The position numbers and the translations under genes are program-made. The notes beneath the pieces were generated by a model that did no database searches, had not been told where the DNA came from, and worked only from the letters and a program-made list of their open reading frames with translations. DNA of 64,000 nucleotides from Saprospiraceae bacterium (GTDB taxonomy: Bacteria; Bacteroidota; Bacteroidia; Chitinophagales; Saprospiraceae), in the NCBI GenBank assembly GCA_020629035.1, contig JAHDEC010000001.1, positions 62,001 to 126,000 of the forward strand, in the 5' to 3' direction. Shown here one piece after another: positions 1 to 64,000 of the stretch (the first letter of the stretch is position 1; each line of letters begins with the position of its first letter).

Positions 1-325
1 AACTTGAAGCTTGCTCCACATTTTGAAAATATAGCTTATTTTTCGTAGTCCATCCTGATAGGTGATTATGAGTATGACTTCCAACTGTATGATTTTCCGC
101 CTCAATTTGACTTAATAAATTTTGATGCTTTTCAATATTGTCTCCCACACAAAAAAAAGTAGCCTTGGCATTGTATCTTCGCAGCGTCTTTAAAATAAAA
201 GGAGTAGATTCTGGTATGGGTCCATCATCAAAAGTTAGATAAATAACTTTTTGATTGGTATCTGCATTCCATAGGCAATCAGGAAAAATCTTTTTAAGAT
301 AACTAGGTGTCTTAATGAAGTACAT
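1..325 (-). CDS. Polysaccharide deacetylase, NodB family (3' part cut off by window edge)
   Basis: The minus strand carries an open frame from an ATG at 325 down to base 1, giving the first 108 residues; the rest lies outside the window. An in-frame TAA three codons upstream makes this ATG the likely start. NodB-fold enzymes are metal-dependent carbohydrate esterases that remove N- or O-acetyl groups from peptidoglycan, chitin-like or exopolysaccharide substrates. Visible motifs are TFDDGP at residues 31-36 (motif 1: the catalytic-base Asp followed by the metal-binding Asp) and SHTHNH at 83-88, where H84 and H88 fit the HxxxH metal ligands. The KATFFCVG stretch at 54-61 is also typical. No signal peptide is evident at the N-terminus. 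The gene is divergent from gltX with 48 bp between the starts. The family is clear, but the substrate cannot be told from this fragment. Confidence 0.9.
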   Translation of the reverse strand, partial: MYFIKTPSYLKKIFPDCLWNADTNQKVIYLTFDDGPIPESTPFILKTLRRYNAKATFFCVGDNIEKHQNLLSQIEAENHTVGSHTHNHLSGWTTKNKLYFQNVEQASS

Positions 326-373
326 GGATGTTTACTAGAATTCCTTTAAAAATACAGCAATTAAAATTAATAT

Positions 374-1900
374 ATGACTTTTGAAAAAATACGTGTAAGA
401 TTTGCACCAAGTCCCACTGGACCATTGCACATTGGAGGTGTTCGCACAGCATTGTATAATTACCTTTTTGCAAAAAAAATGAAGGGTGATTTTATTTTAC
501 GGATTGAAGATACCGATCAGACACGTTATGTACCAGGAGCTGAGGACTATATTAAAGAGTCATTGGACTGGCTAGGCTTAGCATTAAATGAAGGCCCAGG
601 ATTGGAAGGAAATTATGGTCCTTACAGGCAGTCTGAGCGAAAGCATCTCTATGCTAAGTACGCAAAACAGCTAGTCGAACAGGGTAATGCTTATTATGCC
701 TTCGATACAGCTGAAGAATTAGCTGAAGCAAGAGAAAAAGCTAAAGAAAAAGGCATTCATACCTTAAAATACGATGCAACAACTCGTATGAATATGAAGA
801 ACAGCCTTAGTCTATCTGAAGAAGAAACCGCTCAGCGATTGTCAGATGGAACGAATGTCACTATTAGGTTAAACATACCAAGAGATGAAACCATAAGCTT
901 TGAAGATATAGTCAGAGGTCAAGTGAGCTTTAATAGTAATGAATTAGATGATAAAGTAATTTTGAAAGCGGATGGAATGCCTACTTACCATCTGGCAAAC
1001 ATAGTGGATGATCACCTAATGGTCATCTCTCATGTGATTAGAGGTGAAGAATGGTTATCGAGTACTGCTCACCATGTATTGATGTATTCATTTTTTAATT
1101 GGACTCCTCCTTCTTTTGCTCATCTTCCCTTAATTCTAAAACCAAGTGGCAAAGGAAAACTCAGTAAGCGAGATGGCGCCAAGTTTGGCTTTCCAGTTTT
1201 TCCTTTAGAATGGGATGGTGGGGAAGACGGAACCTACTTAGGATTTAAGGAAGCCGGATTTACTAAAGAAGCATTACTCAACTTTCTACTTTTATTGGGT
1301 TGGTCATCTGGGGACGACATTGAAAAATATACCCTAGATGAAATGATAGAGGCTTTTGATTTATCGCGAATTATAAAATCTGGAGCTAGATTCGATTATG
1401 ATAAAGCCAAATGGTTTAATCAGCAATACATCATTGACAAATCAACTGAAGATCTGCTAAACCCTGTCAAGGAATTGTTAATCAAAGAAGGAGTTACAGA
1501 TAAGGATGATGCATATATTTCTAGCTTTATAGAGCTTATGAAAGAACGTGTAGAACTCATTCCAGAATTTTATAGCAAAGCAAGTTTCTTCTTTTCAAAA
1601 CCATCTGAGTACGATGAAAAAACCATTAGAAAGAAGTATAAAAGTGAAAATCAACCGCACTTTGATAAAATGTATTCCATCATAGAAAACATCGAAAATT
1701 TTAATTCTCAAGAAATAGAATCAAATATAAAATCGTATATTTCTGATGAAAACCTAAAGTTTGGGGAGATTCTCCCTGTTATGCGAATTGCATCTATGGG
1801 CACCATGCAAGGACCCGACTTATTTACTAGCTTGGAACTACTCGGAAGGAAAGAAGTGTTGGAAAGATGGAAAATGTTTTTCCAGCAACTTAATAATTAA
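374..1900 (+). CDS. gltX: Glutamate--tRNA ligase
   Basis: Class I glutamyl-tRNA synthetase, which charges tRNA-Glu with glutamate in the cytoplasm. The 508-residue length is normal for bacterial GluRS. The N-terminal Rossmann fold carries the HIGH-type signature within PSPTGPLHIGG (residues 12-22, HIGG at 19-22). The second class I signature, KMSKS-type, appears as KLSKR at about 262-266 within GKGKLSKRDG. The residues after about 330 form the alpha-helical anticodon-binding region expected for discriminating or non-discriminating GluRS. The ATG at 374 is the natural start because the conserved RVRFAPSPTG block follows at residue 7. The stop is 3 bp before the next small gene, so the two are probably co-transcribed. 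Housekeeping gene flanking the accessory locus. Confidence 0.97.
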   Translation: MTFEKIRVRFAPSPTGPLHIGGVRTALYNYLFAKKMKGDFILRIEDTDQTRYVPGAEDYIKESLDWLGLALNEGPGLEGNYGPYRQSERKHLYAKYAKQLVEQGNAYYAFDTAEELAEAREKAKEKGIHTLKYDATTRMNMKNSLSLSEEETAQRLSDGTNVTIRLNIPRDETISFEDIVRGQVSFNSNELDDKVILKADGMPTYHLANIVDDHLMVISHVIRGEEWLSSTAHHVLMYSFFNWTPPSFAHLPLILKPSGKGKLSKRDGAKFGFPVFPLEWDGGEDGTYLGFKEAGFTKEALLNFLLLLGWSSGDDIEKYTLDEMIEAFDLSRIIKSGARFDYDKAKWFNQQYIIDKSTEDLLNPVKELLIKEGVTDKDDAYISSFIELMKERVELIPEFYSKASFFFSKPSEYDEKTIRKKYKSENQPHFDKMYSIIENIENFNSQEIESNIKSYISDENLKFGEILPVMRIASMGTMQGPDLFTSLELLGRKEVLERWKMFFQQLNN

Positions 1901-1903
1901 CAT

Positions 1904-2086
1904 ATGGTAAAGAAGAAATTGCCGAAAGAGAAGCCAGATTTACACGAAGAACTAGATGGGTTTGATGTCCGAATAAATAGTTTTGGTGAAATCGAAGCAA
2001 ACTACAACATTGATAAATTAAACGAATTTCTTAATGATAATGTGGAGGATAAAAAAATAGGCAATATAGTAGAAGAGGAAGAGTAA
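1904..2086 (+). CDS. Small acidic conserved-type hypothetical protein downstream of gltX
   Basis: A 60-residue cytosolic-looking protein with no signal peptide or membrane segment. It has a basic N-terminus (MVKKKLPKEK), a central segment that reads like a compact fold (FDVRINSFGEIEANYNIDK, then LNEFLN), and a very acidic tail ending in EEEE. I do not recognise a named family. The ordered pattern of hydrophobic residues and the tight placement 3 bp after the gltX stop support a real translated gene rather than a chance frame. It probably shares the gltX transcript. Function unknown; no catalytic or Cys/His metal motif is visible. Confidence 0.7.
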   Translation: MVKKKLPKEKPDLHEELDGFDVRINSFGEIEANYNIDKLNEFLNDNVEDKKIGNIVEEEE

Positions 2087-2143
2087 GACATTTGCCATAA
2101 AATTTTCGTTTTAATACGGAATAAGAAGCTATTAAAATCGACC

Positions 2144-5100
2144 ATGGGTAAAAGAATACTACATTCTTTAAGCATCTTTTTAATATTTCCCGCTATTTCA
2201 TTTGGAATGGACTTTATTCCTGTGTCTGAGGATACTATTCCACCAGTAATACTTCAAGAAGCTACCAGTTTAGAAACGTCTTGCGATGATAATACTGAAA
2301 GTAATTTTGCCGTATGGTATAACGATTCAGGAGGAATGCAGGCCATGGATAATAGCGGAAATTTTACGGTAGGTCAAACCATTAGTTTCTTAGACGCACT
2401 AGATACCCTAAATAACGGATCCGAAGGTTTTTGTGGAAACAATGTATTTCTCACCATTGGTTTTTTTGCGGTTGACGATTGTGGAAATTCGTCCGATACA
2501 ACTTATGCTCTTTTTAACACATTCGATATAGTAAAACCTGAGGTACTGGTTCCGAGTTCAGATAAACAAGCTGCTTGTGGTTTTGGGATTGCGGATACGC
2601 TAGAAACCTGGTTACAATCATCAGGTGGAGCCATTGCTGAGGATCAATGTGGTGGAGTAATTTGGGATGATTATATATGGAATGATAGTGAGGGAAACAA
2701 TGGTTTTGGAAAGCTCTCCGAAGAAACGGAAATTGAAATTAATAGAACGAATTGCGATTGGTCAGTAACCGTTTCCTTTTTTGTTCGTGATGATTGCCAA
2801 AATCTAAGTGTGACCACTGGTCAGTTTTCCATAATTGACACACTTGCGCCTATCGTCGACCCTTTGCCAGTGGATTTGACTGTCCAATGCAATGCGATTC
2901 CTTCACTCAATACCTATCAGGTAGTCGATGGTTGTGATGGACTGATTGCTGCTGAGATATCTGAAGAAACAACTCAGCATCCCGATCCAGATAGTTGTAA
3001 CCATTATCAATTTGAAATAGCAAGAAAATGGGTTTTTGAAGATCGATGTGGGAATATGGATTCTATGTTTCAATCATTAGTAATTATTGATACGCTCGAA
3101 CCTCAGGTAAATTACCAGAACTCTATTTCTGTTTCTTGCAGTGCGGACTTAAACGATGTAAGTCTATTCTTAGAATTGGAAGAAAGTTGTGGAATGATTA
3201 CCGTTGAATTTGAGGACGGTCCGATAATCAATAATATTTGCGTAGATGAATTCGATCGTGCTTGGACGCTAACGGATATTTGTGGAAATACCACCTCATT
3301 TAGTCAAAACATTCAACTTCAAGATAATGAATCGCCTATTATAAATATTGAGCCTGAAAACCTGATCATTACCTGCGGTGATGTAAACGAAATAGATGAT
3401 CAAGTCAATGCCTGGATGATGGGAAGAGGAGGAGCGGAAGCAACAGATGCTTGCACTAATTTAAATAGTTTTGTGGCCATTCCAGGGAGTTATGATATTA
3501 ATGATCCTACGAGCTTTCCTGGAAGTAGTTTTTCACTGACTTTTGATGAGCTTTGTGTCAATGTTGTGGGCGGTATATTTTATGAGCAAATCGCAGACTT
3601 CGTATACTTTGATGGATGTGGTAATGCTGTAGCTTCTCAAGCTTTAGTTCAGATAGTGGATGACATGGCACCTTTGTTTAATTTTTGTCCAGATGATCTG
3701 GTTATCCAATTAGAAGGTGATGATTGTTTAGAAGACATAATCTTAGATGTACCTATAGCCGCAGATAATTGTATCCAATATCCTATAATCATTTTGGATA
3801 CCATCGCTAATCCTATTACTTCTCCTTCTCCAGGTGATGCTTCCGTATTAGTGGATTCATTACAATATATTTTTGGACCATATGAAGGAGGCTTAAATGA
3901 CCAAGAACTAGGATCAATTAGCATCTTAATTAATAATCTAGATGCAAACTCGATGGAAGAATATTTCATCATTGAAATAGAAGGTACGGTGGTTGATTCC
4001 ACTCCGATTTTACTAATCGAATGCTCAGATACTAGTTATGTACTTAATAATTTCGATGAAAACCTATGGTCCGAATGGCTAGCAGATGATATCCTTGAAA
4101 TTAACTTATATCCAAACCAACCCATTCAAGAAGTACTAGGAGTCAATGATGTTTGCCCGGGTGCAAGAGTGGATTTTATGGTTAGTTTACCCAGCATTGA
4201 AACACTAGATATCAGTTATGCTTACGCTTTAAATGAAGGAGAAGAAATCGGGCTGAATGGTGAAAGTGAAATAACTTTTCCCTTGGCTCCAGGTGAACAT
4301 TTGATTGAGATTTATGCTACAGACTGTGCTGGTAATAGAAACACATGTGAAACCCAGATAGAGATTGTAGATATTGTTCCTCCCGAGATAAGCTGCCCGG
4401 CGAACCAAACTTATGAAGTAGGAGATGATGAGTGTAGCATAAATGTTGTTTTACCAGCTGATTTCGTCTATAGTGACAATTGTTTAGGAGAAAGTGTGAG
4501 CACGTTATTAAACCCAGAAAGCATAGAGCAATCCTATCTGCAATTTGATTATGATGAGGACAATGATTTGTTTTTTGCTAATGATGTGGTGTTTGATGTG
4601 GCCATCTCATCCATTGATGGAAAATTATATGAGCCTAAAGTAAGTGTCGAATATCTTGCTGATTTTACAGAGAATGCAGGTTGGGAGTTGTATGATGAAA
4701 ATGGCAACTTATTGGGTAGTTTCACTACCAGTAATCATTGTGCTAGAAATGAGTCACCGGAAATTTTGATTGAGATTGCTGATTTTGAAGCTTGGATATT
4801 AGATGGGAATATAGGATTTACTTTAACGACAACCGGAAATGTCAGACCTTGCGGAACAGTAAATGATGACAACATTGATGAAAATAGTTTTGCCCAATTA
4901 AAACTTGTCTATCAAGAAGTGTTACCAGGATATGAGATGACAGGTGATACCCTGCTACAAGGTGATTTTGTAGCTATAGATAATGCACCAGCGCTAAACT
5001 TGGAAGTGGGCTTTTATAATGTGGTATATGAAGTTCAGGATAATTCTGAAAACTCTGCTTTTTGTGAATTTACCATCGAGGTGCTTGATCAGCAATTACC

Positions 5101-8100
5101 CAGCATAGCGTGTGTCGAAGCTGCTACTGTCGAAATAGATCCAAGCGGATTAGTTGAGTACGAACTTACGGAACTTGTGTTTGTTGAAAGCTTTGCAGAT
5201 AATTGCCCGGGAACAAATATTTCATTTGAACCAGCAAGTTTTTCTTGCGATAATATTGATACGGAAGAGCTTATCACTGTCACCATTGAGGATGGCAGTG
5301 GAAATATTAATACCTGTCAAACCTTGGTTAATATCCGTCCATTTGATTTGGAGTTAACTTTTTCTTCAGGACTTTGTGTTGGAGATACCTTGCAACTGGC
5401 AAGTAATATTCCTGATCCACCATTAATAGATGCCTATCAATACAATTGGACAGGTCCTAACGGCTTTGTATCTAATGAAAAAGAACCTTTTATCATTAGC
5501 CCAGATGCCAGTTATTCAGGTACTTATATTTTAGAAGTCGAAGGCTTTAACAGTTGTTTTACTTCAAGCTCCATCGAAGTTCTGGTGGAACAATTAGCTG
5601 ACCCAATCATTGAAGCTAGCCAAAACAATATTTGCAAAGGGGAAACCATATTATTAAACTCGACAAGCTATACAGGAGGCGTAAGTTATTCTTGGTATGA
5701 GGGATTACCACCTAATGGAATCCTGTTCCAAGAAAGTAATGGGCCTGTCATAGAAATAAGTCCGATAGAGGGAGACCATCAATATTATGTGGTTGTGGAA
5801 GGGGCAGAATGCGTCTCTAATGCTTCTGAGGTTATAGAACTATCTGTAGTAGCTAAGCCAGAAGCCAGTGTAAATGATTTTTTCATTAATGTATGCGATG
5901 GTGAACCTATTGTTTTTTCATCGGATGTATTTGATGCTAATTATACTTACTTCTGGTTTGGACCAAATGGATATACAGGCAGTGGTCAGTTTCCAGAAGG
6001 TATAGAAGAGTCTGACGAATCAAACCAGGGAAGCTATAGTTTATACATAGAAGATAGCGGCTGTTTATCTGATACAACAAGTTTTCAAGTAACAGTTTTT
6101 GCTAAGCCAGTTACTCCAATTATTAATGGTGAAACCATACTTTGTGAAGGTGGTAATTTCTTCCTTTCTGTCTCAAATATTACCAATGCAGACCAATACA
6201 TTTGGTTTAAAGATGGAGTATTATTTAGTACTGTTAATGATGCTAATAGTTTAATGGTGGAAGATGCCCAATCTACTTTGAGTGGAGCATGGGAAGTGAT
6301 CGCAAAAGTGGGCAACTGCGAGTCTGATTTGTCAAGTTCGTTTAATGTATCCGTTGAAGCACAAATTCCATTGGGCGCCAATAATGAAGGACCTGTTTGT
6401 GTAGGTGATTCTGTCCAATTAAATGCCACTTTTGTACCTGATGCAAGTTACCTATGGACTTCACCTAATAGTGAAACTTTTAGTGGCCAAAGGCCAAAGG
6501 TTTTAGCACTTCAGGGCGAATATTCTGTAACGGTGACTTCTTCGAATGGTTGTACTAGCGATGCAGTCACTTTTGTGGATTTAATAGATATCCCGACCAT
6601 CACCTCCCTAAGTAATTCAGCGCCAAATTGTTTGAGTCCAAATACTGATATACAGTTTTTTGCTACGGTTTTCCCTCCTGGTAATTACCAGTATGTTTGG
6701 ACTGGGCCAAATAATTTTAATTCAGTTGATCCAAGTCCTATCATCGAAAATGTTGGATTGAATCAAAATGGAGTCTATACATTACAACTTATAAATAATG
6801 GCTGTCCTTCAGAGGAAGTTAGTACATCAGTTTCGATGGTTTTAAACCCAGTGGATCCGGTTATCCTTGATATAGGTTCTGCATGTGTAGGCGATGATCT
6901 AGTACTGGAGACTAATTATGCCATGGAAGATAATTGTACCTTTAATTGGCAAACTCCAATAGGACAAATAACCAATGAAACAGGTACATTAAATATCTTC
7001 GAAGCAAGCATAAATGATGCAGGAGATTATTCAGTTACCGTTAATAAAGCAGGGTGTAACTCAGTCAGTTCTACTGAATATATGCTAGAAATATTTGCCA
7101 TACCTTCTCCTCCTAGTATAATTGGAACTGATGTTCTCTGTGTAGGTGAAACCATTATTTTAGAAGCCTTTAATGAGACGGGCGATATCGTTTGGTCCGG
7201 TCCCAATAATTTTACGAATGAAGTAAATATTGTAGAAATCCCAAATGCGGATTTAGACAATGAAGGCGAATATACCGTAACGCTTGAAGTTAATGGCTGC
7301 GTTTCAGATCCTTCATCTCCCTTTTTTGTAGATGTATTAGAAGATCCGGAACCGATAATAAACAGTGAAATTCAAGATACCATTTGTCGAACTAATTCGG
7401 CAAATTGGGAATATTGCTTTGATGGTATACAAGTAGATACCTTTGATTTTGTACAAGTCTACACTGAGCAGGATGTGTATGTTTCAGATCTTGAAAATGG
7501 GTGCATATCCATTGACCTCAGTACTAGTGGAGAGAGTATGTTTAGTTTCTATTTTGTGAGCTTTAAAGATGATTGTAGTTCCTTACCATCCGCTTTTTTA
7601 AATGTCGAGATTTTTGATGATATTTCTTTAATTGCTTCTATAGATGAAGATTCGCTATACATGTGTGACACAATTTTGTTTGATCTCCGAGCTAATATTC
7701 CAAGTAGTGATTTATTAGATATTGCTTGGTCTTCAAATACTAATGATGTCAAGTTTACTGATAGTACATCTATGTTTACCGATGTAATTCTTCAAGATTT
7801 TGGCACCTATGAAGTGTATCTTGAAACATCAAACCAACGATGTGGCTTAATCGGTCGGGATACCTTGAAGTTAGTTTATGAAGACGACATTAGAGCATTA
7901 GACGAACTGGTTTTTGTAGATCTAGAAAGTGAGAAATTAGTTGATTTATTTGCCAATGATGAGTCCGTTAATGAATTCACAGCATCCATTATTACAGAAC
8001 CAAGTGAGTTTGAAATTGAGTGGGAAGTGGATGGGATAAATATCATTACAAACAAGCGGTTTTTAGGTCAGGATAGTTTTAGATATGAGATTTGCAGTAA

Positions 8101-8428
8101 TGAATGTCCTACTATTTGTGATGAAGCATTGGTTGTGGTTCGAGTAGGAAATGAGGCAGATTGCTTTATCTCGAATGTACTAACACCAAACAATGATGGC
8201 TTTAATGATTATTTTGAAATCCCTTGTTTAAATACAAGACTATATCCCGATAATAAGTTGATTATTTTTAATCAATGGGGTGATGAAGTCTACAGAGCAC
8301 AGCCCTATGAAAATGATTGGGCTGGTGAATTTAATGGTAATGTTTTACCAGCAGACACCTATTTTTATATCATAGATTTTGGGACGAATCGGGAGCCTAT
8401 TCAAGGATTTATAGTTTTACACGAATGA
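2144..8428 (+). CDS. Large secreted multidomain protein with T9SS type B sorting domain (gliding-motility-associated C-terminal domain)
   Basis: A 2094-residue exported protein. A signal peptide is visible at residues 1-21 (Lys-Arg start, LSIFLIF core, ending AISFG). Residues about 30-1060 hold HYR-like and HYR modules marked by repeated D-x-CGN and P-x-I-x-C-P patterns; one HYR region (about 745-990) carries a long insertion. Residues about 1070-1800 hold roughly eight Ig/PKD-like repeats with the recurring C-x-G-[ED] start and a W-x-G-P-N core. The C-terminus (about 2007-2094) is a type B sorting domain: NVLTPNNDGFNDYF, then IFNQWGDEVY and a final GFIVLHE strand. Such domains direct Bacteroidota proteins through T9SS to the cell surface. 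The gene overlaps the next (PorP/SprF) by ATGA, suggesting translational coupling to its outer-membrane partner. An adhesin or matrix role is inferred; no enzymatic domain was seen. Confidence 0.92.
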   Translation: MGKRILHSLSIFLIFPAISFGMDFIPVSEDTIPPVILQEATSLETSCDDNTESNFAVWYNDSGGMQAMDNSGNFTVGQTISFLDALDTLNNGSEGFCGNNVFLTIGFFAVDDCGNSSDTTYALFNTFDIVKPEVLVPSSDKQAACGFGIADTLETWLQSSGGAIAEDQCGGVIWDDYIWNDSEGNNGFGKLSEETEIEINRTNCDWSVTVSFFVRDDCQNLSVTTGQFSIIDTLAPIVDPLPVDLTVQCNAIPSLNTYQVVDGCDGLIAAEISEETTQHPDPDSCNHYQFEIARKWVFEDRCGNMDSMFQSLVIIDTLEPQVNYQNSISVSCSADLNDVSLFLELEESCGMITVEFEDGPIINNICVDEFDRAWTLTDICGNTTSFSQNIQLQDNESPIINIEPENLIITCGDVNEIDDQVNAWMMGRGGAEATDACTNLNSFVAIPGSYDINDPTSFPGSSFSLTFDELCVNVVGGIFYEQIADFVYFDGCGNAVASQALVQIVDDMAPLFNFCPDDLVIQLEGDDCLEDIILDVPIAADNCIQYPIIILDTIANPITSPSPGDASVLVDSLQYIFGPYEGGLNDQELGSISILINNLDANSMEEYFIIEIEGTVVDSTPILLIECSDTSYVLNNFDENLWSEWLADDILEINLYPNQPIQEVLGVNDVCPGARVDFMVSLPSIETLDISYAYALNEGEEIGLNGESEITFPLAPGEHLIEIYATDCAGNRNTCETQIEIVDIVPPEISCPANQTYEVGDDECSINVVLPADFVYSDNCLGESVSTLLNPESIEQSYLQFDYDEDNDLFFANDVVFDVAISSIDGKLYEPKVSVEYLADFTENAGWELYDENGNLLGSFTTSNHCARNESPEILIEIADFEAWILDGNIGFTLTTTGNVRPCGTVNDDNIDENSFAQLKLVYQEVLPGYEMTGDTLLQGDFVAIDNAPALNLEVGFYNVVYEVQDNSENSAFCEFTIEVLDQQLPSIACVEAATVEIDPSGLVEYELTELVFVESFADNCPGTNISFEPASFSCDNIDTEELITVTIEDGSGNINTCQTLVNIRPFDLELTFSSGLCVGDTLQLASNIPDPPLIDAYQYNWTGPNGFVSNEKEPFIISPDASYSGTYILEVEGFNSCFTSSSIEVLVEQLADPIIEASQNNICKGETILLNSTSYTGGVSYSWYEGLPPNGILFQESNGPVIEISPIEGDHQYYVVVEGAECVSNASEVIELSVVAKPEASVNDFFINVCDGEPIVFSSDVFDANYTYFWFGPNGYTGSGQFPEGIEESDESNQGSYSLYIEDSGCLSDTTSFQVTVFAKPVTPIINGETILCEGGNFFLSVSNITNADQYIWFKDGVLFSTVNDANSLMVEDAQSTLSGAWEVIAKVGNCESDLSSSFNVSVEAQIPLGANNEGPVCVGDSVQLNATFVPDASYLWTSPNSETFSGQRPKVLALQGEYSVTVTSSNGCTSDAVTFVDLIDIPTITSLSNSAPNCLSPNTDIQFFATVFPPGNYQYVWTGPNNFNSVDPSPIIENVGLNQNGVYTLQLINNGCPSEEVSTSVSMVLNPVDPVILDIGSACVGDDLVLETNYAMEDNCTFNWQTPIGQITNETGTLNIFEASINDAGDYSVTVNKAGCNSVSSTEYMLEIFAIPSPPSIIGTDVLCVGETIILEAFNETGDIVWSGPNNFTNEVNIVEIPNADLDNEGEYTVTLEVNGCVSDPSSPFFVDVLEDPEPIINSEIQDTICRTNSANWEYCFDGIQVDTFDFVQVYTEQDVYVSDLENGCISIDLSTSGESMFSFYFVSFKDDCSSLPSAFLNVEIFDDISLIASIDEDSLYMCDTILFDLRANIPSSDLLDIAWSSNTNDVKFTDSTSMFTDVILQDFGTYEVYLETSNQRCGLIGRDTLKLVYEDDIRALDELVFVDLESEKLVDLFANDESVNEFTASIITEPSEFEIEWEVDGINIITNKRFLGQDSFRYEICSNECPTICDEALVVVRVGNEADCFISNVLTPNNDGFNDYFEIPCLNTRLYPDNKLIIFNQWGDEVYRAQPYENDWAGEFNGNVLPADTYFYIIDFGTNREPIQGFIVLHE

Positions 8429-9372
8429 GAAAATATATCGCATATATCGCTTGTTTTTGCAGCTTCTCATTATTTGGCCAGCAAGAAATTTTAAATACAC
8501 AATTTGGGTATAACAAATTAGTTTTTAATTCGGCTTATGCAGGTGTGGAAAAGTATACGACCATAACAATGGCCGTCAGAGATCAATGGAATGGTATCCC
8601 AGGAGCACCTACCAATCAACTCATTTCTGCATCGATACCTTTCAAATCTAAACGAATTGGACTAGGTGTTGTAGCTTCCCGATATACCATTGGAATTCAA
8701 GAGCGAATAACACTTAGGGGTATGTATGCTTATCGATTTGATCTTGGACCCGGAAAATTAAGTTTAGGTCTTGAAGCTTCTGGTAGAAGGTATGTAACTG
8801 ATTTTACTGATGATCGGTTACTGGCCATTGACGGCATTGATCCAGACCCTAATTTAACGCTTGCACGCTTTAACAACTTTACATTTAATACAGGTGTAGG
8901 AGCTTATTTTAAAACCAAATCATTTTATGCTTCTGTTTCATCACCTAGATTAATAAATGTATCCTTTGATGAAGATAAAAATAGCCAGTTAAGTAAAGAA
9001 AAAAGACACTTATATGCAATGGTTGGTAATTTATTTGAGCTAAAAAATGATTGGAATTTGAGTACTCAAATACTATACAAAGTAGCACAAAACTCCCCGT
9101 ACGATCTAGACTTGCAGGCAGGCTTAATTTATAAAAACGATTATCATATTGGTATTAATTATCGAGTAGGTGGTAATCGGGAGAGTGCAGGAGAATCTAT
9201 TGCTTTGCTTTTTGGGATAGAGCCATTCGAACAACTTTTCTTTGGCTTTTCGTATGACTTTACCTTGTCCGCATTAAGAAGTTATGATACAGGTTCACTC
9301 GAACTTTTGATTCAATACAGCATTGGAAAAAAGGCTAAATCCTCAGATATAATCAATCCAAGATTCTTCTAA
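8425..9372 (+). CDS. PorP/SprF family type IX secretion system membrane protein
   Basis: A 315-residue protein with an N-terminal signal peptide (MRKYIAYIACFCSFSLFGQ) and alternating beta-strand composition typical of an outer-membrane barrel. The family hallmark is seen in the first third: QFGYNKLVFNSAYAG, then AVRDQWNGIPGAPTNQLISAS, then a run of glycine-rich strands. Length fits PorP/SprF homologues (about 300-350 residues). SprF is needed for surface display of SprB in gliding flavobacteria, and paralogues of it commonly sit directly after genes for proteins with type B sorting domains. The start overlaps the stop of the upstream gene by 4 bp and the stop overlaps the next start by 1 bp, so the three genes form one operon. 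The likely client is the 2094-residue protein, which is inference from adjacency. No symbol is given because many paralogues exist per genome. Confidence 0.92.
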   Translation: MRKYIAYIACFCSFSLFGQQEILNTQFGYNKLVFNSAYAGVEKYTTITMAVRDQWNGIPGAPTNQLISASIPFKSKRIGLGVVASRYTIGIQERITLRGMYAYRFDLGPGKLSLGLEASGRRYVTDFTDDRLLAIDGIDPDPNLTLARFNNFTFNTGVGAYFKTKSFYASVSSPRLINVSFDEDKNSQLSKEKRHLYAMVGNLFELKNDWNLSTQILYKVAQNSPYDLDLQAGLIYKNDYHIGINYRVGGNRESAGESIALLFGIEPFEQLFFGFSYDFTLSALRSYDTGSLELLIQYSIGKKAKSSDIINPRFF

Positions 9373-11051
9373 TGGAAAAACTAGCAAGAACCATATACGT
9401 ATTAATTGCTTGCTTACTTGGCATAAATAGCTATGGCCAACACTTCAGTGAAGAAGTTATGAAAACCATTAGCGTAAACAATGAATCAAACATAAATACT
9501 GCAGAAAGAGATTTTTCCCCTGCTTACTGGGACGAGCAATTAATATTTGTGCATAGTGGTTCAAGCACTGCACAGCTGGATAATAAATTAAACGAACCAT
9601 ATTTCGATTTAAAATTTGCAGTGCAAGGCCTGGAAGGAAACTATATAAAGTCAGCCTATTTACCTAAAACGATTAATTCCCCATACCATGAAGGTCAAGT
9701 CAGTATTGATGGTTCTGGAACTATGTACTTTACTAGCGATAATTCTGTGGAAAACAAATTAATTGAAGATGAGGATGGAACAACGCACTTGCAGATTTAC
9801 ACAAGCCAACGAGTAGGTAATCAGTGGCAAACGAAAGAGCTTTGGTCACAATGCAATCGCCAATATTCCTATACCCATCCAAGCATTACAGCAAACGGAG
9901 ATAGTTTGTTATTTGCTGCAAATTTACCAGATGGACAAGGTAAAATGGATTTATACTTAAGTGTAAGAGAACAAGGGAGTTGGTCAAATCCAATACCTTT
10001 AACCAATCTAAATTCTGAAGCAAATGATTGGTTTGGTTTTCTCAAAAATGGTAAAGTTTACTTTGCTTCTGATCGAGACTCTATTGGTGGTTTGGATATT
10101 TATGTTGCTTCTTTAAATGAGCAAGCATTAAGCTCTCCCGTAAAATTACCTGCGCCCTTTAATTCACCTAAAGATGATTTTGGATTTATTATAGACGATG
10201 CAGGAGCAAGTGGATATTTTTCTTCAGATCGTCAAGGAGGAAAGGGCAAAGATGACATCTATCGGTGGCAAGCGGATACAAGTATCTATTATGTGGCTCC
10301 ACCTGAGATTTATAGCCTTAGTTTTAAAAATAGCTCGAGTATTACTGGACAGATTCCGATAAGATTAAGATGGACTTCCCTGGACAATGTTCCACTATCC
10401 GATTATAACTCTTGGGAGATTTTTGCTAACAAAATCCAATATGATTTAGATAAGTTATCATTTAGTGGAGCATTAGATACTTTTTTACTTAATAATGAAC
10501 TCAATATCTATTTAGAAGAAAATCAACTGGTCCATTATGAAGTGAGTGATCCTGCATTTAACCCATTAGAAGGCGTTTCTCTAGTTACAAAAGATGAAGA
10601 CGTCGCGTTAAATCTCTCCAAGAAAGTTGAAAAAATAAAACCTGTTCCAACGAAAAAAGTAACCATTCTGAATGTGCCAGTTGAAAAAGGATCGGTGATA
10701 GTTTTTAATAATATTTATTATGAGTTTAATAGCGCTGAACTAAAATCAAGTGCCTTTAGAGAACTTGATTTATTGGCCAATGCTATGTTAGAAAATCCAA
10801 AAATAAAAGTGCAATTAAGCGCTCATACAGATGCTCGAGGTTCAGATGTAGCTAACCAAAAACTATCCGATAAAAGGGCTCAATCTGCCAAGGAATATTT
10901 AGTAAAAAAAGGTATCCTTCCTACTCGTATTTACACAGTGGGTTTTGGTGAAAGTCGATTGCGAAACCATTGTGAAGATGGGGTAAACTGCACTGAAGAC
11001 GAACATCAGTACAACCGTCGAACTGAAGTGAAAATTTTAGAAAACAAATAA
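9372..11051 (+). CDS. PD40 beta-propeller / OmpA-family outer-membrane-associated protein
   Basis: A 559-residue exported protein with a signal peptide (ending NSYGQ at about residue 23). Residues about 45-310 contain PD40/WD40-like blades, recognisable from repeated FTSDN, YFASDRDSIGGLDIYV and YFSSDRQGGKGKDDIYRW motifs. A linker domain follows, and an OmpA C-terminal peptidoglycan-binding domain occupies about 440-559: YYEFNSAEL, then HTDARGSD with D487, and NQKLSDKRAQS with R502, the two residues that contact peptidoglycan in OmpA domains. This resembles T9SS PorE or gliding-associated OmpA proteins but lacks the N-terminal TPR of PorE, so it is more likely a locus-specific paralogue. It begins within the TAA of the PorP/SprF gene (TAATG), making it the third gene of the operon. 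It probably tethers the secreted complex to the cell wall (inferred). Confidence 0.9.
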   Translation: MEKLARTIYVLIACLLGINSYGQHFSEEVMKTISVNNESNINTAERDFSPAYWDEQLIFVHSGSSTAQLDNKLNEPYFDLKFAVQGLEGNYIKSAYLPKTINSPYHEGQVSIDGSGTMYFTSDNSVENKLIEDEDGTTHLQIYTSQRVGNQWQTKELWSQCNRQYSYTHPSITANGDSLLFAANLPDGQGKMDLYLSVREQGSWSNPIPLTNLNSEANDWFGFLKNGKVYFASDRDSIGGLDIYVASLNEQALSSPVKLPAPFNSPKDDFGFIIDDAGASGYFSSDRQGGKGKDDIYRWQADTSIYYVAPPEIYSLSFKNSSSITGQIPIRLRWTSLDNVPLSDYNSWEIFANKIQYDLDKLSFSGALDTFLLNNELNIYLEENQLVHYEVSDPAFNPLEGVSLVTKDEDVALNLSKKVEKIKPVPTKKVTILNVPVEKGSVIVFNNIYYEFNSAELKSSAFRELDLLANAMLENPKIKVQLSAHTDARGSDVANQKLSDKRAQSAKEYLVKKGILPTRIYTVGFGESRLRNHCEDGVNCTEDEHQYNRRTEVKILENK

Positions 11052-11257
11052 CGATTTTTGGTTATATAAAAAACATACGTTGTTAATTTATTATATATTA
11101 TTATATTATTTAATATGATATATATATCTTGCACTGTATTCCATTTACCGATTTAAAGGCTGAAAAGGGTTGTTGATTGCATTTGGTGCTCATCTATCCT
11201 ATTGGCTGTACCCATACCAAAGGCAGTAATACATGTTTTATTAAAATGTATTATTAA
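11052..11257 (+). promoter_or_regulatory. Intergenic leader of the first giant gene
   Basis: This 206-bp gap is very AT-rich at its 5' end (11070-11130). No exact TAnnTTTG box is present; the nearest candidate is TATATCTTG at 11123-11131. CCGATTTAA lies at 11148-11156, and the same 9-mer occurs twice in tandem in the leader of the third giant gene. No strong terminator hairpin was seen after the OmpA-family gene, only a weak ATAAC/GTTAT pair just past its stop, so some read-through into the giant gene is possible. Promoter assignment is tentative. Confidence 0.3.
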
Positions 11258-14200
11258 ATGGGGTATTTATTTTCGGGAAGGGATAGTCAAGGAATTGTTA
11301 ACTATTTACTTTATTTATCTAAGTATGCAACCTGCTGCTTAGTGCTTTTAATTTTCGTTTTTTCGACTGATCAAACGCAAGCTCAGAGTAGCATTGACAA
11401 ACGAATAAACGAGACGATAGACATTACTTCCACACAACTTGTCAAGGAAAAAGATGGCTTAAGTTATTTTGAACTAAACCAAAAGGCGTTTAATCAAGAT
11501 GAAACTGATAACCTAAAAATCTATTATCCAAATAGCAATGTCGAACTTGCTTTTGAAAAAAATAGTAATGAAGCCTCCGCGTCTTTTATCATAGCCGTCC
11601 CTACTATGTTATATAGTGATGAGTTAGTATTGAGCCTTAGAAACTATACCCTCGAAAGTGAAGTATCCCCATCCAGTCCCATAAAAGAAATCAATAAATC
11701 AGCACGGACATCTTGTGATTCACCAAGCTCTACCTCATTAACCTTAAATTGGGTAGGAGGGCATTGTACTGTGTGTACCCCAGGTAACGAGTATGCTTGT
11801 AATACTAATCCGGATTATTTTACAGATTGGAATAATGGAGATAGAACATTTACAGACCCTTTACCAGCAGGAGCTGAAGTGAGCTCAATCTCCATTACTG
11901 TTTTTGGTGTCCATGGATGTGGTGGTGGAAATGACGTTCAAGTTGAACTTAATGGAACAAACATTGGAAGCAGTACCATGGGAGGATCTTGTGGTTGCGA
12001 TACCTGTTTTGATACAAATATAACTGCCAGTTGGGACGATTGCGGCGAACCATCTTTTTATACATATGGAGGACTAAATACCATTAATCTTTCGTCTGCT
12101 GGTGTTATGTGTATTGATAGAGCAGAAATGACCATAGAATATTGTACAGATGTAGATGCTGATATTAGCATTGTTTGTCCACCTACCTTAAACATAGAAT
12201 GTGGAGATCCAAATGAAACAACATTAATCACAAACTGGTTAAATTCAGTTGATGTTGTTGGAGATGATGCAGGAGTTAGCTTCACTAATACATATAGTCC
12301 TGCGGGTTTTAGTGATGGCTGTTCTGATACAGGTAACCAAACGGTAAGTTTTACTGCTACCAACAGCTGTGGCGAAGATATGTGTTCGGCTCTACTTCGA
12401 ATTAGAGATTTACAAGCTCCAGTACCAAATCCAGCGCCAGCAAATGCTTCCTACGCATGCGATACAGATGTTCCAGCCGCTCAAAACCTTAGCGCAAATG
12501 ATCAATGCGATGGAATGATGAGTGTTGCACCAACTGAGAGCATAACGGCAAATACTTGCCTAAATAAATATACCTTAACAAGAACATGGACCTTTACTGA
12601 TGAATGCGGAAACACGGCATCCACTTCTCAAATTATAACGGTAGACGACAATGTAAACCCTACATTGCCTGTCATCCCTGCTGATTTAACTATAGCTTGC
12701 GTTGACGACGAACCAGCAGCAGTTTCACTAACTGCTATTGACAATTGTGATGGAAACATAACAGTAGCACCGATTGAAAATACGGTGATAGGTGATTGTG
12801 CTACAGACTATATTAAGACTAGAACATGGACATTCACGGATGTTTGTGGCAATACAAGTATGGCAAGTCAGACTATAACTGTAGAAGATCCTGCGCCTAG
12901 CATCACATGTCCAGCTGACTTAATCTTAGAATGTGCAGACCCTAATAATGACGCTTTAATAGCAGACTGGTTAAGTACAGTCACTGGAAGTGATTTGTGT
13001 GGTGATGATATTACCATTAGCCATAATTATGATCCTGATGGTTTTTCGATGGTAGAAGAACCCACTACTAATTATTTAAAAGGATTTTTTAATATTGGCC
13101 TAGCATCCACAAAGTGGCTTGCAGATCATTTGCTAAGTCTAAGCAATATTGAAACGGAAAAACTAAAAAATACTCCGCAAAAAAACGAAACTCAACAGAA
13201 TAATGAAAAGCCAACTATAAAACCTACAAATAGTCCATCAACTAGCCTTATGGAATGTGGATGTACAGCCACCCAAGGAGATCAGGAGTTTGATATCACA
13301 GCAATCCAAAATGCGGAAGATGATGTGGCGTTTTATCAGTATGGTACACCCGATGGTGCTTCTTCCAATACAGGGCTTGAATTGAATAATCATGTAACCC
13401 TATTTTTATATGAAAATACACTTACAGGTGAGATAAGTTTATTTGTTATTATTGATGCAGCAGGTGGTGGAGATGGAGGAAATGGTACTATTGATTTTTA
13501 CTGCCTTCCTTCTTCTGCAACCTTGGATTTTTCGGATGACCCAGGTGAAATTAGTGGTATTTTCCCTACAGTGACAGCTAATTGGAGATGGGCTAACTGT
13601 TGTACAGATGGTGCTTTGATTGGTAATGTGGGATGTGAAACGACGTTTGACTTTTACCCTAATTTCCCGGTAGGAATTGATGCCATTAGGTGGGCTTCAG
13701 GTGATTTGGCTGATCCTGATTACTTTACTTTTGATTCATCGGATGAACCAGTAAGAATTCAATGTGGTGATTCGCAGCCTTCTTGTTGTCCTAATGAAAA
13801 CGAGGTTGATATTACCAATGTAGAATGCCCAGGAGATAATAATGGGGCTATAGATTTAACAGTAGACCCTACTTCAGCTCCATACACATTTGAATGGTCT
13901 ACAGGAGCAACAACTGAAGATATATCAGGATTAACCAATGACACATATACAGTTACCATTGTGGATGACAATGATTGTGAGCAAATAATCGATATTGAGG
14001 TAGAAGTGGATTCGGACACTCCGATGTTAGTATGTCCCAGCAATTTAACCATTAACCTAGATGAAGATGATGAAGCAACATTAAGCTTAGCAGATTTAAA
14101 TGTAAGCGTGGACTATGATTGTGATGAAGATGATTATACAGTGGAATGCGAAAACTGCGCAAGTTATGATTGTGATGATCAAAACACGACAAAAACGATA

Positions 14201-17200
14201 AACGTTACACTAAGCGATATTCTTGATAATGAAGATGAATGTAGCATTCAGGTATTCATTAATAATGATGCGCCAAATATCACATGCCCAGATGACTTGA
14301 CCTTAGAATGTGCAGATCCTGAAAATGATGATATGATAAGCACTTGGTTAGCTAGTGCGTCTGCAACAGACCCAGAAGGAGGAACGGTTAATATCACAAA
14401 CACCTATGATGAGGATGACTTTGCATTCAGAACTATAGAAACCGAATTTGAAGTATTTAATACTTCTGGAAAGCAAAATGCTCAGCTTCCTGCACACCAT
14501 AAATATTTAAAATATATTAATTCAGGATCAAAATCCTCAAGTTTAGGGGGTGACGGTACAGGTACACAAGAAGTAACCTTCACTGCAACCGATGGCTGTG
14601 GTAATATGACTAGCTGCACAGCCATGATTATAATAGATGATACCACCAGACCGGTCTTATCTTGTCCAGCTGATATTGCGAATATAGAAGGATGTGAGGC
14701 CAGTGCAATAAATAGTGAAACAAGCTTAGATTTTTCTACCGCGTGGGTTACTGTTACAGAAGCTCAGTTAGTTGCTGAAGGATGTAGTGTCACTGAAGAC
14801 TGTAATCTTAGTTTACTAAGATATCGTGACATAGTTTCTACTGAAGCTTGTGCTCAAGAAATTCGAGTAAGAAGATTATGGTGGGCAAGAGATGCTTGTT
14901 TAAACACGGCGATTACTTGCAGTCAATACTTTGATATAGAAGATACAACCAATCCTATGATTACTTGTCCTACTGATATAGAAGGACTAACCTGTAATGT
15001 GGATGAGGCTCCAGTGCCGGCTGCTAATATTACAGCATATTTAGCCTTAGATGGTGCAAGTGGTTCCGATAATTGTTCGGCTAATGCTGATTTAATGCTT
15101 AGTTCAGTAGATAATCCTGATCCTGCTTCAGATGATTTTTGTACAGGAACTAACACGATTATTACTAGATCCTATACCATATCTGATGAGTGCGGAAATA
15201 TGGCAAGCTGTGAGCAAATCATCACGTTCACAGTTCCAGGTGGAGTTCCTTTTATTTCATGTCCAGTTACTTTGGAAGTTGAAGGATGTGAAGACACAGA
15301 TGTTGCTTCAGAAAGTTTGGCACTCTCACTGGTCGAATTAGAAATTACAGAAGCTGTATTTGCAGGACTAGGTGGCGACGCAGAATCTGCTTGTGAAATA
15401 GAAGAAATCACGTATCAAGACGAAGTTTTAGTTGATATGGATTGTGCAAATGATCTAAGCATCATCAGAACTTTTACAGCATCCGATAAATGCGATTACT
15501 CAGTGATGTGTCATCAATTAATACACATAAATGATGAAACAGCACCTACGGTTAATGGCAATTGTACAAACCCAAATGCACTTCCAGATGTCGTATTAAG
15601 TCTTAACGAAGATGATTGCATGTTTAACTATAATGACTACAGCATAAACTTAGCAACCTTAGGACTTTCGGCTAGTGATAATTGTGGTGCAGCTGTAGAA
15701 TTGTTGGATGAAACGGTTCGATTTAGCTGTGCAGATATTGGCTTAGCTGAATTTGAAATCCGTGTAGTTGATTGTAGCGGAAATATATCAGACCCTAAAG
15801 TTTGTTCGGTAAACGTTACAAAAAATGAAGACTTAGCTAACTGGACTAATCAAAGTCCAATTTGTGAAGCAGGAAATATAGATTTGAAAACTTGGTTAGA
15901 TGTTGGATCGACTAATTGCGGAGAATGGACGGGCGATAACGTAGCTTCTAATGGAATTTTTGATGCTAGAGATCCAGGTGTTTACACTGTAACGTACCTA
16001 GTGGGTGATAATTCATGTAATATATTTAGAACGCATACCATTGAGGTTTTTCCAGCTGTAAATGCAGTAATTGACAACGTTGAAGCTTGTGTCGATAATA
16101 ATATGCAGGTGGATTTAACTTCTATGTTTAGAAGTACTACCACTGGTGGAGGTATTTTTTCTTTCGTGGGTGTTGTGCCAGCAGGTGTGAGTCTGAATGG
16201 GGACATTGTGACTTTTACTGAAGCCGGTATTGTCAGAGTTCAATACGAAGTAGGGAATGAGGATGTTGGAGGACTTTGCTATAGAACAGATGAAGCATGG
16301 CTAAGAATGTATGAGTCACCCGGAATAAACCCAATTGCAGCAGAGAACGAATCTTGTGAGAACGAAAATGATGGATCCATAAATATCAGCATTACTGGTG
16401 GAAATGCGCCGATTACTTATGAGTGGTCCAATGCTGCGACCACTCAGGACATCTCAGGTCTTTCCCCTGATTATTATACGGTAACAGTCACTAATAGATG
16501 GGGTTGCAGTTCTACTGCTCAATACCAAATCCTTGAAGCCTATGAGATGGTAGTGGATATAGTGCAAGTCACCAATGCTTCTTGCTCAGATGGAACTGAT
16601 GGATCGGTAGAAATTGATGCAGATGGAGGCTTAGTGCCTTATGATTTTGACTTTAGTGATGGAGCTGCAAATGATGTAAATAATAACGCAGGAAATGTTA
16701 TCGCAGAAAATCTTTCGCCAGGTAATTATAGCGTAAGTGTCACAGATGATAATGGCTGTGAAGAAATACTAAACTTTACCATTGGATCAGATCCTAACCC
16801 TGTGGCTACTTTAAATGATCTTGCTTTTCCTTGTGATGAATCACCCAATGGAAGTATATCATTAAGCAGCTTATTTGGCACTAATACTACAGCAGGTGGA
16901 AGCTTTAGTTTGGTTTCGTTTAGTGGTCCAGGGGCTTTTGGATCTGTAACGGGAAATACCTTATCCTACGGTGGTCCAGGATGTTATGAGATAAAATATG
17001 ATGTTGCTGCTTACGAAGGAGCAACCGGTGATTGTGCAGCCGATGATACGGCCTTTATCCAAATCGCTGAATCACCGCAAGCGATGTTTTCTATTCAAGA
17101 CCAAGTTTGTTGGTCTGCAGGAGATGATCCGCTACTTCATGATTATACTCCATTGGTAAATAGTCCGACTTATATTTCTGGAGCACCGACAACTACCTGG

Positions 17201-20200
17201 ACAGTGGTATCTGGTCCTGCGACCTTAGATAATCCTAGTACAGGTCAAATTTCAATTACAGGAACGGGAACCGTTATTCTTCGTTTGGAAGAAAGCATAT
17301 CGGCAGCAGCCTGCGGATCTATGCCAGCAACGGTTTGCACCTCTGTATACGAACAAGCTATAAATGTGCAGGATGGAACCAGTCTTGACGCTTCGTTTAC
17401 GGTAGATAATACTACGCCCTGTATTGGTGATGTGGTCAACTTTACTCCTGCTACTCCAGGTGGTGTATTTAATGCGCTTGGATTAGTGGATGATGGTGCG
17501 GGCACAGGAGCTAGTTTTACAGTACCTTCTTGTGGTGTATTTGCTATTAGCTATACCTTGAATAGTTCGAATGGATGCACAAATACCTATACCTATAATC
17601 TGCAAACGGATCAAGAAATACCAAGTATTACGGCTCCAGATGATATAACTGTAGAATGTGGATCGGCTTATTTGGAATGGTTTACTGAAGTAGTTGCAGA
17701 TGACAATTGTGAAGTCGTAATCACTAATGAATTGGTCAGTGACGATGCAACTTGCGGAAACACCTTTAGATGGATTTATGAATTTACAGCCATTGATGAG
17801 TGCGGAAATACTGCCTCAGATTTTGCAACATATACTGTTTTAGATGAGATTGCTCCTAGTTTTACTAGCATGGCCGGCACCTTAACTATTGAGTGTAATC
17901 CTGCGATACAGATGGCATTGATCGAAGACTGGATTGCTGATAATGGGGGAGCCACAGCAACTGATATTTGCGGTGAATTGACATGGACGCATGAGTACTC
18001 CATTGATCCCGCGACACTGGAAGGTTGTGGATTTAGCTCGATGTTTGAAGTAGATTTTACAGTAACAGATGAGTGTGGCAACTCGAATACCACACGAGGA
18101 ACAGTAATCATAGAAGATACAACAGCCCCATCGATAACTTGTCCAGATAACATTAGTATTGAGTGTGGATCTGATAACCAGGAAGTCATTATTACTAACT
18201 GGTTGGCCAATGTTGCGGCAGTTGATAACTGCGAAACAGTTATATTATTAGCCAATGATTACAATGAAGAATTTACAGCGGCATGTGGGTCTACTGGCAC
18301 ATATACCGTAAGCTTTACAGCAACTGATGATTGCGATAACGAAAGTGAATGTGAGGCTACAATAAGCATTGAAGATAATATTGCACCTGCCTTTGTCATT
18401 GCGCCTCAAGATTTATATCTCGAATGTGATGGCTCAGGAAATCTAGCTGATATCGCGATATGGCTAGCTAATAATGGAGATGCAACAGCTTTTGATCAGT
18501 GTGATAATACGATTAGTTGGTCCAATGCCGAGTTATCAGATGAAACAATTTGTGGAGATGCAACAGTATTGAGCTACACCTTCATCATTACCGATGATTG
18601 TTTAAATGCTAGTAGTCAAACCGCTCAAGTTTTTATTGAAGATGCAAGTGGCCCAAGTCTTACTGTTCCAATGGATCATGTCGATGAGTGCAATGATATC
18701 TCCTTGAGTTTGGCAGATTGGTTAGCGCAAGCGGAATCAGAAGATGTATGCGGATCAGCAGCTATAACTAGCCAATTATGGAATACTATTTCCGCTTGTG
18801 GTGGAACATCCGAAGAAATATATTTATTCACGGCAACAGATGATTGTGGCAATGAAACAACTGGCTTAGCTAGTTACTCTACGATAGATACAGCTGAACC
18901 GACGATAACCTGTCCTGCAGAATTAATCATCGAATGTGGCAATCTTAATAATGATCAGATAATTGCTAATTGGTTAACTACAGCTACGGCGGTAGATGCT
19001 AATAATTGCAGTGATGTGACTATCGAAAATACATCTCCAGGTAGTTTGCCTGCTTTAGATTGTGATCTAGCCAGTGGCTTGATGATAACATTTACAGCTA
19101 CTGACCAATGTGGCAATTCAGATGATTGCTCGGTATTGATTAAAATGGAAGATACTAGCGCTCCAGGTTTTGTAAATTGCCCTACTGACATGACCGTAAA
19201 TGTGGATGTAGATTTATGTGAGAGCAATGTTATTTATAGCATTCCTGTAGCAGTAGATGCATGTGATGATAACTTAGAAATTAATTTAATAGACGGTCCA
19301 GCCAGTGGTACAAGCTTTGAATTAGGAACAACTAACGTTAGCTATGAAGCAATCGATGATTGTGACAATGCCACTGAGTGTAGCTTCAGCATAACAGTGG
19401 AAGACAGCGGTATCCCTACAGTATTATGTCCTACTAACCAGGTGGTGGTGTGTACTGATAATGGTTTATGTACGTGGTTATCAGATGACCAAACAGATCC
19501 ATTATTTAATGAAAATTGTGATGGTCTTAACTTAACATATACAGTTAGCGGTGAAACCATAGCTAACTCGGCAGGCAGTGGAACAAACACCGTCACTGCT
19601 GACAACCTCGTTTTTAATCTTGGAACAAGCACTATAGAATATACCATAGAAGATGCAAGTGGCAATGAAGCCAATTGTAGTTTTAATGTGATTGTTGAGG
19701 ATTGTGAAGACCCTAATCTAAGTTGCAGTGATTTATTAAATGTCCCTTGCGGTTTAGAAGATGTCGATGCCTGGACTGCAAGTATATCAGGTACTATGAC
19801 AGATAATTGCAGCGGAGAAATAACACTAGAAAGCAAAATGCTAACAGATATCAGCAGTTGCGGTAATACCTTCGAACGAGTTTATGAATTTACAGCGATT
19901 GACGCAGCAGGTAATCAGAGCAGTTGCATAGCAAGATATGAAACGGATGATTTGGTATCTCCTACGATAGATACACCAGCTTCTGATCAAACTGTAGAAT
20001 GTACAGCTGGAAATGAAAATGCAGCTTTACTTGCTTGGTTAAATAACTCAGCAGGAGCTGCCGCAAGCGATGCTTGCAGTGGACCCATAAGTTGGACTAA
20101 CAACTACACGGGAGGCCTAACAAGTGTTTGTGGATCCACTTCCTTTGTGGATGTAGTATTTACTGCCACCGATGATTGTGGCAATAGCAATACAACTGCT

Positions 20201-23200
20201 GCAAGATTTACTATAGAAGATACTACTGATCCGACGATCGTTTGTCCAACTGATATCACGCTGGAATGTGCATTTGCCAACAATGAATCAATAATAGAGA
20301 ATTGGTTAACAAGTGCCATTGCCACGGATAATTGTTCATCTGATCTAGAGATCATGAATGACTATGGAGCCGTGTTTGAAGCGGCTTGTAATAATACAGG
20401 AGTCCATAGAGTAACTTTCAGCATAAGCGATGATTGTTTCAATGGCGCAAATTGTGAAGCACTCATCACAATTCAAGATACTAGTTCACCTAACATTGTA
20501 AAAGAAGCAAGTGATCTTGTCTTAACTTGTAATGATCCTAACAATATTATTTCCATTGCCTTTTGGTTAGGAAATCATGGTGGAGCATTAGCTAATGACC
20601 CATGTTCAGGTACCGATAATATCGATGAAACATGGACTTATGAAGAAATAGAAAGCAATATAATTTGCGGAAATACAACGACTACTTTATACACATTTAC
20701 CATAGAAGATGATTGCGGAAATACATCCAGCACTTCAGCAAGTATTATATTGGAAGATACAACTCCTCCAGTGTTAAGCTTACCGGCTGATGAGCTTCAA
20801 GTTTGTGGAGCCATAAACAAAACGGTGGCAGCATGGATAGCAGAAGCAAGCGCGGTAGATGAATGTGGAAATGTAAGTATAACAGCCACTTTATGGAATA
20901 CCATAAACGAATGTGGTAATACTTTTACAGAAGTTTATTTATTTACGGCAACGGATGCTTGCGGAAATGAATCAACCGGTTTTGCTAATTATGGAACGGA
21001 AGACACAGCAGCTCCAACCATTAACTGTCCTGCAGAATTAAGCATAGAGTGTGGCTCAGATAACAACGATCAAATCGTAGCAGCCTGGTTAAATTTAGCT
21101 ACAGCAACTGATGCAAATGATTGCAATGATGTGAGTATTACAAGTACTGATCCGGGTAGTTTGCCTGTTTTAGATTGTGATTTAGTAAGTGGTTTATCCG
21201 TAACATTTACTGCCACTGATGATTGTGGAAACGCGAGTGATTGTTCGTCAATAATAAAAATGACAGATAGCACTCCTCCAGTATTTATAAACTGTCCTTT
21301 AGACATGACTCTTAATGTGGATGTGGATCTATGTGAGCGAAATGTCATTTACAGCATACCAGCAGCAATTGATGCTTGTGATGATAATCTTACGATAAGC
21401 CTAGTTGATGGTCCAGCAAGCGGAAGCAGTTTTGAATTAGGAACTACTAATGTAAGCTATGAAGCAACAGATGATTGTGATAATACAAGTGAGTGTAGCT
21501 TTACAATCACCATAGAAGATAGTGATATTCCTGCGATAACCTGCCCGAGTAATCAGGTGCTTGTTTGTACTGATATTGGACTCTGTACATGGTTGTCTGA
21601 TGACCAAACGGATCCATTATTTAATGAGAACTGCGATGGTTTAACGTTGACCTATACGATTAGTGGAGAAACTACAGCAAATTCGGCAGGAAGTGGCACA
21701 AACACAGTGGCTGGAGATAATGTAGTTTTTAATCTAGGAATCAGCACGGTAGAATATACGATTGAAGATGCCAGTGGAAATAGCGCAAATTGCAGTTTTA
21801 AAATTAATGTAGAGGACTGTGAAAACCCTCAGTTAACTTGTAGTGATCTACTTAATGTCCCATGTGGTTTAGAGGACGTGGCAGCATGGACTGCAGATAT
21901 AGAAGCCACAATGACGGATAATTGCGCAGCTGCATTAAGCTTAGAAACATTAATGATTACAGACCTAAGCAGCTGTGGCAATACTTTCGAAAGGGTTTAT
22001 CAATTTACAGCCGTTGATGCAGCAGGTAACCGAAACAGCTGCACAGCTCGCTATGAGACAGACGATACGGTTTCTCCAAGTATAGATACACCTGCTTCAA
22101 ATGAAACCATAGAATGTACGGGTGATACGGAAAATGCAGCGCTATTAGCTTGGTTAAATAATGCCGGAGGTGCTGTGGCCAGTGATGTATGTAGTGGGCC
22201 GATTAGTTGGACTAATAATTATACAGACAGATTAACAACGGTATGTGGATCCACTGCTTTTGTGGACGTAGTTTTTACGGCTACCGACGCTTGTGGAAAC
22301 ACTAATAGCACAGCAGCAAGATTTACGATAGAGGACACAACCGATCCAGGCATCGTTTGCCCAAATGATATCACTTTAGAATGTGCTTTTACGAATAATG
22401 AATCAACTATTCAAAACTGGTTGACTGGAGCAAGTGCTACAGATAACTGCGCCACTGATTTGGAAATTAACCATGATTATGGAGCGGTTTACGAAGCAGC
22501 CTGTAACAATACAGGTATACACAGAGTAACGTTTAGTGTGACGGACGATTGTGCTAATGGCAATAGTTGTGAAGCACTAATTACTATCGAAGATACCAGT
22601 GCACCTATCATTATGGAGCATGCTGAAGACCTTGTGCTAGAATGCAGTGATCCTAACAACAATATTTCTATTGCTTTTTGGTTAGCAAATCATGGTGGAG
22701 CTTTAGCTCACGATCCTTGTTCAGAGACCATGAACATAGACGAATTATGGTCATTTGAAGAAATAGAAAGCTCGATTATTTGTGGAAATACAACAAGCAC
22801 TGCATATACATTTACTATTGAAGATGAATGCGGAAATGCAACAACCACTTCAGCAAGTATTGTACTGGAAGATACAACTCCTCCAAGCTTAAGCTTGCCA
22901 GCTGATGAAGTGCAAGTATGTGGAGCCAGCACCAAATCAGTAAGTGAGTGGATTGCAGAAGCGATGGCTGAAGATGATTGTGGAAATGCAAGTATTAGTG
23001 CCACATTATGGAATACTATTAGTGCGTGTGGAAACAATTATACTGAAGTATACTTATTTACGGCTACCGATGATTGTGGAAACGAAACCACAGGTTTTGC
23101 TAATTATGGTACAGAAGATACTGATGCACCAAGCATTAGCTGTCCAGCAGATTTAACTATAGAATGTGGATCCCCAACAAATGATCAAATGATTGCGGCT

Positions 23201-26200
23201 TGGCTAAATTCAGCAAGTGCTGAAGATGCTAATGATTGTAATGATGTCAGTATTTCAAGCACTGATCCTGGGACTTTACCAGACTTAGATTGTGATCTAG
23301 TTGATGGTTTGACAGTGACCTTTACGGCTACTGATGATTGTGGTAATTCAACTGATTGTTCGGCATTGATAAAAATGGAAGACACTACGGCTCCTAATTT
23401 TGTTAACTGCCCGGCAGATATGACGGTAAATGTGGATGTAGATTTATGTGAAAGCAATGTCATATATAGCACGCCGGTAGCTATAGATAGATGTGATGAC
23501 AATTTAGCGATTACTTTAATAGATGGTCCAGCAAGTGGAACTAGTTTTGAATTAGGCACGACTACAGTAACTTTCGAGGCAATCGATGATTGTGATAATA
23601 CAAGTGAATGTAGCTTTAATATCACAGTGGAAGACAGTGGAGTTCCTAGCGTATCATGTCCATCTAACCAAGTCGTTGTTTGTACAGATCTAGGTGAATG
23701 TACTTGGTTATCTGATGACCAAACAGACCCATTATTTAATGAAAATTGTGATGGCCTAATATTAACTTACGAAATTACAGGAGAAACATTAGCAAGTTCT
23801 GCAGCTAGCGGAACTAATACAATAGAAGGAGACAACATAGTCTTTAATTTAGGAACTAGCTCTATACAATATACTATCGAAGACGGAAGCGGAAATTCAA
23901 GCAGTTGTAATTTCCGAGTCATTGTTGAAGATTGTGAAGACCCACAATTAATATGTACAGATGTATTAGATGTGGCTTGTGGATTAGAAGATATTACGGC
24001 TTGGACAGCAAGTATTGCAGCTAGCATGACAGATAATTGTGATGGAGGAGTAAGCCTAGAAACACTTATGCTTACAGACATAAGCAGTTGCGGCAACACC
24101 TTCGAAAGAGTATACGAATTTACAGCGATTGATGCAGCAGGTAACCGCAGCAGTTGTACGGCTAGATATGAAACAGATGATACCGTGTCACCAAGTATAG
24201 ATACACCCGCAGCCAACGAAACGATAGAATGTACAGGTACAACAGAAAATGCAGCCTTATTAGCTTGGTTAAATAATGTAGGAGGAGCAGCAGCAAGTGA
24301 TGAATGCAGCGGACCAATCAGTTGGACTAATAATTATACAGGAGGATTAACAGCGGTTTGTGGTTCAACATCCTTCGTGGATGTAATATTCACGGCGACG
24401 GATGATTGTGGAAACACTAACAGTACATCTGCCAGATTTACGATAGAAGATACCACTGATCCAGTAATTGTTTGTCCAAATGATATAACCTTAGAATGTG
24501 CTTTAACCAATAATCCAGCTATCATTGAAAACTGGTTAAGAGGAGCGACAGCTACCGATAATTGTGCCACTGATCTAGCAGTAAACAATGATTACGGAGC
24601 TGTCTTCGAAGCGGCCTGCAATAGCACTGGAATCCATAGAGTTACCTTTAGTGTAACTGATGATTGTTCAAATGGAACAAGCTGTGAAGCATTAATTACT
24701 ATCGAGGATACAAGTTCACCAACTATAGTTGCTGAGGCAGAGGATTTAGTCTTAGAATGTAGTGATCCAAACAATGCAATATCAATTGCTTTTTGGTTAG
24801 CAAATCATGGAGGAGCCCTTGCTAATGATCCATGTTCAGGGACAGAAAATATCGACATGACTTGGACTTATGAAGAAATAGAAAGTGTAGTAGTTTGCGG
24901 TACTGCAACAACCACTGCTTATCGGTTTACTATTGAAGATGATTGTGGCAATACATCCACAACAACGGCAAATATTAGCATTGTGGATACTACACCACCA
25001 AGTTTAACAGTACCAAGTGACGAAATACAAATATGTGGACAAATAACAAAAACAGTTGACGAATGGTTAGCAGAAGCCACGGGTGATGATGAGTGTGGAG
25101 GAGTCGACATTACATCGACCTTATGGAATACCATCAGTGCCTGTGGAGAGAACCAAATCGAAGTTTACCTCTTTTCAGCTACTGATGCTTGTGGCAATGA
25201 GACCACAGGATTTGCACAATATGAACTAATCGATAATGTTAATCCACTCATTACTAAGGAAGCAGAAAACTTCACCGTAGAATGTGATGGAAGTAATAAC
25301 AGCATTGACATACTCAACTGGTTAAACAATAATGGATTTGCAGAAGCAACAGATAATTGTGGTGATCTTAGTTGGTCTAACAACTTTGGAAGCATTGCAA
25401 CAGATTGTGGAGCATCGGGAGGAGTTACAGTTACTTTTACAGCTACTGACGAATGTGGTAATGTAAGCACTACTGAAGCCTTATTTAACATCAATGATAC
25501 CACAGCACCAACATGGGAGGTAGATCCAGTTGATCTTGTTTTAGAATGTTCATCAAGTAGTAATCTGCCAGCAGCATTGAACCAATGGCTAAATGCCTCA
25601 GGTTATGGTGATGCAGAAGATGATTGTAGTTTAATCAGCTACACGCATGATTATACCGAATATACTGAAGATTGTTCTGGAGCAACTGGTGGAGTAATGG
25701 TCACTTTTACAGCCACAGATGCCTGTGGAAATAGCTCAGAAAGAATGGCTATGCTCACGATTGTGGATACATCACCTCCGTTGTTAAAAACACCAGCCTT
25801 AAATACAACTGTCGAATGTGATGGTGCCGGAAATGAAGCCGCTTTACAAGCTTGGTTAGATAACCATGCAGGAGCTACCATGACGGATCTTTGTGGAGAT
25901 GTAATCTGGGAAACGCCTATTTTAATCGAGACAAGAACACTTTGTGGAGCTACATTGGAACACACGTATAGTTTTACAACTAAAGATGCTTGTGATAACC
26001 AATCAGTAGCCACTGTAGCTACTTTTATTATCGAAGATACAACAAGTCCTAGTCTAGAAGTAGAAGCGGAAGATATGACTGTTCAGTGTGATGGTGGTGA
26101 CTATGAAGCGCTTATGGAAACCTGGATAAATACTCAAGGTGGAGCCATGGTTGCTGATGATTGTTCTTCGTATACATGGACCCATTATTTGGTAGGAGAT

Positions 26201-29200
26201 AACGAAGATTGTCCAATGACAGGAACAGGTATTTACCGATTTGTGGCTACAGATGACTGTGGTAATGAAGTGAGTACCGAAGCTGTATTCCAAGTAATTG
26301 ATATCATCCCTCCGATGATAACTAATGAAGCGCAAGATTTAAGCATTGACTGTGGTAGTGATAATGTACTTAGCCTGATTGATTGGCTAAACAATAATGC
26401 ATCTGCTTCAGCAACAGACGAATGTGGTTTACTAAGTTGGACGAATAATTATGGTTCGCAAGATATGACTTGCGGAGAAGCAGGAACGATCATGGTTACC
26501 TTTACCGTATCTGATGGATGTGGTAATACCAGTGAAACGAGCGCAACATTGACTATAAATGATAATACGGCTCCTACCTGGAATATCGAACCACAAGATT
26601 TAATCATAGAATGTAATGACACCGATGATCCAATGCAACTTATTGCTCAATGGCTAGAGCGCGCAGGTAATGGAGATGCTAAGGATGAGTGTAGCATGGT
26701 CATGTATCATCATGATTTTGTGGCATTGGAAGATGCATGTGGATCCGCGAGTACAACAGGAACGGCAAACGTAACTTTTACAGCTACAGATGCATGTGGC
26801 AATTTTGTGGAAAGTATAGCAAACGTTACCGTAAAAGATGAAACACCGCCGATGATTGATTCACCGGCTAGAAATATGGAAGTAGCTTGTGATGGAGGAG
26901 GAAATATTGATCAGCTTCAAGCATGGTTAGCTATGCAGGCCAATGCTGTTTCTTCAGATAGATGTGGGGAAATCACATGGAATAATCCTATCCTTATCAC
27001 AACGAATGAAGATTGTGGAGGAACCTTAGAACACATTTTTAGTTTTACTTCGCGCGATGCTTGTGGTAATGTTTCAGCTGCAACAGAAGCTTCTTTTATT
27101 ATCTATGACCATGACGATCCTATTATCGAAGTTGCGGCTTCGGAAATGACCGTAGATTGTGATAACACAGGAGCTTACGAAATAGCCATGGATGAGTGGA
27201 TTAATACGCAAGGTGGTGCTATTGCATCGGATGTTTGTGGTGGCGTTAGCTGGACCTATGATCTGGTCAGAGCCAATACAGATTGTGATATGACAGGTGC
27301 AGGGACCTATAGATTTACGGCCACTGATGATTGTGGGAATACCAGTATCACAGAAGCAGAATTTATTATAAGAGATATCACGGCCCCTAACATTGTGGGA
27401 GGAGCAGATATGAATATGGAAGAATGCCAGCCGAGTGGATCGAATGGTAATTATCCAGATTTTGATTACTGGTTAGATAACCATGCCGGCGCGGAAGTGA
27501 TGGACGAATGTTCAGCGGTAAGTTGGACGCATGATTACAACCCTGATAATTGGGTGTATACTTGCGGTAACAGTCGATACATAGACGTTGAATTTACCGC
27601 TACGGATGGTTGTGGGAATGCTAGTAGTGTAAGCTATAATTTTGCTATTGGAGACAATACACCTCCATACTTTATTAACTGTCCACGACCTCCAATTGTA
27701 GAAGCAAATTTAGATGGATATTGTGATGCCTTTGCAAATTTCTCTTATCCATTTGCCCTGGATAATTGTACTGGAGCAATAGTGACTCAAGTAGATAATA
27801 CTGGATTAACTTCAGGAAGTTTGTTCCCAGTAGGTACCACTGTTCTACAGTTTGAAGCAAGCGATGATTGTGGTAATGTCTCGGCATGTGAACTAAGCAT
27901 AGTCGTAAATGATTTTAGATCAGAGCCAGAAATTGTGGAGTGTCCAGCTGATATTCATAGAGAAGCCGATCAAAGCAGTTGTGGCGCTCAAATAGCTTTA
28001 AGCGATCAGCTTGTGATCGAAGATAATTGTCCAGATAATATTAGCGTCCTATGGGAAGTAGTAGACGGACAAGGAAATACAGTAGCCTGTGCATTGGGTA
28101 ATGGGGTAGACCAACTCACCTTCCCGACAGGTACTCATACCGTAAATATTTTTGTACAAGATCAAGCAAGATTCCTGATATCTGAAGTACTACAAAGTGG
28201 TTTAGATCAGATTACTTTAACGAATTATGGACCAGCAACTTTAGACATTTCTAATTTACAAATCGATAGATTTGGTTTAGGAGCAGAAAACTTTAATGTG
28301 CCAGTAGGGACACTAGTGGCTGTGGGAGCGAGCTATGTTCATACGTTTACCAATGATCTAATGTTATCAGATCCAGCAAGCTATCAAATCAGTTTCCTAG
28401 GAAGAACCCTAGATGAAGTTGCAACTAATGGCGCGACATCAGCTAATTGGTCAGGAAGCCTTAATGGAGGTGATGTATATCGTAAGTTTGCTTGCGATCA
28501 TAATACAGCCAGCGACTGGAATATCTATGTAAATTGTGTAGATGTGGTCGGCGGATTACCATTACCTCTCATGGAAGATAATGGAGGTCAGACCTCATTA
28601 CAAGCGGAGGAACCTTCGATTGTAGAAAAGAGCTTTACTATCACGATTGATGATAATTCATTGCCTACTTGCGCGAGCATAGCTCCGATGACAAGTAATA
28701 CAGGAGCTAATCGTTTGATAGATCCTAACACTTGTGTTTCTAGTGTGGTAAATATCAGCAGTGGATTCACTTTAGATTATCTGCAATTATCGAATGTAGA
28801 AATTGATCATCCAAGTATCGAAGACTTAACGGCTTATTTAGTTTCTCCAAATGGAACAAGCATCCAGTTATTTAGTGGGGTTTGCCCAGGAGAAAGTGAT
28901 TTGTTTGTACAATTATCAGATACAACATCTACCGCAATAAGTGCTGCGGATTGTGCGACGATTTCCGATGGATTATGGTATCAGCCAAATGAGGCATTTA
29001 ACACCTTCAGTGGTGAATCAAGCAATGGAAACTGGTCATTTGTAATACAGAATAGTGGTCCGAATCCTGGTTATTTAACCAATTGGACACTCGATTTATA
29101 CGAATTTACTGCTTATGCACCTATGGACGTGGTAATCGAAGTAGCTGGTCCAGTAGGCGCTACGCTTGATGTTCAGCATCCATTCTTTAATGATAATTGC

Positions 29201-32200
29201 TGTCAAGGTTCGGTGACCATGAGTACTATTGCGGCTAATGGTTTACCTGATAATAATGATCCAGTAATTGCCGGAAGTATGCAGCCGTATTTCTTCCATA
29301 ATGGAAGCAATGTAGTGAGTTATGAACTAGAGGATTGTGATGGAAATGCGACCTTCTGTGATTTCAATGTTACTGTACTTGATACTTTAGCACCACCTTG
29401 TATGTCGGATTGTCAAATCTCATGTTTAGGTGATATTCAAATTTCACTTACATACGATTGTGAACGAGAAATTCTTCCTTCACTAGTTGGTATTGGAATC
29501 GACGAAGATTGTGATGATTATTACATGATCGAGTTGTTTGATGCATGGAGTAATCCATTACCATCGAATGTTGTAACGGCTGAGCACATTGGACAGATTA
29601 TAACCTATAAAGTTACGGAGCCTGTTTGTGGAAATTCTTGTTGGGGTGAAGCGACCGTCGAGTATAAATTAGCTCCGCAAATAGAATGTCCAGATGATTT
29701 TGTGGTGCAATGTCAGGAAAATTATGAACTGGACGAATCCATTATTGCTATTTCTTCTTGTTTACCAGTGGAATTAGTAAAGATTAATGAAGTGCCAAGT
29801 AACATAGAATGTGAAGATGAAATAAGACAAATAGTATACTCATATGTAGCAAAAGATAGCCAAGGAAAACTGAGTCCATCTTGCTCATTTGTAGTAGCTT
29901 TCGAAAGAATTACCGTGGAAGAAATTATGTGTCCAGCAGATTTCTTAGATGCCGATGATACTGCTTTAATGTGCAGTCATGAAATACCTTCTGATGAAAA
30001 TGGACATCCGGTGCCATATGATGAGGCAACTGGTCTAGGAACTGGTTTACCGACTATTTTAGATGATGCAGGATTACCAATAGATTTAAACCCTGAAACA
30101 TCTATTGCTTTGTGTAATCTTGAAATTGCTTACAGTGATTTAGTGGTTCCTACACCTAATTGTTTTTATAAACTTATGCGGACATGGACCATTAGAGAGT
30201 GGCATTGTTTGGGTGAAATCGACACCATGTGTACACAGGTTATAGAAATTAGAAGTGAAGGTGGATTTGAGCTGAATTGTCCTGATAACTATCAGGTATC
30301 TACCAATATGATAGATTGTGAGGCGATGCTTAACTTGCCAGCTGCTATTATTGATGATGAGTGTAGCAGCACGATTAATTTTATTGTTGATTATGGTCTA
30401 GGAATACTTAATACTAATGGAGGAGCAGTCACCTTAGAGGCAGGTACTCATATCATCGAATATTTTGCTTTTGATAATTGTGATAACGAAGATGAGTGTA
30501 CGGTGGAAATAACAGTTGTCGATCAAGCGGCACCATTAGCTAGTTGTAAATCTAATTTGGTAATTGCATTAAATTCCACTGGAGTGGCTAGCGTTTCTGC
30601 CACCGAAATAGATAATGATAGTTATGATGATTGTGACATCGATCGAATGGCTATTAGGCGATTAAATGATAACTGCGGAGAAGCCGAGGACTTAGTATTT
30701 GGTTCGTCTGTAAGCATATGTTGTGCAGATGCTGGATCAGATGTAAGTCTAGTGCTAGGGGTCTGGGATGTCTCGGACAACTTTAATGAATGTACGGCTT
30801 TAGTTGAGATTCAAGATAAGGTAGAACCTACGATGATTTGTCAAGATGATGTGACCATTGACTGTTCAGATATCGTGGATCTTAGTGATTTATCGACAAC
30901 CTTTGGTATGCCTTCAAGTGCTGATAATTGTGGCAACATAGTTATGGAAGAAAGTGTAGAAGATTTGAGAAATGCTTGTGGAGCAGGAAACCTAATAAGA
31001 ACTATCCAATTAAAAGATGGATCAAACATAGTACAAACCTGTGAGCAAACCATCACCGCAGAAAACAATAGCCCGTTTGTCTATGAGGATATTATTTGGC
31101 CTATGGATTTAACTACTTCAGATGTTTGTGATGTAGCTGCTTTAGACCCAGATGAATTAGCAGAAGATTTTGCTTCACCTCAAACAGAAAATGAGGCTTG
31201 TGCTCAACTAAGCTATAGCTATACTGATGAAGTTTTTGAGTTTGTAGATGATGAGGCAGCCTGCTTTAAAATCTTGAGGACTTGGACCGCGATTAATGCC
31301 TGTCCAGCTACCCCAGGAGACATTAGTCAATGGGAGCATGAGCAAACCCTAAAAATGACTAATAGCATAGCTCCAGTAATAGCCAGTTGTGAAGAAATGA
31401 TTGAGTTTATAAATGATGTAGACTGTGATGATATGAATATTACTTTCGGTGTTACAGCTACCGATGATTGCACACCTGTTGGTGATTTATTATGGATGTA
31501 CGAATTAGATATGGGCAATGATGGTAGTATAGATGCAAGCGGTAGTAGCGCTACAATCACTGGTGATTTTGCTATAGGAGAACACTTTGTTAGTTGGCAA
31601 GTAGAAGATGGATGTGGCAATGTGGATGTATGTTCGCAGACCATAGAGATTGTGAGTGGAAAAGGACCAAATGCAGTTTGTAAATCTGGACTTACGGTCA
31701 GTTTGACTGCCATGGATTTAGATGGGGATGGAAACAACGAAGTAGAAATGGCCTTTGTAATGGCGGAGTCCTTGGATGGAGGAAGTTTCCACACATGTAT
31801 GTATGACTTAGTCTTTAGTTTTAGCGAAGATGTTTTAGATACTTTAGCAACGTTTGATTGTGATGACATTGGCACAAATCCAACTACACTATTTGTCACA
31901 GACGAACAAGGAATTCAGTCTCAGTGCGAGACTATGATTATAGTCCAGGATACAAATGATGAAGAGATTTGTCCACCTACTTTAATGGTAGATGTTCAAG
32001 GTCGAATAGCTACAGAAAATGATAAAATAGTAGAGGATGTAGAGGTCTACTTAATGAGTGATGAAATTATGGAGTTAACCGATGAGGAGGGTATATATAG
32101 TTTTGGAGATATGCCGCTCGGAGGCAGTTATATCATTAAACCTACGTATGACTATCATCCATTAAATGGTGTAAGTACCTTAGATATTGTCATTATCCAA

Positions 32201-33151
32201 CGACACATCTTAGGTATTAAACCACTAGAAACATCGTACCAATTAATAGCCGCTGATGCTAATAATTCTGAACAAATTACATCCAGCGATTTACTAGATA
32301 TCCGTCGATTAATACTAGGACTTGCTGATAGATTTACTGATAATACAAGTTGGAGATTTGTTGATGCTGAACAAACATTCTTGGATCCAAATGATCCTTG
32401 GAGCTCAGGTATCGATGAGACATATGCTATTGCCTTATTAGATCAGTTTATGTGGATAGATTTTGTAGGTGTAAAAACAGGTGATGTTAATGGTTCGGTG
32501 ATGGCCTTTAATGGAGAAACTGAGGTAAGGTCCAATGAAGATATTTATATAAAATATGAAAAAGTAGTTGATCAGTTAAGCTTTAAAGTGACTGAAGATT
32601 TATCGATGGCCGGCTTGCAATATTCCATGTTTGTGGGTGATGTAGACTTAGTGGATTTAGAATGCTCACTGGCTGGCTTTAATGATAGTAACGTTTCTCT
32701 AGTCGATGGAATTTTAAGGGTAAGTTATGCACCTGAAGCCTTAGTAAGCCTCAAGGAAGGAGAACAGTTATTTAGTTTCAAGTTTAGTGAAAAACTCAAA
32801 GATGTTGATTTAGTAAATAAGCTAAATGCAGAACTTTACGAAGGAGACGATTTGGTCATTAGAAACATAAAATTAGAAGAAGCTAAACTCAGCACTGGTT
32901 TGAAAAATTATCCAAACCCATGGACGAATAATACAACCATAGAGTTTGAAAGTGATACAAACCAAGAAGTGGCATTAAGTTTTTATAATAACAGCGGTCA
33001 ACTTGAATTTAAAACTCAAGTTAGCTTAGTTGCAGGAATAAATAAAATTAAAATTAATAAGGAATTATTCAATGCTGGTGGAGTCAAGAACTATAGGCTA
33101 GTACTAGATAACGGTACAGTGTTATACGGAAAGACCTATTTGATAGAATAA
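11258..33151 (+). CDS. Giant T9SS-exported HYR-repeat surface protein (7297 aa)
   Basis: A single uninterrupted frame of 7297 codons. A signal peptide with a long n-region spans about residues 1-43 (core CCLVLLIFVF, ending TQAQ). Approximate order of parts: Cys-rich head (150-300); HYR-like modules (305-600); an unrecognised Cys-containing domain entered through a Lys/Asn/Gln-rich segment (600-845); one SprB-like repeat (847-920); more HYR-like modules; two SprB-like repeats (1695-1845); a long HYR-like stack (2122-5550) including a 705-residue super-repeat in three copies (2466-4580); a lamin-tail-like domain (about 5635-5768); a proprotein-convertase P-like domain (about 5801-5957); and a C-terminal segment shared with the next giant (6048-7297). 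That segment ends in a carboxypeptidase-regulatory-like domain, a dockerin-like pair and a type A sorting domain (from NYPNPW, about 7216). The role is probably a long disulfide-rich surface fibre or adhesin; the ligand is unknown. It likely has its own promoter and terminator. Confidence 0.93.
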   Translation: MGYLFSGRDSQGIVNYLLYLSKYATCCLVLLIFVFSTDQTQAQSSIDKRINETIDITSTQLVKEKDGLSYFELNQKAFNQDETDNLKIYYPNSNVELAFEKNSNEASASFIIAVPTMLYSDELVLSLRNYTLESEVSPSSPIKEINKSARTSCDSPSSTSLTLNWVGGHCTVCTPGNEYACNTNPDYFTDWNNGDRTFTDPLPAGAEVSSISITVFGVHGCGGGNDVQVELNGTNIGSSTMGGSCGCDTCFDTNITASWDDCGEPSFYTYGGLNTINLSSAGVMCIDRAEMTIEYCTDVDADISIVCPPTLNIECGDPNETTLITNWLNSVDVVGDDAGVSFTNTYSPAGFSDGCSDTGNQTVSFTATNSCGEDMCSALLRIRDLQAPVPNPAPANASYACDTDVPAAQNLSANDQCDGMMSVAPTESITANTCLNKYTLTRTWTFTDECGNTASTSQIITVDDNVNPTLPVIPADLTIACVDDEPAAVSLTAIDNCDGNITVAPIENTVIGDCATDYIKTRTWTFTDVCGNTSMASQTITVEDPAPSITCPADLILECADPNNDALIADWLSTVTGSDLCGDDITISHNYDPDGFSMVEEPTTNYLKGFFNIGLASTKWLADHLLSLSNIETEKLKNTPQKNETQQNNEKPTIKPTNSPSTSLMECGCTATQGDQEFDITAIQNAEDDVAFYQYGTPDGASSNTGLELNNHVTLFLYENTLTGEISLFVIIDAAGGGDGGNGTIDFYCLPSSATLDFSDDPGEISGIFPTVTANWRWANCCTDGALIGNVGCETTFDFYPNFPVGIDAIRWASGDLADPDYFTFDSSDEPVRIQCGDSQPSCCPNENEVDITNVECPGDNNGAIDLTVDPTSAPYTFEWSTGATTEDISGLTNDTYTVTIVDDNDCEQIIDIEVEVDSDTPMLVCPSNLTINLDEDDEATLSLADLNVSVDYDCDEDDYTVECENCASYDCDDQNTTKTINVTLSDILDNEDECSIQVFINNDAPNITCPDDLTLECADPENDDMISTWLASASATDPEGGTVNITNTYDEDDFAFRTIETEFEVFNTSGKQNAQLPAHHKYLKYINSGSKSSSLGGDGTGTQEVTFTATDGCGNMTSCTAMIIIDDTTRPVLSCPADIANIEGCEASAINSETSLDFSTAWVTVTEAQLVAEGCSVTEDCNLSLLRYRDIVSTEACAQEIRVRRLWWARDACLNTAITCSQYFDIEDTTNPMITCPTDIEGLTCNVDEAPVPAANITAYLALDGASGSDNCSANADLMLSSVDNPDPASDDFCTGTNTIITRSYTISDECGNMASCEQIITFTVPGGVPFISCPVTLEVEGCEDTDVASESLALSLVELEITEAVFAGLGGDAESACEIEEITYQDEVLVDMDCANDLSIIRTFTASDKCDYSVMCHQLIHINDETAPTVNGNCTNPNALPDVVLSLNEDDCMFNYNDYSINLATLGLSASDNCGAAVELLDETVRFSCADIGLAEFEIRVVDCSGNISDPKVCSVNVTKNEDLANWTNQSPICEAGNIDLKTWLDVGSTNCGEWTGDNVASNGIFDARDPGVYTVTYLVGDNSCNIFRTHTIEVFPAVNAVIDNVEACVDNNMQVDLTSMFRSTTTGGGIFSFVGVVPAGVSLNGDIVTFTEAGIVRVQYEVGNEDVGGLCYRTDEAWLRMYESPGINPIAAENESCENENDGSINISITGGNAPITYEWSNAATTQDISGLSPDYYTVTVTNRWGCSSTAQYQILEAYEMVVDIVQVTNASCSDGTDGSVEIDADGGLVPYDFDFSDGAANDVNNNAGNVIAENLSPGNYSVSVTDDNGCEEILNFTIGSDPNPVATLNDLAFPCDESPNGSISLSSLFGTNTTAGGSFSLVSFSGPGAFGSVTGNTLSYGGPGCYEIKYDVAAYEGATGDCAADDTAFIQIAESPQAMFSIQDQVCWSAGDDPLLHDYTPLVNSPTYISGAPTTTWTVVSGPATLDNPSTGQISITGTGTVILRLEESISAAACGSMPATVCTSVYEQAINVQDGTSLDASFTVDNTTPCIGDVVNFTPATPGGVFNALGLVDDGAGTGASFTVPSCGVFAISYTLNSSNGCTNTYTYNLQTDQEIPSITAPDDITVECGSAYLEWFTEVVADDNCEVVITNELVSDDATCGNTFRWIYEFTAIDECGNTASDFATYTVLDEIAPSFTSMAGTLTIECNPAIQMALIEDWIADNGGATATDICGELTWTHEYSIDPATLEGCGFSSMFEVDFTVTDECGNSNTTRGTVIIEDTTAPSITCPDNISIECGSDNQEVIITNWLANVAAVDNCETVILLANDYNEEFTAACGSTGTYTVSFTATDDCDNESECEATISIEDNIAPAFVIAPQDLYLECDGSGNLADIAIWLANNGDATAFDQCDNTISWSNAELSDETICGDATVLSYTFIITDDCLNASSQTAQVFIEDASGPSLTVPMDHVDECNDISLSLADWLAQAESEDVCGSAAITSQLWNTISACGGTSEEIYLFTATDDCGNETTGLASYSTIDTAEPTITCPAELIIECGNLNNDQIIANWLTTATAVDANNCSDVTIENTSPGSLPALDCDLASGLMITFTATDQCGNSDDCSVLIKMEDTSAPGFVNCPTDMTVNVDVDLCESNVIYSIPVAVDACDDNLEINLIDGPASGTSFELGTTNVSYEAIDDCDNATECSFSITVEDSGIPTVLCPTNQVVVCTDNGLCTWLSDDQTDPLFNENCDGLNLTYTVSGETIANSAGSGTNTVTADNLVFNLGTSTIEYTIEDASGNEANCSFNVIVEDCEDPNLSCSDLLNVPCGLEDVDAWTASISGTMTDNCSGEITLESKMLTDISSCGNTFERVYEFTAIDAAGNQSSCIARYETDDLVSPTIDTPASDQTVECTAGNENAALLAWLNNSAGAAASDACSGPISWTNNYTGGLTSVCGSTSFVDVVFTATDDCGNSNTTAARFTIEDTTDPTIVCPTDITLECAFANNESIIENWLTSAIATDNCSSDLEIMNDYGAVFEAACNNTGVHRVTFSISDDCFNGANCEALITIQDTSSPNIVKEASDLVLTCNDPNNIISIAFWLGNHGGALANDPCSGTDNIDETWTYEEIESNIICGNTTTTLYTFTIEDDCGNTSSTSASIILEDTTPPVLSLPADELQVCGAINKTVAAWIAEASAVDECGNVSITATLWNTINECGNTFTEVYLFTATDACGNESTGFANYGTEDTAAPTINCPAELSIECGSDNNDQIVAAWLNLATATDANDCNDVSITSTDPGSLPVLDCDLVSGLSVTFTATDDCGNASDCSSIIKMTDSTPPVFINCPLDMTLNVDVDLCERNVIYSIPAAIDACDDNLTISLVDGPASGSSFELGTTNVSYEATDDCDNTSECSFTITIEDSDIPAITCPSNQVLVCTDIGLCTWLSDDQTDPLFNENCDGLTLTYTISGETTANSAGSGTNTVAGDNVVFNLGISTVEYTIEDASGNSANCSFKINVEDCENPQLTCSDLLNVPCGLEDVAAWTADIEATMTDNCAAALSLETLMITDLSSCGNTFERVYQFTAVDAAGNRNSCTARYETDDTVSPSIDTPASNETIECTGDTENAALLAWLNNAGGAVASDVCSGPISWTNNYTDRLTTVCGSTAFVDVVFTATDACGNTNSTAARFTIEDTTDPGIVCPNDITLECAFTNNESTIQNWLTGASATDNCATDLEINHDYGAVYEAACNNTGIHRVTFSVTDDCANGNSCEALITIEDTSAPIIMEHAEDLVLECSDPNNNISIAFWLANHGGALAHDPCSETMNIDELWSFEEIESSIICGNTTSTAYTFTIEDECGNATTTSASIVLEDTTPPSLSLPADEVQVCGASTKSVSEWIAEAMAEDDCGNASISATLWNTISACGNNYTEVYLFTATDDCGNETTGFANYGTEDTDAPSISCPADLTIECGSPTNDQMIAAWLNSASAEDANDCNDVSISSTDPGTLPDLDCDLVDGLTVTFTATDDCGNSTDCSALIKMEDTTAPNFVNCPADMTVNVDVDLCESNVIYSTPVAIDRCDDNLAITLIDGPASGTSFELGTTTVTFEAIDDCDNTSECSFNITVEDSGVPSVSCPSNQVVVCTDLGECTWLSDDQTDPLFNENCDGLILTYEITGETLASSAASGTNTIEGDNIVFNLGTSSIQYTIEDGSGNSSSCNFRVIVEDCEDPQLICTDVLDVACGLEDITAWTASIAASMTDNCDGGVSLETLMLTDISSCGNTFERVYEFTAIDAAGNRSSCTARYETDDTVSPSIDTPAANETIECTGTTENAALLAWLNNVGGAAASDECSGPISWTNNYTGGLTAVCGSTSFVDVIFTATDDCGNTNSTSARFTIEDTTDPVIVCPNDITLECALTNNPAIIENWLRGATATDNCATDLAVNNDYGAVFEAACNSTGIHRVTFSVTDDCSNGTSCEALITIEDTSSPTIVAEAEDLVLECSDPNNAISIAFWLANHGGALANDPCSGTENIDMTWTYEEIESVVVCGTATTTAYRFTIEDDCGNTSTTTANISIVDTTPPSLTVPSDEIQICGQITKTVDEWLAEATGDDECGGVDITSTLWNTISACGENQIEVYLFSATDACGNETTGFAQYELIDNVNPLITKEAENFTVECDGSNNSIDILNWLNNNGFAEATDNCGDLSWSNNFGSIATDCGASGGVTVTFTATDECGNVSTTEALFNINDTTAPTWEVDPVDLVLECSSSSNLPAALNQWLNASGYGDAEDDCSLISYTHDYTEYTEDCSGATGGVMVTFTATDACGNSSERMAMLTIVDTSPPLLKTPALNTTVECDGAGNEAALQAWLDNHAGATMTDLCGDVIWETPILIETRTLCGATLEHTYSFTTKDACDNQSVATVATFIIEDTTSPSLEVEAEDMTVQCDGGDYEALMETWINTQGGAMVADDCSSYTWTHYLVGDNEDCPMTGTGIYRFVATDDCGNEVSTEAVFQVIDIIPPMITNEAQDLSIDCGSDNVLSLIDWLNNNASASATDECGLLSWTNNYGSQDMTCGEAGTIMVTFTVSDGCGNTSETSATLTINDNTAPTWNIEPQDLIIECNDTDDPMQLIAQWLERAGNGDAKDECSMVMYHHDFVALEDACGSASTTGTANVTFTATDACGNFVESIANVTVKDETPPMIDSPARNMEVACDGGGNIDQLQAWLAMQANAVSSDRCGEITWNNPILITTNEDCGGTLEHIFSFTSRDACGNVSAATEASFIIYDHDDPIIEVAASEMTVDCDNTGAYEIAMDEWINTQGGAIASDVCGGVSWTYDLVRANTDCDMTGAGTYRFTATDDCGNTSITEAEFIIRDITAPNIVGGADMNMEECQPSGSNGNYPDFDYWLDNHAGAEVMDECSAVSWTHDYNPDNWVYTCGNSRYIDVEFTATDGCGNASSVSYNFAIGDNTPPYFINCPRPPIVEANLDGYCDAFANFSYPFALDNCTGAIVTQVDNTGLTSGSLFPVGTTVLQFEASDDCGNVSACELSIVVNDFRSEPEIVECPADIHREADQSSCGAQIALSDQLVIEDNCPDNISVLWEVVDGQGNTVACALGNGVDQLTFPTGTHTVNIFVQDQARFLISEVLQSGLDQITLTNYGPATLDISNLQIDRFGLGAENFNVPVGTLVAVGASYVHTFTNDLMLSDPASYQISFLGRTLDEVATNGATSANWSGSLNGGDVYRKFACDHNTASDWNIYVNCVDVVGGLPLPLMEDNGGQTSLQAEEPSIVEKSFTITIDDNSLPTCASIAPMTSNTGANRLIDPNTCVSSVVNISSGFTLDYLQLSNVEIDHPSIEDLTAYLVSPNGTSIQLFSGVCPGESDLFVQLSDTTSTAISAADCATISDGLWYQPNEAFNTFSGESSNGNWSFVIQNSGPNPGYLTNWTLDLYEFTAYAPMDVVIEVAGPVGATLDVQHPFFNDNCCQGSVTMSTIAANGLPDNNDPVIAGSMQPYFFHNGSNVVSYELEDCDGNATFCDFNVTVLDTLAPPCMSDCQISCLGDIQISLTYDCEREILPSLVGIGIDEDCDDYYMIELFDAWSNPLPSNVVTAEHIGQIITYKVTEPVCGNSCWGEATVEYKLAPQIECPDDFVVQCQENYELDESIIAISSCLPVELVKINEVPSNIECEDEIRQIVYSYVAKDSQGKLSPSCSFVVAFERITVEEIMCPADFLDADDTALMCSHEIPSDENGHPVPYDEATGLGTGLPTILDDAGLPIDLNPETSIALCNLEIAYSDLVVPTPNCFYKLMRTWTIREWHCLGEIDTMCTQVIEIRSEGGFELNCPDNYQVSTNMIDCEAMLNLPAAIIDDECSSTINFIVDYGLGILNTNGGAVTLEAGTHIIEYFAFDNCDNEDECTVEITVVDQAAPLASCKSNLVIALNSTGVASVSATEIDNDSYDDCDIDRMAIRRLNDNCGEAEDLVFGSSVSICCADAGSDVSLVLGVWDVSDNFNECTALVEIQDKVEPTMICQDDVTIDCSDIVDLSDLSTTFGMPSSADNCGNIVMEESVEDLRNACGAGNLIRTIQLKDGSNIVQTCEQTITAENNSPFVYEDIIWPMDLTTSDVCDVAALDPDELAEDFASPQTENEACAQLSYSYTDEVFEFVDDEAACFKILRTWTAINACPATPGDISQWEHEQTLKMTNSIAPVIASCEEMIEFINDVDCDDMNITFGVTATDDCTPVGDLLWMYELDMGNDGSIDASGSSATITGDFAIGEHFVSWQVEDGCGNVDVCSQTIEIVSGKGPNAVCKSGLTVSLTAMDLDGDGNNEVEMAFVMAESLDGGSFHTCMYDLVFSFSEDVLDTLATFDCDDIGTNPTTLFVTDEQGIQSQCETMIIVQDTNDEEICPPTLMVDVQGRIATENDKIVEDVEVYLMSDEIMELTDEEGIYSFGDMPLGGSYIIKPTYDYHPLNGVSTLDIVIIQRHILGIKPLETSYQLIAADANNSEQITSSDLLDIRRLILGLADRFTDNTSWRFVDAEQTFLDPNDPWSSGIDETYAIALLDQFMWIDFVGVKTGDVNGSVMAFNGETEVRSNEDIYIKYEKVVDQLSFKVTEDLSMAGLQYSMFVGDVDLVDLECSLAGFNDSNVSLVDGILRVSYAPEALVSLKEGEQLFSFKFSEKLKDVDLVNKLNAELYEGDDLVIRNIKLEEAKLSTGLKNYPNPWTNNTTIEFESDTNQEVALSFYNNSGQLEFKTQVSLVAGINKIKINKELFNAGGVKNYRLVLDNGTVLYGKTYLIE
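13049..13790 (+). other. Unrecognised domain inserted in a HYR-like module of the 7297-aa protein
   Basis: A HYR-like module starting near 12898 (ITCPADLILEC) breaks off after NYDPDGFS. About 65 residues without cysteine, rich in Lys, Asn, Gln and Thr (TNYLKGFFNIG, then NETQQNNEKPTIKPT), follow. Then comes a domain of about 175 residues starting MECGCTATQGD and containing GTPDGASSNTG, IIDAAGGGDGGNG and WRWANCC. The ordinary second half of the module (TVSFTATxxCGN) is absent. I do not recognise the inserted domain; the glycine- and aspartate-rich loops would suit a sugar- or calcium-binding beta-sandwich, but that is a guess. Confidence 0.55.
17621..18652 (+). repeat. Diverged partial copy of the HYR super-repeat (modules 1-4)
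   Basis: Four HYR-like modules precede the first full 2115-bp unit and match, in order, modules 1-4 of the later units. Examples are the TCGNTFRWIYEFTAIDECGN stretch against SCGNTFERVYEFTAIDAAGN, then the WIADNGGATATD, WLANVAAVDNC and WLANNGDATAFDQC modules. The spacing to the next copy is not exact (about 2103 bp at the ITCP/IVCP site instead of 2115), so this copy has both indels and more substitutions. It looks like an older duplicate. Confidence 0.7.
18653..25240 (+). repeat. 2115-bp (705-residue) super-repeat, three full copies plus a partial fourth
   Basis: Units at 18653-20767, 20768-22882 and 22883-24997, with a partial fourth copy (one module) from 24998 to about 25240. Each unit has eight HYR-like modules of about 88 residues, including one canonical HYR module (NCPxDMTxNVDVDLC) and one module with CTWLSDDQTDPLFNENCDG. 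Anchor sites repeat at exactly 2115 bp: ATTATTTAAT at 19501, 21616 and 23731, and the TGT of CTWLSDD at 19469, 21584 and 23699. The register is therefore held across 6.3 kb. Phase was set at the Pro codon opening the module that also begins the partial fourth copy. Confidence 0.93.
28160..29130 (+). other. Lamin-tail-like and proprotein-convertase P-like domains within the 7297-aa protein
   Basis: Around 28160-28560 the frame reads FLISEVLQSGLDQITLTNYG, then LDISNLQIDRFG, typical of lamin-tail (LTD) beta-sandwich domains found in bacterial surface proteins. From about 28660 to 29130 a P-domain-like pattern follows: YLQLSNVEIDHPSIEDLTAYL, SPNGTSIQLFSG, then FNTFSGESSNGNWSFVIQ and GYLTNWTLDLYEF. 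Both lie between parts of what look like HYR-like modules (upstream VECPADIHREADQSSC, downstream SFTITIDDN). P-domains in bacterial exported proteins are often ligand-binding or stability modules; no protease domain accompanies it here. Confidence 0.7.
29399..33148 (+). repeat. Shared C-terminal segment, copy 1 (about 1250 residues)
   Basis: The last 1250 codons of the 7297-aa gene are paralogous to the last 1254 codons of the next giant (47502-51263). Matching landmarks in the same order are CQISC versus CEVAC, YMIELFDAWSNPLP versus YDIELFDPWSNPMP, GHPVPYDEATGLGTG versus GYPVPYDEASGLGTG, LNGVSTLDIVIIQRHILGI in both, and the sorting domains starting NYPNPW versus TFPNPW. The segment includes a carboxypeptidase-regulatory-like domain (VDVQGRIATEN to FGDMPLGGSY), dockerin-like loops, and the type A sorting domain. 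Confidence 0.88.
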
Positions 33152-33160
33152 TAATTTATA

Positions 33161-33200
33161 AAGCAAAACATATTATAAATATATTTAATATGTTTTGCTT
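33161..33200 (+). terminator. Hairpin terminator after the first giant gene
   Basis: A perfect 15-bp inverted repeat: AAGCAAAACATATTA at 33161-33175 and TAATATGTTTTGCTT at 33186-33200, with a 10-nt AT-only loop. It begins 9 bp after the stop codon. There is no long T tract directly after the stem on this strand, so it is a good hairpin but not a textbook U-tailed terminator. The final T of the right arm is also the first T of a TAnnTTTG match. Confidence 0.7.
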
Positions 33201-33207
33201 ATATTTG
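33200..33207 (+). promoter_or_regulatory. Candidate Bacteroidota promoter -7 box (TATATTTG) for the second giant gene
   Basis: TATATTTG matches the TAnnTTTG consensus exactly and lies about 125 bp before the start of the second giant gene, in the 181-bp gap. No clear TTTG-type -33 element was seen at the usual distance upstream, where the terminator hairpin sits. The implied leader is about 115-120 nt. Confidence 0.4.
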
Positions 33208-33326
33208 TATCAATCATTTTACAATAACGACTGAACTTACACAAATTGACACTATGTTAACTCATAGGTCAGGACCTGTATTACCTAGATAGTAGCACCT
33301 TATTTATTAGCTTTTAAATAAATGAT

Positions 33327-36300
33327 GTGTTTATGTTGTATTTGAATTTGACGAAAGTTGAAGGGCTCAAGCGTAGTGTAATTATGCTTGTTTTGGCATT
33401 GGTATCTGTGAGTAGTTTGTCAGCTCAAAATGATTTTAATCTGCAATTTTTATTGCCAGATGATGATTTTAGTCGATTATCTGTTTGTGGACAACCCCAA
33501 ATCCACACACTGAGATTGGAAAACATAAGTGGAGTAGTTCTAACAGATGTCCAATTAAAATTTGATTTCCCCAATGGAATCTTTTTTGTACCTGGTACAT
33601 TAAGTGGAGCTGGTACTGAAGTTTCTAGTACTCCAGCCATATTTTCTTTTGACGAATTCGAAGTGAATGAATCAGTCATCATTGAATACCAACTCGATGT
33701 TAATTGTAATGGTCTAGCGTTGGCGCTAGGAAGCTCATCCGTCAATTATCAAGTTGATCTCTGCTATGTAGGTGGAGAATCAGAACAAATTAATAACCCT
33801 ACACCTAACTTTGAAGTGGTCAATGCCACGCTTTCTATCCCAAACGTAGTGGGTAATAATTCAGCTAATAACATTTTTGATGCATCCTTTGAACTCATAG
33901 ATACAGTAAAAGCAACCATTGTAAATGGTTCTGCTGGATCACTAGAAAGCCTTACCTACTGTGTTGATAATACTCATCCAGCATTAAACTTAAAAGAAAT
34001 TAGAATTGCAGGTGCTATTGTACCCTTAAGCTTTTCTTCAGTAACAGGCGATTCACTATATTTTGAATTGGGACCGGCCGAAATTGCTCAAGCATCCACC
34101 TTTGCAGGAAATGAGGTGCAAGATCCAGATTTATTACAATTTAATGAAAGTCTAGTCATTTGTGAAGTATGGGAGGTTATTGATTGTCCTGACGCCGATA
34201 TGGTAATTCCTGATATCAGCAGAACTGCTTATTATGGCTGTGATGGCACAGAAGTTTGCCAATCAACACCTACTTCTTTTACCGGTGTTAGATTTGGAGT
34301 TTTAGCACCACAGCTTAGAGCGGCTGAATATTATCATCATACGCATTTCCAAGTGGATTACAAGGATAGACCTTACTACACCGATTGTTATAACGATAAA
34401 GAAGAAGACCTAACTTATTCTTTTATGTTTACAAATAACGGGAATGCTAACTTGAAGCTCCAAGCATTTAATATCAAAATGCATGCAAGTAATTATTATT
34501 ATACGCCCTTTGCCTTAGATGAAAACAGCGTGGTTACTTTCTTTCAAGATGGAAATACACAAACTCCAGCTACACCTCTAGCTGTTTCAAATGTGGTCGA
34601 GTTCCAAGATAGATTATCTCCTACACATGGTTATATTACTAATTGTCACGATGGTGATGGCTCAGCAGCCTGGGAACTAGAATTTACTAATCAGTCAATA
34701 ATTATTCCTCCAGGAGATACCCTAATGATAGAATTTGATATCTATCATGATGAAGAAAACTGCGGATCATGTTCAGATGCCTACAGTCAATTTAACTGGC
34801 CATATCCCCAAGTACAGCAAATAGTCTATAATGATGAATGTGAATTTTTTGATTTTAATGAATTAAATGCTTCTGTAGCTCCTAGATTAAGACAGTACAT
34901 AAGAAGTTTTACGGAAGGAAATAATAACTTTTTTCCAGGAACAACCAATTGTATAAACTGGTTTGTGACCGCTGGAGAGAACTACTTTTTAAATTACTAT
35001 TGCCCCAATAATGGTCAGCCACAGGTAGGTTCGTCTTATGATGACAATAGATATCATATTAACTCTGAGAATGCATGGCTGGAAGATTGGTATATATTAC
35101 CAGAAGGGATTGACTGGACGGGTGTTGATGGAGATTTAAATACTACCGAATTAACTTGGACTGATGCAACTGGTACAGAATATCCTGTTTATGATCTGGA
35201 ATATACTGATCACAATGCAGGTCCTGATACTTTGAAGGTTAGGTACCAAGGATCTGGAGCGGAATGTTTTGATTTAAGACAATCTAGCTTTAATCTAAAG
35301 ACAATTCCAGACTGCGGAGAAGGTCCTTCTTTTTGCTCAAAATCAGTTTCTATCGTAAAAGAAAGTTATTACGTGACTGAATGTGATGCTGACGGAATGC
35401 AATGTTTTGAGGAGATTGATATTCCACGACCTTTTAACGCAACGGTGCAAAGTTGCGAGTGTAATCCTTGTGAAGGAATGGTTTTTACGTACCTAGACTT
35501 ATCTAGACAAACATTTGGTGAACATGATCCAGATAATGATGGGATAGAAGAGGCAGGGATGCTAGATCAAACAAAGATTAATAAGATTAGATTTATTGCA
35601 GGTGATACCATTCGAGCAACCTATGGAGGTTGGGTAAACCTAATTACTAAACCTAATTTTGAATATGCTTATGCAACCATTGATGTTCCAGTTATCGGAA
35701 GTGGATCAACAGCCTTAGGAGATGAAGGAATAACACCTTTGGGTGCCATGGTGGAAATTTGGGATGCTAGCACAGGCGATATGTATACTTGTGATTTAGT
35801 GCAGCTTTTTCCTGATGGACAAAAGGTAGTTGCCAACTTAAGTGTTCAATCACTAAAGGACTTAAATTGTGCTGGAATGCCTGCGGACTTTACCTATGGA
35901 CAGGATGATTCTATTTCAGTAAAATTCGACTTTAGACTTAAAGATTATAGGTCATCACAAACCACAGTCAATTTTGGTTCCTCTTATTATATGACCGATA
36001 TGGAATACGACATTGGTACTCATTACCAATGTAATACTTTAAGCCAATCGATGACCTATATTGAATATAGAGCTTATAATGAATGGGTATATAGAGAAAT
36101 AGGTGGCTGTAATGACGGAATGGATAATAATTATAATGGTACTTCCTATGGAAGTATTGCCAGCGTGTATGATTCTCACCGAAACTTATTTAGATTGGGG
36201 TCAACTGGATTTGATTATTTCCCGTTTGAAGTCAGAGAAATTGCTAGGATTACTCAACAAACCTATGTAAATAACTCTGACCTTAACTGGGGTGATGAAT

Positions 36301-39300
36301 TTAAAATGTTAGTCTATGATAACAATGGACATTTAACAGAAACAGGCGGGTCCCTCAGTTGGCAAAGATTTACCCTAGATATGAATACCAGCCCATGTTT
36401 TGCAATAAACGGCAACACCTTAGTCGTCGATTTTGAATGTGTTTATGATGAGGTTGGATATGAGCGATTTGATGAAGGCATGGATATATATTGTGCACCT
36501 ACTATGTCACCGACTTGTCAATCAGAATATGAACCACCATACTCATTAAAAGATGTGGAAGTATATACAGATTATGATATGCTTGAAAGTATGTTCTGTT
36601 CGCCTACATGGACGGCAATTGATACCTCTATCGGTGTAAATGAGGGAATAGTTGATCCTTTTAATAATGAACTAGAACCGCACTTTATGCACCATCGAGG
36701 CAGCATCTATGGTGGTGATTATTTGCGCTTAGTAAGTCTTCCAAAAGTACAATTGCAACCACACACGGTAAACCAATTGCTATTAGAAGAAGAAGCCTGC
36801 TTCAAAGTAGACGTCTCTAATATTGGAAGTGGACCAGCGGAAAATGTATTTTTCACTTTCGAAAATCAAAGTGGTGCCATCGTTTTCCAAGGTGTAAATG
36901 ACGGAATAACTGGGGATCCTCTAGATGATAATTTAGGCGTGATCAACCTAGGAAGTTTAGCCGTGGGAGAAACACGAGAACTGGAGTTTTGCGTAACCAG
37001 CAACAACTGTAACAGAGATTCAATTTTGATAAATACAGGTTGGGATTGTAACGGACTTCCATCGACGCCAGCCGAAGCTGATTGTACAGAGCCAGTAACT
37101 TTGTATTTAGATATTCCTGATGCAGCCCTAAGTATGGTTGTGAAATCTCCAGATCCAGCATCTATACATGCAGTTGATTTATGTGATGAGGTGGAATACG
37201 TTGTACAAATCTCAAGTTCTGATTTAGCAGCCATACACGATATAAATTTCCAAATGAATCTTCCTCCAGGGACTGATTTTGTTCCTGGCAGCTTTGAATT
37301 GGCCTATCCGATTAATGCAGGTGTTGATACAAGCTGGGTAACCACTCCAACCCAACCAACGAGTAGTGGTGGATCAAGTTATAATATAGTTTTAGATAAC
37401 GAAAATGCAATCTTAGCGGCTAGCGGTCTTGAAGGAACTACGGATCTAAGCAAGAATTTTTTATTAGTTCGCTTTAAAACATTTATGGGCTGTGGTGCAT
37501 TGAGTAATGCTCGAATGAGGTTCTTAAGTTGGGCTTATGATCCTTGCGATGAATTTGTAAATTATAAATTCAGCCCAGGACCCATCGTAAAAATAAATGG
37601 AGTTAGTGACTCTTATGTCTCCAACCTCAGTGTCCCAGAGTCAGAAGAACTTAATGCTTGTGAAGGGAACTCTATAGAAGTGGGAGTCAATTTTACATTA
37701 GCCTTAACCAGTCTACCTACCGGTTCTTCGGATAGTATTATGGTAGAATTACCGGCAGGAATCAGTTATGTTCCAGGAAGTTATACCGTGGTTTCAAACG
37801 GGGCACCTCCAAGTGGTACTAATCCATTAGTTGTAGCAACCGCTGATGGAGAAATCGTATATATCGACCTAATGGATAACGTCATGGCGGGAGAAACGGT
37901 CGATGTTACCTTTGAAATAGATGCCGAAGATGTTGCTCAATCTTGTCGAGATTATGATTTAATAGTTCGGACCTTTAACTCACAAATGGTGGTCTGTGAA
38001 AGTACTGGTGAACTATGTGATGTGAGAACCACATCAGACGAGGTAACGGGTTCTGTAAGTATTGTAAAACCAGATGTGTATATCAGTAATGTAACACTTT
38101 CTGCAGAAGCTGCACCAGTCGACGAAGAGATACTAAGTTATTGCATGGATTTGACTAATGATGGAGAATCCATCGATGCAGGAACTACAACTACGGTAGA
38201 ACTTTATGATGACTCAAACGATAATGGAGATTATGATGCAGGAGTCGATGTATATCTAGCAAGTATTAGTACTATGGATGCCATAGCTTCAGGGGAAACC
38301 ATTGAAGTTTGCGGTACGGTCAACGTACCAAGTGGTATGACTTGTAACGTAATAGCTATCATAAATCCAGCAACAACTTGTGCTTGTAATACTAACAAAA
38401 GTTACAGGACAAATGCTGACTTGACTCAGAGCTTCCCTGAAATGGCTTATGAGGTCTGTAGTGATGGTTCCATCACAAATATCGGACCTGAACCATTAGA
38501 TAATGTAAGCTATGAGTGGGTAGGGATCGATGGTGCATCACTTGTTGGTTTTTCTAGCACAACTACTACACCAGTTGATTTTCAGTTTAGAAATACCACA
38601 GGTAATGTCTTAGATTGGAAATATTATTTAAGGAGTACGCGAAATGATGATTGCGCAACATTGGACACAGTATGTATAACCATCTTCCCAGAAGAACATG
38701 GGACGGTTAGTTTACAAGCCTGTCCATTTGATAATTTTAATTTGTCAGGACCTACAGGAAAAACTAATTACCAATGGACGCCTTCCCTTGGCTTAGATAA
38801 TCCGAATGCTGCAAATACAGATGCTGAAGCCAGTTTTTATCCTGAAGGAGTACATGATTTTATCTTAACATATACAGACGAAAATGGCTGTCCAGGTGAT
38901 TTTACAGTAGAAGTAACTATTGTTCCCTGTGCCCTTACATATGTAGGGAATTACGTTTGGTGTGATGACAATAATAATGGTATACAGGATGATGACCCGA
39001 TAGAAGGAATGACTGTGGAATTGTTCGGAAGTACAGATCCTACCACACCAATAGCATCGACTGTAACGGATGCTAATGGAGCCTACTTGTTTGGTCCAAT
39101 ACCACAAGGAGAATACATAGTCGGTCTCGATTTAGTAGGGACTAATTATTTGACAGCCATAAAAAATGCAACTATAGACGAATTTGATAGTGATCTAAAC
39201 CCTAATTTCCAAACGGACGCTTTTTATCTATCTAATGGAGATAGCTTAACGACCATAGATCTTGGAATTTTATGCCCTGAAGTAGATATTGAATTGGAAA

Positions 39301-42300
39301 AAACAGCACTGACCGATAAAGATGCGGGACTACTAGAAGCAGTGGTTTTAGGAGACACAGTTTACTGGAATCTTAGGGTTTGTAATCGAACTTTGGCAGC
39401 TGATAGTGTGAATTTTGATGCAGATAGTATCATTGTTACCGAGTTGCTTACACCAGGTATTGCTTACCTGAGTCATACTACAAATTCAGGTAGCTATAAT
39501 CCAATAACGGGCTTATGGGAATTAGATAGATTAGTAAATGGATCATGCAGAAGTCTTTGCATAAAAACTAAAATTGATCAAGATATTTTACCTATCACAA
39601 ATACGGCTGAAATTACATCAGCCAAAGATCCGGATATTGACAGCAATCCTGATAATGATGATGGAGACCAAAGCGAAGATGACGAGGATAATGCAACGAT
39701 ACATCCTAAACGTATGGATTTATCACTCACTAAAATGGTATCAACTTCACAGATGTTGCCAGTCGAAGCTGGTAATTCAGTGCAGTTTACTATTGAGGTT
39801 TGCAACCAAGGAAATGTTCCAGCCTATGAAGTGCAAATAGTAGATTATATTCCAACTGGAATGAGCCTAGATGATACTAACTGGACAGCTGGTACTGGAA
39901 ATGAAGTGTTTTATTCATTCGCAAATCCAATAGCATTGAATGCTTGTGAAACGATGGATATCACCTTAAAAATTGATCCGAATTTCGCTGGAGATACCTT
40001 AACTAATTTTGCCGAAATAGCTTATCAAGCCTATGACGATGGTTTGTATGCTCCAGATATAGATAGTAATACTGATGATATACCTGGAAATGACGGTCCT
40101 GTTACCGATCAAGCAACCAATAATGCGGGTGGTGATGAGGATGACCATGATCCAGCAGGTATCCATTTAGTTATGGTAGAATGCATGGCTTCGAATAATG
40201 GACCAGTATGTCCAGGAACAGCAGTAACATTGACAGAAACAGGTGGAAACGCCGTTTCATGGAGTTGGACTGGACCCGCAGGTTTTAGTAGTAATCTACA
40301 AAGTCCTATGGTAAGCCCAGCTATTGCTGGTGTTTATACCGTTATGGTAACTGATGAAAATGGATTTGAAGAAACATGTGAAACAGAAGTTTCTATTTGG
40401 GCTGGAATGGCCTTAAATGCAAACCAAACAAATGTTTCTTGTCAAGGAGGAAATGATGCAACTATCGACCTTATGGTTACTGGAGGTGCTGCCCCGTATA
40501 CCTATGATTGGGATAATGACGGAGCAGAAGATCCAGATAATGATAATCAAGATTTAAATAGCTTGACAGCTGGCAACTATAGTGTAACAGTTAGCGATGC
40601 CAATGGCTGTACAGCAAACTTATCTTTAAGCATTACTGAACCTACCGCCTTATCATGTTCAGCAAGTGCCATCGACGCACTATGCCATGATAGCGCAACA
40701 GGAAGTATCACAAGCCTTGCAAGTGGAGGAACAGCACCTTATGAGTTTAGTTTAAATGGAGGTGCTTGGCAACCAAGTGGGGCATTTACAAATCTTGCAG
40801 CAGGTAACTATAATATCGGTGTTCGAGATGCTAACTTATGCGTAAGTCTTTGCAATGCAACAGTAGACGAACCCGAATTGCTAACATGCACGGTGACAGG
40901 TACAGACTTGACCGATTGTGCAGTAACCGATGGAACTATCACCGCTAGCCCGATGGGTGGAACTGCACCTTTTACTTATAGTATCGATGGAGGCACTTTC
41001 GGACCTAGTGGATCTTTTTCCGGGCTGATGGCTGGTTCGCATACCATTACTATCAAAGATGACAATGATTGTACAACTACCTGCAGTATGACTTTAGACG
41101 CGCCATCTGCTCCAATGTGTAGCATTGCTTCACAAGTAGATATAGCTTGCTTTGATGAGTCAACTGGTGTGATAAATGTTTCAGGTTTAGGGGGAGAAAC
41201 ACCTTATGAGTATAGCATAAACAATGTAGATTATCAAGCCTCTAATTCGTTTTCCGGATTAGCTGCTGGAACATATAACCTATATATTCGAAACGCGTCC
41301 AGCCCGATGTGTGTGAGTATGTGTGCCACAACATTGAGCCAACCAACAGATCTAATTTGTGATCATATCACAACTAATGTGAGTTGTTTTGGAGGAGATG
41401 ATGGATCGGTAATTATAGATGCAGATGGAGGAGTTACACCTTACGAATATAGTTTAGGTGGACCTTGGCAACCAGGTATTAGTTTTACTGGTTTAACTGC
41501 GGGAGTGTATACTGCAACGATTCGAGATGACAATGGTTGTACTACAACTTGTATGGTTTCTATAATGGAACCTAGTGCTTTAACATGCACTTTAGTCAGC
41601 ACTGATGCCTTGTGCATCGGAACATCTACAGGGACAATTACGGCTACAGGCGCTGGTGGAGTTCCAGGCTATGAATACAGTTTAAATAATGGCCCTTGGC
41701 AAACAAGTTCAAGCTTTACTGATTTACCAGCAGGCAGTCATAGTGTTACCATTAGAGATAGCCAAGATTGCGTAAGCAGTTGCTCGGTGACCATAAATGA
41801 ACCAACAGCTTTGAGCTGTACATTGAGCAAAACAGATCTTAGTGATTGTGATTTGCAAGATGGTGTGATAACGGTCATGCCTTTAGGTGGGACGGCAGGC
41901 TATACCTATAGTATAGATGGAGGATCTTTTGGGTCCAATGCCACGTTTACGGGTCTAGCCGCGGGTAATCATATAATTACCACTAAAGATGCTAATGGTT
42001 GTGAAACAACATGTGAGATAAGTTTGACTGCTCCAACTATGCCAATTTGTACGATTACTTCCTTTACAGATATCTTATGTTTTGGTGAGTCTACTGGTAG
42101 TTTAACTGCCAATGCAACTGGAGGTAATGCACCATATGAGTTCAGCTTAGATGATATTACTTACCAAGCCTCAGGCACCTTTAATGGACTGGCTGCAGGC
42201 ATCCATAATATATATGTGAGAAACGTAAACAGCACCATGTGTATTTCTATGTGTTCTTACGAATTGAGCCAACCAAGCTTATTGGTTTGCGATTATTCGC

Positions 42301-45300
42301 AAGTAGATGTTTCTTGTAAAGATGGCGATGATGGGAGTGTTTTGATCAATGCTGATGGCGGTGTGACTCCATATGAGTATAGTATTGGAGGACCATGGCA
42401 ACCAGGTACCTCGTTTGAAAACCTATCAGCTGGTGATTACACAGTAAGTGTTAGAGATGCAAATAACTGTATTTCCCAATGCATGATTACCATTGGTGAA
42501 CCGTCTATCTTAGCCTGTCAGTTCACAAAAGTAGATGCTGCATGTTTTGAGACATCAACGGGAAGTATATTGGCTTCTGCAACCGGTGGAACAGGTAGTT
42601 ATGAATACAATTTAGATAATGGTCCTTGGCAAATAGATCAGCAGTTTACTATGTTGTCAGCTGGTAATTATGTCTTGACAGTTAGGGATGAAAACGATTG
42701 CACAAGTGCTTGTAATATCACCATTGGTGAGCCTGCCTTATTAACCTGCGAATTAGATGGAACAGATTTATCGGATTGTGTAGTCCAAGATGGAGAAATA
42801 GAAGTTACAGCAGCAGGAGGAACCACGCCATACACTTATTCATTAAACGGAATTACGTTTGTGAGTTCCAATGTCTTTACCGGTTTAATGGCGGGTGCTC
42901 ATACCATAACGACTAAAGATGCACAAGGGTGTGAGACCACCTGTGAGTTTGTTTTATCGGCTCCAGAGGCTCCGATTTGTGAAATAGAAGAAGCGATAAA
43001 TATTGCGTGTAAAGATGATGCAACCGGCGAAATTACAGTCTCGGCCAGTGGAGGAGTGGCACCTTATGAATACAGTTTAGATAATATGTCCTATCAGCTC
43101 TCAGGCACCTTTAGTGATTTAGTAGCTGGGAATTATACGATTTACGTTAGAAATGTAAACAGTCCAATGTGTATCACGATGTGCACAGCGGAATTAAGCG
43201 AACCATTAGCCTTGGTTTGTGATACTAAGCAGATGGATGTTTTATGCAAAGACGGAGATGATGGTTCAGTAATAATCGATGCAGCAGGAGGAGTTACTCC
43301 TTACGAATATACACTAGATGGTACATGGCAAAATGCTGCTACATTTGAAGATTTAGCGGCAGGAAACTACACTGCCACTATACGAGATGCTAATGATTGT
43401 ACTGTGACGTGTGGCTTTAGTATAAGTGAGCCGAGCTTACTGGCTTGTAGCTTAGATCATACCGATGTAGTTTGTAATGGCGATGGCTCAGGAAGTATTG
43501 CAGCTAATCCTACAGGTGGTGTTCCACCTTATGAATTTAGTTTGGATGGTGGAGCTTGGCAAAGCGGTCCTTTATTTTCAGCAGTGGTTGGAGGAACTCA
43601 TACAGTGACTGTGCGTGATGATCATGGCTGTTTGACAAGCTGTGAGGTGGATGTATTCGAACCCGCAGCTTTAAGTTGTGAGATAGATTACATTAATCCA
43701 GAATCATGTGCGTTTAATGATGGTGAGATTACGATTATTGCTCTAGGAGGTGTTTCTCCTTATGAGTTTAGTATCGATAATGGAGATAGCTATCAGAATG
43801 ATATGACCTTTAGTGGTTTAAATCACGGAGATTATATAATCACAGTTCGTGATGATAATGGATGTGTTTCTACATGTGAAGCAAGGGTAGCACCAGCATG
43901 TTTTGATTTAGCGATAGAAAAAGAACTTGTGACGCCTGCACCATATAGCTATGGACAAAAGGTAGTCTTTGAAATTGTCATTACAAATGAAGGAAATATT
44001 GATGCAAGCAACATAGAATTAACTGAGCATATTCCATGTGGATTTACTTATGACCCAACTAGCTTAATAAACTTAGCCAATAATTGGACGCCTTTAAGTA
44101 CGGCATTCCCAATGACAAGTATCGCAACATTGGCACAAAACCAATCAACTACTAGGAGTATAGAACTTATCGTAGAAATGTGTGCGGATGAGGGAGCGTA
44201 TTTAAATATCGCAGAAATTAGTGAAGCATATGATGGAACTGGCGATCCGATTAGTGATATAGATAGTACACCAGATTTTGATCCGTCAAATGATCCTGCG
44301 TCTGAAGATGACCATGATACCGCTTTACTTCCGATCTACGATCCGAGCCTTGTAAAGACATTAAATAGCACTGGATTTACGTATGGAGACGATGTGACCT
44401 TCATAATACAAGTCTGTAATCAGATTGCAAATCCTATCGGTCAAATCCAAGTGGTTGACTACTTGCCAGCAGGATATACCTTTGATGCAGCCAAAAATAG
44501 CGGCTGGTCATTGGGTGCAGGTAATATGATTAATTATACCCACAGTTCGAGCATATTAGCTGGGAATGACTGCGTGGATATACCATTAATTGTAAGGCTA
44601 GAAATGGGCAGAGATTATGGTGACTGGCACAATGTTTCAGAGATTGTTTCCTTCTCAGATGCCTTAGGCACACCACAAGATGATACCGATGCTAGCAACG
44701 ATAATCAATTGATGAATGATGGTCCAATGGAGGACAACGAAACGGACAATCTAAATAATGATGAAGATGATTCTGATTTCGAAAACATAGAAATTGTTGA
44801 CGCAGCATTGCAGAAATACACGGAGGATGAAGGTCCATTTGTTTTTGGTGATACAGTTACATATAACATGGTAGTATTTAACCAGGGAAATATTGATCTT
44901 TATAATATTAACATTAATGACTATCTCCCTTGTGGATATAAATTCTTGGCAAGCAACAGTCCTCAATGGTCTATTACAGATACCATTGCAAACACTAGTT
45001 TTGCAGGACCTTTAGCACCTGGAGATAGTGATACAGTATCGATTCAGTTAGAAGTAATCGCTTGTACGAATTTCGATGCTTGGCAAAATAAAACAGAAAT
45101 TAGTGGTCTGCAAAATGAATCTGGAGACGATATTTCAGACCAAGATATTGATAGTGAGTATGATACAGATCCTCATAATGATCCGTACGAAGATGATGTA
45201 ATCGATAATAGTAATGGGGATGAGGATGATCAAGATGAGAGTTTAGTACAAATCTTTGATTTGGCCCTAGAGAAGAGGGTAGTACCTTTTGTAAGATGTT

Positions 45301-48300
45301 ATTTTGGTGATACAGTAACGTTTATCATAACGGTATACAACCAAGGAAATGTCGAGGCTGACAACATCACCGTCCTCGATAGTTTACCCGAAGGATATAC
45401 TTTCATACCAAGCATAAATCCTGATTGGGATGGATCTGCAGATCCTGTTTTAGCTTATGAAATACCAACTAGTTTAGCTCCTGGAGATTCCATTGCCTTC
45501 CCAATTAGAGCCGAGATTATTCCAAGTGATGGTGGATTAGATGTATATACCAATATTGCTGAAATTGAAAACGCTACAGATACTTCTGGAGAAGCTTGGA
45601 TTGATGCAGATAGCTTCCATGATCACAATTTTAGTAATGATCGACAGGGAGAGACTGTGGGAACTGACGAAGATGATCATGATATCGAAAGGATAGATGT
45701 AGTGGATTTAGCATTACTCAAAACGACAGAGAATGATGGTCCTTATGCCTATGGAGACACCATCTTATTTGATATTGAATTAGTGAATGAAGGAAATGAA
45801 GATTTATACACAATTCAGTTTTTTGATTCAATTCCTTGTGGCTTTACGTACTTAGCAGAAAATGATGGTCTTTGGTCGTATGACCCTGTGAGTAATAAAG
45901 CATCAGCAGAAGTGGCTGGTCCACTCGAACCTGGTGAATCAATGATGGTCCAAATATCATTGGAGCTTAATTATTGCGAAGAAGAAGGTGCATATACTAA
46001 TTTAGCAAGCTTAGACTCAATGACCGATGAGGATGGAGTAGATATAACGCACGATGATAAAGATGTGGATGATAAAGATTTCTTAGATGAAGAAACCATT
46101 GAGATATTTGACTTAGCCTTAATCAAAGAGATTATAACGCCTGGACCGTTTGAGTTTGGTGATAAGGTAAGTTTCAAGATTACAACCTTAAATCAAGGAA
46201 ACGTTCCTGCGACTAACATCGAAATAACAGACTATGTCCCAGTAGGATATGGCTTCGATGCTGTGGATAATCCAGGCTGGAATAGCATGAGCGCACCTAT
46301 CTACACTCAGGTAATTGGTGACACCTTAGCACCTGGTGAGTTCCATTGTGATACGATCGAATTAACCATCATGAATAGCACAGGTGGATTGATAGCTTAT
46401 ACTAACATTGCAGAAATAAGCGAGGCTCAAGATACCTTTAATATGTCGAGATTAGATGTGGATTCTACTGCTGATCAAATCTTTGATAATGATGGGGATG
46501 CTATTGATGATGAGACCGATGACCCAGCGGATGAGGATGATCATGATATAGCCAGTATTCCAGTGTTTGATTTGGCCTTCATTAAAAAGGCAGCTTCACT
46601 TGGACCTCACATGTTTGGTGATACAGTAACTTTTGACTTTATCTTATTTAATCAAGGTAATACCGCTTCCACCAACATATCACTTATAGATTATGCTCCA
46701 TGTGGGTTTGAGTTCGACGCTGGATTAAATCCGAGTTGGACTGAAGATGTAAATGGAAATCATAGCGCTGTTTATAGCGGAACATTGCTAGCGGGTGAGT
46801 CAGATACTTTGATTATTGAGTACATAATTAAACCATGTGCTACGCCAGCAACTGCTTATCTAAACAGCGGAGAAATTGTACGGGCTTTTGATACATCTGG
46901 TAATGACATGTCAAGTCAAGATCAAGATTCTAATTACGATAGTACTTTCGGAAATGATGGTTCGATGAGTGATAATGAGATTGCGGGCATCGGAGGAGAT
47001 GAAGATGATAGTGATATTGAAAATATTGCTGTACCAGCTATATCACTCGAAAAGTTCTTAGTTGAGATTGAGCCTTCAGCAGGGATGGTTGATCACATAG
47101 ATGTAACCTTCGAACTATTATTTAAGAATATTGGTAATGAAGACTTAAGTGATATTGAACTGATAGACGAACTAGACGATCCGCTCAATTTTGGTCCAGC
47201 TTATGTTGGGATTGCAGTAGGTGGTGATCCAGTTATTGTATCTTCAACTGCGGCTGTTGATCCAACGATAAATACCATGTTTGATGGTATGGCAGCAGGT
47301 GATCCAGATATCTTCGATGGAACACCAAGTTTACTTGAACCATGTGATAGTTTAAGGGTCTCTTTTATTGCTCAGCTAGATGCTACTTTAGCGGTTGATC
47401 CTGAAATGTTATTTAATAGAGCAACGGTTACTGGACAATTTGAATTGGCTGACATGACTACTGGAGAGGTGGAAGAAGAAGCGGAAGTGCAAGTGCTGCC
47501 ATGCATTAGCAATTGTGAAGTAGCTTGTGAAACTTCAATTAATGTTTCCTTAAATGAAGATTGTATTGCAGTGATCACTCCGGCTATGGGAGGTGCAGGA
47601 ATTGAAGACTATTGTAATTATTATTATGATATCGAGTTGTTTGATCCGTGGAGTAATCCAATGCCTAATGATACTGTTGGTATGGATTTACTGGGTTACT
47701 GTGTGACTTATACGATTACAGAACCAGAATGTGGCAATACTTGCAGTGGAGAGGCGTGCATAGAATATTACCTTCCTCCAGCCTTGACTTGTCCTTCTGA
47801 CACGATTATATCTTGTGCTGCGCTGGCTAGCATTGACGAATCAGTACTAATTACTGAGTTCTGTGCACCAGGAATGATAGTGCAAACAGATGAAAGTGCA
47901 GTAGATATGGACTGTGATGATCCATATAGCTCAGTGATTACAAGGACTTACGTTGCTCAGGATAATATGGGTAATGTTTCAGCACCATGCACATTTAGTA
48001 TTTCATTAGAACGACCAGATTTAAGTACAATCATGTGTCCGGTTAATATGACAGTTGGTATGTCCAATGCCTTGGATTGTGCAGATGAGATTCCATTAGA
48101 TGATAATGGCTATCCAGTACCATATGATGAAGCAAGTGGTTTAGGTACAGGCGTACCATTTATTTTGGATGCAGATGGAATGCCAGTGAATTTATTCCCA
48201 GGTGTAGCTAATCAATATTGTGATTTAGCGGTTACATACGAAGATATGGAGGTGCCAGGTCCTAACTGTACAGTTAAGATTATGCGTACATGGACAATTA

Positions 48301-51266
48301 TAGAATGGGATTGTGATGGAGATAATGAAGAGACATGTACCCAAATGATCGACATTACAGATACCACTGGACCAGCCATAACTTGTCCGGATGATCTAAC
48401 AGTTTCTACTTCTACATCAGATTGTAGAGCCGAGATTAGCTTGCCTATGGCCAATGCTATAGACGCATGCAACGATATCCATAGTTATGTAATAAATTAT
48501 GCTACTGGAACACTAAACACAAATGGTGGAGACATCATACTTAATACGGGAAGCCATACGATTGTTTATTCAGTGTTTGATGTTTGTGGTAATTTGAGTC
48601 AATGCGAAATGGACATAGAAGTTCAAGACAACATTGAACCTACTCCTATTTGTGAGCAAAGTATTGCCGTGAGTTTAAACAGTGCAGGATATGGAGTGGC
48701 TTATGCTAATTCGCTGGATCAAGGATCTTTTGATGATTGTGGAGTAGCAAGTATTTTGATAAGTCGTATGACCGATGAATGTGATAATCCTGATAACTTA
48801 ACTTTTAGGCCTATTGTGGAATTCTGTTGTGCCGATTATGGAACAGAAGTAATGGTCAGACTGCAAGTTACGGACATCAGTGGTAACACGAATGAGTGTA
48901 TGGTCATGGTAGAAATTCAGGATAAAGTGGCGCCTACTATGGTGTGCTTAAATGATACCATTGTGGAGTGTACGGCGATATTTGATATTGATAATTTAGC
49001 GGCAACCTTTGGTACTCCAAGCATGTCTGATAACTGTATCGAAGAAGGCGATTTATTGGAAACTATTGATGACCAACGTAATGATTGTGGTATCGGAGAA
49101 ATAGAACGTACGTTGGACTTACTAGATAACGGAGAAGTGGTTCAGACCTGTGTACAAATCATTGAGGTCATAAATAGTGATCCGTTTAGCTTAGCAAGCA
49201 TTACATGGCCTTTAGATTTCGAATCAACAGATGTTTGTGGTCTAGACGATTTATCACCAGATGAGCTAGACGCTCCTTTTGATAGACCCGTATTTGATGA
49301 AGGTCCATGTGAGTTAGTAGGACATGAATATGTTGATCAAGTTTTCGAATTTGTGGAAGGAGAAACAGCTTGTTTGAAAGTACTTCGTACTTGGACATTA
49401 GTTGACTGGTGTCAGCAAGTAGATGGCGCTTATTTGAGATGGGAACATGAGCAAGTTTTAAAAATCAATAATACAATTGACCCAACTATAATAAGTACTT
49501 GTATGGATATAGTGGTTGAAACTGCAGATGCAGATTGTGCTTCAGGAGATGTTGTATTAGAACTTCTAGCAGAAGATGATTGTACTTCGCATGATAACTT
49601 AATTATTGAGTTTGAGATTGATATTGACACGGATGGAACTATTGATACCACGGGAGTGGCTGATGAAGCAAGCGATGAGTATCCAGTTGGTACTCATCAG
49701 ATTTATTGGACTGTTGAAGATGGTTGTGGAAATAGCACTACTTGTGATTACAGCTTCCAAGTATTGAGCACAAAAACACCTATTCCAGTTTGTGAAATAG
49801 ATCAACCTGTATTCTTGGTGCCAATTGATATTGATGGTGATGGTGCCTTTGATGACGAACAAGTTGTGATTACAGCTGAAGATTTTGATGGTGGCAGTTT
49901 CCATCCATGTGGTTACGACATTGACTTTAGTTTTAGCTCGGATGTCAGCTTTACTATGATTACCTTATTCTGTAATGATCTTGGTGCATTCCCGATCGAA
50001 CTTTGGGTTACTGATGAGGAAGGCAATCAGGCATTCTGCGAGACAACGATTCAAGTGATTGATGATAATGATGAAGATATATGTCCAGCGATGAATATGG
50101 TGGCTGTGAGAGGAAATATTTCTACCGAAACGAGTGTAGATCTGTCAAACATCGAAGTTTACTTAGATGGAGACACTTCTATGAATCTTACTGATGAGAC
50201 AGGCGACTACAGCTTTGAAGAAATGCCTACAGGAGGTAGCTATAAGGTTAGACCATCTTACGATTATGATCCATTAAATGGGGTTAGTACTTTAGACATT
50301 GTAATTATTCAACGTCATATACTTGGGATTAATGATTTAGATTCACCTTACCAGCTTATTGCGGCAGATGCTGATAACTCTGAAAGTATTACTGCTGCTG
50401 ATTTATTAGATATTAGAAGATTGATATTGGGTATCAATGATCGATTTACTGACAATACAAGCTGGAGGTTTGTAGATGAGCAAGAAGAATTTATAGACCC
50501 TACTAATCCGTGGTCAACTGGGTTTGATGAAGATTATCCTATAGCTTCATTAAATGAGAACATGTGGATTGATTTTGTTGGAGTTAAAGTAGGTGACGTA
50601 AATGGTTCTGTCCAGAATACAATCTTGGAAGAAACAGATACTAGATCGAATGAATCTATAGACATTGATTATGTAATCAGCGGCAATGAAGTCAGCTTAA
50701 TAGCTTCTGAAGATATGGATCTTTATGGATTACAAATGCACTTAACAGACCTAGCAAAATTGGTAAATCTTCAAACAGCACTTGAGGATTTGAATATGCA
50801 AAACATTAAAAGCAAGTCGAATGATGTCTTGCTGAGTTATGCTCCAAGGTCTATTCAATCCATAGAAAAGGGTGATGTTATTTTGACTTTAGTCTTTGAA
50901 AGTGAAATTGCAGATCTATATAGAGGTGCAAGCATAAAAACAGAATGCTACCTAGGTGATGATTTAACAACGAGGGGCATTAGGTTTAATGAAATTACTT
51001 CGCAAGAGTCTGTTGTCAAAACATTTCCAAACCCTTGGGTGCAGAGTACAACAATAGAGTTCGAAACAGGTGTTGAAGAGGCATATATACTTAGCTTTTA
51101 TAATAACCTAGGTCAATATGAATTTTCTACGAAGATTAATGCTGAGATAGGAATTAATAAAGTCACACTGAAGAGAGACTACTTTAAAGATGCTGGAATA
51201 AAGCACTATACGCTAAAAAGCAAGTCAACTAAAATGCATTCAGGTAAAATGTTTTTAATTGAGTAA
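33327..51266 (+). CDS. Giant T9SS-exported SprB/DUF11 repeat surface protein (about 5979 aa)
   Basis: One continuous frame. The longest frame opens with GTG at 33327; the ATG at 33333, two codons in, is an equally good or better start (5977 residues). A signal peptide follows (SVIMLVLALVSVSSLSAQ). Approximate order: Cys-rich head of unknown family with DUF11-like elements (35-1870); SdrD-B-like domain (about 1870-1982, GNYVWCDDNNNGIQDD); two DUF11 repeats (1986-2278); one Ig/PKD-like domain; 15 SprB-type repeats (2369-3525); eight DUF11-like repeats with Asp-rich linkers (3526-4725); and a C-terminal segment shared with the previous giant (4726-5979) ending in a dockerin-like pair (about 5650-5704) and a type A sorting domain (from TFPNPW, about 5898). 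SprB repeats are named after the mobile adhesin of Flavobacterium gliding; here the sorting domain is type A, unlike SprB. An adhesin role is inferred. A strong terminator follows. Confidence 0.93.
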   Translation: MFMLYLNLTKVEGLKRSVIMLVLALVSVSSLSAQNDFNLQFLLPDDDFSRLSVCGQPQIHTLRLENISGVVLTDVQLKFDFPNGIFFVPGTLSGAGTEVSSTPAIFSFDEFEVNESVIIEYQLDVNCNGLALALGSSSVNYQVDLCYVGGESEQINNPTPNFEVVNATLSIPNVVGNNSANNIFDASFELIDTVKATIVNGSAGSLESLTYCVDNTHPALNLKEIRIAGAIVPLSFSSVTGDSLYFELGPAEIAQASTFAGNEVQDPDLLQFNESLVICEVWEVIDCPDADMVIPDISRTAYYGCDGTEVCQSTPTSFTGVRFGVLAPQLRAAEYYHHTHFQVDYKDRPYYTDCYNDKEEDLTYSFMFTNNGNANLKLQAFNIKMHASNYYYTPFALDENSVVTFFQDGNTQTPATPLAVSNVVEFQDRLSPTHGYITNCHDGDGSAAWELEFTNQSIIIPPGDTLMIEFDIYHDEENCGSCSDAYSQFNWPYPQVQQIVYNDECEFFDFNELNASVAPRLRQYIRSFTEGNNNFFPGTTNCINWFVTAGENYFLNYYCPNNGQPQVGSSYDDNRYHINSENAWLEDWYILPEGIDWTGVDGDLNTTELTWTDATGTEYPVYDLEYTDHNAGPDTLKVRYQGSGAECFDLRQSSFNLKTIPDCGEGPSFCSKSVSIVKESYYVTECDADGMQCFEEIDIPRPFNATVQSCECNPCEGMVFTYLDLSRQTFGEHDPDNDGIEEAGMLDQTKINKIRFIAGDTIRATYGGWVNLITKPNFEYAYATIDVPVIGSGSTALGDEGITPLGAMVEIWDASTGDMYTCDLVQLFPDGQKVVANLSVQSLKDLNCAGMPADFTYGQDDSISVKFDFRLKDYRSSQTTVNFGSSYYMTDMEYDIGTHYQCNTLSQSMTYIEYRAYNEWVYREIGGCNDGMDNNYNGTSYGSIASVYDSHRNLFRLGSTGFDYFPFEVREIARITQQTYVNNSDLNWGDEFKMLVYDNNGHLTETGGSLSWQRFTLDMNTSPCFAINGNTLVVDFECVYDEVGYERFDEGMDIYCAPTMSPTCQSEYEPPYSLKDVEVYTDYDMLESMFCSPTWTAIDTSIGVNEGIVDPFNNELEPHFMHHRGSIYGGDYLRLVSLPKVQLQPHTVNQLLLEEEACFKVDVSNIGSGPAENVFFTFENQSGAIVFQGVNDGITGDPLDDNLGVINLGSLAVGETRELEFCVTSNNCNRDSILINTGWDCNGLPSTPAEADCTEPVTLYLDIPDAALSMVVKSPDPASIHAVDLCDEVEYVVQISSSDLAAIHDINFQMNLPPGTDFVPGSFELAYPINAGVDTSWVTTPTQPTSSGGSSYNIVLDNENAILAASGLEGTTDLSKNFLLVRFKTFMGCGALSNARMRFLSWAYDPCDEFVNYKFSPGPIVKINGVSDSYVSNLSVPESEELNACEGNSIEVGVNFTLALTSLPTGSSDSIMVELPAGISYVPGSYTVVSNGAPPSGTNPLVVATADGEIVYIDLMDNVMAGETVDVTFEIDAEDVAQSCRDYDLIVRTFNSQMVVCESTGELCDVRTTSDEVTGSVSIVKPDVYISNVTLSAEAAPVDEEILSYCMDLTNDGESIDAGTTTTVELYDDSNDNGDYDAGVDVYLASISTMDAIASGETIEVCGTVNVPSGMTCNVIAIINPATTCACNTNKSYRTNADLTQSFPEMAYEVCSDGSITNIGPEPLDNVSYEWVGIDGASLVGFSSTTTTPVDFQFRNTTGNVLDWKYYLRSTRNDDCATLDTVCITIFPEEHGTVSLQACPFDNFNLSGPTGKTNYQWTPSLGLDNPNAANTDAEASFYPEGVHDFILTYTDENGCPGDFTVEVTIVPCALTYVGNYVWCDDNNNGIQDDDPIEGMTVELFGSTDPTTPIASTVTDANGAYLFGPIPQGEYIVGLDLVGTNYLTAIKNATIDEFDSDLNPNFQTDAFYLSNGDSLTTIDLGILCPEVDIELEKTALTDKDAGLLEAVVLGDTVYWNLRVCNRTLAADSVNFDADSIIVTELLTPGIAYLSHTTNSGSYNPITGLWELDRLVNGSCRSLCIKTKIDQDILPITNTAEITSAKDPDIDSNPDNDDGDQSEDDEDNATIHPKRMDLSLTKMVSTSQMLPVEAGNSVQFTIEVCNQGNVPAYEVQIVDYIPTGMSLDDTNWTAGTGNEVFYSFANPIALNACETMDITLKIDPNFAGDTLTNFAEIAYQAYDDGLYAPDIDSNTDDIPGNDGPVTDQATNNAGGDEDDHDPAGIHLVMVECMASNNGPVCPGTAVTLTETGGNAVSWSWTGPAGFSSNLQSPMVSPAIAGVYTVMVTDENGFEETCETEVSIWAGMALNANQTNVSCQGGNDATIDLMVTGGAAPYTYDWDNDGAEDPDNDNQDLNSLTAGNYSVTVSDANGCTANLSLSITEPTALSCSASAIDALCHDSATGSITSLASGGTAPYEFSLNGGAWQPSGAFTNLAAGNYNIGVRDANLCVSLCNATVDEPELLTCTVTGTDLTDCAVTDGTITASPMGGTAPFTYSIDGGTFGPSGSFSGLMAGSHTITIKDDNDCTTTCSMTLDAPSAPMCSIASQVDIACFDESTGVINVSGLGGETPYEYSINNVDYQASNSFSGLAAGTYNLYIRNASSPMCVSMCATTLSQPTDLICDHITTNVSCFGGDDGSVIIDADGGVTPYEYSLGGPWQPGISFTGLTAGVYTATIRDDNGCTTTCMVSIMEPSALTCTLVSTDALCIGTSTGTITATGAGGVPGYEYSLNNGPWQTSSSFTDLPAGSHSVTIRDSQDCVSSCSVTINEPTALSCTLSKTDLSDCDLQDGVITVMPLGGTAGYTYSIDGGSFGSNATFTGLAAGNHIITTKDANGCETTCEISLTAPTMPICTITSFTDILCFGESTGSLTANATGGNAPYEFSLDDITYQASGTFNGLAAGIHNIYVRNVNSTMCISMCSYELSQPSLLVCDYSQVDVSCKDGDDGSVLINADGGVTPYEYSIGGPWQPGTSFENLSAGDYTVSVRDANNCISQCMITIGEPSILACQFTKVDAACFETSTGSILASATGGTGSYEYNLDNGPWQIDQQFTMLSAGNYVLTVRDENDCTSACNITIGEPALLTCELDGTDLSDCVVQDGEIEVTAAGGTTPYTYSLNGITFVSSNVFTGLMAGAHTITTKDAQGCETTCEFVLSAPEAPICEIEEAINIACKDDATGEITVSASGGVAPYEYSLDNMSYQLSGTFSDLVAGNYTIYVRNVNSPMCITMCTAELSEPLALVCDTKQMDVLCKDGDDGSVIIDAAGGVTPYEYTLDGTWQNAATFEDLAAGNYTATIRDANDCTVTCGFSISEPSLLACSLDHTDVVCNGDGSGSIAANPTGGVPPYEFSLDGGAWQSGPLFSAVVGGTHTVTVRDDHGCLTSCEVDVFEPAALSCEIDYINPESCAFNDGEITIIALGGVSPYEFSIDNGDSYQNDMTFSGLNHGDYIITVRDDNGCVSTCEARVAPACFDLAIEKELVTPAPYSYGQKVVFEIVITNEGNIDASNIELTEHIPCGFTYDPTSLINLANNWTPLSTAFPMTSIATLAQNQSTTRSIELIVEMCADEGAYLNIAEISEAYDGTGDPISDIDSTPDFDPSNDPASEDDHDTALLPIYDPSLVKTLNSTGFTYGDDVTFIIQVCNQIANPIGQIQVVDYLPAGYTFDAAKNSGWSLGAGNMINYTHSSSILAGNDCVDIPLIVRLEMGRDYGDWHNVSEIVSFSDALGTPQDDTDASNDNQLMNDGPMEDNETDNLNNDEDDSDFENIEIVDAALQKYTEDEGPFVFGDTVTYNMVVFNQGNIDLYNININDYLPCGYKFLASNSPQWSITDTIANTSFAGPLAPGDSDTVSIQLEVIACTNFDAWQNKTEISGLQNESGDDISDQDIDSEYDTDPHNDPYEDDVIDNSNGDEDDQDESLVQIFDLALEKRVVPFVRCYFGDTVTFIITVYNQGNVEADNITVLDSLPEGYTFIPSINPDWDGSADPVLAYEIPTSLAPGDSIAFPIRAEIIPSDGGLDVYTNIAEIENATDTSGEAWIDADSFHDHNFSNDRQGETVGTDEDDHDIERIDVVDLALLKTTENDGPYAYGDTILFDIELVNEGNEDLYTIQFFDSIPCGFTYLAENDGLWSYDPVSNKASAEVAGPLEPGESMMVQISLELNYCEEEGAYTNLASLDSMTDEDGVDITHDDKDVDDKDFLDEETIEIFDLALIKEIITPGPFEFGDKVSFKITTLNQGNVPATNIEITDYVPVGYGFDAVDNPGWNSMSAPIYTQVIGDTLAPGEFHCDTIELTIMNSTGGLIAYTNIAEISEAQDTFNMSRLDVDSTADQIFDNDGDAIDDETDDPADEDDHDIASIPVFDLAFIKKAASLGPHMFGDTVTFDFILFNQGNTASTNISLIDYAPCGFEFDAGLNPSWTEDVNGNHSAVYSGTLLAGESDTLIIEYIIKPCATPATAYLNSGEIVRAFDTSGNDMSSQDQDSNYDSTFGNDGSMSDNEIAGIGGDEDDSDIENIAVPAISLEKFLVEIEPSAGMVDHIDVTFELLFKNIGNEDLSDIELIDELDDPLNFGPAYVGIAVGGDPVIVSSTAAVDPTINTMFDGMAAGDPDIFDGTPSLLEPCDSLRVSFIAQLDATLAVDPEMLFNRATVTGQFELADMTTGEVEEEAEVQVLPCISNCEVACETSINVSLNEDCIAVITPAMGGAGIEDYCNYYYDIELFDPWSNPMPNDTVGMDLLGYCVTYTITEPECGNTCSGEACIEYYLPPALTCPSDTIISCAALASIDESVLITEFCAPGMIVQTDESAVDMDCDDPYSSVITRTYVAQDNMGNVSAPCTFSISLERPDLSTIMCPVNMTVGMSNALDCADEIPLDDNGYPVPYDEASGLGTGVPFILDADGMPVNLFPGVANQYCDLAVTYEDMEVPGPNCTVKIMRTWTIIEWDCDGDNEETCTQMIDITDTTGPAITCPDDLTVSTSTSDCRAEISLPMANAIDACNDIHSYVINYATGTLNTNGGDIILNTGSHTIVYSVFDVCGNLSQCEMDIEVQDNIEPTPICEQSIAVSLNSAGYGVAYANSLDQGSFDDCGVASILISRMTDECDNPDNLTFRPIVEFCCADYGTEVMVRLQVTDISGNTNECMVMVEIQDKVAPTMVCLNDTIVECTAIFDIDNLAATFGTPSMSDNCIEEGDLLETIDDQRNDCGIGEIERTLDLLDNGEVVQTCVQIIEVINSDPFSLASITWPLDFESTDVCGLDDLSPDELDAPFDRPVFDEGPCELVGHEYVDQVFEFVEGETACLKVLRTWTLVDWCQQVDGAYLRWEHEQVLKINNTIDPTIISTCMDIVVETADADCASGDVVLELLAEDDCTSHDNLIIEFEIDIDTDGTIDTTGVADEASDEYPVGTHQIYWTVEDGCGNSTTCDYSFQVLSTKTPIPVCEIDQPVFLVPIDIDGDGAFDDEQVVITAEDFDGGSFHPCGYDIDFSFSSDVSFTMITLFCNDLGAFPIELWVTDEEGNQAFCETTIQVIDDNDEDICPAMNMVAVRGNISTETSVDLSNIEVYLDGDTSMNLTDETGDYSFEEMPTGGSYKVRPSYDYDPLNGVSTLDIVIIQRHILGINDLDSPYQLIAADADNSESITAADLLDIRRLILGINDRFTDNTSWRFVDEQEEFIDPTNPWSTGFDEDYPIASLNENMWIDFVGVKVGDVNGSVQNTILEETDTRSNESIDIDYVISGNEVSLIASEDMDLYGLQMHLTDLAKLVNLQTALEDLNMQNIKSKSNDVLLSYAPRSIQSIEKGDVILTLVFESEIADLYRGASIKTECYLGDDLTTRGIRFNEITSQESVVKTFPNPWVQSTTIEFETGVEEAYILSFYNNLGQYEFSTKINAEIGINKVTLKRDYFKDAGIKHYTLKSKSTKMHSGKMFLIE
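40431..43899 (+). repeat. Array of 15 SprB-type repeats with a 930-bp super-period
   Basis: Each repeat has the pattern C-x-G-x-x-x-G-x-[IV]-x-x-x-x-x-G-G-x-x-P-Y-x-[YF]-S, then A-G-x-[HY]-x-[VI]-x-[VI]-[RK]-D. Repeats come in four recognisable types that recur in fixed order: GVTPYEYS with GGPWQPG; GPWQ type; TDLSDC type; and NVNSxMCISMC type. Units are 40431-41375 (945 bp, first repeat diverged), 41376-42305, 42306-43235 and 43236-43899 (last unit has only three repeats). Anchors repeat at exactly 930 bp: 41433, 42363 and 43293 for the Val codon of GGVTPYEY, and 41307, 42237 and 43167 for the ATG of the PMC/TMC motif. Confidence 0.92.
43903..47500 (+). repeat. DUF11-like repeat array (about eight repeats) in the second giant protein
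   Basis: Repeats start near 43906, 44339, 44797, 45257, 45700, 46109, 46565 and 47037 with motifs such as FDLAIEKEL, FDLALEKRV and FDLALIKEI. They continue through a VTFxIxVxNQGNxxAxNIxxxDYxPxGY core and end in an acidic linker (for example SEDDHDTALLPIYD). The spacing is about 410-470 bp. DUF11 is a beta-sandwich module of surface proteins. The last repeat (ISLEKFLVEIEPSAG) is diverged and leads into the shared C-terminal segment. Confidence 0.85.
47502..51263 (+). repeat. Shared C-terminal segment, copy 2 (about 1254 residues)
   Basis: Paralogue of 29399-33148 at the end of the previous gene, with the same order of HYR-like modules, a carboxypeptidase-regulatory-like domain (VAVRGNISTETS), a dockerin-like pair and a type A sorting domain. 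The second dockerin loop (ADADNSESITAADLLDIRR) keeps the Asp/Asn-rich ligand spacing of calcium loops, while the first (DPLNGVSTLDIVIIQRH) is shortened and lacks several ligands. Confidence 0.88.
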
Positions 51267-51271
51267 AAGAG

Positions 51272-51312
51272 AAGGTGCAAAGACTATTTTTATAGTTTTT
51301 GCACCTTTTTTT
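51272..51312 (+). terminator. Intrinsic terminator after the second giant gene
   Basis: A 16-bp stem (51272-51287 paired with 51292-51307, one G-U pair) with a TTTT loop, followed by TTTTT at 51308-51312. The left arm starts AAGGTGCAAA and the right arm ends TTTGCACCTT. It begins 6 bp after the stop codon. Textbook Rho-independent form on the plus strand. Confidence 0.92.
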
Positions 51313-51700
51313 AGTTTTTAGCTTAAAGAACAAAGATGAATTTCAGCTGATAAATTAACTTGTTTTTTAGTCAAATCTGAGTCATCTAAATCATTGAATT
51401 TCAATATATTCTACATTGTGTTAAATATTATTGCTTAGCCGTTAAATAGCAGATATTTACATATCTAAAAAAATAAATATTTAAAAAATACATCAAATCA
51501 ACTATTTAAATATTACAATTATTTATATATTTGTCACTAAGTTCCGATTTAACCGATTTAACAACAAAAACAGGGTATTGAAAAAACGCTAAGTAACCAT
51601 TCTTACACTACTTGCCGTATTGGACATCCCTATACTCAAACGGAGATAATAATAGGACTATTAATTTATTAATTGACTTAATTGTTAAATCTGTCCTCGT
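51313..51700 (+). promoter_or_regulatory. Long intergenic leader region of the third giant gene
   Basis: No gene is seen in this 388-bp stretch after the terminator. It is AT-rich (especially 51400-51535). An exact TAnnTTTG match, TATATTTG, lies at 51526-51533, implying a leader of about 160 nt before the ATG at 51701. Just downstream is a tandem 9-mer, CCGATTTAA at 51544-51552 and 51553-51561, shared once with the leader of the first giant gene. A further loose similarity between the two leaders is TATTGG followed by CCC-x-ATAC and TAATA (around 51620-51660 versus 11200-11232). No -33 element was obvious. No known riboswitch was recognised. Confidence 0.4.
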
Positions 51701-54700
51701 ATGGGAAATGTTCGTTTCAAAACTCTATTGAGTTTATGTATTGCCACGCTTGCTTTTACACCTTTAATGTATGGTTTTGGATTTTTTGATTTGTTTAAAC
51801 TAAACAATGAAGAAAAGTCTGTTGAGCAAAGTTTAATTGAAATTGATCTTGTGGATCAAGCTCGGTTAAATTATCAGCTATCTAATTGTGAAAATGAAGC
51901 TTATTATTATGATGAGTATTCCAAGGCAAAAACTTCACTTATTGATCATATTAAGTCAGTAAAGGGAATTGAGAATGCTGCATCAAGAATGAGCTCAGAT
52001 GGTTGTCCGAATATCCAAATTGTTGATTTGAGAGAGGTTGCGGGGTTTCCACAAGCTGACAATCTCAACGTCTGTGGTAATCCGGATACCTTGTCATTTT
52101 TGATTTTCACGGATGATCCGGGAGTGGTGGATGGATTTGAAATGACCTTAAACATGGTTCAGGGTATGAGATATGCTGGATTTGAAGACACTCACAATGG
52201 TGGTTGTACCAGTATTTCGAATTCCGACCCTGATATTAATTCTCCATCCTTTGTGGCTAATGGTGTAACATGCGATGATATATTTGTTGCAAACATAGGA
52301 GTTGGTGCAGATTGTGCTGTAGATATAGAAAATGGTGAATATATTGTCGAAATCGAATATAACTATTTTTATTTCCCTCCCTCTGGCACGCCCATACCAT
52401 GTAGCGGAAGTTTTACCATAGAAGATAACTTTAATAATGCGCTAAAAACACCGGTACTTAATATGTCTAATCCTAGTCCTATTGATGCCATTGTCACTTC
52501 ATTACAAGCACCTTTTTGTCAAAATATAAGTATTAGTCAAGATGGTTTGCAGGCTTACCTTAATGAGTTTGAATTTTCTATATGTGGTATTGATGCGAGT
52601 CCTTCTAGCTTAATTAGTATTCCTTCAATCACAGCAAACGGAATAGATTTAACACCCGGTGCCGTTTATAATCCGGCAGATAGTTCAATGACGGTAACAG
52701 TTGGAAGTGATATATTTCCTACTAACGGATCAGAAAATCCTTTCGGAGAGAGTGATCAATTTGATACAGATGAAAGTGTGAGTATACAAGTATGTTATGA
52801 AGTTGCTAATTGCCCATCCAATAGTGATATCCCATTTACATATAAAGCAGAATATGGTTGTTATGACGAAACATGTCAAACAACTGGCCAGGGATCAATT
52901 TTAAAAGTAAGACCTGTTGGTTCTGAATCTGCAATAATAACAGCGACCTTGTCAAATTCAATGCAGATTTGTGGGGATGATGCAGAGGTGGTTGCAACTA
53001 TACAAAATGGAAATGCAGAAGATACAGAGCAAAATGTTTATACGAATTTTCACATTGGATTTCAAGCTTGTGGCATACCAGCAATTGCAGTTACAGAAGT
53101 AACTGTTAATGGAATTTCTGTACCACCGGTTTGGTCTTTAGCAGGAGATGATGTTGACATAAGTTTTGAGGATAATCTGAATGCAGGAATAGGGTTAGTG
53201 GATCATGATGGAGATGGATTTTTTGATGATTTACCTGGTGGATCTGCGCCTTTGGAAGTTATAGTTAAATTTAATTTGTCGTGCTCAGACCCAGGAGCTG
53301 CTTCTGGAGAGTGTGTAGACATTAATTGTGAAAACGTACAATTTTATATTTCTGGCGAGACTAATTGTGGAAATACATTTAAAAACTTTCCAGATACAGG
53401 AGGTTTCGGACTCAAGTACGGAGCTGAAACAGTTTCGAACCCTGATGAAATGGATTTAAACACCACAGGTACTGTGGTAGGTTACAATTTTGGTGTTTTT
53501 GGTAATCCGCAGGGTGCCAAAACTATAGAAATGACTTTTTGCTATGATTTCAATTCAGAAAATATAGAGTCTTGTCCTAGTGGAGCAAATATCAGATACA
53601 AACTTGTTGTTTCAGGACCAGATGCTTATACCGATGATTTAGAATACGTACCAGGAACAGCCATGTTTTCTGACGATGATATAAATAATTTTGTAGCAGT
53701 TGATGATTCAAACGTAAGTATGGACTATCCAACTGAAGGTCAAGCCGTAATGATTATTGATTTCGGTTTGGACCCACCTCCAGGATTAGTATGTTATAAG
53801 TTTCAATTAGAAATGGAAGAACCAGCTTGTGCACCAGCTTCATTTTTGCCGGCTTCACAACAAATTTCTTCTGTTTGTTCAGACTGTGAAACAGATTGTG
53901 AAATCCTACAAGCTTGTCGAAGTACTTTGTTGAGAATTGATCCAAACGATACCGGATGTGTTTGTGTAGCTTCCTATGAGACTTTATCAAATGAGCGAAC
54001 AAATCTAGGTTATAAGGATAAAACCATGACTGAACAATGGACAAAGCAAGAATTAATTGATGAAGGCTTTGCTATTGATTTAGGAAGGTTCATGCCAGGA
54101 GATACACTTCAGCACAGAGGATTTTTAGAAATAGTCAATGCTGAATTACTAAATGATCCAGTTTTCTGGGATCTTAGTTGGAGTTACTATGCACTCTCTG
54201 GTACTGATACAAAAATGCCAGCGCTTCCTTTAGTGATTGACGCAGCTGCATCAGTTTTAGATACTATTAGAATTGAGAATCCAGATGGTAGTACTCATGT
54301 TGTTGACATTAGTGATTTGGCTGGATGTGCAAGTTCAGGAAGCAGTACATACTATGAATCTAATTTCTCCACTTTTGGGAAACAACCATGGGGTACCTAT
54401 AATATAGAACACCCTTGTAACAGAAATTCAGGCTATAACACCTACGATTTCCGGGATAACCAATATTTGAGTTGGAGTTTATATAACTATGAAAAGATTG
54501 ATGATTGTGGTGGAACTTGGGCTAATTTCGCTGAAGGAAATTGTTTAGATGAATTTATTGATGCTTATGATATCACGCTAAATTCTAAGATTTATTTCAC
54601 TTTCAGAGTTCCGTTAGTAAAGAACCCACATAGAGAAACAGCCGAGTTACTAGGTCTTGAACCTCCTCTTGAAACTACAGCACGAATCTATCCTTCGGGA

Positions 54701-57700
54701 GGATTCTACCAATATGACCCTATTGCTGGCGCTGCTGCAAGATGTAATACAGCTAATCTAGGGTCTATGTGTAGAACTGTTGAACCATTTAACATCACAT
54801 GTGCTGGAGAAGTAGAAGCAAGAACAGATATAGAATTAAATAATTGTGGAGGTACTGTTGAACATACATTTTGGGTAAAAGAATTGCCTGGGACTCCTGG
54901 AGATCCTTGGTTTACATCTGAATATAGACCAGTAGTAGAAATGTATGATGTGAGTTCTCCTATATATTCTCCATTGGCATACTGCAGTAATGCTCAAGTC
55001 ACAAGAAATGGAGTAAGTGTTGATTTAGTTGTAGACTCTACAACCAATATGAGTTGTAGCCCAGTAGCTGGATTTAATGATGATCTTTGTGCCGTAGATG
55101 TTGGAACTGAAGGTGAAGTAATTTTCAATTTATTTGATCAAGGAATCTCAGGTTTAGGAGTTGGCTTAGACAATTGTGATACCATTAAATTGTCATACGA
55201 TTATTGCATGATTTGTCCAGTACCAATCGAAGGCTTATTGGACTATAAAATGGAATTGGATTACTGTAATGCTGGACATATAATGGACGAGTGTAGTTCC
55301 TTAAAATACATAAGCACATTGGTTGCTGTGGGGCATCCAGCAAGAGCAACTTACGAGGCAAGAACTTATGCGGATGATTATCCTTTTGCAACTGGTTTGA
55401 ATTATTATGATTTACTAAGATATGATACGATCTATTGCAAAGACAATGCAGAATTCCCAGTTGTATTTGTAGATGATAGCGAGGTTACTCCGACCTTGCC
55501 ACTAACAGCAGCAAATGTGGATGGCAAGGAATTAATTGCTTCAGAAAGTGCTGGAGTAAGCATTGAATTAAAAGAAATAGAGTTTTGTAACCCTGATCCG
55601 GAAGATGCCCTAGGTTTCAGCGGCTATGTTACGGTTCCAAATGCGATAGCATTTATGGGAGCTTGCATGAATCCAGATGGTACCATGCCGTTAACTACAG
55701 CTTTAGTATCCGATGATGGTCAATTAAAGAAATATAAAGTTGATTTTCCTTCGACAACATTGGGTACGGGTGATTGTATTCAAATTTTTGTAAAAACTAC
55801 CTTATTATATTGTCCTGAACCAGGTTCATTACCTCCGCAAGTGTGCGTAGGAGCAAGTGCTGGTTGTTCTCCTGAAGAAGTGCGTGCTGCAATAGGTGGT
55901 AGTGGTGCTTGTGCTTCAGCCGAAGTTTGTTATGTGTATTTATTTGGAGAGGCTGATTTACAGACGGAGTGGTTTGGAATGCCAGATGATCCACAACTTT
56001 GTGAGACCTTCACTTTAAATGTAAGAACAAAGAATGTTAAAAACTTATTATTACTAAATCTTGTCCCAACATTTGATCTTCCATTTGGAATGTCAGTAGT
56101 TCCAGGTTCTTGGGAAGTAGCTTATCCAGGTGGTTCAGTTGAAATGTTAGGAAATTTTGGACCATGGACCTCAGTAAGTGATCCAGATGTCGTATCTGGC
56201 TCTAGTTATTCTTGGTCAGATGACGCTTTATGGAATACTCATATAGATCTTAATGGTTTAGTAGGAGTAGGTTCTACTTTGGATAGTAATAAAGTATCTT
56301 TTAGATTTCAAGTAACTACTAATTGTGATGAATTTCTTTCAGGTTCTAGGCCAAAAACGGAGACATTAGCCAGTGATCCGTGTGGTCCCGGAAACTTGAG
56401 TTCTGGTAGTGTAGAATCACCGCAAATTATTATTGCCGGAGCAGATCCTGCTGATCACGCACAATTGTTAGCTGTTGCTAATCCAAGCGAATTATATTGT
56501 GGAGGTTTAACAAATACCTTCGGTATTACTGCTTTAAATATTTCAGAATACCCCACAACTGATAGTGTGGTTACCTGTGTAACTATACCTACAGATGTCC
56601 TAACTTACACGCCAGGCTCCATAGCTTTTTCAACTGGATTTATGCCTGCATGGACAACGGAAACTGTGATTGGAAATACTTTGCAAGTATGTGTTCATTC
56701 TCCTTCTATAGGTGTTGGTGAAACTTGGTCTCTGTCCTTTGAAGCCATCATGAATGAAGATGCACCTTGTGGAGATATAGAAATAGGAGCGGATATTAAG
56801 AGTGTAGTAGAATCAGCGACATGTGTTCCTGGACCACCAGAAGCATGTGATGTATTTGTACAAAACAGTCTAAATCCTTCCATATTTGTTGAATTAAAAC
56901 CGCCGCTGGAGACTACAGATTTACGAGTGAGTACAAGTTGTACAGAAAGCGAAGATCCTATTGAAGTTTGTTACGAAATTGATCTACAGAACCCAGGACC
57001 AATGTACGATGGTGATGTAACTGTTTCCATTTTTGATGATGTAACTTCTAATCAAGTGGTAGATTCTTATGATACAGAATTAAACAACGCGGTACATGCC
57101 GTAAGTTTAGCTAATGGAGAATCTACAACCATTATGATGTGTTTGGATGTAGACGCTATTCAAGCATGTCCAATCATTATTCGAAGAACTTTCGAAACGA
57201 ATTGTGCTTGTGATCATGAAGATACTCCGATTCAAAGTTTAGAGCCAAATTTCATTGCAGAATTAGCTGAGCTAACCGTATTATGTGATGACCAAGAATT
57301 AGGTCTTGATCTTTGTGGTGATTATACTTTAAGCTACGATCCTGCCTCAAATATGGTAGAGAGAATTACAGCAGATAGTATTTTCTTAAGTATAGTTGAT
57401 CCATCTATTGAAACAATGTTTACTATAACAGGAACGATAGGTGAGTGTCCATATGAAACAACCAAGTCAATTTTAGGGGTAACTGATTTTGAATTAGCAT
57501 TAGAGGGAGATGAGGCTTGCCAAGACCAAAATCTTGATTTAGTGCTTACTATCCCTGATGAATATCAAGATTATGTAACTGTCGAGTGGATGCCAGCCAC
57601 CTACTTGGATGACGCAAATAGTGCAGAGCCAATTTTTAATAGTCCAGATGTTGGGGTTTATAATTATTCTATAGTATTAACCTTTGGAGATGGATGTGAA

Positions 57701-60700
57701 TTAATGGATGAAGTAAGTGTAGAGGTGCTTCCAATTGGTGATTTAGGTATAGGTGGAGATATGACTTTTTGTGATGGTTACGCACCAGGGACATTAACAA
57801 CTGATGCAGGATTTGATTATTACGAATGGTACTTACTAACAGCAGGTTTGGAAGTTATCCAAGCTTCAACCACGACTCCTGAATGGAATGGACCGACATC
57901 CACTGGAGATTATTTGGTTAAAGGATTTAGATATACAGATGATTGTCCTTCAATCTCTGGAGCTCATACAATCACAGCCATTCCTTGTGTTGATATCGAA
58001 CTTGAAAAGTCGATTGTAGACATGCCATATCCAGCTCAGTTAGGTGATATAGTTACTTATGAAATTGAAGTTTGTAATGTACTCGACCCAGACTTAGGTT
58101 TAGTGCATAGTCAAGATAATGTGGTAGTAGAAGAAAATCTGCCAGCAGGTTTAACGTACACAGGCAACTCAGTAACCACAGGCTCATTTGCACCAGGAAC
58201 ACCAGGAGTATGGACTGTTGGCACTATGGCTGCTGGAGATTGTGAAACATTGACATTAATGGCATCTATTGATATGTTTGGAACATTTACCAATGTTGCG
58301 GAAGTGACAGGAGGTGATACTCCAGATGTTGATTCAGAAGTGGATAATGATGATGGTGATCAAAGTGAGGATGATGAAGATCCAGAAGAAGTAACCATAC
58401 CGTACGTTGATTTAGCATTGACAAAAATGCTTGATCCTGCAACAGTAACTCCAGTTACCGTGGGTGATGATGTAAACTTTATTATTGAAGTTTGTAATCA
58501 AGGAACCATTATAGCAACAAATGTTGAAGTGACAGATTACATTCCAGCAGGATATATTTTAAGTACATCTGATACAAATGGATGGGCGGACAATGATAAT
58601 GATGGTTTACATGAAAATACTATAGCTGGACCTATTGATCCTGAGATGTGTGCTCAAGTAGAAATCTTACTTACCGTTCAAGCAGCCATGAGCACCGATG
58701 ATTATATCAATGTGGCTGAAATTAGTGGTTCACAAGACGATATGGGTAATGACACAACCGATGATGATATTGACTCGACGGCTGATGAAGATGAGGGGAA
58801 TGATCCAGGTGGAGAAGTTGGAGGCGATACGGATGACACAACTGATGGTGAGAACGGAGATGAAGATGATTCTGATCCAGCAACAGTTCCAGTTGAATAC
58901 ACAGATTTAGCATTAATGAAAACCCTAGCTCCTGGACAACCACAAACGGTGATGCCGGGTGATTTTGTAGATTTTGAAGTAACAATCTTTAATCAAGGAA
59001 GCATAGATGCTTATAATGTTGGTATTATCGATTACATTCCATCAGGCTTAATGTATGATGACAGCTTTGGCAACAATAGTGCTGATGGATGGTCAGATAG
59101 TGATGCTGATGGTAATCCTGAAGCTACGCTTGCAGGTCCTATTGCAGCCTTTACTGGCTCAGAAACAATTATAATAACCTTACAAGTAGACCCAGATTTA
59201 GCAGCTCCAGCAGATTTAGAAAATGTAGCAGAAATCACAGGTTCTGAAGATGTAGATGGTGAGCCACAGGAAGATATCGATAGCACACCAGATGATGATG
59301 ATAGCAATGATGGAACCGTTGAAGATAATGCAACAGATGGTGAAAATGGAGATGAAGATGATTCAGATCCAGCTATCATAAATATAGAAGACGAACCAAT
59401 TTTTGATTTAGCCTTGGCTAAAACATTGGATCCTTCTACACAAACACCAGTTTATCCAGGTGATGTTATCACTTTCAATATCGAGGTTATTAACCAAGGT
59501 AATGTAGATGCATACAATGTAGAATTAACTGATAACATGGGTGCATGCCTTGAAGTGGATAGTCCAGAACCTAATGGATGGGTAGATAGCGACAATGATG
59601 GAGCTTACGAATTTGTAATTCCTGGACCAGTCGCAGCAGGTACATCAACTATTGTACAAATGGACGTGGTTGTGGCATGTGCAAGCAGTGACCCTGATGA
59701 CTATTTAAATATTGCAGAAATCAGCGAGGCTGAAGATGAAGATGGGAATCATCCAGAAGATATTGACAGTACACCAGATATGGATCCTGATAATGACTCG
59801 ATGAATCCAGAAGATGATAACGAAACAGAAGAAGATGGATCAGAAGGTGATGACGAAGATGATCATGATTGGGAATTTGTTCCAGTTGAGACCTTTGATT
59901 TGGCATTGGTAAAAACACTTTCTGCAACTCAGGACATGCCTATTATGCCTGGAGACGAAGTTGTTTTCGATATCGAAGTGATTAACCAAGGAACGGTTGA
60001 TGCATACAATATTGATGTGACTGATTATGTACCTAGCGGTCTGGAATACATGGATAGCTATGGTAATAATGCAGCAGACGGATGGTCTGATATGGATGGT
60101 GATGGAAATCCAACAATTACCATTAACGCCTTAACGGCTGGTAATGCAGTAACGGTTCAAGTGAGCTTAATCGTACTGCCAGGAACACAAGGTTCGTTAA
60201 CAAACTGGGCTGAAATCGGTGCTGCAGAAGACGAAAATGGTGATATGCCTGAAGACGTCGACAGTACACCAGATGATGACCCTAATAATGATGAATTTGG
60301 AGACGATAACCAAGAAGATGGTGATGGATCAGATGATGAAGATGATCACGACCCTGAAGAAATAACGATAGACTATTTTGACCTTGCTTTAACTAAAGTG
60401 CTAAGTGATGGACAGTCTCAGTATGTAAGTCCTGGAGATGATGTTTCATTTACCATAGAGGTTTGTAATCAAGGTACAATCACAGCAACTGATATCATGA
60501 TTGCTGAATACTTGCCATCAGGTACAGTATATAGCACAAATGATACAAATGGTTGGACAGATGTAGATATGGATGGTGATTATGAAAATACCATAGCTGG
60601 ACCTGTTGAACCAGGAGACTGTGCAAGTATAGATTTCATATTGACCGTATTGCCGTCTACACCAGCACCATTTGAACTAACAAACTGGGCTGAAATAGCA

Positions 60701-63700
60701 GGTGCCTCGGATGGAGATGGAAATCCTGCTGATGATGTGGATTCTACCGCTGATGATGATCCTGATAATGACGAGTATGGGGATGATAATCAAGAAGATG
60801 GTGATGGAATGGATGATGAGGATGATCACGATCCTGCAGTGTTCTACACATCAGATGAAGAAATATTTGATTTAGCATTGGACAAAGAAATTAGTCCAGA
60901 TCAAGATGTACCAGTTTATCCAGGTACAGATATCACCTTTGTAATCACTATTGAAAATCAAGGAAACACAGATGTAACCAATGTAACGGTAGAAGATTAC
61001 CTTCCTGCTTATTTAACATTGAGTTCAGCAGATACCAATGGATGGGTAGATGCAGATGCGGATGGAAATCCAGATCAAGTAATCCCAAGCATGATGGCAG
61101 GGGAGTCGATTATGCTAGAAATAGTGGTGACACTTGATGCAGGATTTAGCGGAACTAGCATCGAGAATAGTGCAGAAATTACTGAATTCTTTGATGAAAA
61201 CGGTGACCAACAAGAAGATACAGACAGTACACCTGATGATGATCCAGACAATGACGAAGATGATGAAGATGACGAGGATACAGTAGAATTACCAGTAGCT
61301 ATGTTTGATTTAGCTTTAACTAAAACGCTAAGTCCAGACGAAATGGCTCCATATATGCCAGGTGATGTGGTAACTTTTGTGGTGACTGTGTATAATCAAG
61401 GTACAGTAGATGCGTACAACGTAGGTGTTGTAGATTATTTACCTGCCGATTTAACACTGAGCCCTAGTGATATGAATGGATGGGTAGATAGTGATGCAGA
61501 CGGCAATCCAGAAAATACTATAGCGGGTCCTATCCTTGCAGGTCAATATGCTTTTGTCAACATTGATCTTGTGATTAATCCAGCATTAATGACGCCTGCA
61601 GACTTAACAAACTTTGCCGAAATTACGATGGCTGAAGACGAAAACGGTAACATGCCACCAGACATCGATAGTGATCCAGATGATGATCCTGATAATGATG
61701 CAGAAGGTGACGACAATCAGCAAGATGGTGACGGTACGGATGATGAGGATGATCAAGATTGGGAAACTATTCCAGTAATTACTGAAGTATTTGATCTTGC
61801 ACTACAAAAAGTAATTAATCCAGATCAGGAGTTTCCTGTAGGGTTAGGTGACGATATCACCTTTGATATTTGGGTGTACAATCAAGGAAATATTCCTGCC
61901 ACAAACATTGAAGTATCTGAATATATGCCATCTGGAACAATGATGAGCACTGCGGATATGAATGGCTGGACTGACTTCGATAACGATGGTACTTATGAGC
62001 AAACGATTCTTGGACCTCTAGCACCTGGAGACTCAGTATTGTTGATGGTAGTCTTAACGATTACAGATGTAAGTGATCCACTTGGATTAGTTAATGAATC
62101 TGAAATTAGTGGTGCGGATGATGAAAATGGAGATGCAATAGAGGATATCGACAGTACACCAGATGGTGATCCAGATAATGATAATGGTGGAGATCCATAT
62201 GATGATACAAACAACGAAATTGATGATGATGGCACAAATGATGAAGATGACCATGATCCTGAAGTAATTCCAATTTTTGACTTAGCCTTAACTAAAACAA
62301 CAAGTTGGACAGATCCAATAACCTATGGAGATGATATTCCTTTTGATATCAATGTTATAAATCAAGGAAATATATCTGCTTATGAAGTAGAAGTCACAGA
62401 ATATATTCCATGTGGATATTTCTATGATCAAGCTAACAATCCATTATGGACTTATGATATGGCTACATCGACAGCAACAACAACTATAGCTGGACCTATT
62501 GATCCTGTTATGACGACGACGGTGCCGATTGTACTGACTGTACAGCCATGTCCAGATGGTGATCCTGCTAGTAATTGGACTAACTCTGCCGAAATTAGTG
62601 GAGCACAAAATGAAGATGGAGAAGATATGTCAGATGATGATCCAGATAGTACGCCGGATAACGATCCAGATAATGATCCAGAAGGAGACAACAATCAAGA
62701 GGATGGTGACGGAACAGCTGACGAAGATGATCATGATTGGGAAACTCCTCCAATCTTTGACTTGGCTTTAACAAAAGAATTAGCAGCTGGTCAAATGACG
62801 CCTGTAAGTTTAGGTGATGATGTGACCTTTACGATTACGGTATACAACCAAGGAACGATTACTGCAACAAATGTAGAGGTGTCAGATTATGTTCCTGAAG
62901 GATATTGCCTAAGTCCAAACGATACTAATGGATGGGCAGATCCTGACATGAATGGTATATATACGGCAACCATTGCTGGACCTATTACTCCTGGTATGAA
63001 TGCTACAATAGACATCGTACTAGAAGTAAAAGCAGCGATGTCATCAGACGATTATATAAATGTAGCAGAGATTAGTGGCTCAATGGATGATATGGGTAAC
63101 GACACTACAGATGATGACATTGATTCAGATGCTGACGATAATGAGCACAATGATGATGGAGGAGAAGTTGGTGGTGATACAGATGATACCATTGACGGCG
63201 AGGAAGGTGATGAAGATGATGCTGATCCAGCAACTGTCGATGTAGAATTCTTTGATCTTGCCATGGTTAAAATGTTAGCTCCAGGTCAGCCACAACAGGT
63301 AATGCCAGGTGATGATGTAACCTTCTTAATAACGGTTATAAATCAAGGAACTATAGATGCATATAATGTAGCCATAGCAGAATATCTACCGGCTGATATG
63401 ACATTAAGTTCAGCAGATACTAACGGCTGGACGGATGTTGATGCAGATGGTATTCTAGAAAATAGCATTGCAGGACCTATCGCAGGATACGGTGGTACGG
63501 ATATGATCGAAATTGTAGTAACCATTAATCCTTCACTAAGCACTCCTGCTGAACTGACTAACTGGTCAGAAATTAGTGGTGCTGAAGATGAAAATGGTGA
63601 ACCACAAGATGATGTAGATAGTACTCCAGATGATGATCCAAACAATGATCCATACGGTGATGATAACCAAGAAGACGGCGATGGTACAGATGATGAGGAT

Positions 63701-64000
63701 GATAGTGATCCGGCAGTAGTTGAGGTAAGTGATGAAGAAATCTTTGACCTTGCTCTAGTCAAAACTCTAGATCCAGCTACAGAAACACCAGTATATGTAG
63801 GAAGTGAAATTACCTTCTATGTAGAAGTGTTTAATCAGGGTAACATTACTGCGATGAATATCGAGCTGACGGATAATATGGGTGCAAGCTTAGCATTAAG
63901 TAGTAATGATACAAATAGCTGGGTAGATAGTGATAATGATGGCGCTTATGAAAACCTAATTGTAGGACCTTTAGCACCAGGGCAATCAGAAATTATCCCG
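51701..64000 (+). CDS. Giant secreted DUF11-repeat protein, C-terminus beyond window (at least 4100 aa)
   Basis: An ATG at 51701 opens a frame that stays open to the last base, giving 4100 codons with no stop. In-frame checks near 53759, 55169, 58409, 60002 and 63941 agree. The signal peptide core is LLSLCIATLAFTPLMYGFG. Residues about 30-2090 form a Cys-rich head of unknown family, with patterns like those in the head of the preceding giant (VCGNPDTLSF versus VCGQPQIHTL; a TNCACD/TTCACN motif further on), followed by an Ig/PKD-like part near 2010-2095. From about residue 2097 (57989) to the edge are 13 DUF11 repeats joined by Asp-rich linkers. The protein is probably exported by Sec and then T9SS like its neighbours, but the sorting domain is not visible, so type A or B is unknown. 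Likely role is a surface fibre or adhesin (inferred). It is preceded by a strong terminator, so it is a separate transcription unit. Confidence 0.88.
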   Translation, partial: MGNVRFKTLLSLCIATLAFTPLMYGFGFFDLFKLNNEEKSVEQSLIEIDLVDQARLNYQLSNCENEAYYYDEYSKAKTSLIDHIKSVKGIENAASRMSSDGCPNIQIVDLREVAGFPQADNLNVCGNPDTLSFLIFTDDPGVVDGFEMTLNMVQGMRYAGFEDTHNGGCTSISNSDPDINSPSFVANGVTCDDIFVANIGVGADCAVDIENGEYIVEIEYNYFYFPPSGTPIPCSGSFTIEDNFNNALKTPVLNMSNPSPIDAIVTSLQAPFCQNISISQDGLQAYLNEFEFSICGIDASPSSLISIPSITANGIDLTPGAVYNPADSSMTVTVGSDIFPTNGSENPFGESDQFDTDESVSIQVCYEVANCPSNSDIPFTYKAEYGCYDETCQTTGQGSILKVRPVGSESAIITATLSNSMQICGDDAEVVATIQNGNAEDTEQNVYTNFHIGFQACGIPAIAVTEVTVNGISVPPVWSLAGDDVDISFEDNLNAGIGLVDHDGDGFFDDLPGGSAPLEVIVKFNLSCSDPGAASGECVDINCENVQFYISGETNCGNTFKNFPDTGGFGLKYGAETVSNPDEMDLNTTGTVVGYNFGVFGNPQGAKTIEMTFCYDFNSENIESCPSGANIRYKLVVSGPDAYTDDLEYVPGTAMFSDDDINNFVAVDDSNVSMDYPTEGQAVMIIDFGLDPPPGLVCYKFQLEMEEPACAPASFLPASQQISSVCSDCETDCEILQACRSTLLRIDPNDTGCVCVASYETLSNERTNLGYKDKTMTEQWTKQELIDEGFAIDLGRFMPGDTLQHRGFLEIVNAELLNDPVFWDLSWSYYALSGTDTKMPALPLVIDAAASVLDTIRIENPDGSTHVVDISDLAGCASSGSSTYYESNFSTFGKQPWGTYNIEHPCNRNSGYNTYDFRDNQYLSWSLYNYEKIDDCGGTWANFAEGNCLDEFIDAYDITLNSKIYFTFRVPLVKNPHRETAELLGLEPPLETTARIYPSGGFYQYDPIAGAAARCNTANLGSMCRTVEPFNITCAGEVEARTDIELNNCGGTVEHTFWVKELPGTPGDPWFTSEYRPVVEMYDVSSPIYSPLAYCSNAQVTRNGVSVDLVVDSTTNMSCSPVAGFNDDLCAVDVGTEGEVIFNLFDQGISGLGVGLDNCDTIKLSYDYCMICPVPIEGLLDYKMELDYCNAGHIMDECSSLKYISTLVAVGHPARATYEARTYADDYPFATGLNYYDLLRYDTIYCKDNAEFPVVFVDDSEVTPTLPLTAANVDGKELIASESAGVSIELKEIEFCNPDPEDALGFSGYVTVPNAIAFMGACMNPDGTMPLTTALVSDDGQLKKYKVDFPSTTLGTGDCIQIFVKTTLLYCPEPGSLPPQVCVGASAGCSPEEVRAAIGGSGACASAEVCYVYLFGEADLQTEWFGMPDDPQLCETFTLNVRTKNVKNLLLLNLVPTFDLPFGMSVVPGSWEVAYPGGSVEMLGNFGPWTSVSDPDVVSGSSYSWSDDALWNTHIDLNGLVGVGSTLDSNKVSFRFQVTTNCDEFLSGSRPKTETLASDPCGPGNLSSGSVESPQIIIAGADPADHAQLLAVANPSELYCGGLTNTFGITALNISEYPTTDSVVTCVTIPTDVLTYTPGSIAFSTGFMPAWTTETVIGNTLQVCVHSPSIGVGETWSLSFEAIMNEDAPCGDIEIGADIKSVVESATCVPGPPEACDVFVQNSLNPSIFVELKPPLETTDLRVSTSCTESEDPIEVCYEIDLQNPGPMYDGDVTVSIFDDVTSNQVVDSYDTELNNAVHAVSLANGESTTIMMCLDVDAIQACPIIIRRTFETNCACDHEDTPIQSLEPNFIAELAELTVLCDDQELGLDLCGDYTLSYDPASNMVERITADSIFLSIVDPSIETMFTITGTIGECPYETTKSILGVTDFELALEGDEACQDQNLDLVLTIPDEYQDYVTVEWMPATYLDDANSAEPIFNSPDVGVYNYSIVLTFGDGCELMDEVSVEVLPIGDLGIGGDMTFCDGYAPGTLTTDAGFDYYEWYLLTAGLEVIQASTTTPEWNGPTSTGDYLVKGFRYTDDCPSISGAHTITAIPCVDIELEKSIVDMPYPAQLGDIVTYEIEVCNVLDPDLGLVHSQDNVVVEENLPAGLTYTGNSVTTGSFAPGTPGVWTVGTMAAGDCETLTLMASIDMFGTFTNVAEVTGGDTPDVDSEVDNDDGDQSEDDEDPEEVTIPYVDLALTKMLDPATVTPVTVGDDVNFIIEVCNQGTIIATNVEVTDYIPAGYILSTSDTNGWADNDNDGLHENTIAGPIDPEMCAQVEILLTVQAAMSTDDYINVAEISGSQDDMGNDTTDDDIDSTADEDEGNDPGGEVGGDTDDTTDGENGDEDDSDPATVPVEYTDLALMKTLAPGQPQTVMPGDFVDFEVTIFNQGSIDAYNVGIIDYIPSGLMYDDSFGNNSADGWSDSDADGNPEATLAGPIAAFTGSETIIITLQVDPDLAAPADLENVAEITGSEDVDGEPQEDIDSTPDDDDSNDGTVEDNATDGENGDEDDSDPAIINIEDEPIFDLALAKTLDPSTQTPVYPGDVITFNIEVINQGNVDAYNVELTDNMGACLEVDSPEPNGWVDSDNDGAYEFVIPGPVAAGTSTIVQMDVVVACASSDPDDYLNIAEISEAEDEDGNHPEDIDSTPDMDPDNDSMNPEDDNETEEDGSEGDDEDDHDWEFVPVETFDLALVKTLSATQDMPIMPGDEVVFDIEVINQGTVDAYNIDVTDYVPSGLEYMDSYGNNAADGWSDMDGDGNPTITINALTAGNAVTVQVSLIVLPGTQGSLTNWAEIGAAEDENGDMPEDVDSTPDDDPNNDEFGDDNQEDGDGSDDEDDHDPEEITIDYFDLALTKVLSDGQSQYVSPGDDVSFTIEVCNQGTITATDIMIAEYLPSGTVYSTNDTNGWTDVDMDGDYENTIAGPVEPGDCASIDFILTVLPSTPAPFELTNWAEIAGASDGDGNPADDVDSTADDDPDNDEYGDDNQEDGDGMDDEDDHDPAVFYTSDEEIFDLALDKEISPDQDVPVYPGTDITFVITIENQGNTDVTNVTVEDYLPAYLTLSSADTNGWVDADADGNPDQVIPSMMAGESIMLEIVVTLDAGFSGTSIENSAEITEFFDENGDQQEDTDSTPDDDPDNDEDDEDDEDTVELPVAMFDLALTKTLSPDEMAPYMPGDVVTFVVTVYNQGTVDAYNVGVVDYLPADLTLSPSDMNGWVDSDADGNPENTIAGPILAGQYAFVNIDLVINPALMTPADLTNFAEITMAEDENGNMPPDIDSDPDDDPDNDAEGDDNQQDGDGTDDEDDQDWETIPVITEVFDLALQKVINPDQEFPVGLGDDITFDIWVYNQGNIPATNIEVSEYMPSGTMMSTADMNGWTDFDNDGTYEQTILGPLAPGDSVLLMVVLTITDVSDPLGLVNESEISGADDENGDAIEDIDSTPDGDPDNDNGGDPYDDTNNEIDDDGTNDEDDHDPEVIPIFDLALTKTTSWTDPITYGDDIPFDINVINQGNISAYEVEVTEYIPCGYFYDQANNPLWTYDMATSTATTTIAGPIDPVMTTTVPIVLTVQPCPDGDPASNWTNSAEISGAQNEDGEDMSDDDPDSTPDNDPDNDPEGDNNQEDGDGTADEDDHDWETPPIFDLALTKELAAGQMTPVSLGDDVTFTITVYNQGTITATNVEVSDYVPEGYCLSPNDTNGWADPDMNGIYTATIAGPITPGMNATIDIVLEVKAAMSSDDYINVAEISGSMDDMGNDTTDDDIDSDADDNEHNDDGGEVGGDTDDTIDGEEGDEDDADPATVDVEFFDLAMVKMLAPGQPQQVMPGDDVTFLITVINQGTIDAYNVAIAEYLPADMTLSSADTNGWTDVDADGILENSIAGPIAGYGGTDMIEIVVTINPSLSTPAELTNWSEISGAEDENGEPQDDVDSTPDDDPNNDPYGDDNQEDGDGTDDEDDSDPAVVEVSDEEIFDLALVKTLDPATETPVYVGSEITFYVEVFNQGNITAMNIELTDNMGASLALSSNDTNSWVDSDNDGAYENLIVGPLAPGQSEIIP
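57989..64000 (+). repeat. DUF11 repeat array with a 4350-bp super-period in the third giant gene
   Basis: DUF11 repeats begin near 57989, 58409, 58904, 59405, 59896, 60376, 60871, 61306, 61795, 62278, 62759, 63254 and 63746. Most are 480-500 bp long; the one from 60871 is about 435 bp because its acidic linker is shorter. Repeats 2-4 match repeats 11-13 specifically: the GGEVGGDTDDT linker occurs only at 58811 and 63161, APGQPQ only in repeats 3 and 12, and DNMGA only in 4 and 13. Offsets are exactly 4350 bp for repeats 2 and 3 and 4341 bp for repeat 4, showing that a nine-repeat block was duplicated. Confidence 0.9.

Follow-up and report, generated by a model that had tools for sequence, protein, structure and literature searches.

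Among the T9SS substrates of F. johnsoniae, those with type A CTDs use PorV, whereas those with type B CTDs each depend on a cognate shuttle of the PorP/SprF kind, and type A CTD fusions are statically anchored or released, as reported in PMC12618676. SprB, a very large repetitive surface protein with SprB repeats, belongs to the second class, since it bears a type B CTD and depends on SprF according to two accounts (PMC12618676, PMC9143113). In the P. gingivalis system described in PMC9143113, PorP binds PorE as well as PG1035, a type B protein. Cohesin genes have also been noted, as cellulosome modules, in a Saprospiraceae MAG (PMC8547425).

The DNA under study (hereafter, the window) is a stretch of 64,000 nucleotides from the draft genome GCA_020629035.1 of a Saprospiraceae bacterium (4.08 Mb, 96% complete), corresponding to positions 62001-126000 of contig JAHDEC010000001.1. 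Gene structure, CTD classes, family relationships, dockerin and cohesin modules and their conservation were all derived by computation. From 2144 to 64000, the plus strand encodes a 2094-aa protein, a PorP/SprF protein, a PD40-OmpA protein and then giants 1 to 3. This is the arrangement that the first-pass annotation had described, with large and giant open reading frames of 2094, 7297, 5979 and at least 4100 aa in tandem, PorP/SprF and OmpA genes among them, and HYR, SprB and DUF11 modules in the giants, all of which the open reading frame list and Pfam bear out. Giant 1 (11258-33151, plus strand; 7297 aa) is made up of HYR arrays and SprB repeats followed by a base module and a type A-like CTD, Pfam having covered its first 3500 and last 1049 residues. 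Giant 2 (33327-51266, plus strand; 5979 aa counted from a GTG, with an in-frame ATG at 33333) joins DUF11, SdrD_B and SprB repeats (15 stretches) to a base module and CTD of the same kinds, as judged from Pfam and repeat analysis. Giant 3 starts at 51701 on the plus strand and remains open at 64000, the window holding its N-terminal part and a DUF11 array. Extension along the contig completes it to 6873 aa (4100 + 2773), with a base module that carries an FG-GAP insert, and uncovers 423 bases later a fourth giant of 3005 aa (contig positions 134746-143763), past which genes lie on the opposite strand. Hence the earlier count of three giants stands for the window, and the locus as a whole has four. 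The contig also encodes, upstream of the locus, three more proteins with the giants' C-terminal base. Signal peptides were assigned by visual inspection. Chance does not account for open frames of 12-22 kb, because a second species of the genus (G001) has orthologues of them.

It is plausible that giants 1-3 constitute separate transcription units. The intergenic gaps before them measure 206, about 180 and 434 bases; the terminator scan places a strong terminator-like hairpin 3' of giant 2 (51267-51312, plus strand), and a perfect 15-bp, AT-rich inverted repeat 3' of giant 1 (33161-33200, plus strand), spotted by eye and absent from the scan's list, is a possible terminator. Terminator-like sites numbered 17 against 9.3 in shuffled sequence over 32900-51750, and 4 against 6.5 over 1-11500. 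Sigma-70-like scans did not rise above shuffles over the same intervals (59 vs 71.3 and 40 vs 42.2, respectively), and a Bacteroidetes-type promoter pattern matched twice in the window (3.47 expected by chance) and at none of the giant starts.

The explanation that we favor, with confidence little better than even, is that two independent T9SS units lie here side by side, the giants being exported by the type A route and their dockerins docking in trans on a separate scaffold. Unit 1 (2144-11051) would comprise a type B protein, its PorP/SprF shuttle and a periplasmic PD40-OmpA partner, and unit 2 the four tandem adhesin-like giants, exported via the PorV/PorU (type A) route and leaving through SprA, PorV and PorU. 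We infer the secretion, surface location, adhesion and docking of the giants from genes and models. Each giant would stand on the surface by its base, with the CTD at the cell end and the N-terminal stalk presumably directed outward, and the stalk would be a long repeat array whose number of units changes between species. The dockerin would serve as a common plug for the cohesins of the scaffold, so that the giants, along with the remaining dockerin proteins, would be tied to scaffolds held by PorP. Long Ig-like repeat stalks are likewise found in large SdrD, DUF11 and HYR adhesins, which are anchored differently, and the giants depart from these by their common base with a dockerin.

In that common base, HYR-like domains, a CarboxypepD_reg-like stretch, the dockerin, a cohesin-like domain and the CTD follow one another in this order, and blastp aligns the bases of the four giants at 43-53% identity over main alignments of about 1,030-1,600 columns. 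The module occupies 29396-33151 in giant 1 (about 1,250 aa) and 47499-51266 in giant 2 (44.6% identical to that of giant 1 in an alignment of 1259 columns), both on the plus strand. The type I dockerin lies at 32156-32323 in giant 1 (model residues 57-112) and at 50283-50426 in giant 2. Both surpass the PF00404 cut-off of 22.9 bits in the genome scan (26.6 and 23.9 bits) and as isolated segments (27.0 and 23.7 bits; two of two), the four giants remaining below it when scanned as whole proteins or long fragments (22.6, 17.4, 21.1 and 20.7 bits). A profile built from 11 bases also matches dockerins of known structure in the PDB (4uyp_B, E 1.8e-5). Over the genome, PF00404 exceeds its cut-off at 23 of 27 places, in 21 open frames that include the four giants; in 14 control genomes it matched in five, two of them above cut-off, and the cohesin profile PF00963 matched in two, one above cut-off. 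By eye, the first dockerin loop reads D-x-x-P-L-N-G-V-S-T-L-D, a degenerate calcium loop; in canonical dockerins, a calcium ligand usually sits where this loop has leucine. Seventeen dockerin frames, giants included, match a type A CTD profile of our own making, and Pfam adds one more (L170). Their other modules are HYR, DUF11, SprB, lectin or FG-GAP, and Pfam scans of 15 dockerin proteins, three of which (giant 1, giant 3 and L170) were covered in part, reported no enzyme domain.

Beside the dockerin, the AF2 model of the last 387 residues of giant 1 (51-sequence alignment, pLDDT 93.4, pTM 0.80) contains a domain at residues 183-299 (32534-32884, plus strand) that matches type I cohesins (3kcp_A, Z 10.1, rmsd 2.4, 106 residues aligned). 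PF00963 and our own cohesin profile each detect none of the four cohesin-like domains in the giants, so that the assignment draws on the modeled fold in giant 1 and on alignment with those paralogues which PF00963 does match, namely the 1499-aa paralogue (39.9 bits) and three further ones. The two adjoining domains have evolved very differently. Over the last 590 residues, the dockerin is the best-kept part among the four giants (73-84% identity) and the cohesin-like domain the worst (25-29%), with the CTD at 36-49% and other base parts at 41-65%. Between this genome and G001, the cohesin-like domain is again the lowest part in each of giants 1-4 (50, 51, 50 and 67%), and the dockerin stands at 96, 100, 89 and 89%. 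It is the best-kept part between species only in giants 1 and 2, the HYR stretch before it being kept better in giants 3 and 4 (92 and 93%). A conserved dockerin next to a fast-changing cohesin-like domain weakly argues for a common dockerin partner located elsewhere; the conservation of the dockerin may also reflect a constraint on its fold.

A candidate for such a partner is encoded at positions 4750-8403 of the contig, roughly 60 kb upstream of unit 1. This 1218-aa protein combines three cohesins with SprB repeats and a type B CTD; a 1508-aa dockerin frame precedes it and a PorP gene of its own follows. As isolated segments, two of its three cohesins exceed the PF00963 cut-off of 24.1 bits (21.9, 30.5 and 27.4 bits); a Pfam scan of the whole protein reported neither the cohesins nor a carbohydrate-binding module. 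The scaffold cohesins are 72-87% identical between this genome and G001. A dockerin gene, a multi-cohesin type B gene and a PorP gene are also found together in G001, in another species of the genus (G002) and at two further loci, L143 (JAHDCU010000011.1, four cohesins) and L106 (CALFUK010000036.1, five cohesins), and in G006, G014 and one of the two G016 loci the scaffold gene has a dockerin gene next to it or close by. The model of an L143 cohesin (pLDDT 89.7) finds its best fold match at Z 19.9 (rmsd 1.5, 134 of 141 residues), and 48 of its best 50 matches are named cohesin, the other two being cellulosome scaffoldin complexes.

Among relatives, a cohesin profile matches 18 of 30 genomes (17 of 19 in the family and 1 of 11 outside), some of the weak matches being the cassettes' own cohesin-like domains. 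All 17 matching family genomes were read, and according to our own profiles 13 of the 19 family genomes carry a frame with 2-8 cohesins and a type B CTD, each adjoined on one side or the other by PorP. Several cohesins occur without a visible CTD in G010 and G013, a single cohesin with a type B CTD in G015, and nothing of the scaffold build in G005. When one scaffold cohesin per genome was checked, PF00963 matched 9 of 10, the exception being G006. Each of the 13 genomes in which a cassette match reaches E <= 1e-40 has a cohesin match too, a co-occurrence that is confounded with family membership (p = 8.7e-5 over the 30 genomes, 0.088 within the family). Genes with at least three cohesins lie near cassette genes at 2 of 78 loci (flanks of up to 10 kb), and most dockerin genes are thus not seen adjoining a scaffold gene. 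The ratio of three scaffold cohesins to 21 dockerin frames in the genome also counts against docking. If the giants have a cooperating partner, the tri-cohesin type B protein is a better candidate for it than the PorP that adjoins them.

The main rival to docking in trans, which we consider rather unlikely, is that dockerin and adjoining cohesin-like domain clasp each other in cis, forming a rigid, intramolecular and calcium-dependent unit that holds the base of the stalk, with the giants as free-standing type A adhesins that have no scaffold. The cohesin-like domain could indeed occupy the mid-chain dockerin in this way: the two adjoin in 11 aligned bases, in which the cohesin-like domain was mostly judged by alignment, and the modeled segment of giant 1 is predicted as one confident block. 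Against such a clasp, the best-kept and the fastest-changing parts of the base among the giants are precisely these two neighbors, a pattern that one would not predict for partners co-evolving in cis. Some dockerin proteins (for example, L167:4945-5580 and L223:691-2865) furthermore have no match to the cohesin profile, which also misses the cohesin-like domains of the giants, and separate multi-cohesin proteins do exist.

If docking in trans is accepted, the absence of enzyme domains from the dockerin proteins scanned points to an adhesive or structural lattice and not to a cellulosome. In its fullest form, which we put forward tentatively, this would be a non-enzymatic, cellulosome-like adhesive lattice of the Saprospiraceae, with a type B scaffold and its PorP, some 18 type A dockerin proteins and exchangeable giant fibers. 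The likeness to the clostridial cellulosome lies in type I dockerins on many secreted-type proteins, in a non-catalytic multi-cohesin scaffold and in the cohesin fold itself. The differences are that the dockerin proteins here have no reported enzyme domain, that the scaffold of this genome has no reported carbohydrate-binding module, that type A and type B T9SS sorting domains are involved and that cohesin-dockerin binding is a prediction. The best matches in the open-access literature include no description of such a dockerin-cohesin T9SS system. What is new here, at the level of predicted domains, is a type I dockerin with a fast-evolving cohesin-like domain in each giant base and a tri-cohesin type B scaffold in the same genome. 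A link to the grappling hooks of Aureispira is conceivable. Were docking real, the cohesin-dockerin mode of assembly familiar from cellulosomes would extend to giant adhesins in the Bacteroidota; the two T9SS sorting classes would come together at the cell surface, where type B would put the socket in place and type A would supply the plugs; and it would become clear why such varied repeat proteins encoded in a single genome carry one strongly conserved small module.

The export route assigned to the giants follows from the class of their CTDs. Genome-wide, there are 46 matches to CHU_C (type B) at E <= 0.001, none of them inside a giant, and TIGR04131 has no match in the giants. For the isolated giant CTDs (83-87 aa), TIGR04183 is the best match in four of four, at 26.8, 20.8, 19.4 and 17.0 bits, the first of these, for giant 1 (32888-33148, plus strand), being the one above the cut-off of 23; with giant ends of about 1000 aa, it is found in giant 1 alone, at 21.6 bits and hence below cut-off, and giants 2-4 give no sorting-domain match. 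TIGR04183 does exceed its cut-off in five of five paralogue segments with the giants' base (28.0, 42.3, 47.4, 23.9 and 36.8 bits). Residues 301-387 of the giant 1 model match PorZ (5m11; Z 10.0, rmsd 2.2, 81 aligned, 20% identity), PorU (6za2_B; Z 9.8) and the NucA CTD (8glk_D; Z 9.6, 75 of 75), in a tie with other Ig-like folds such as complement C3 (8oq3_A; Z 10.5). The rows of this domain-wise search lie within about 1-2 Z of one another and hardly probe residues 1-182, and plain Foldseek on the 387-aa model returned only low-TM, multi-domain beta-sandwich matches. Profiles and model thus suggest a type A-like CTD in the giants, the call being strongest for giant 1. The corresponding machinery is encoded in the genome, with PorU (1207.5 bits), an adjoining PorV (426 bits) and SprA (1546.6 + 449.5 bits, one frame).

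The same evidence bears on the idea that the giants are moving gliding adhesins in the manner of SprB, which we regard as improbable. The giants are, like SprB, very large and repetitive, giants 1 and 2 contain SprB repeats, and SprA is present. SprB, however, has the type B CTD and the need for SprF that the papers cited above (PMC12618676, PMC9143113) describe, whereas no CHU_C match falls in the giants, and the static anchoring or release reported for type A CTD fusions (PMC12618676) does not suit a moving adhesin either. The giants further differ from the SprB/SprF system in having a dockerin and a cohesin-like domain and no PorP gene directly after them.

It is unit 1 that resembles SprB/SprF in having a type B CTD gene directly followed by PorP/SprF. 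The 2094-aa secreted-type protein (2144-8428, plus strand) consists of HYR/Ig/PKD-like domains and a type B (CHU_C) CTD (PF13585, 88.9 bits; TIGR04131, 55.0 bits, cut-off 35), and its gene is overlapped by 4 bases by that of the 315-aa PorP/SprF-family outer-membrane protein (8425-9372, plus strand; PF11751, 182.9 bits; TIGR03519, 197.3 bits). It thus shows both marks of a type B protein, the CHU_C/TIGR04131 CTD and the adjoining PorP/SprF gene, and the latter is expected to encode its shuttle or anchor. The third gene (9372-11051, plus strand) encodes a 559-aa protein with a PD40 beta-propeller and OmpA (PF00691, 66.1 bits; PF07676, 43.7 bits). Type B protein, PorP and propeller-OmpA protein together recall the PG1035-PorP-PorE set of P. 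gingivalis. Unit 1 differs from that set in its type B protein of 2094 aa and in an OmpA protein that is PorE-like in layout, yet scores 204.2 bits with NF052230, far below the cut-off of 600, and shows no TPR in the Pfam scan and no lipobox by eye.

Adjacency of PorP/SprF does not assign a substrate; CTD class does. Given that PorP serves type B proteins and the giants' CTDs are type A-like, the adjoining PorP would not be expected to serve the giants. The first-pass annotation had raised the possibility of a modular system in which one cassette, made up of the PorP/SprF and OmpA genes, displays and anchors the giants as interchangeable fibers. The giants are indeed related, modular and probably secreted, with distinct repeat sets, but the display cassette itself is very unlikely. 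In its favor are the common strand, the adjacency and the fact that the module is followed by a giant in each of the three same-genus species seen (this one, G001 and G002). Besides the mismatch in CTD class, with none of the 46 CHU_C matches in a giant, the gene order in other genera speaks against it. A PorP match is present in 14 of the 16 other-genus genomes of the family, and putatively orthologous module loci were inspected in 11 of these 14 (all but G005, G007 and G009), each being the locus with the best PorP match. In nine of nine such loci with at least 5 kb readable downstream (5-9 kb), no open reading frame of 1000 aa or more follows the module, G010 and G015 being too short downstream to count. 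In part, this is the kind of observation by which the earlier annotation had said its proposal would be refuted, relatives in which giants are unlinked to the cassette. Type B gene, PorP and OmpA are found together in seven loci (G003, G004, G011, G013, G014, G016 and G018), the type B gene of G013 being cut by a contig end. In the favored explanation, the module at 2144-11051 is the older unit, and what it should anchor at the surface is the 2094-aa protein rather than any giant. The gene gltX lies 5' of the module in G003, G016 and G017.

The relationships among the giants point to a tandem family. In a tree of the last 1,000 or so residues, the four giants group together at 100/100 and each pairs with its G001 orthologue at 100/100, which places the origin of the four copies before the two species separated; the tree gives no order among the four. 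G001 has all four orthologues in the same order, with 81-87% identity in the portions that align (for giant 3, two pieces of 3700 + 2010 out of 6873 aa were compared), and its locus, which presents the whole order of module and giants, is split over two contigs with the break inside giant 3. In G002, the module is followed right after OmpA by one giant, the orthologue of giant 3 (46% identity over 3397 columns), which runs off the contig end, so that its base end is missing from the assembly and the locus says nothing on giants 1, 2 and 4. That the long frames are artefacts of collapsed or chimeric repeats is scarcely credible: relatives' contigs do end inside giants and the repeats of giant 1 are up to 85% identical over 200-residue windows, but the frames are uninterrupted and their orthologues recur, at the identities just given, in another assembly.

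Within the family, an FG-GAP insert inside the base is common to giants 3 and 4. Higher-order repeats are spaced by about 705 aa in giant 1, where they reach the identity mentioned above, 310 aa in giant 2 and 1450 aa in giant 3. These long units are visible at the protein level; Tandem Repeats Finder, with periods of 500 bases at most, returned short arrays only, and a blastp self-comparison showed nothing off the diagonal. Open frames differ in length between this genome and G001 (7297 vs 6371 aa for giant 1; 5982 vs 6606 aa for giant 2), and exact repeat numbers may be wrong in a draft assembly. A stand-alone protein of 1499 aa, encoded upstream on the contig, is collinear in two to three pieces with the giants' base from just past its signal peptide, and by sequence the giants look like a base protein of this type to which repeat arrays were added N-terminally. 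Whether or not docking occurs, the locus suggests a way in which giant genes may originate, a stand-alone base gaining N-terminal repeats, duplicating in tandem and changing its number of units between species. All four giants are strongly acidic, with 15.7-20.5% D+E and 2.3-3.2% K+R.

In five genera, small proteins with frames of 260-284 aa, each with one cohesin match and one type A sorting-domain (CTD) match by our own profiles, lie directly 5' of a multi-cohesin gene (L203:11001-11795, L207:8093-8872, L209:5639-6424, L214:5037-5888 and L215:9916-10731, where each L-handle denotes a numbered stretch of DNA within which coordinates are counted). At L167, a gap of 1.5 kb separates a dockerin frame of 212 aa (L167:4945-5580) from a downstream frame of 883 aa with two cohesin matches, DUF7619 and a type A CTD (L167:7109-9757). 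The contig of the giants, C39, also encodes a tri-cohesin type B protein with SprB repeats and its own PorP (L166:4750-9385). This protein is the core element, as putative scaffold, of a possible cellulosome-like lattice onto which dockerin proteins, the giants included, would plug. A dockerin protein adjoins the tri-cohesin/PorP pair.

The giants share a C-terminal base module. An FG-GAP propeller is inserted at the identical place in the bases of giants 3 and 4 (L011:4216-5250 and the corresponding part of giant 4), and among the loci compared it was matched only in L011 and in two copies of one contig from a congeneric species. In the stand-alone base protein of 1499 aa (L009:4815-9314), the C-type lectin model PF00059 scores 23.0 bits against a cut-off of 22.6; the scanned parts of the giants gave no such match.

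Elsewhere in the genome, an SprB-repeat frame of 4908 aa has a type B CTD match (L158:4395-19118), and the 0.9 kb of sequence covered 3' of this frame contains nothing that matches PorP. Upstream of the region lie three tandem proteins of ~1,110 aa each that look alike (L065:2512-12567). Directly 3' of giant 4, the opposite-strand genes (L011:17834-20000 and L012:1-1272) read, by eye, like a putative sensor kinase and response regulator.
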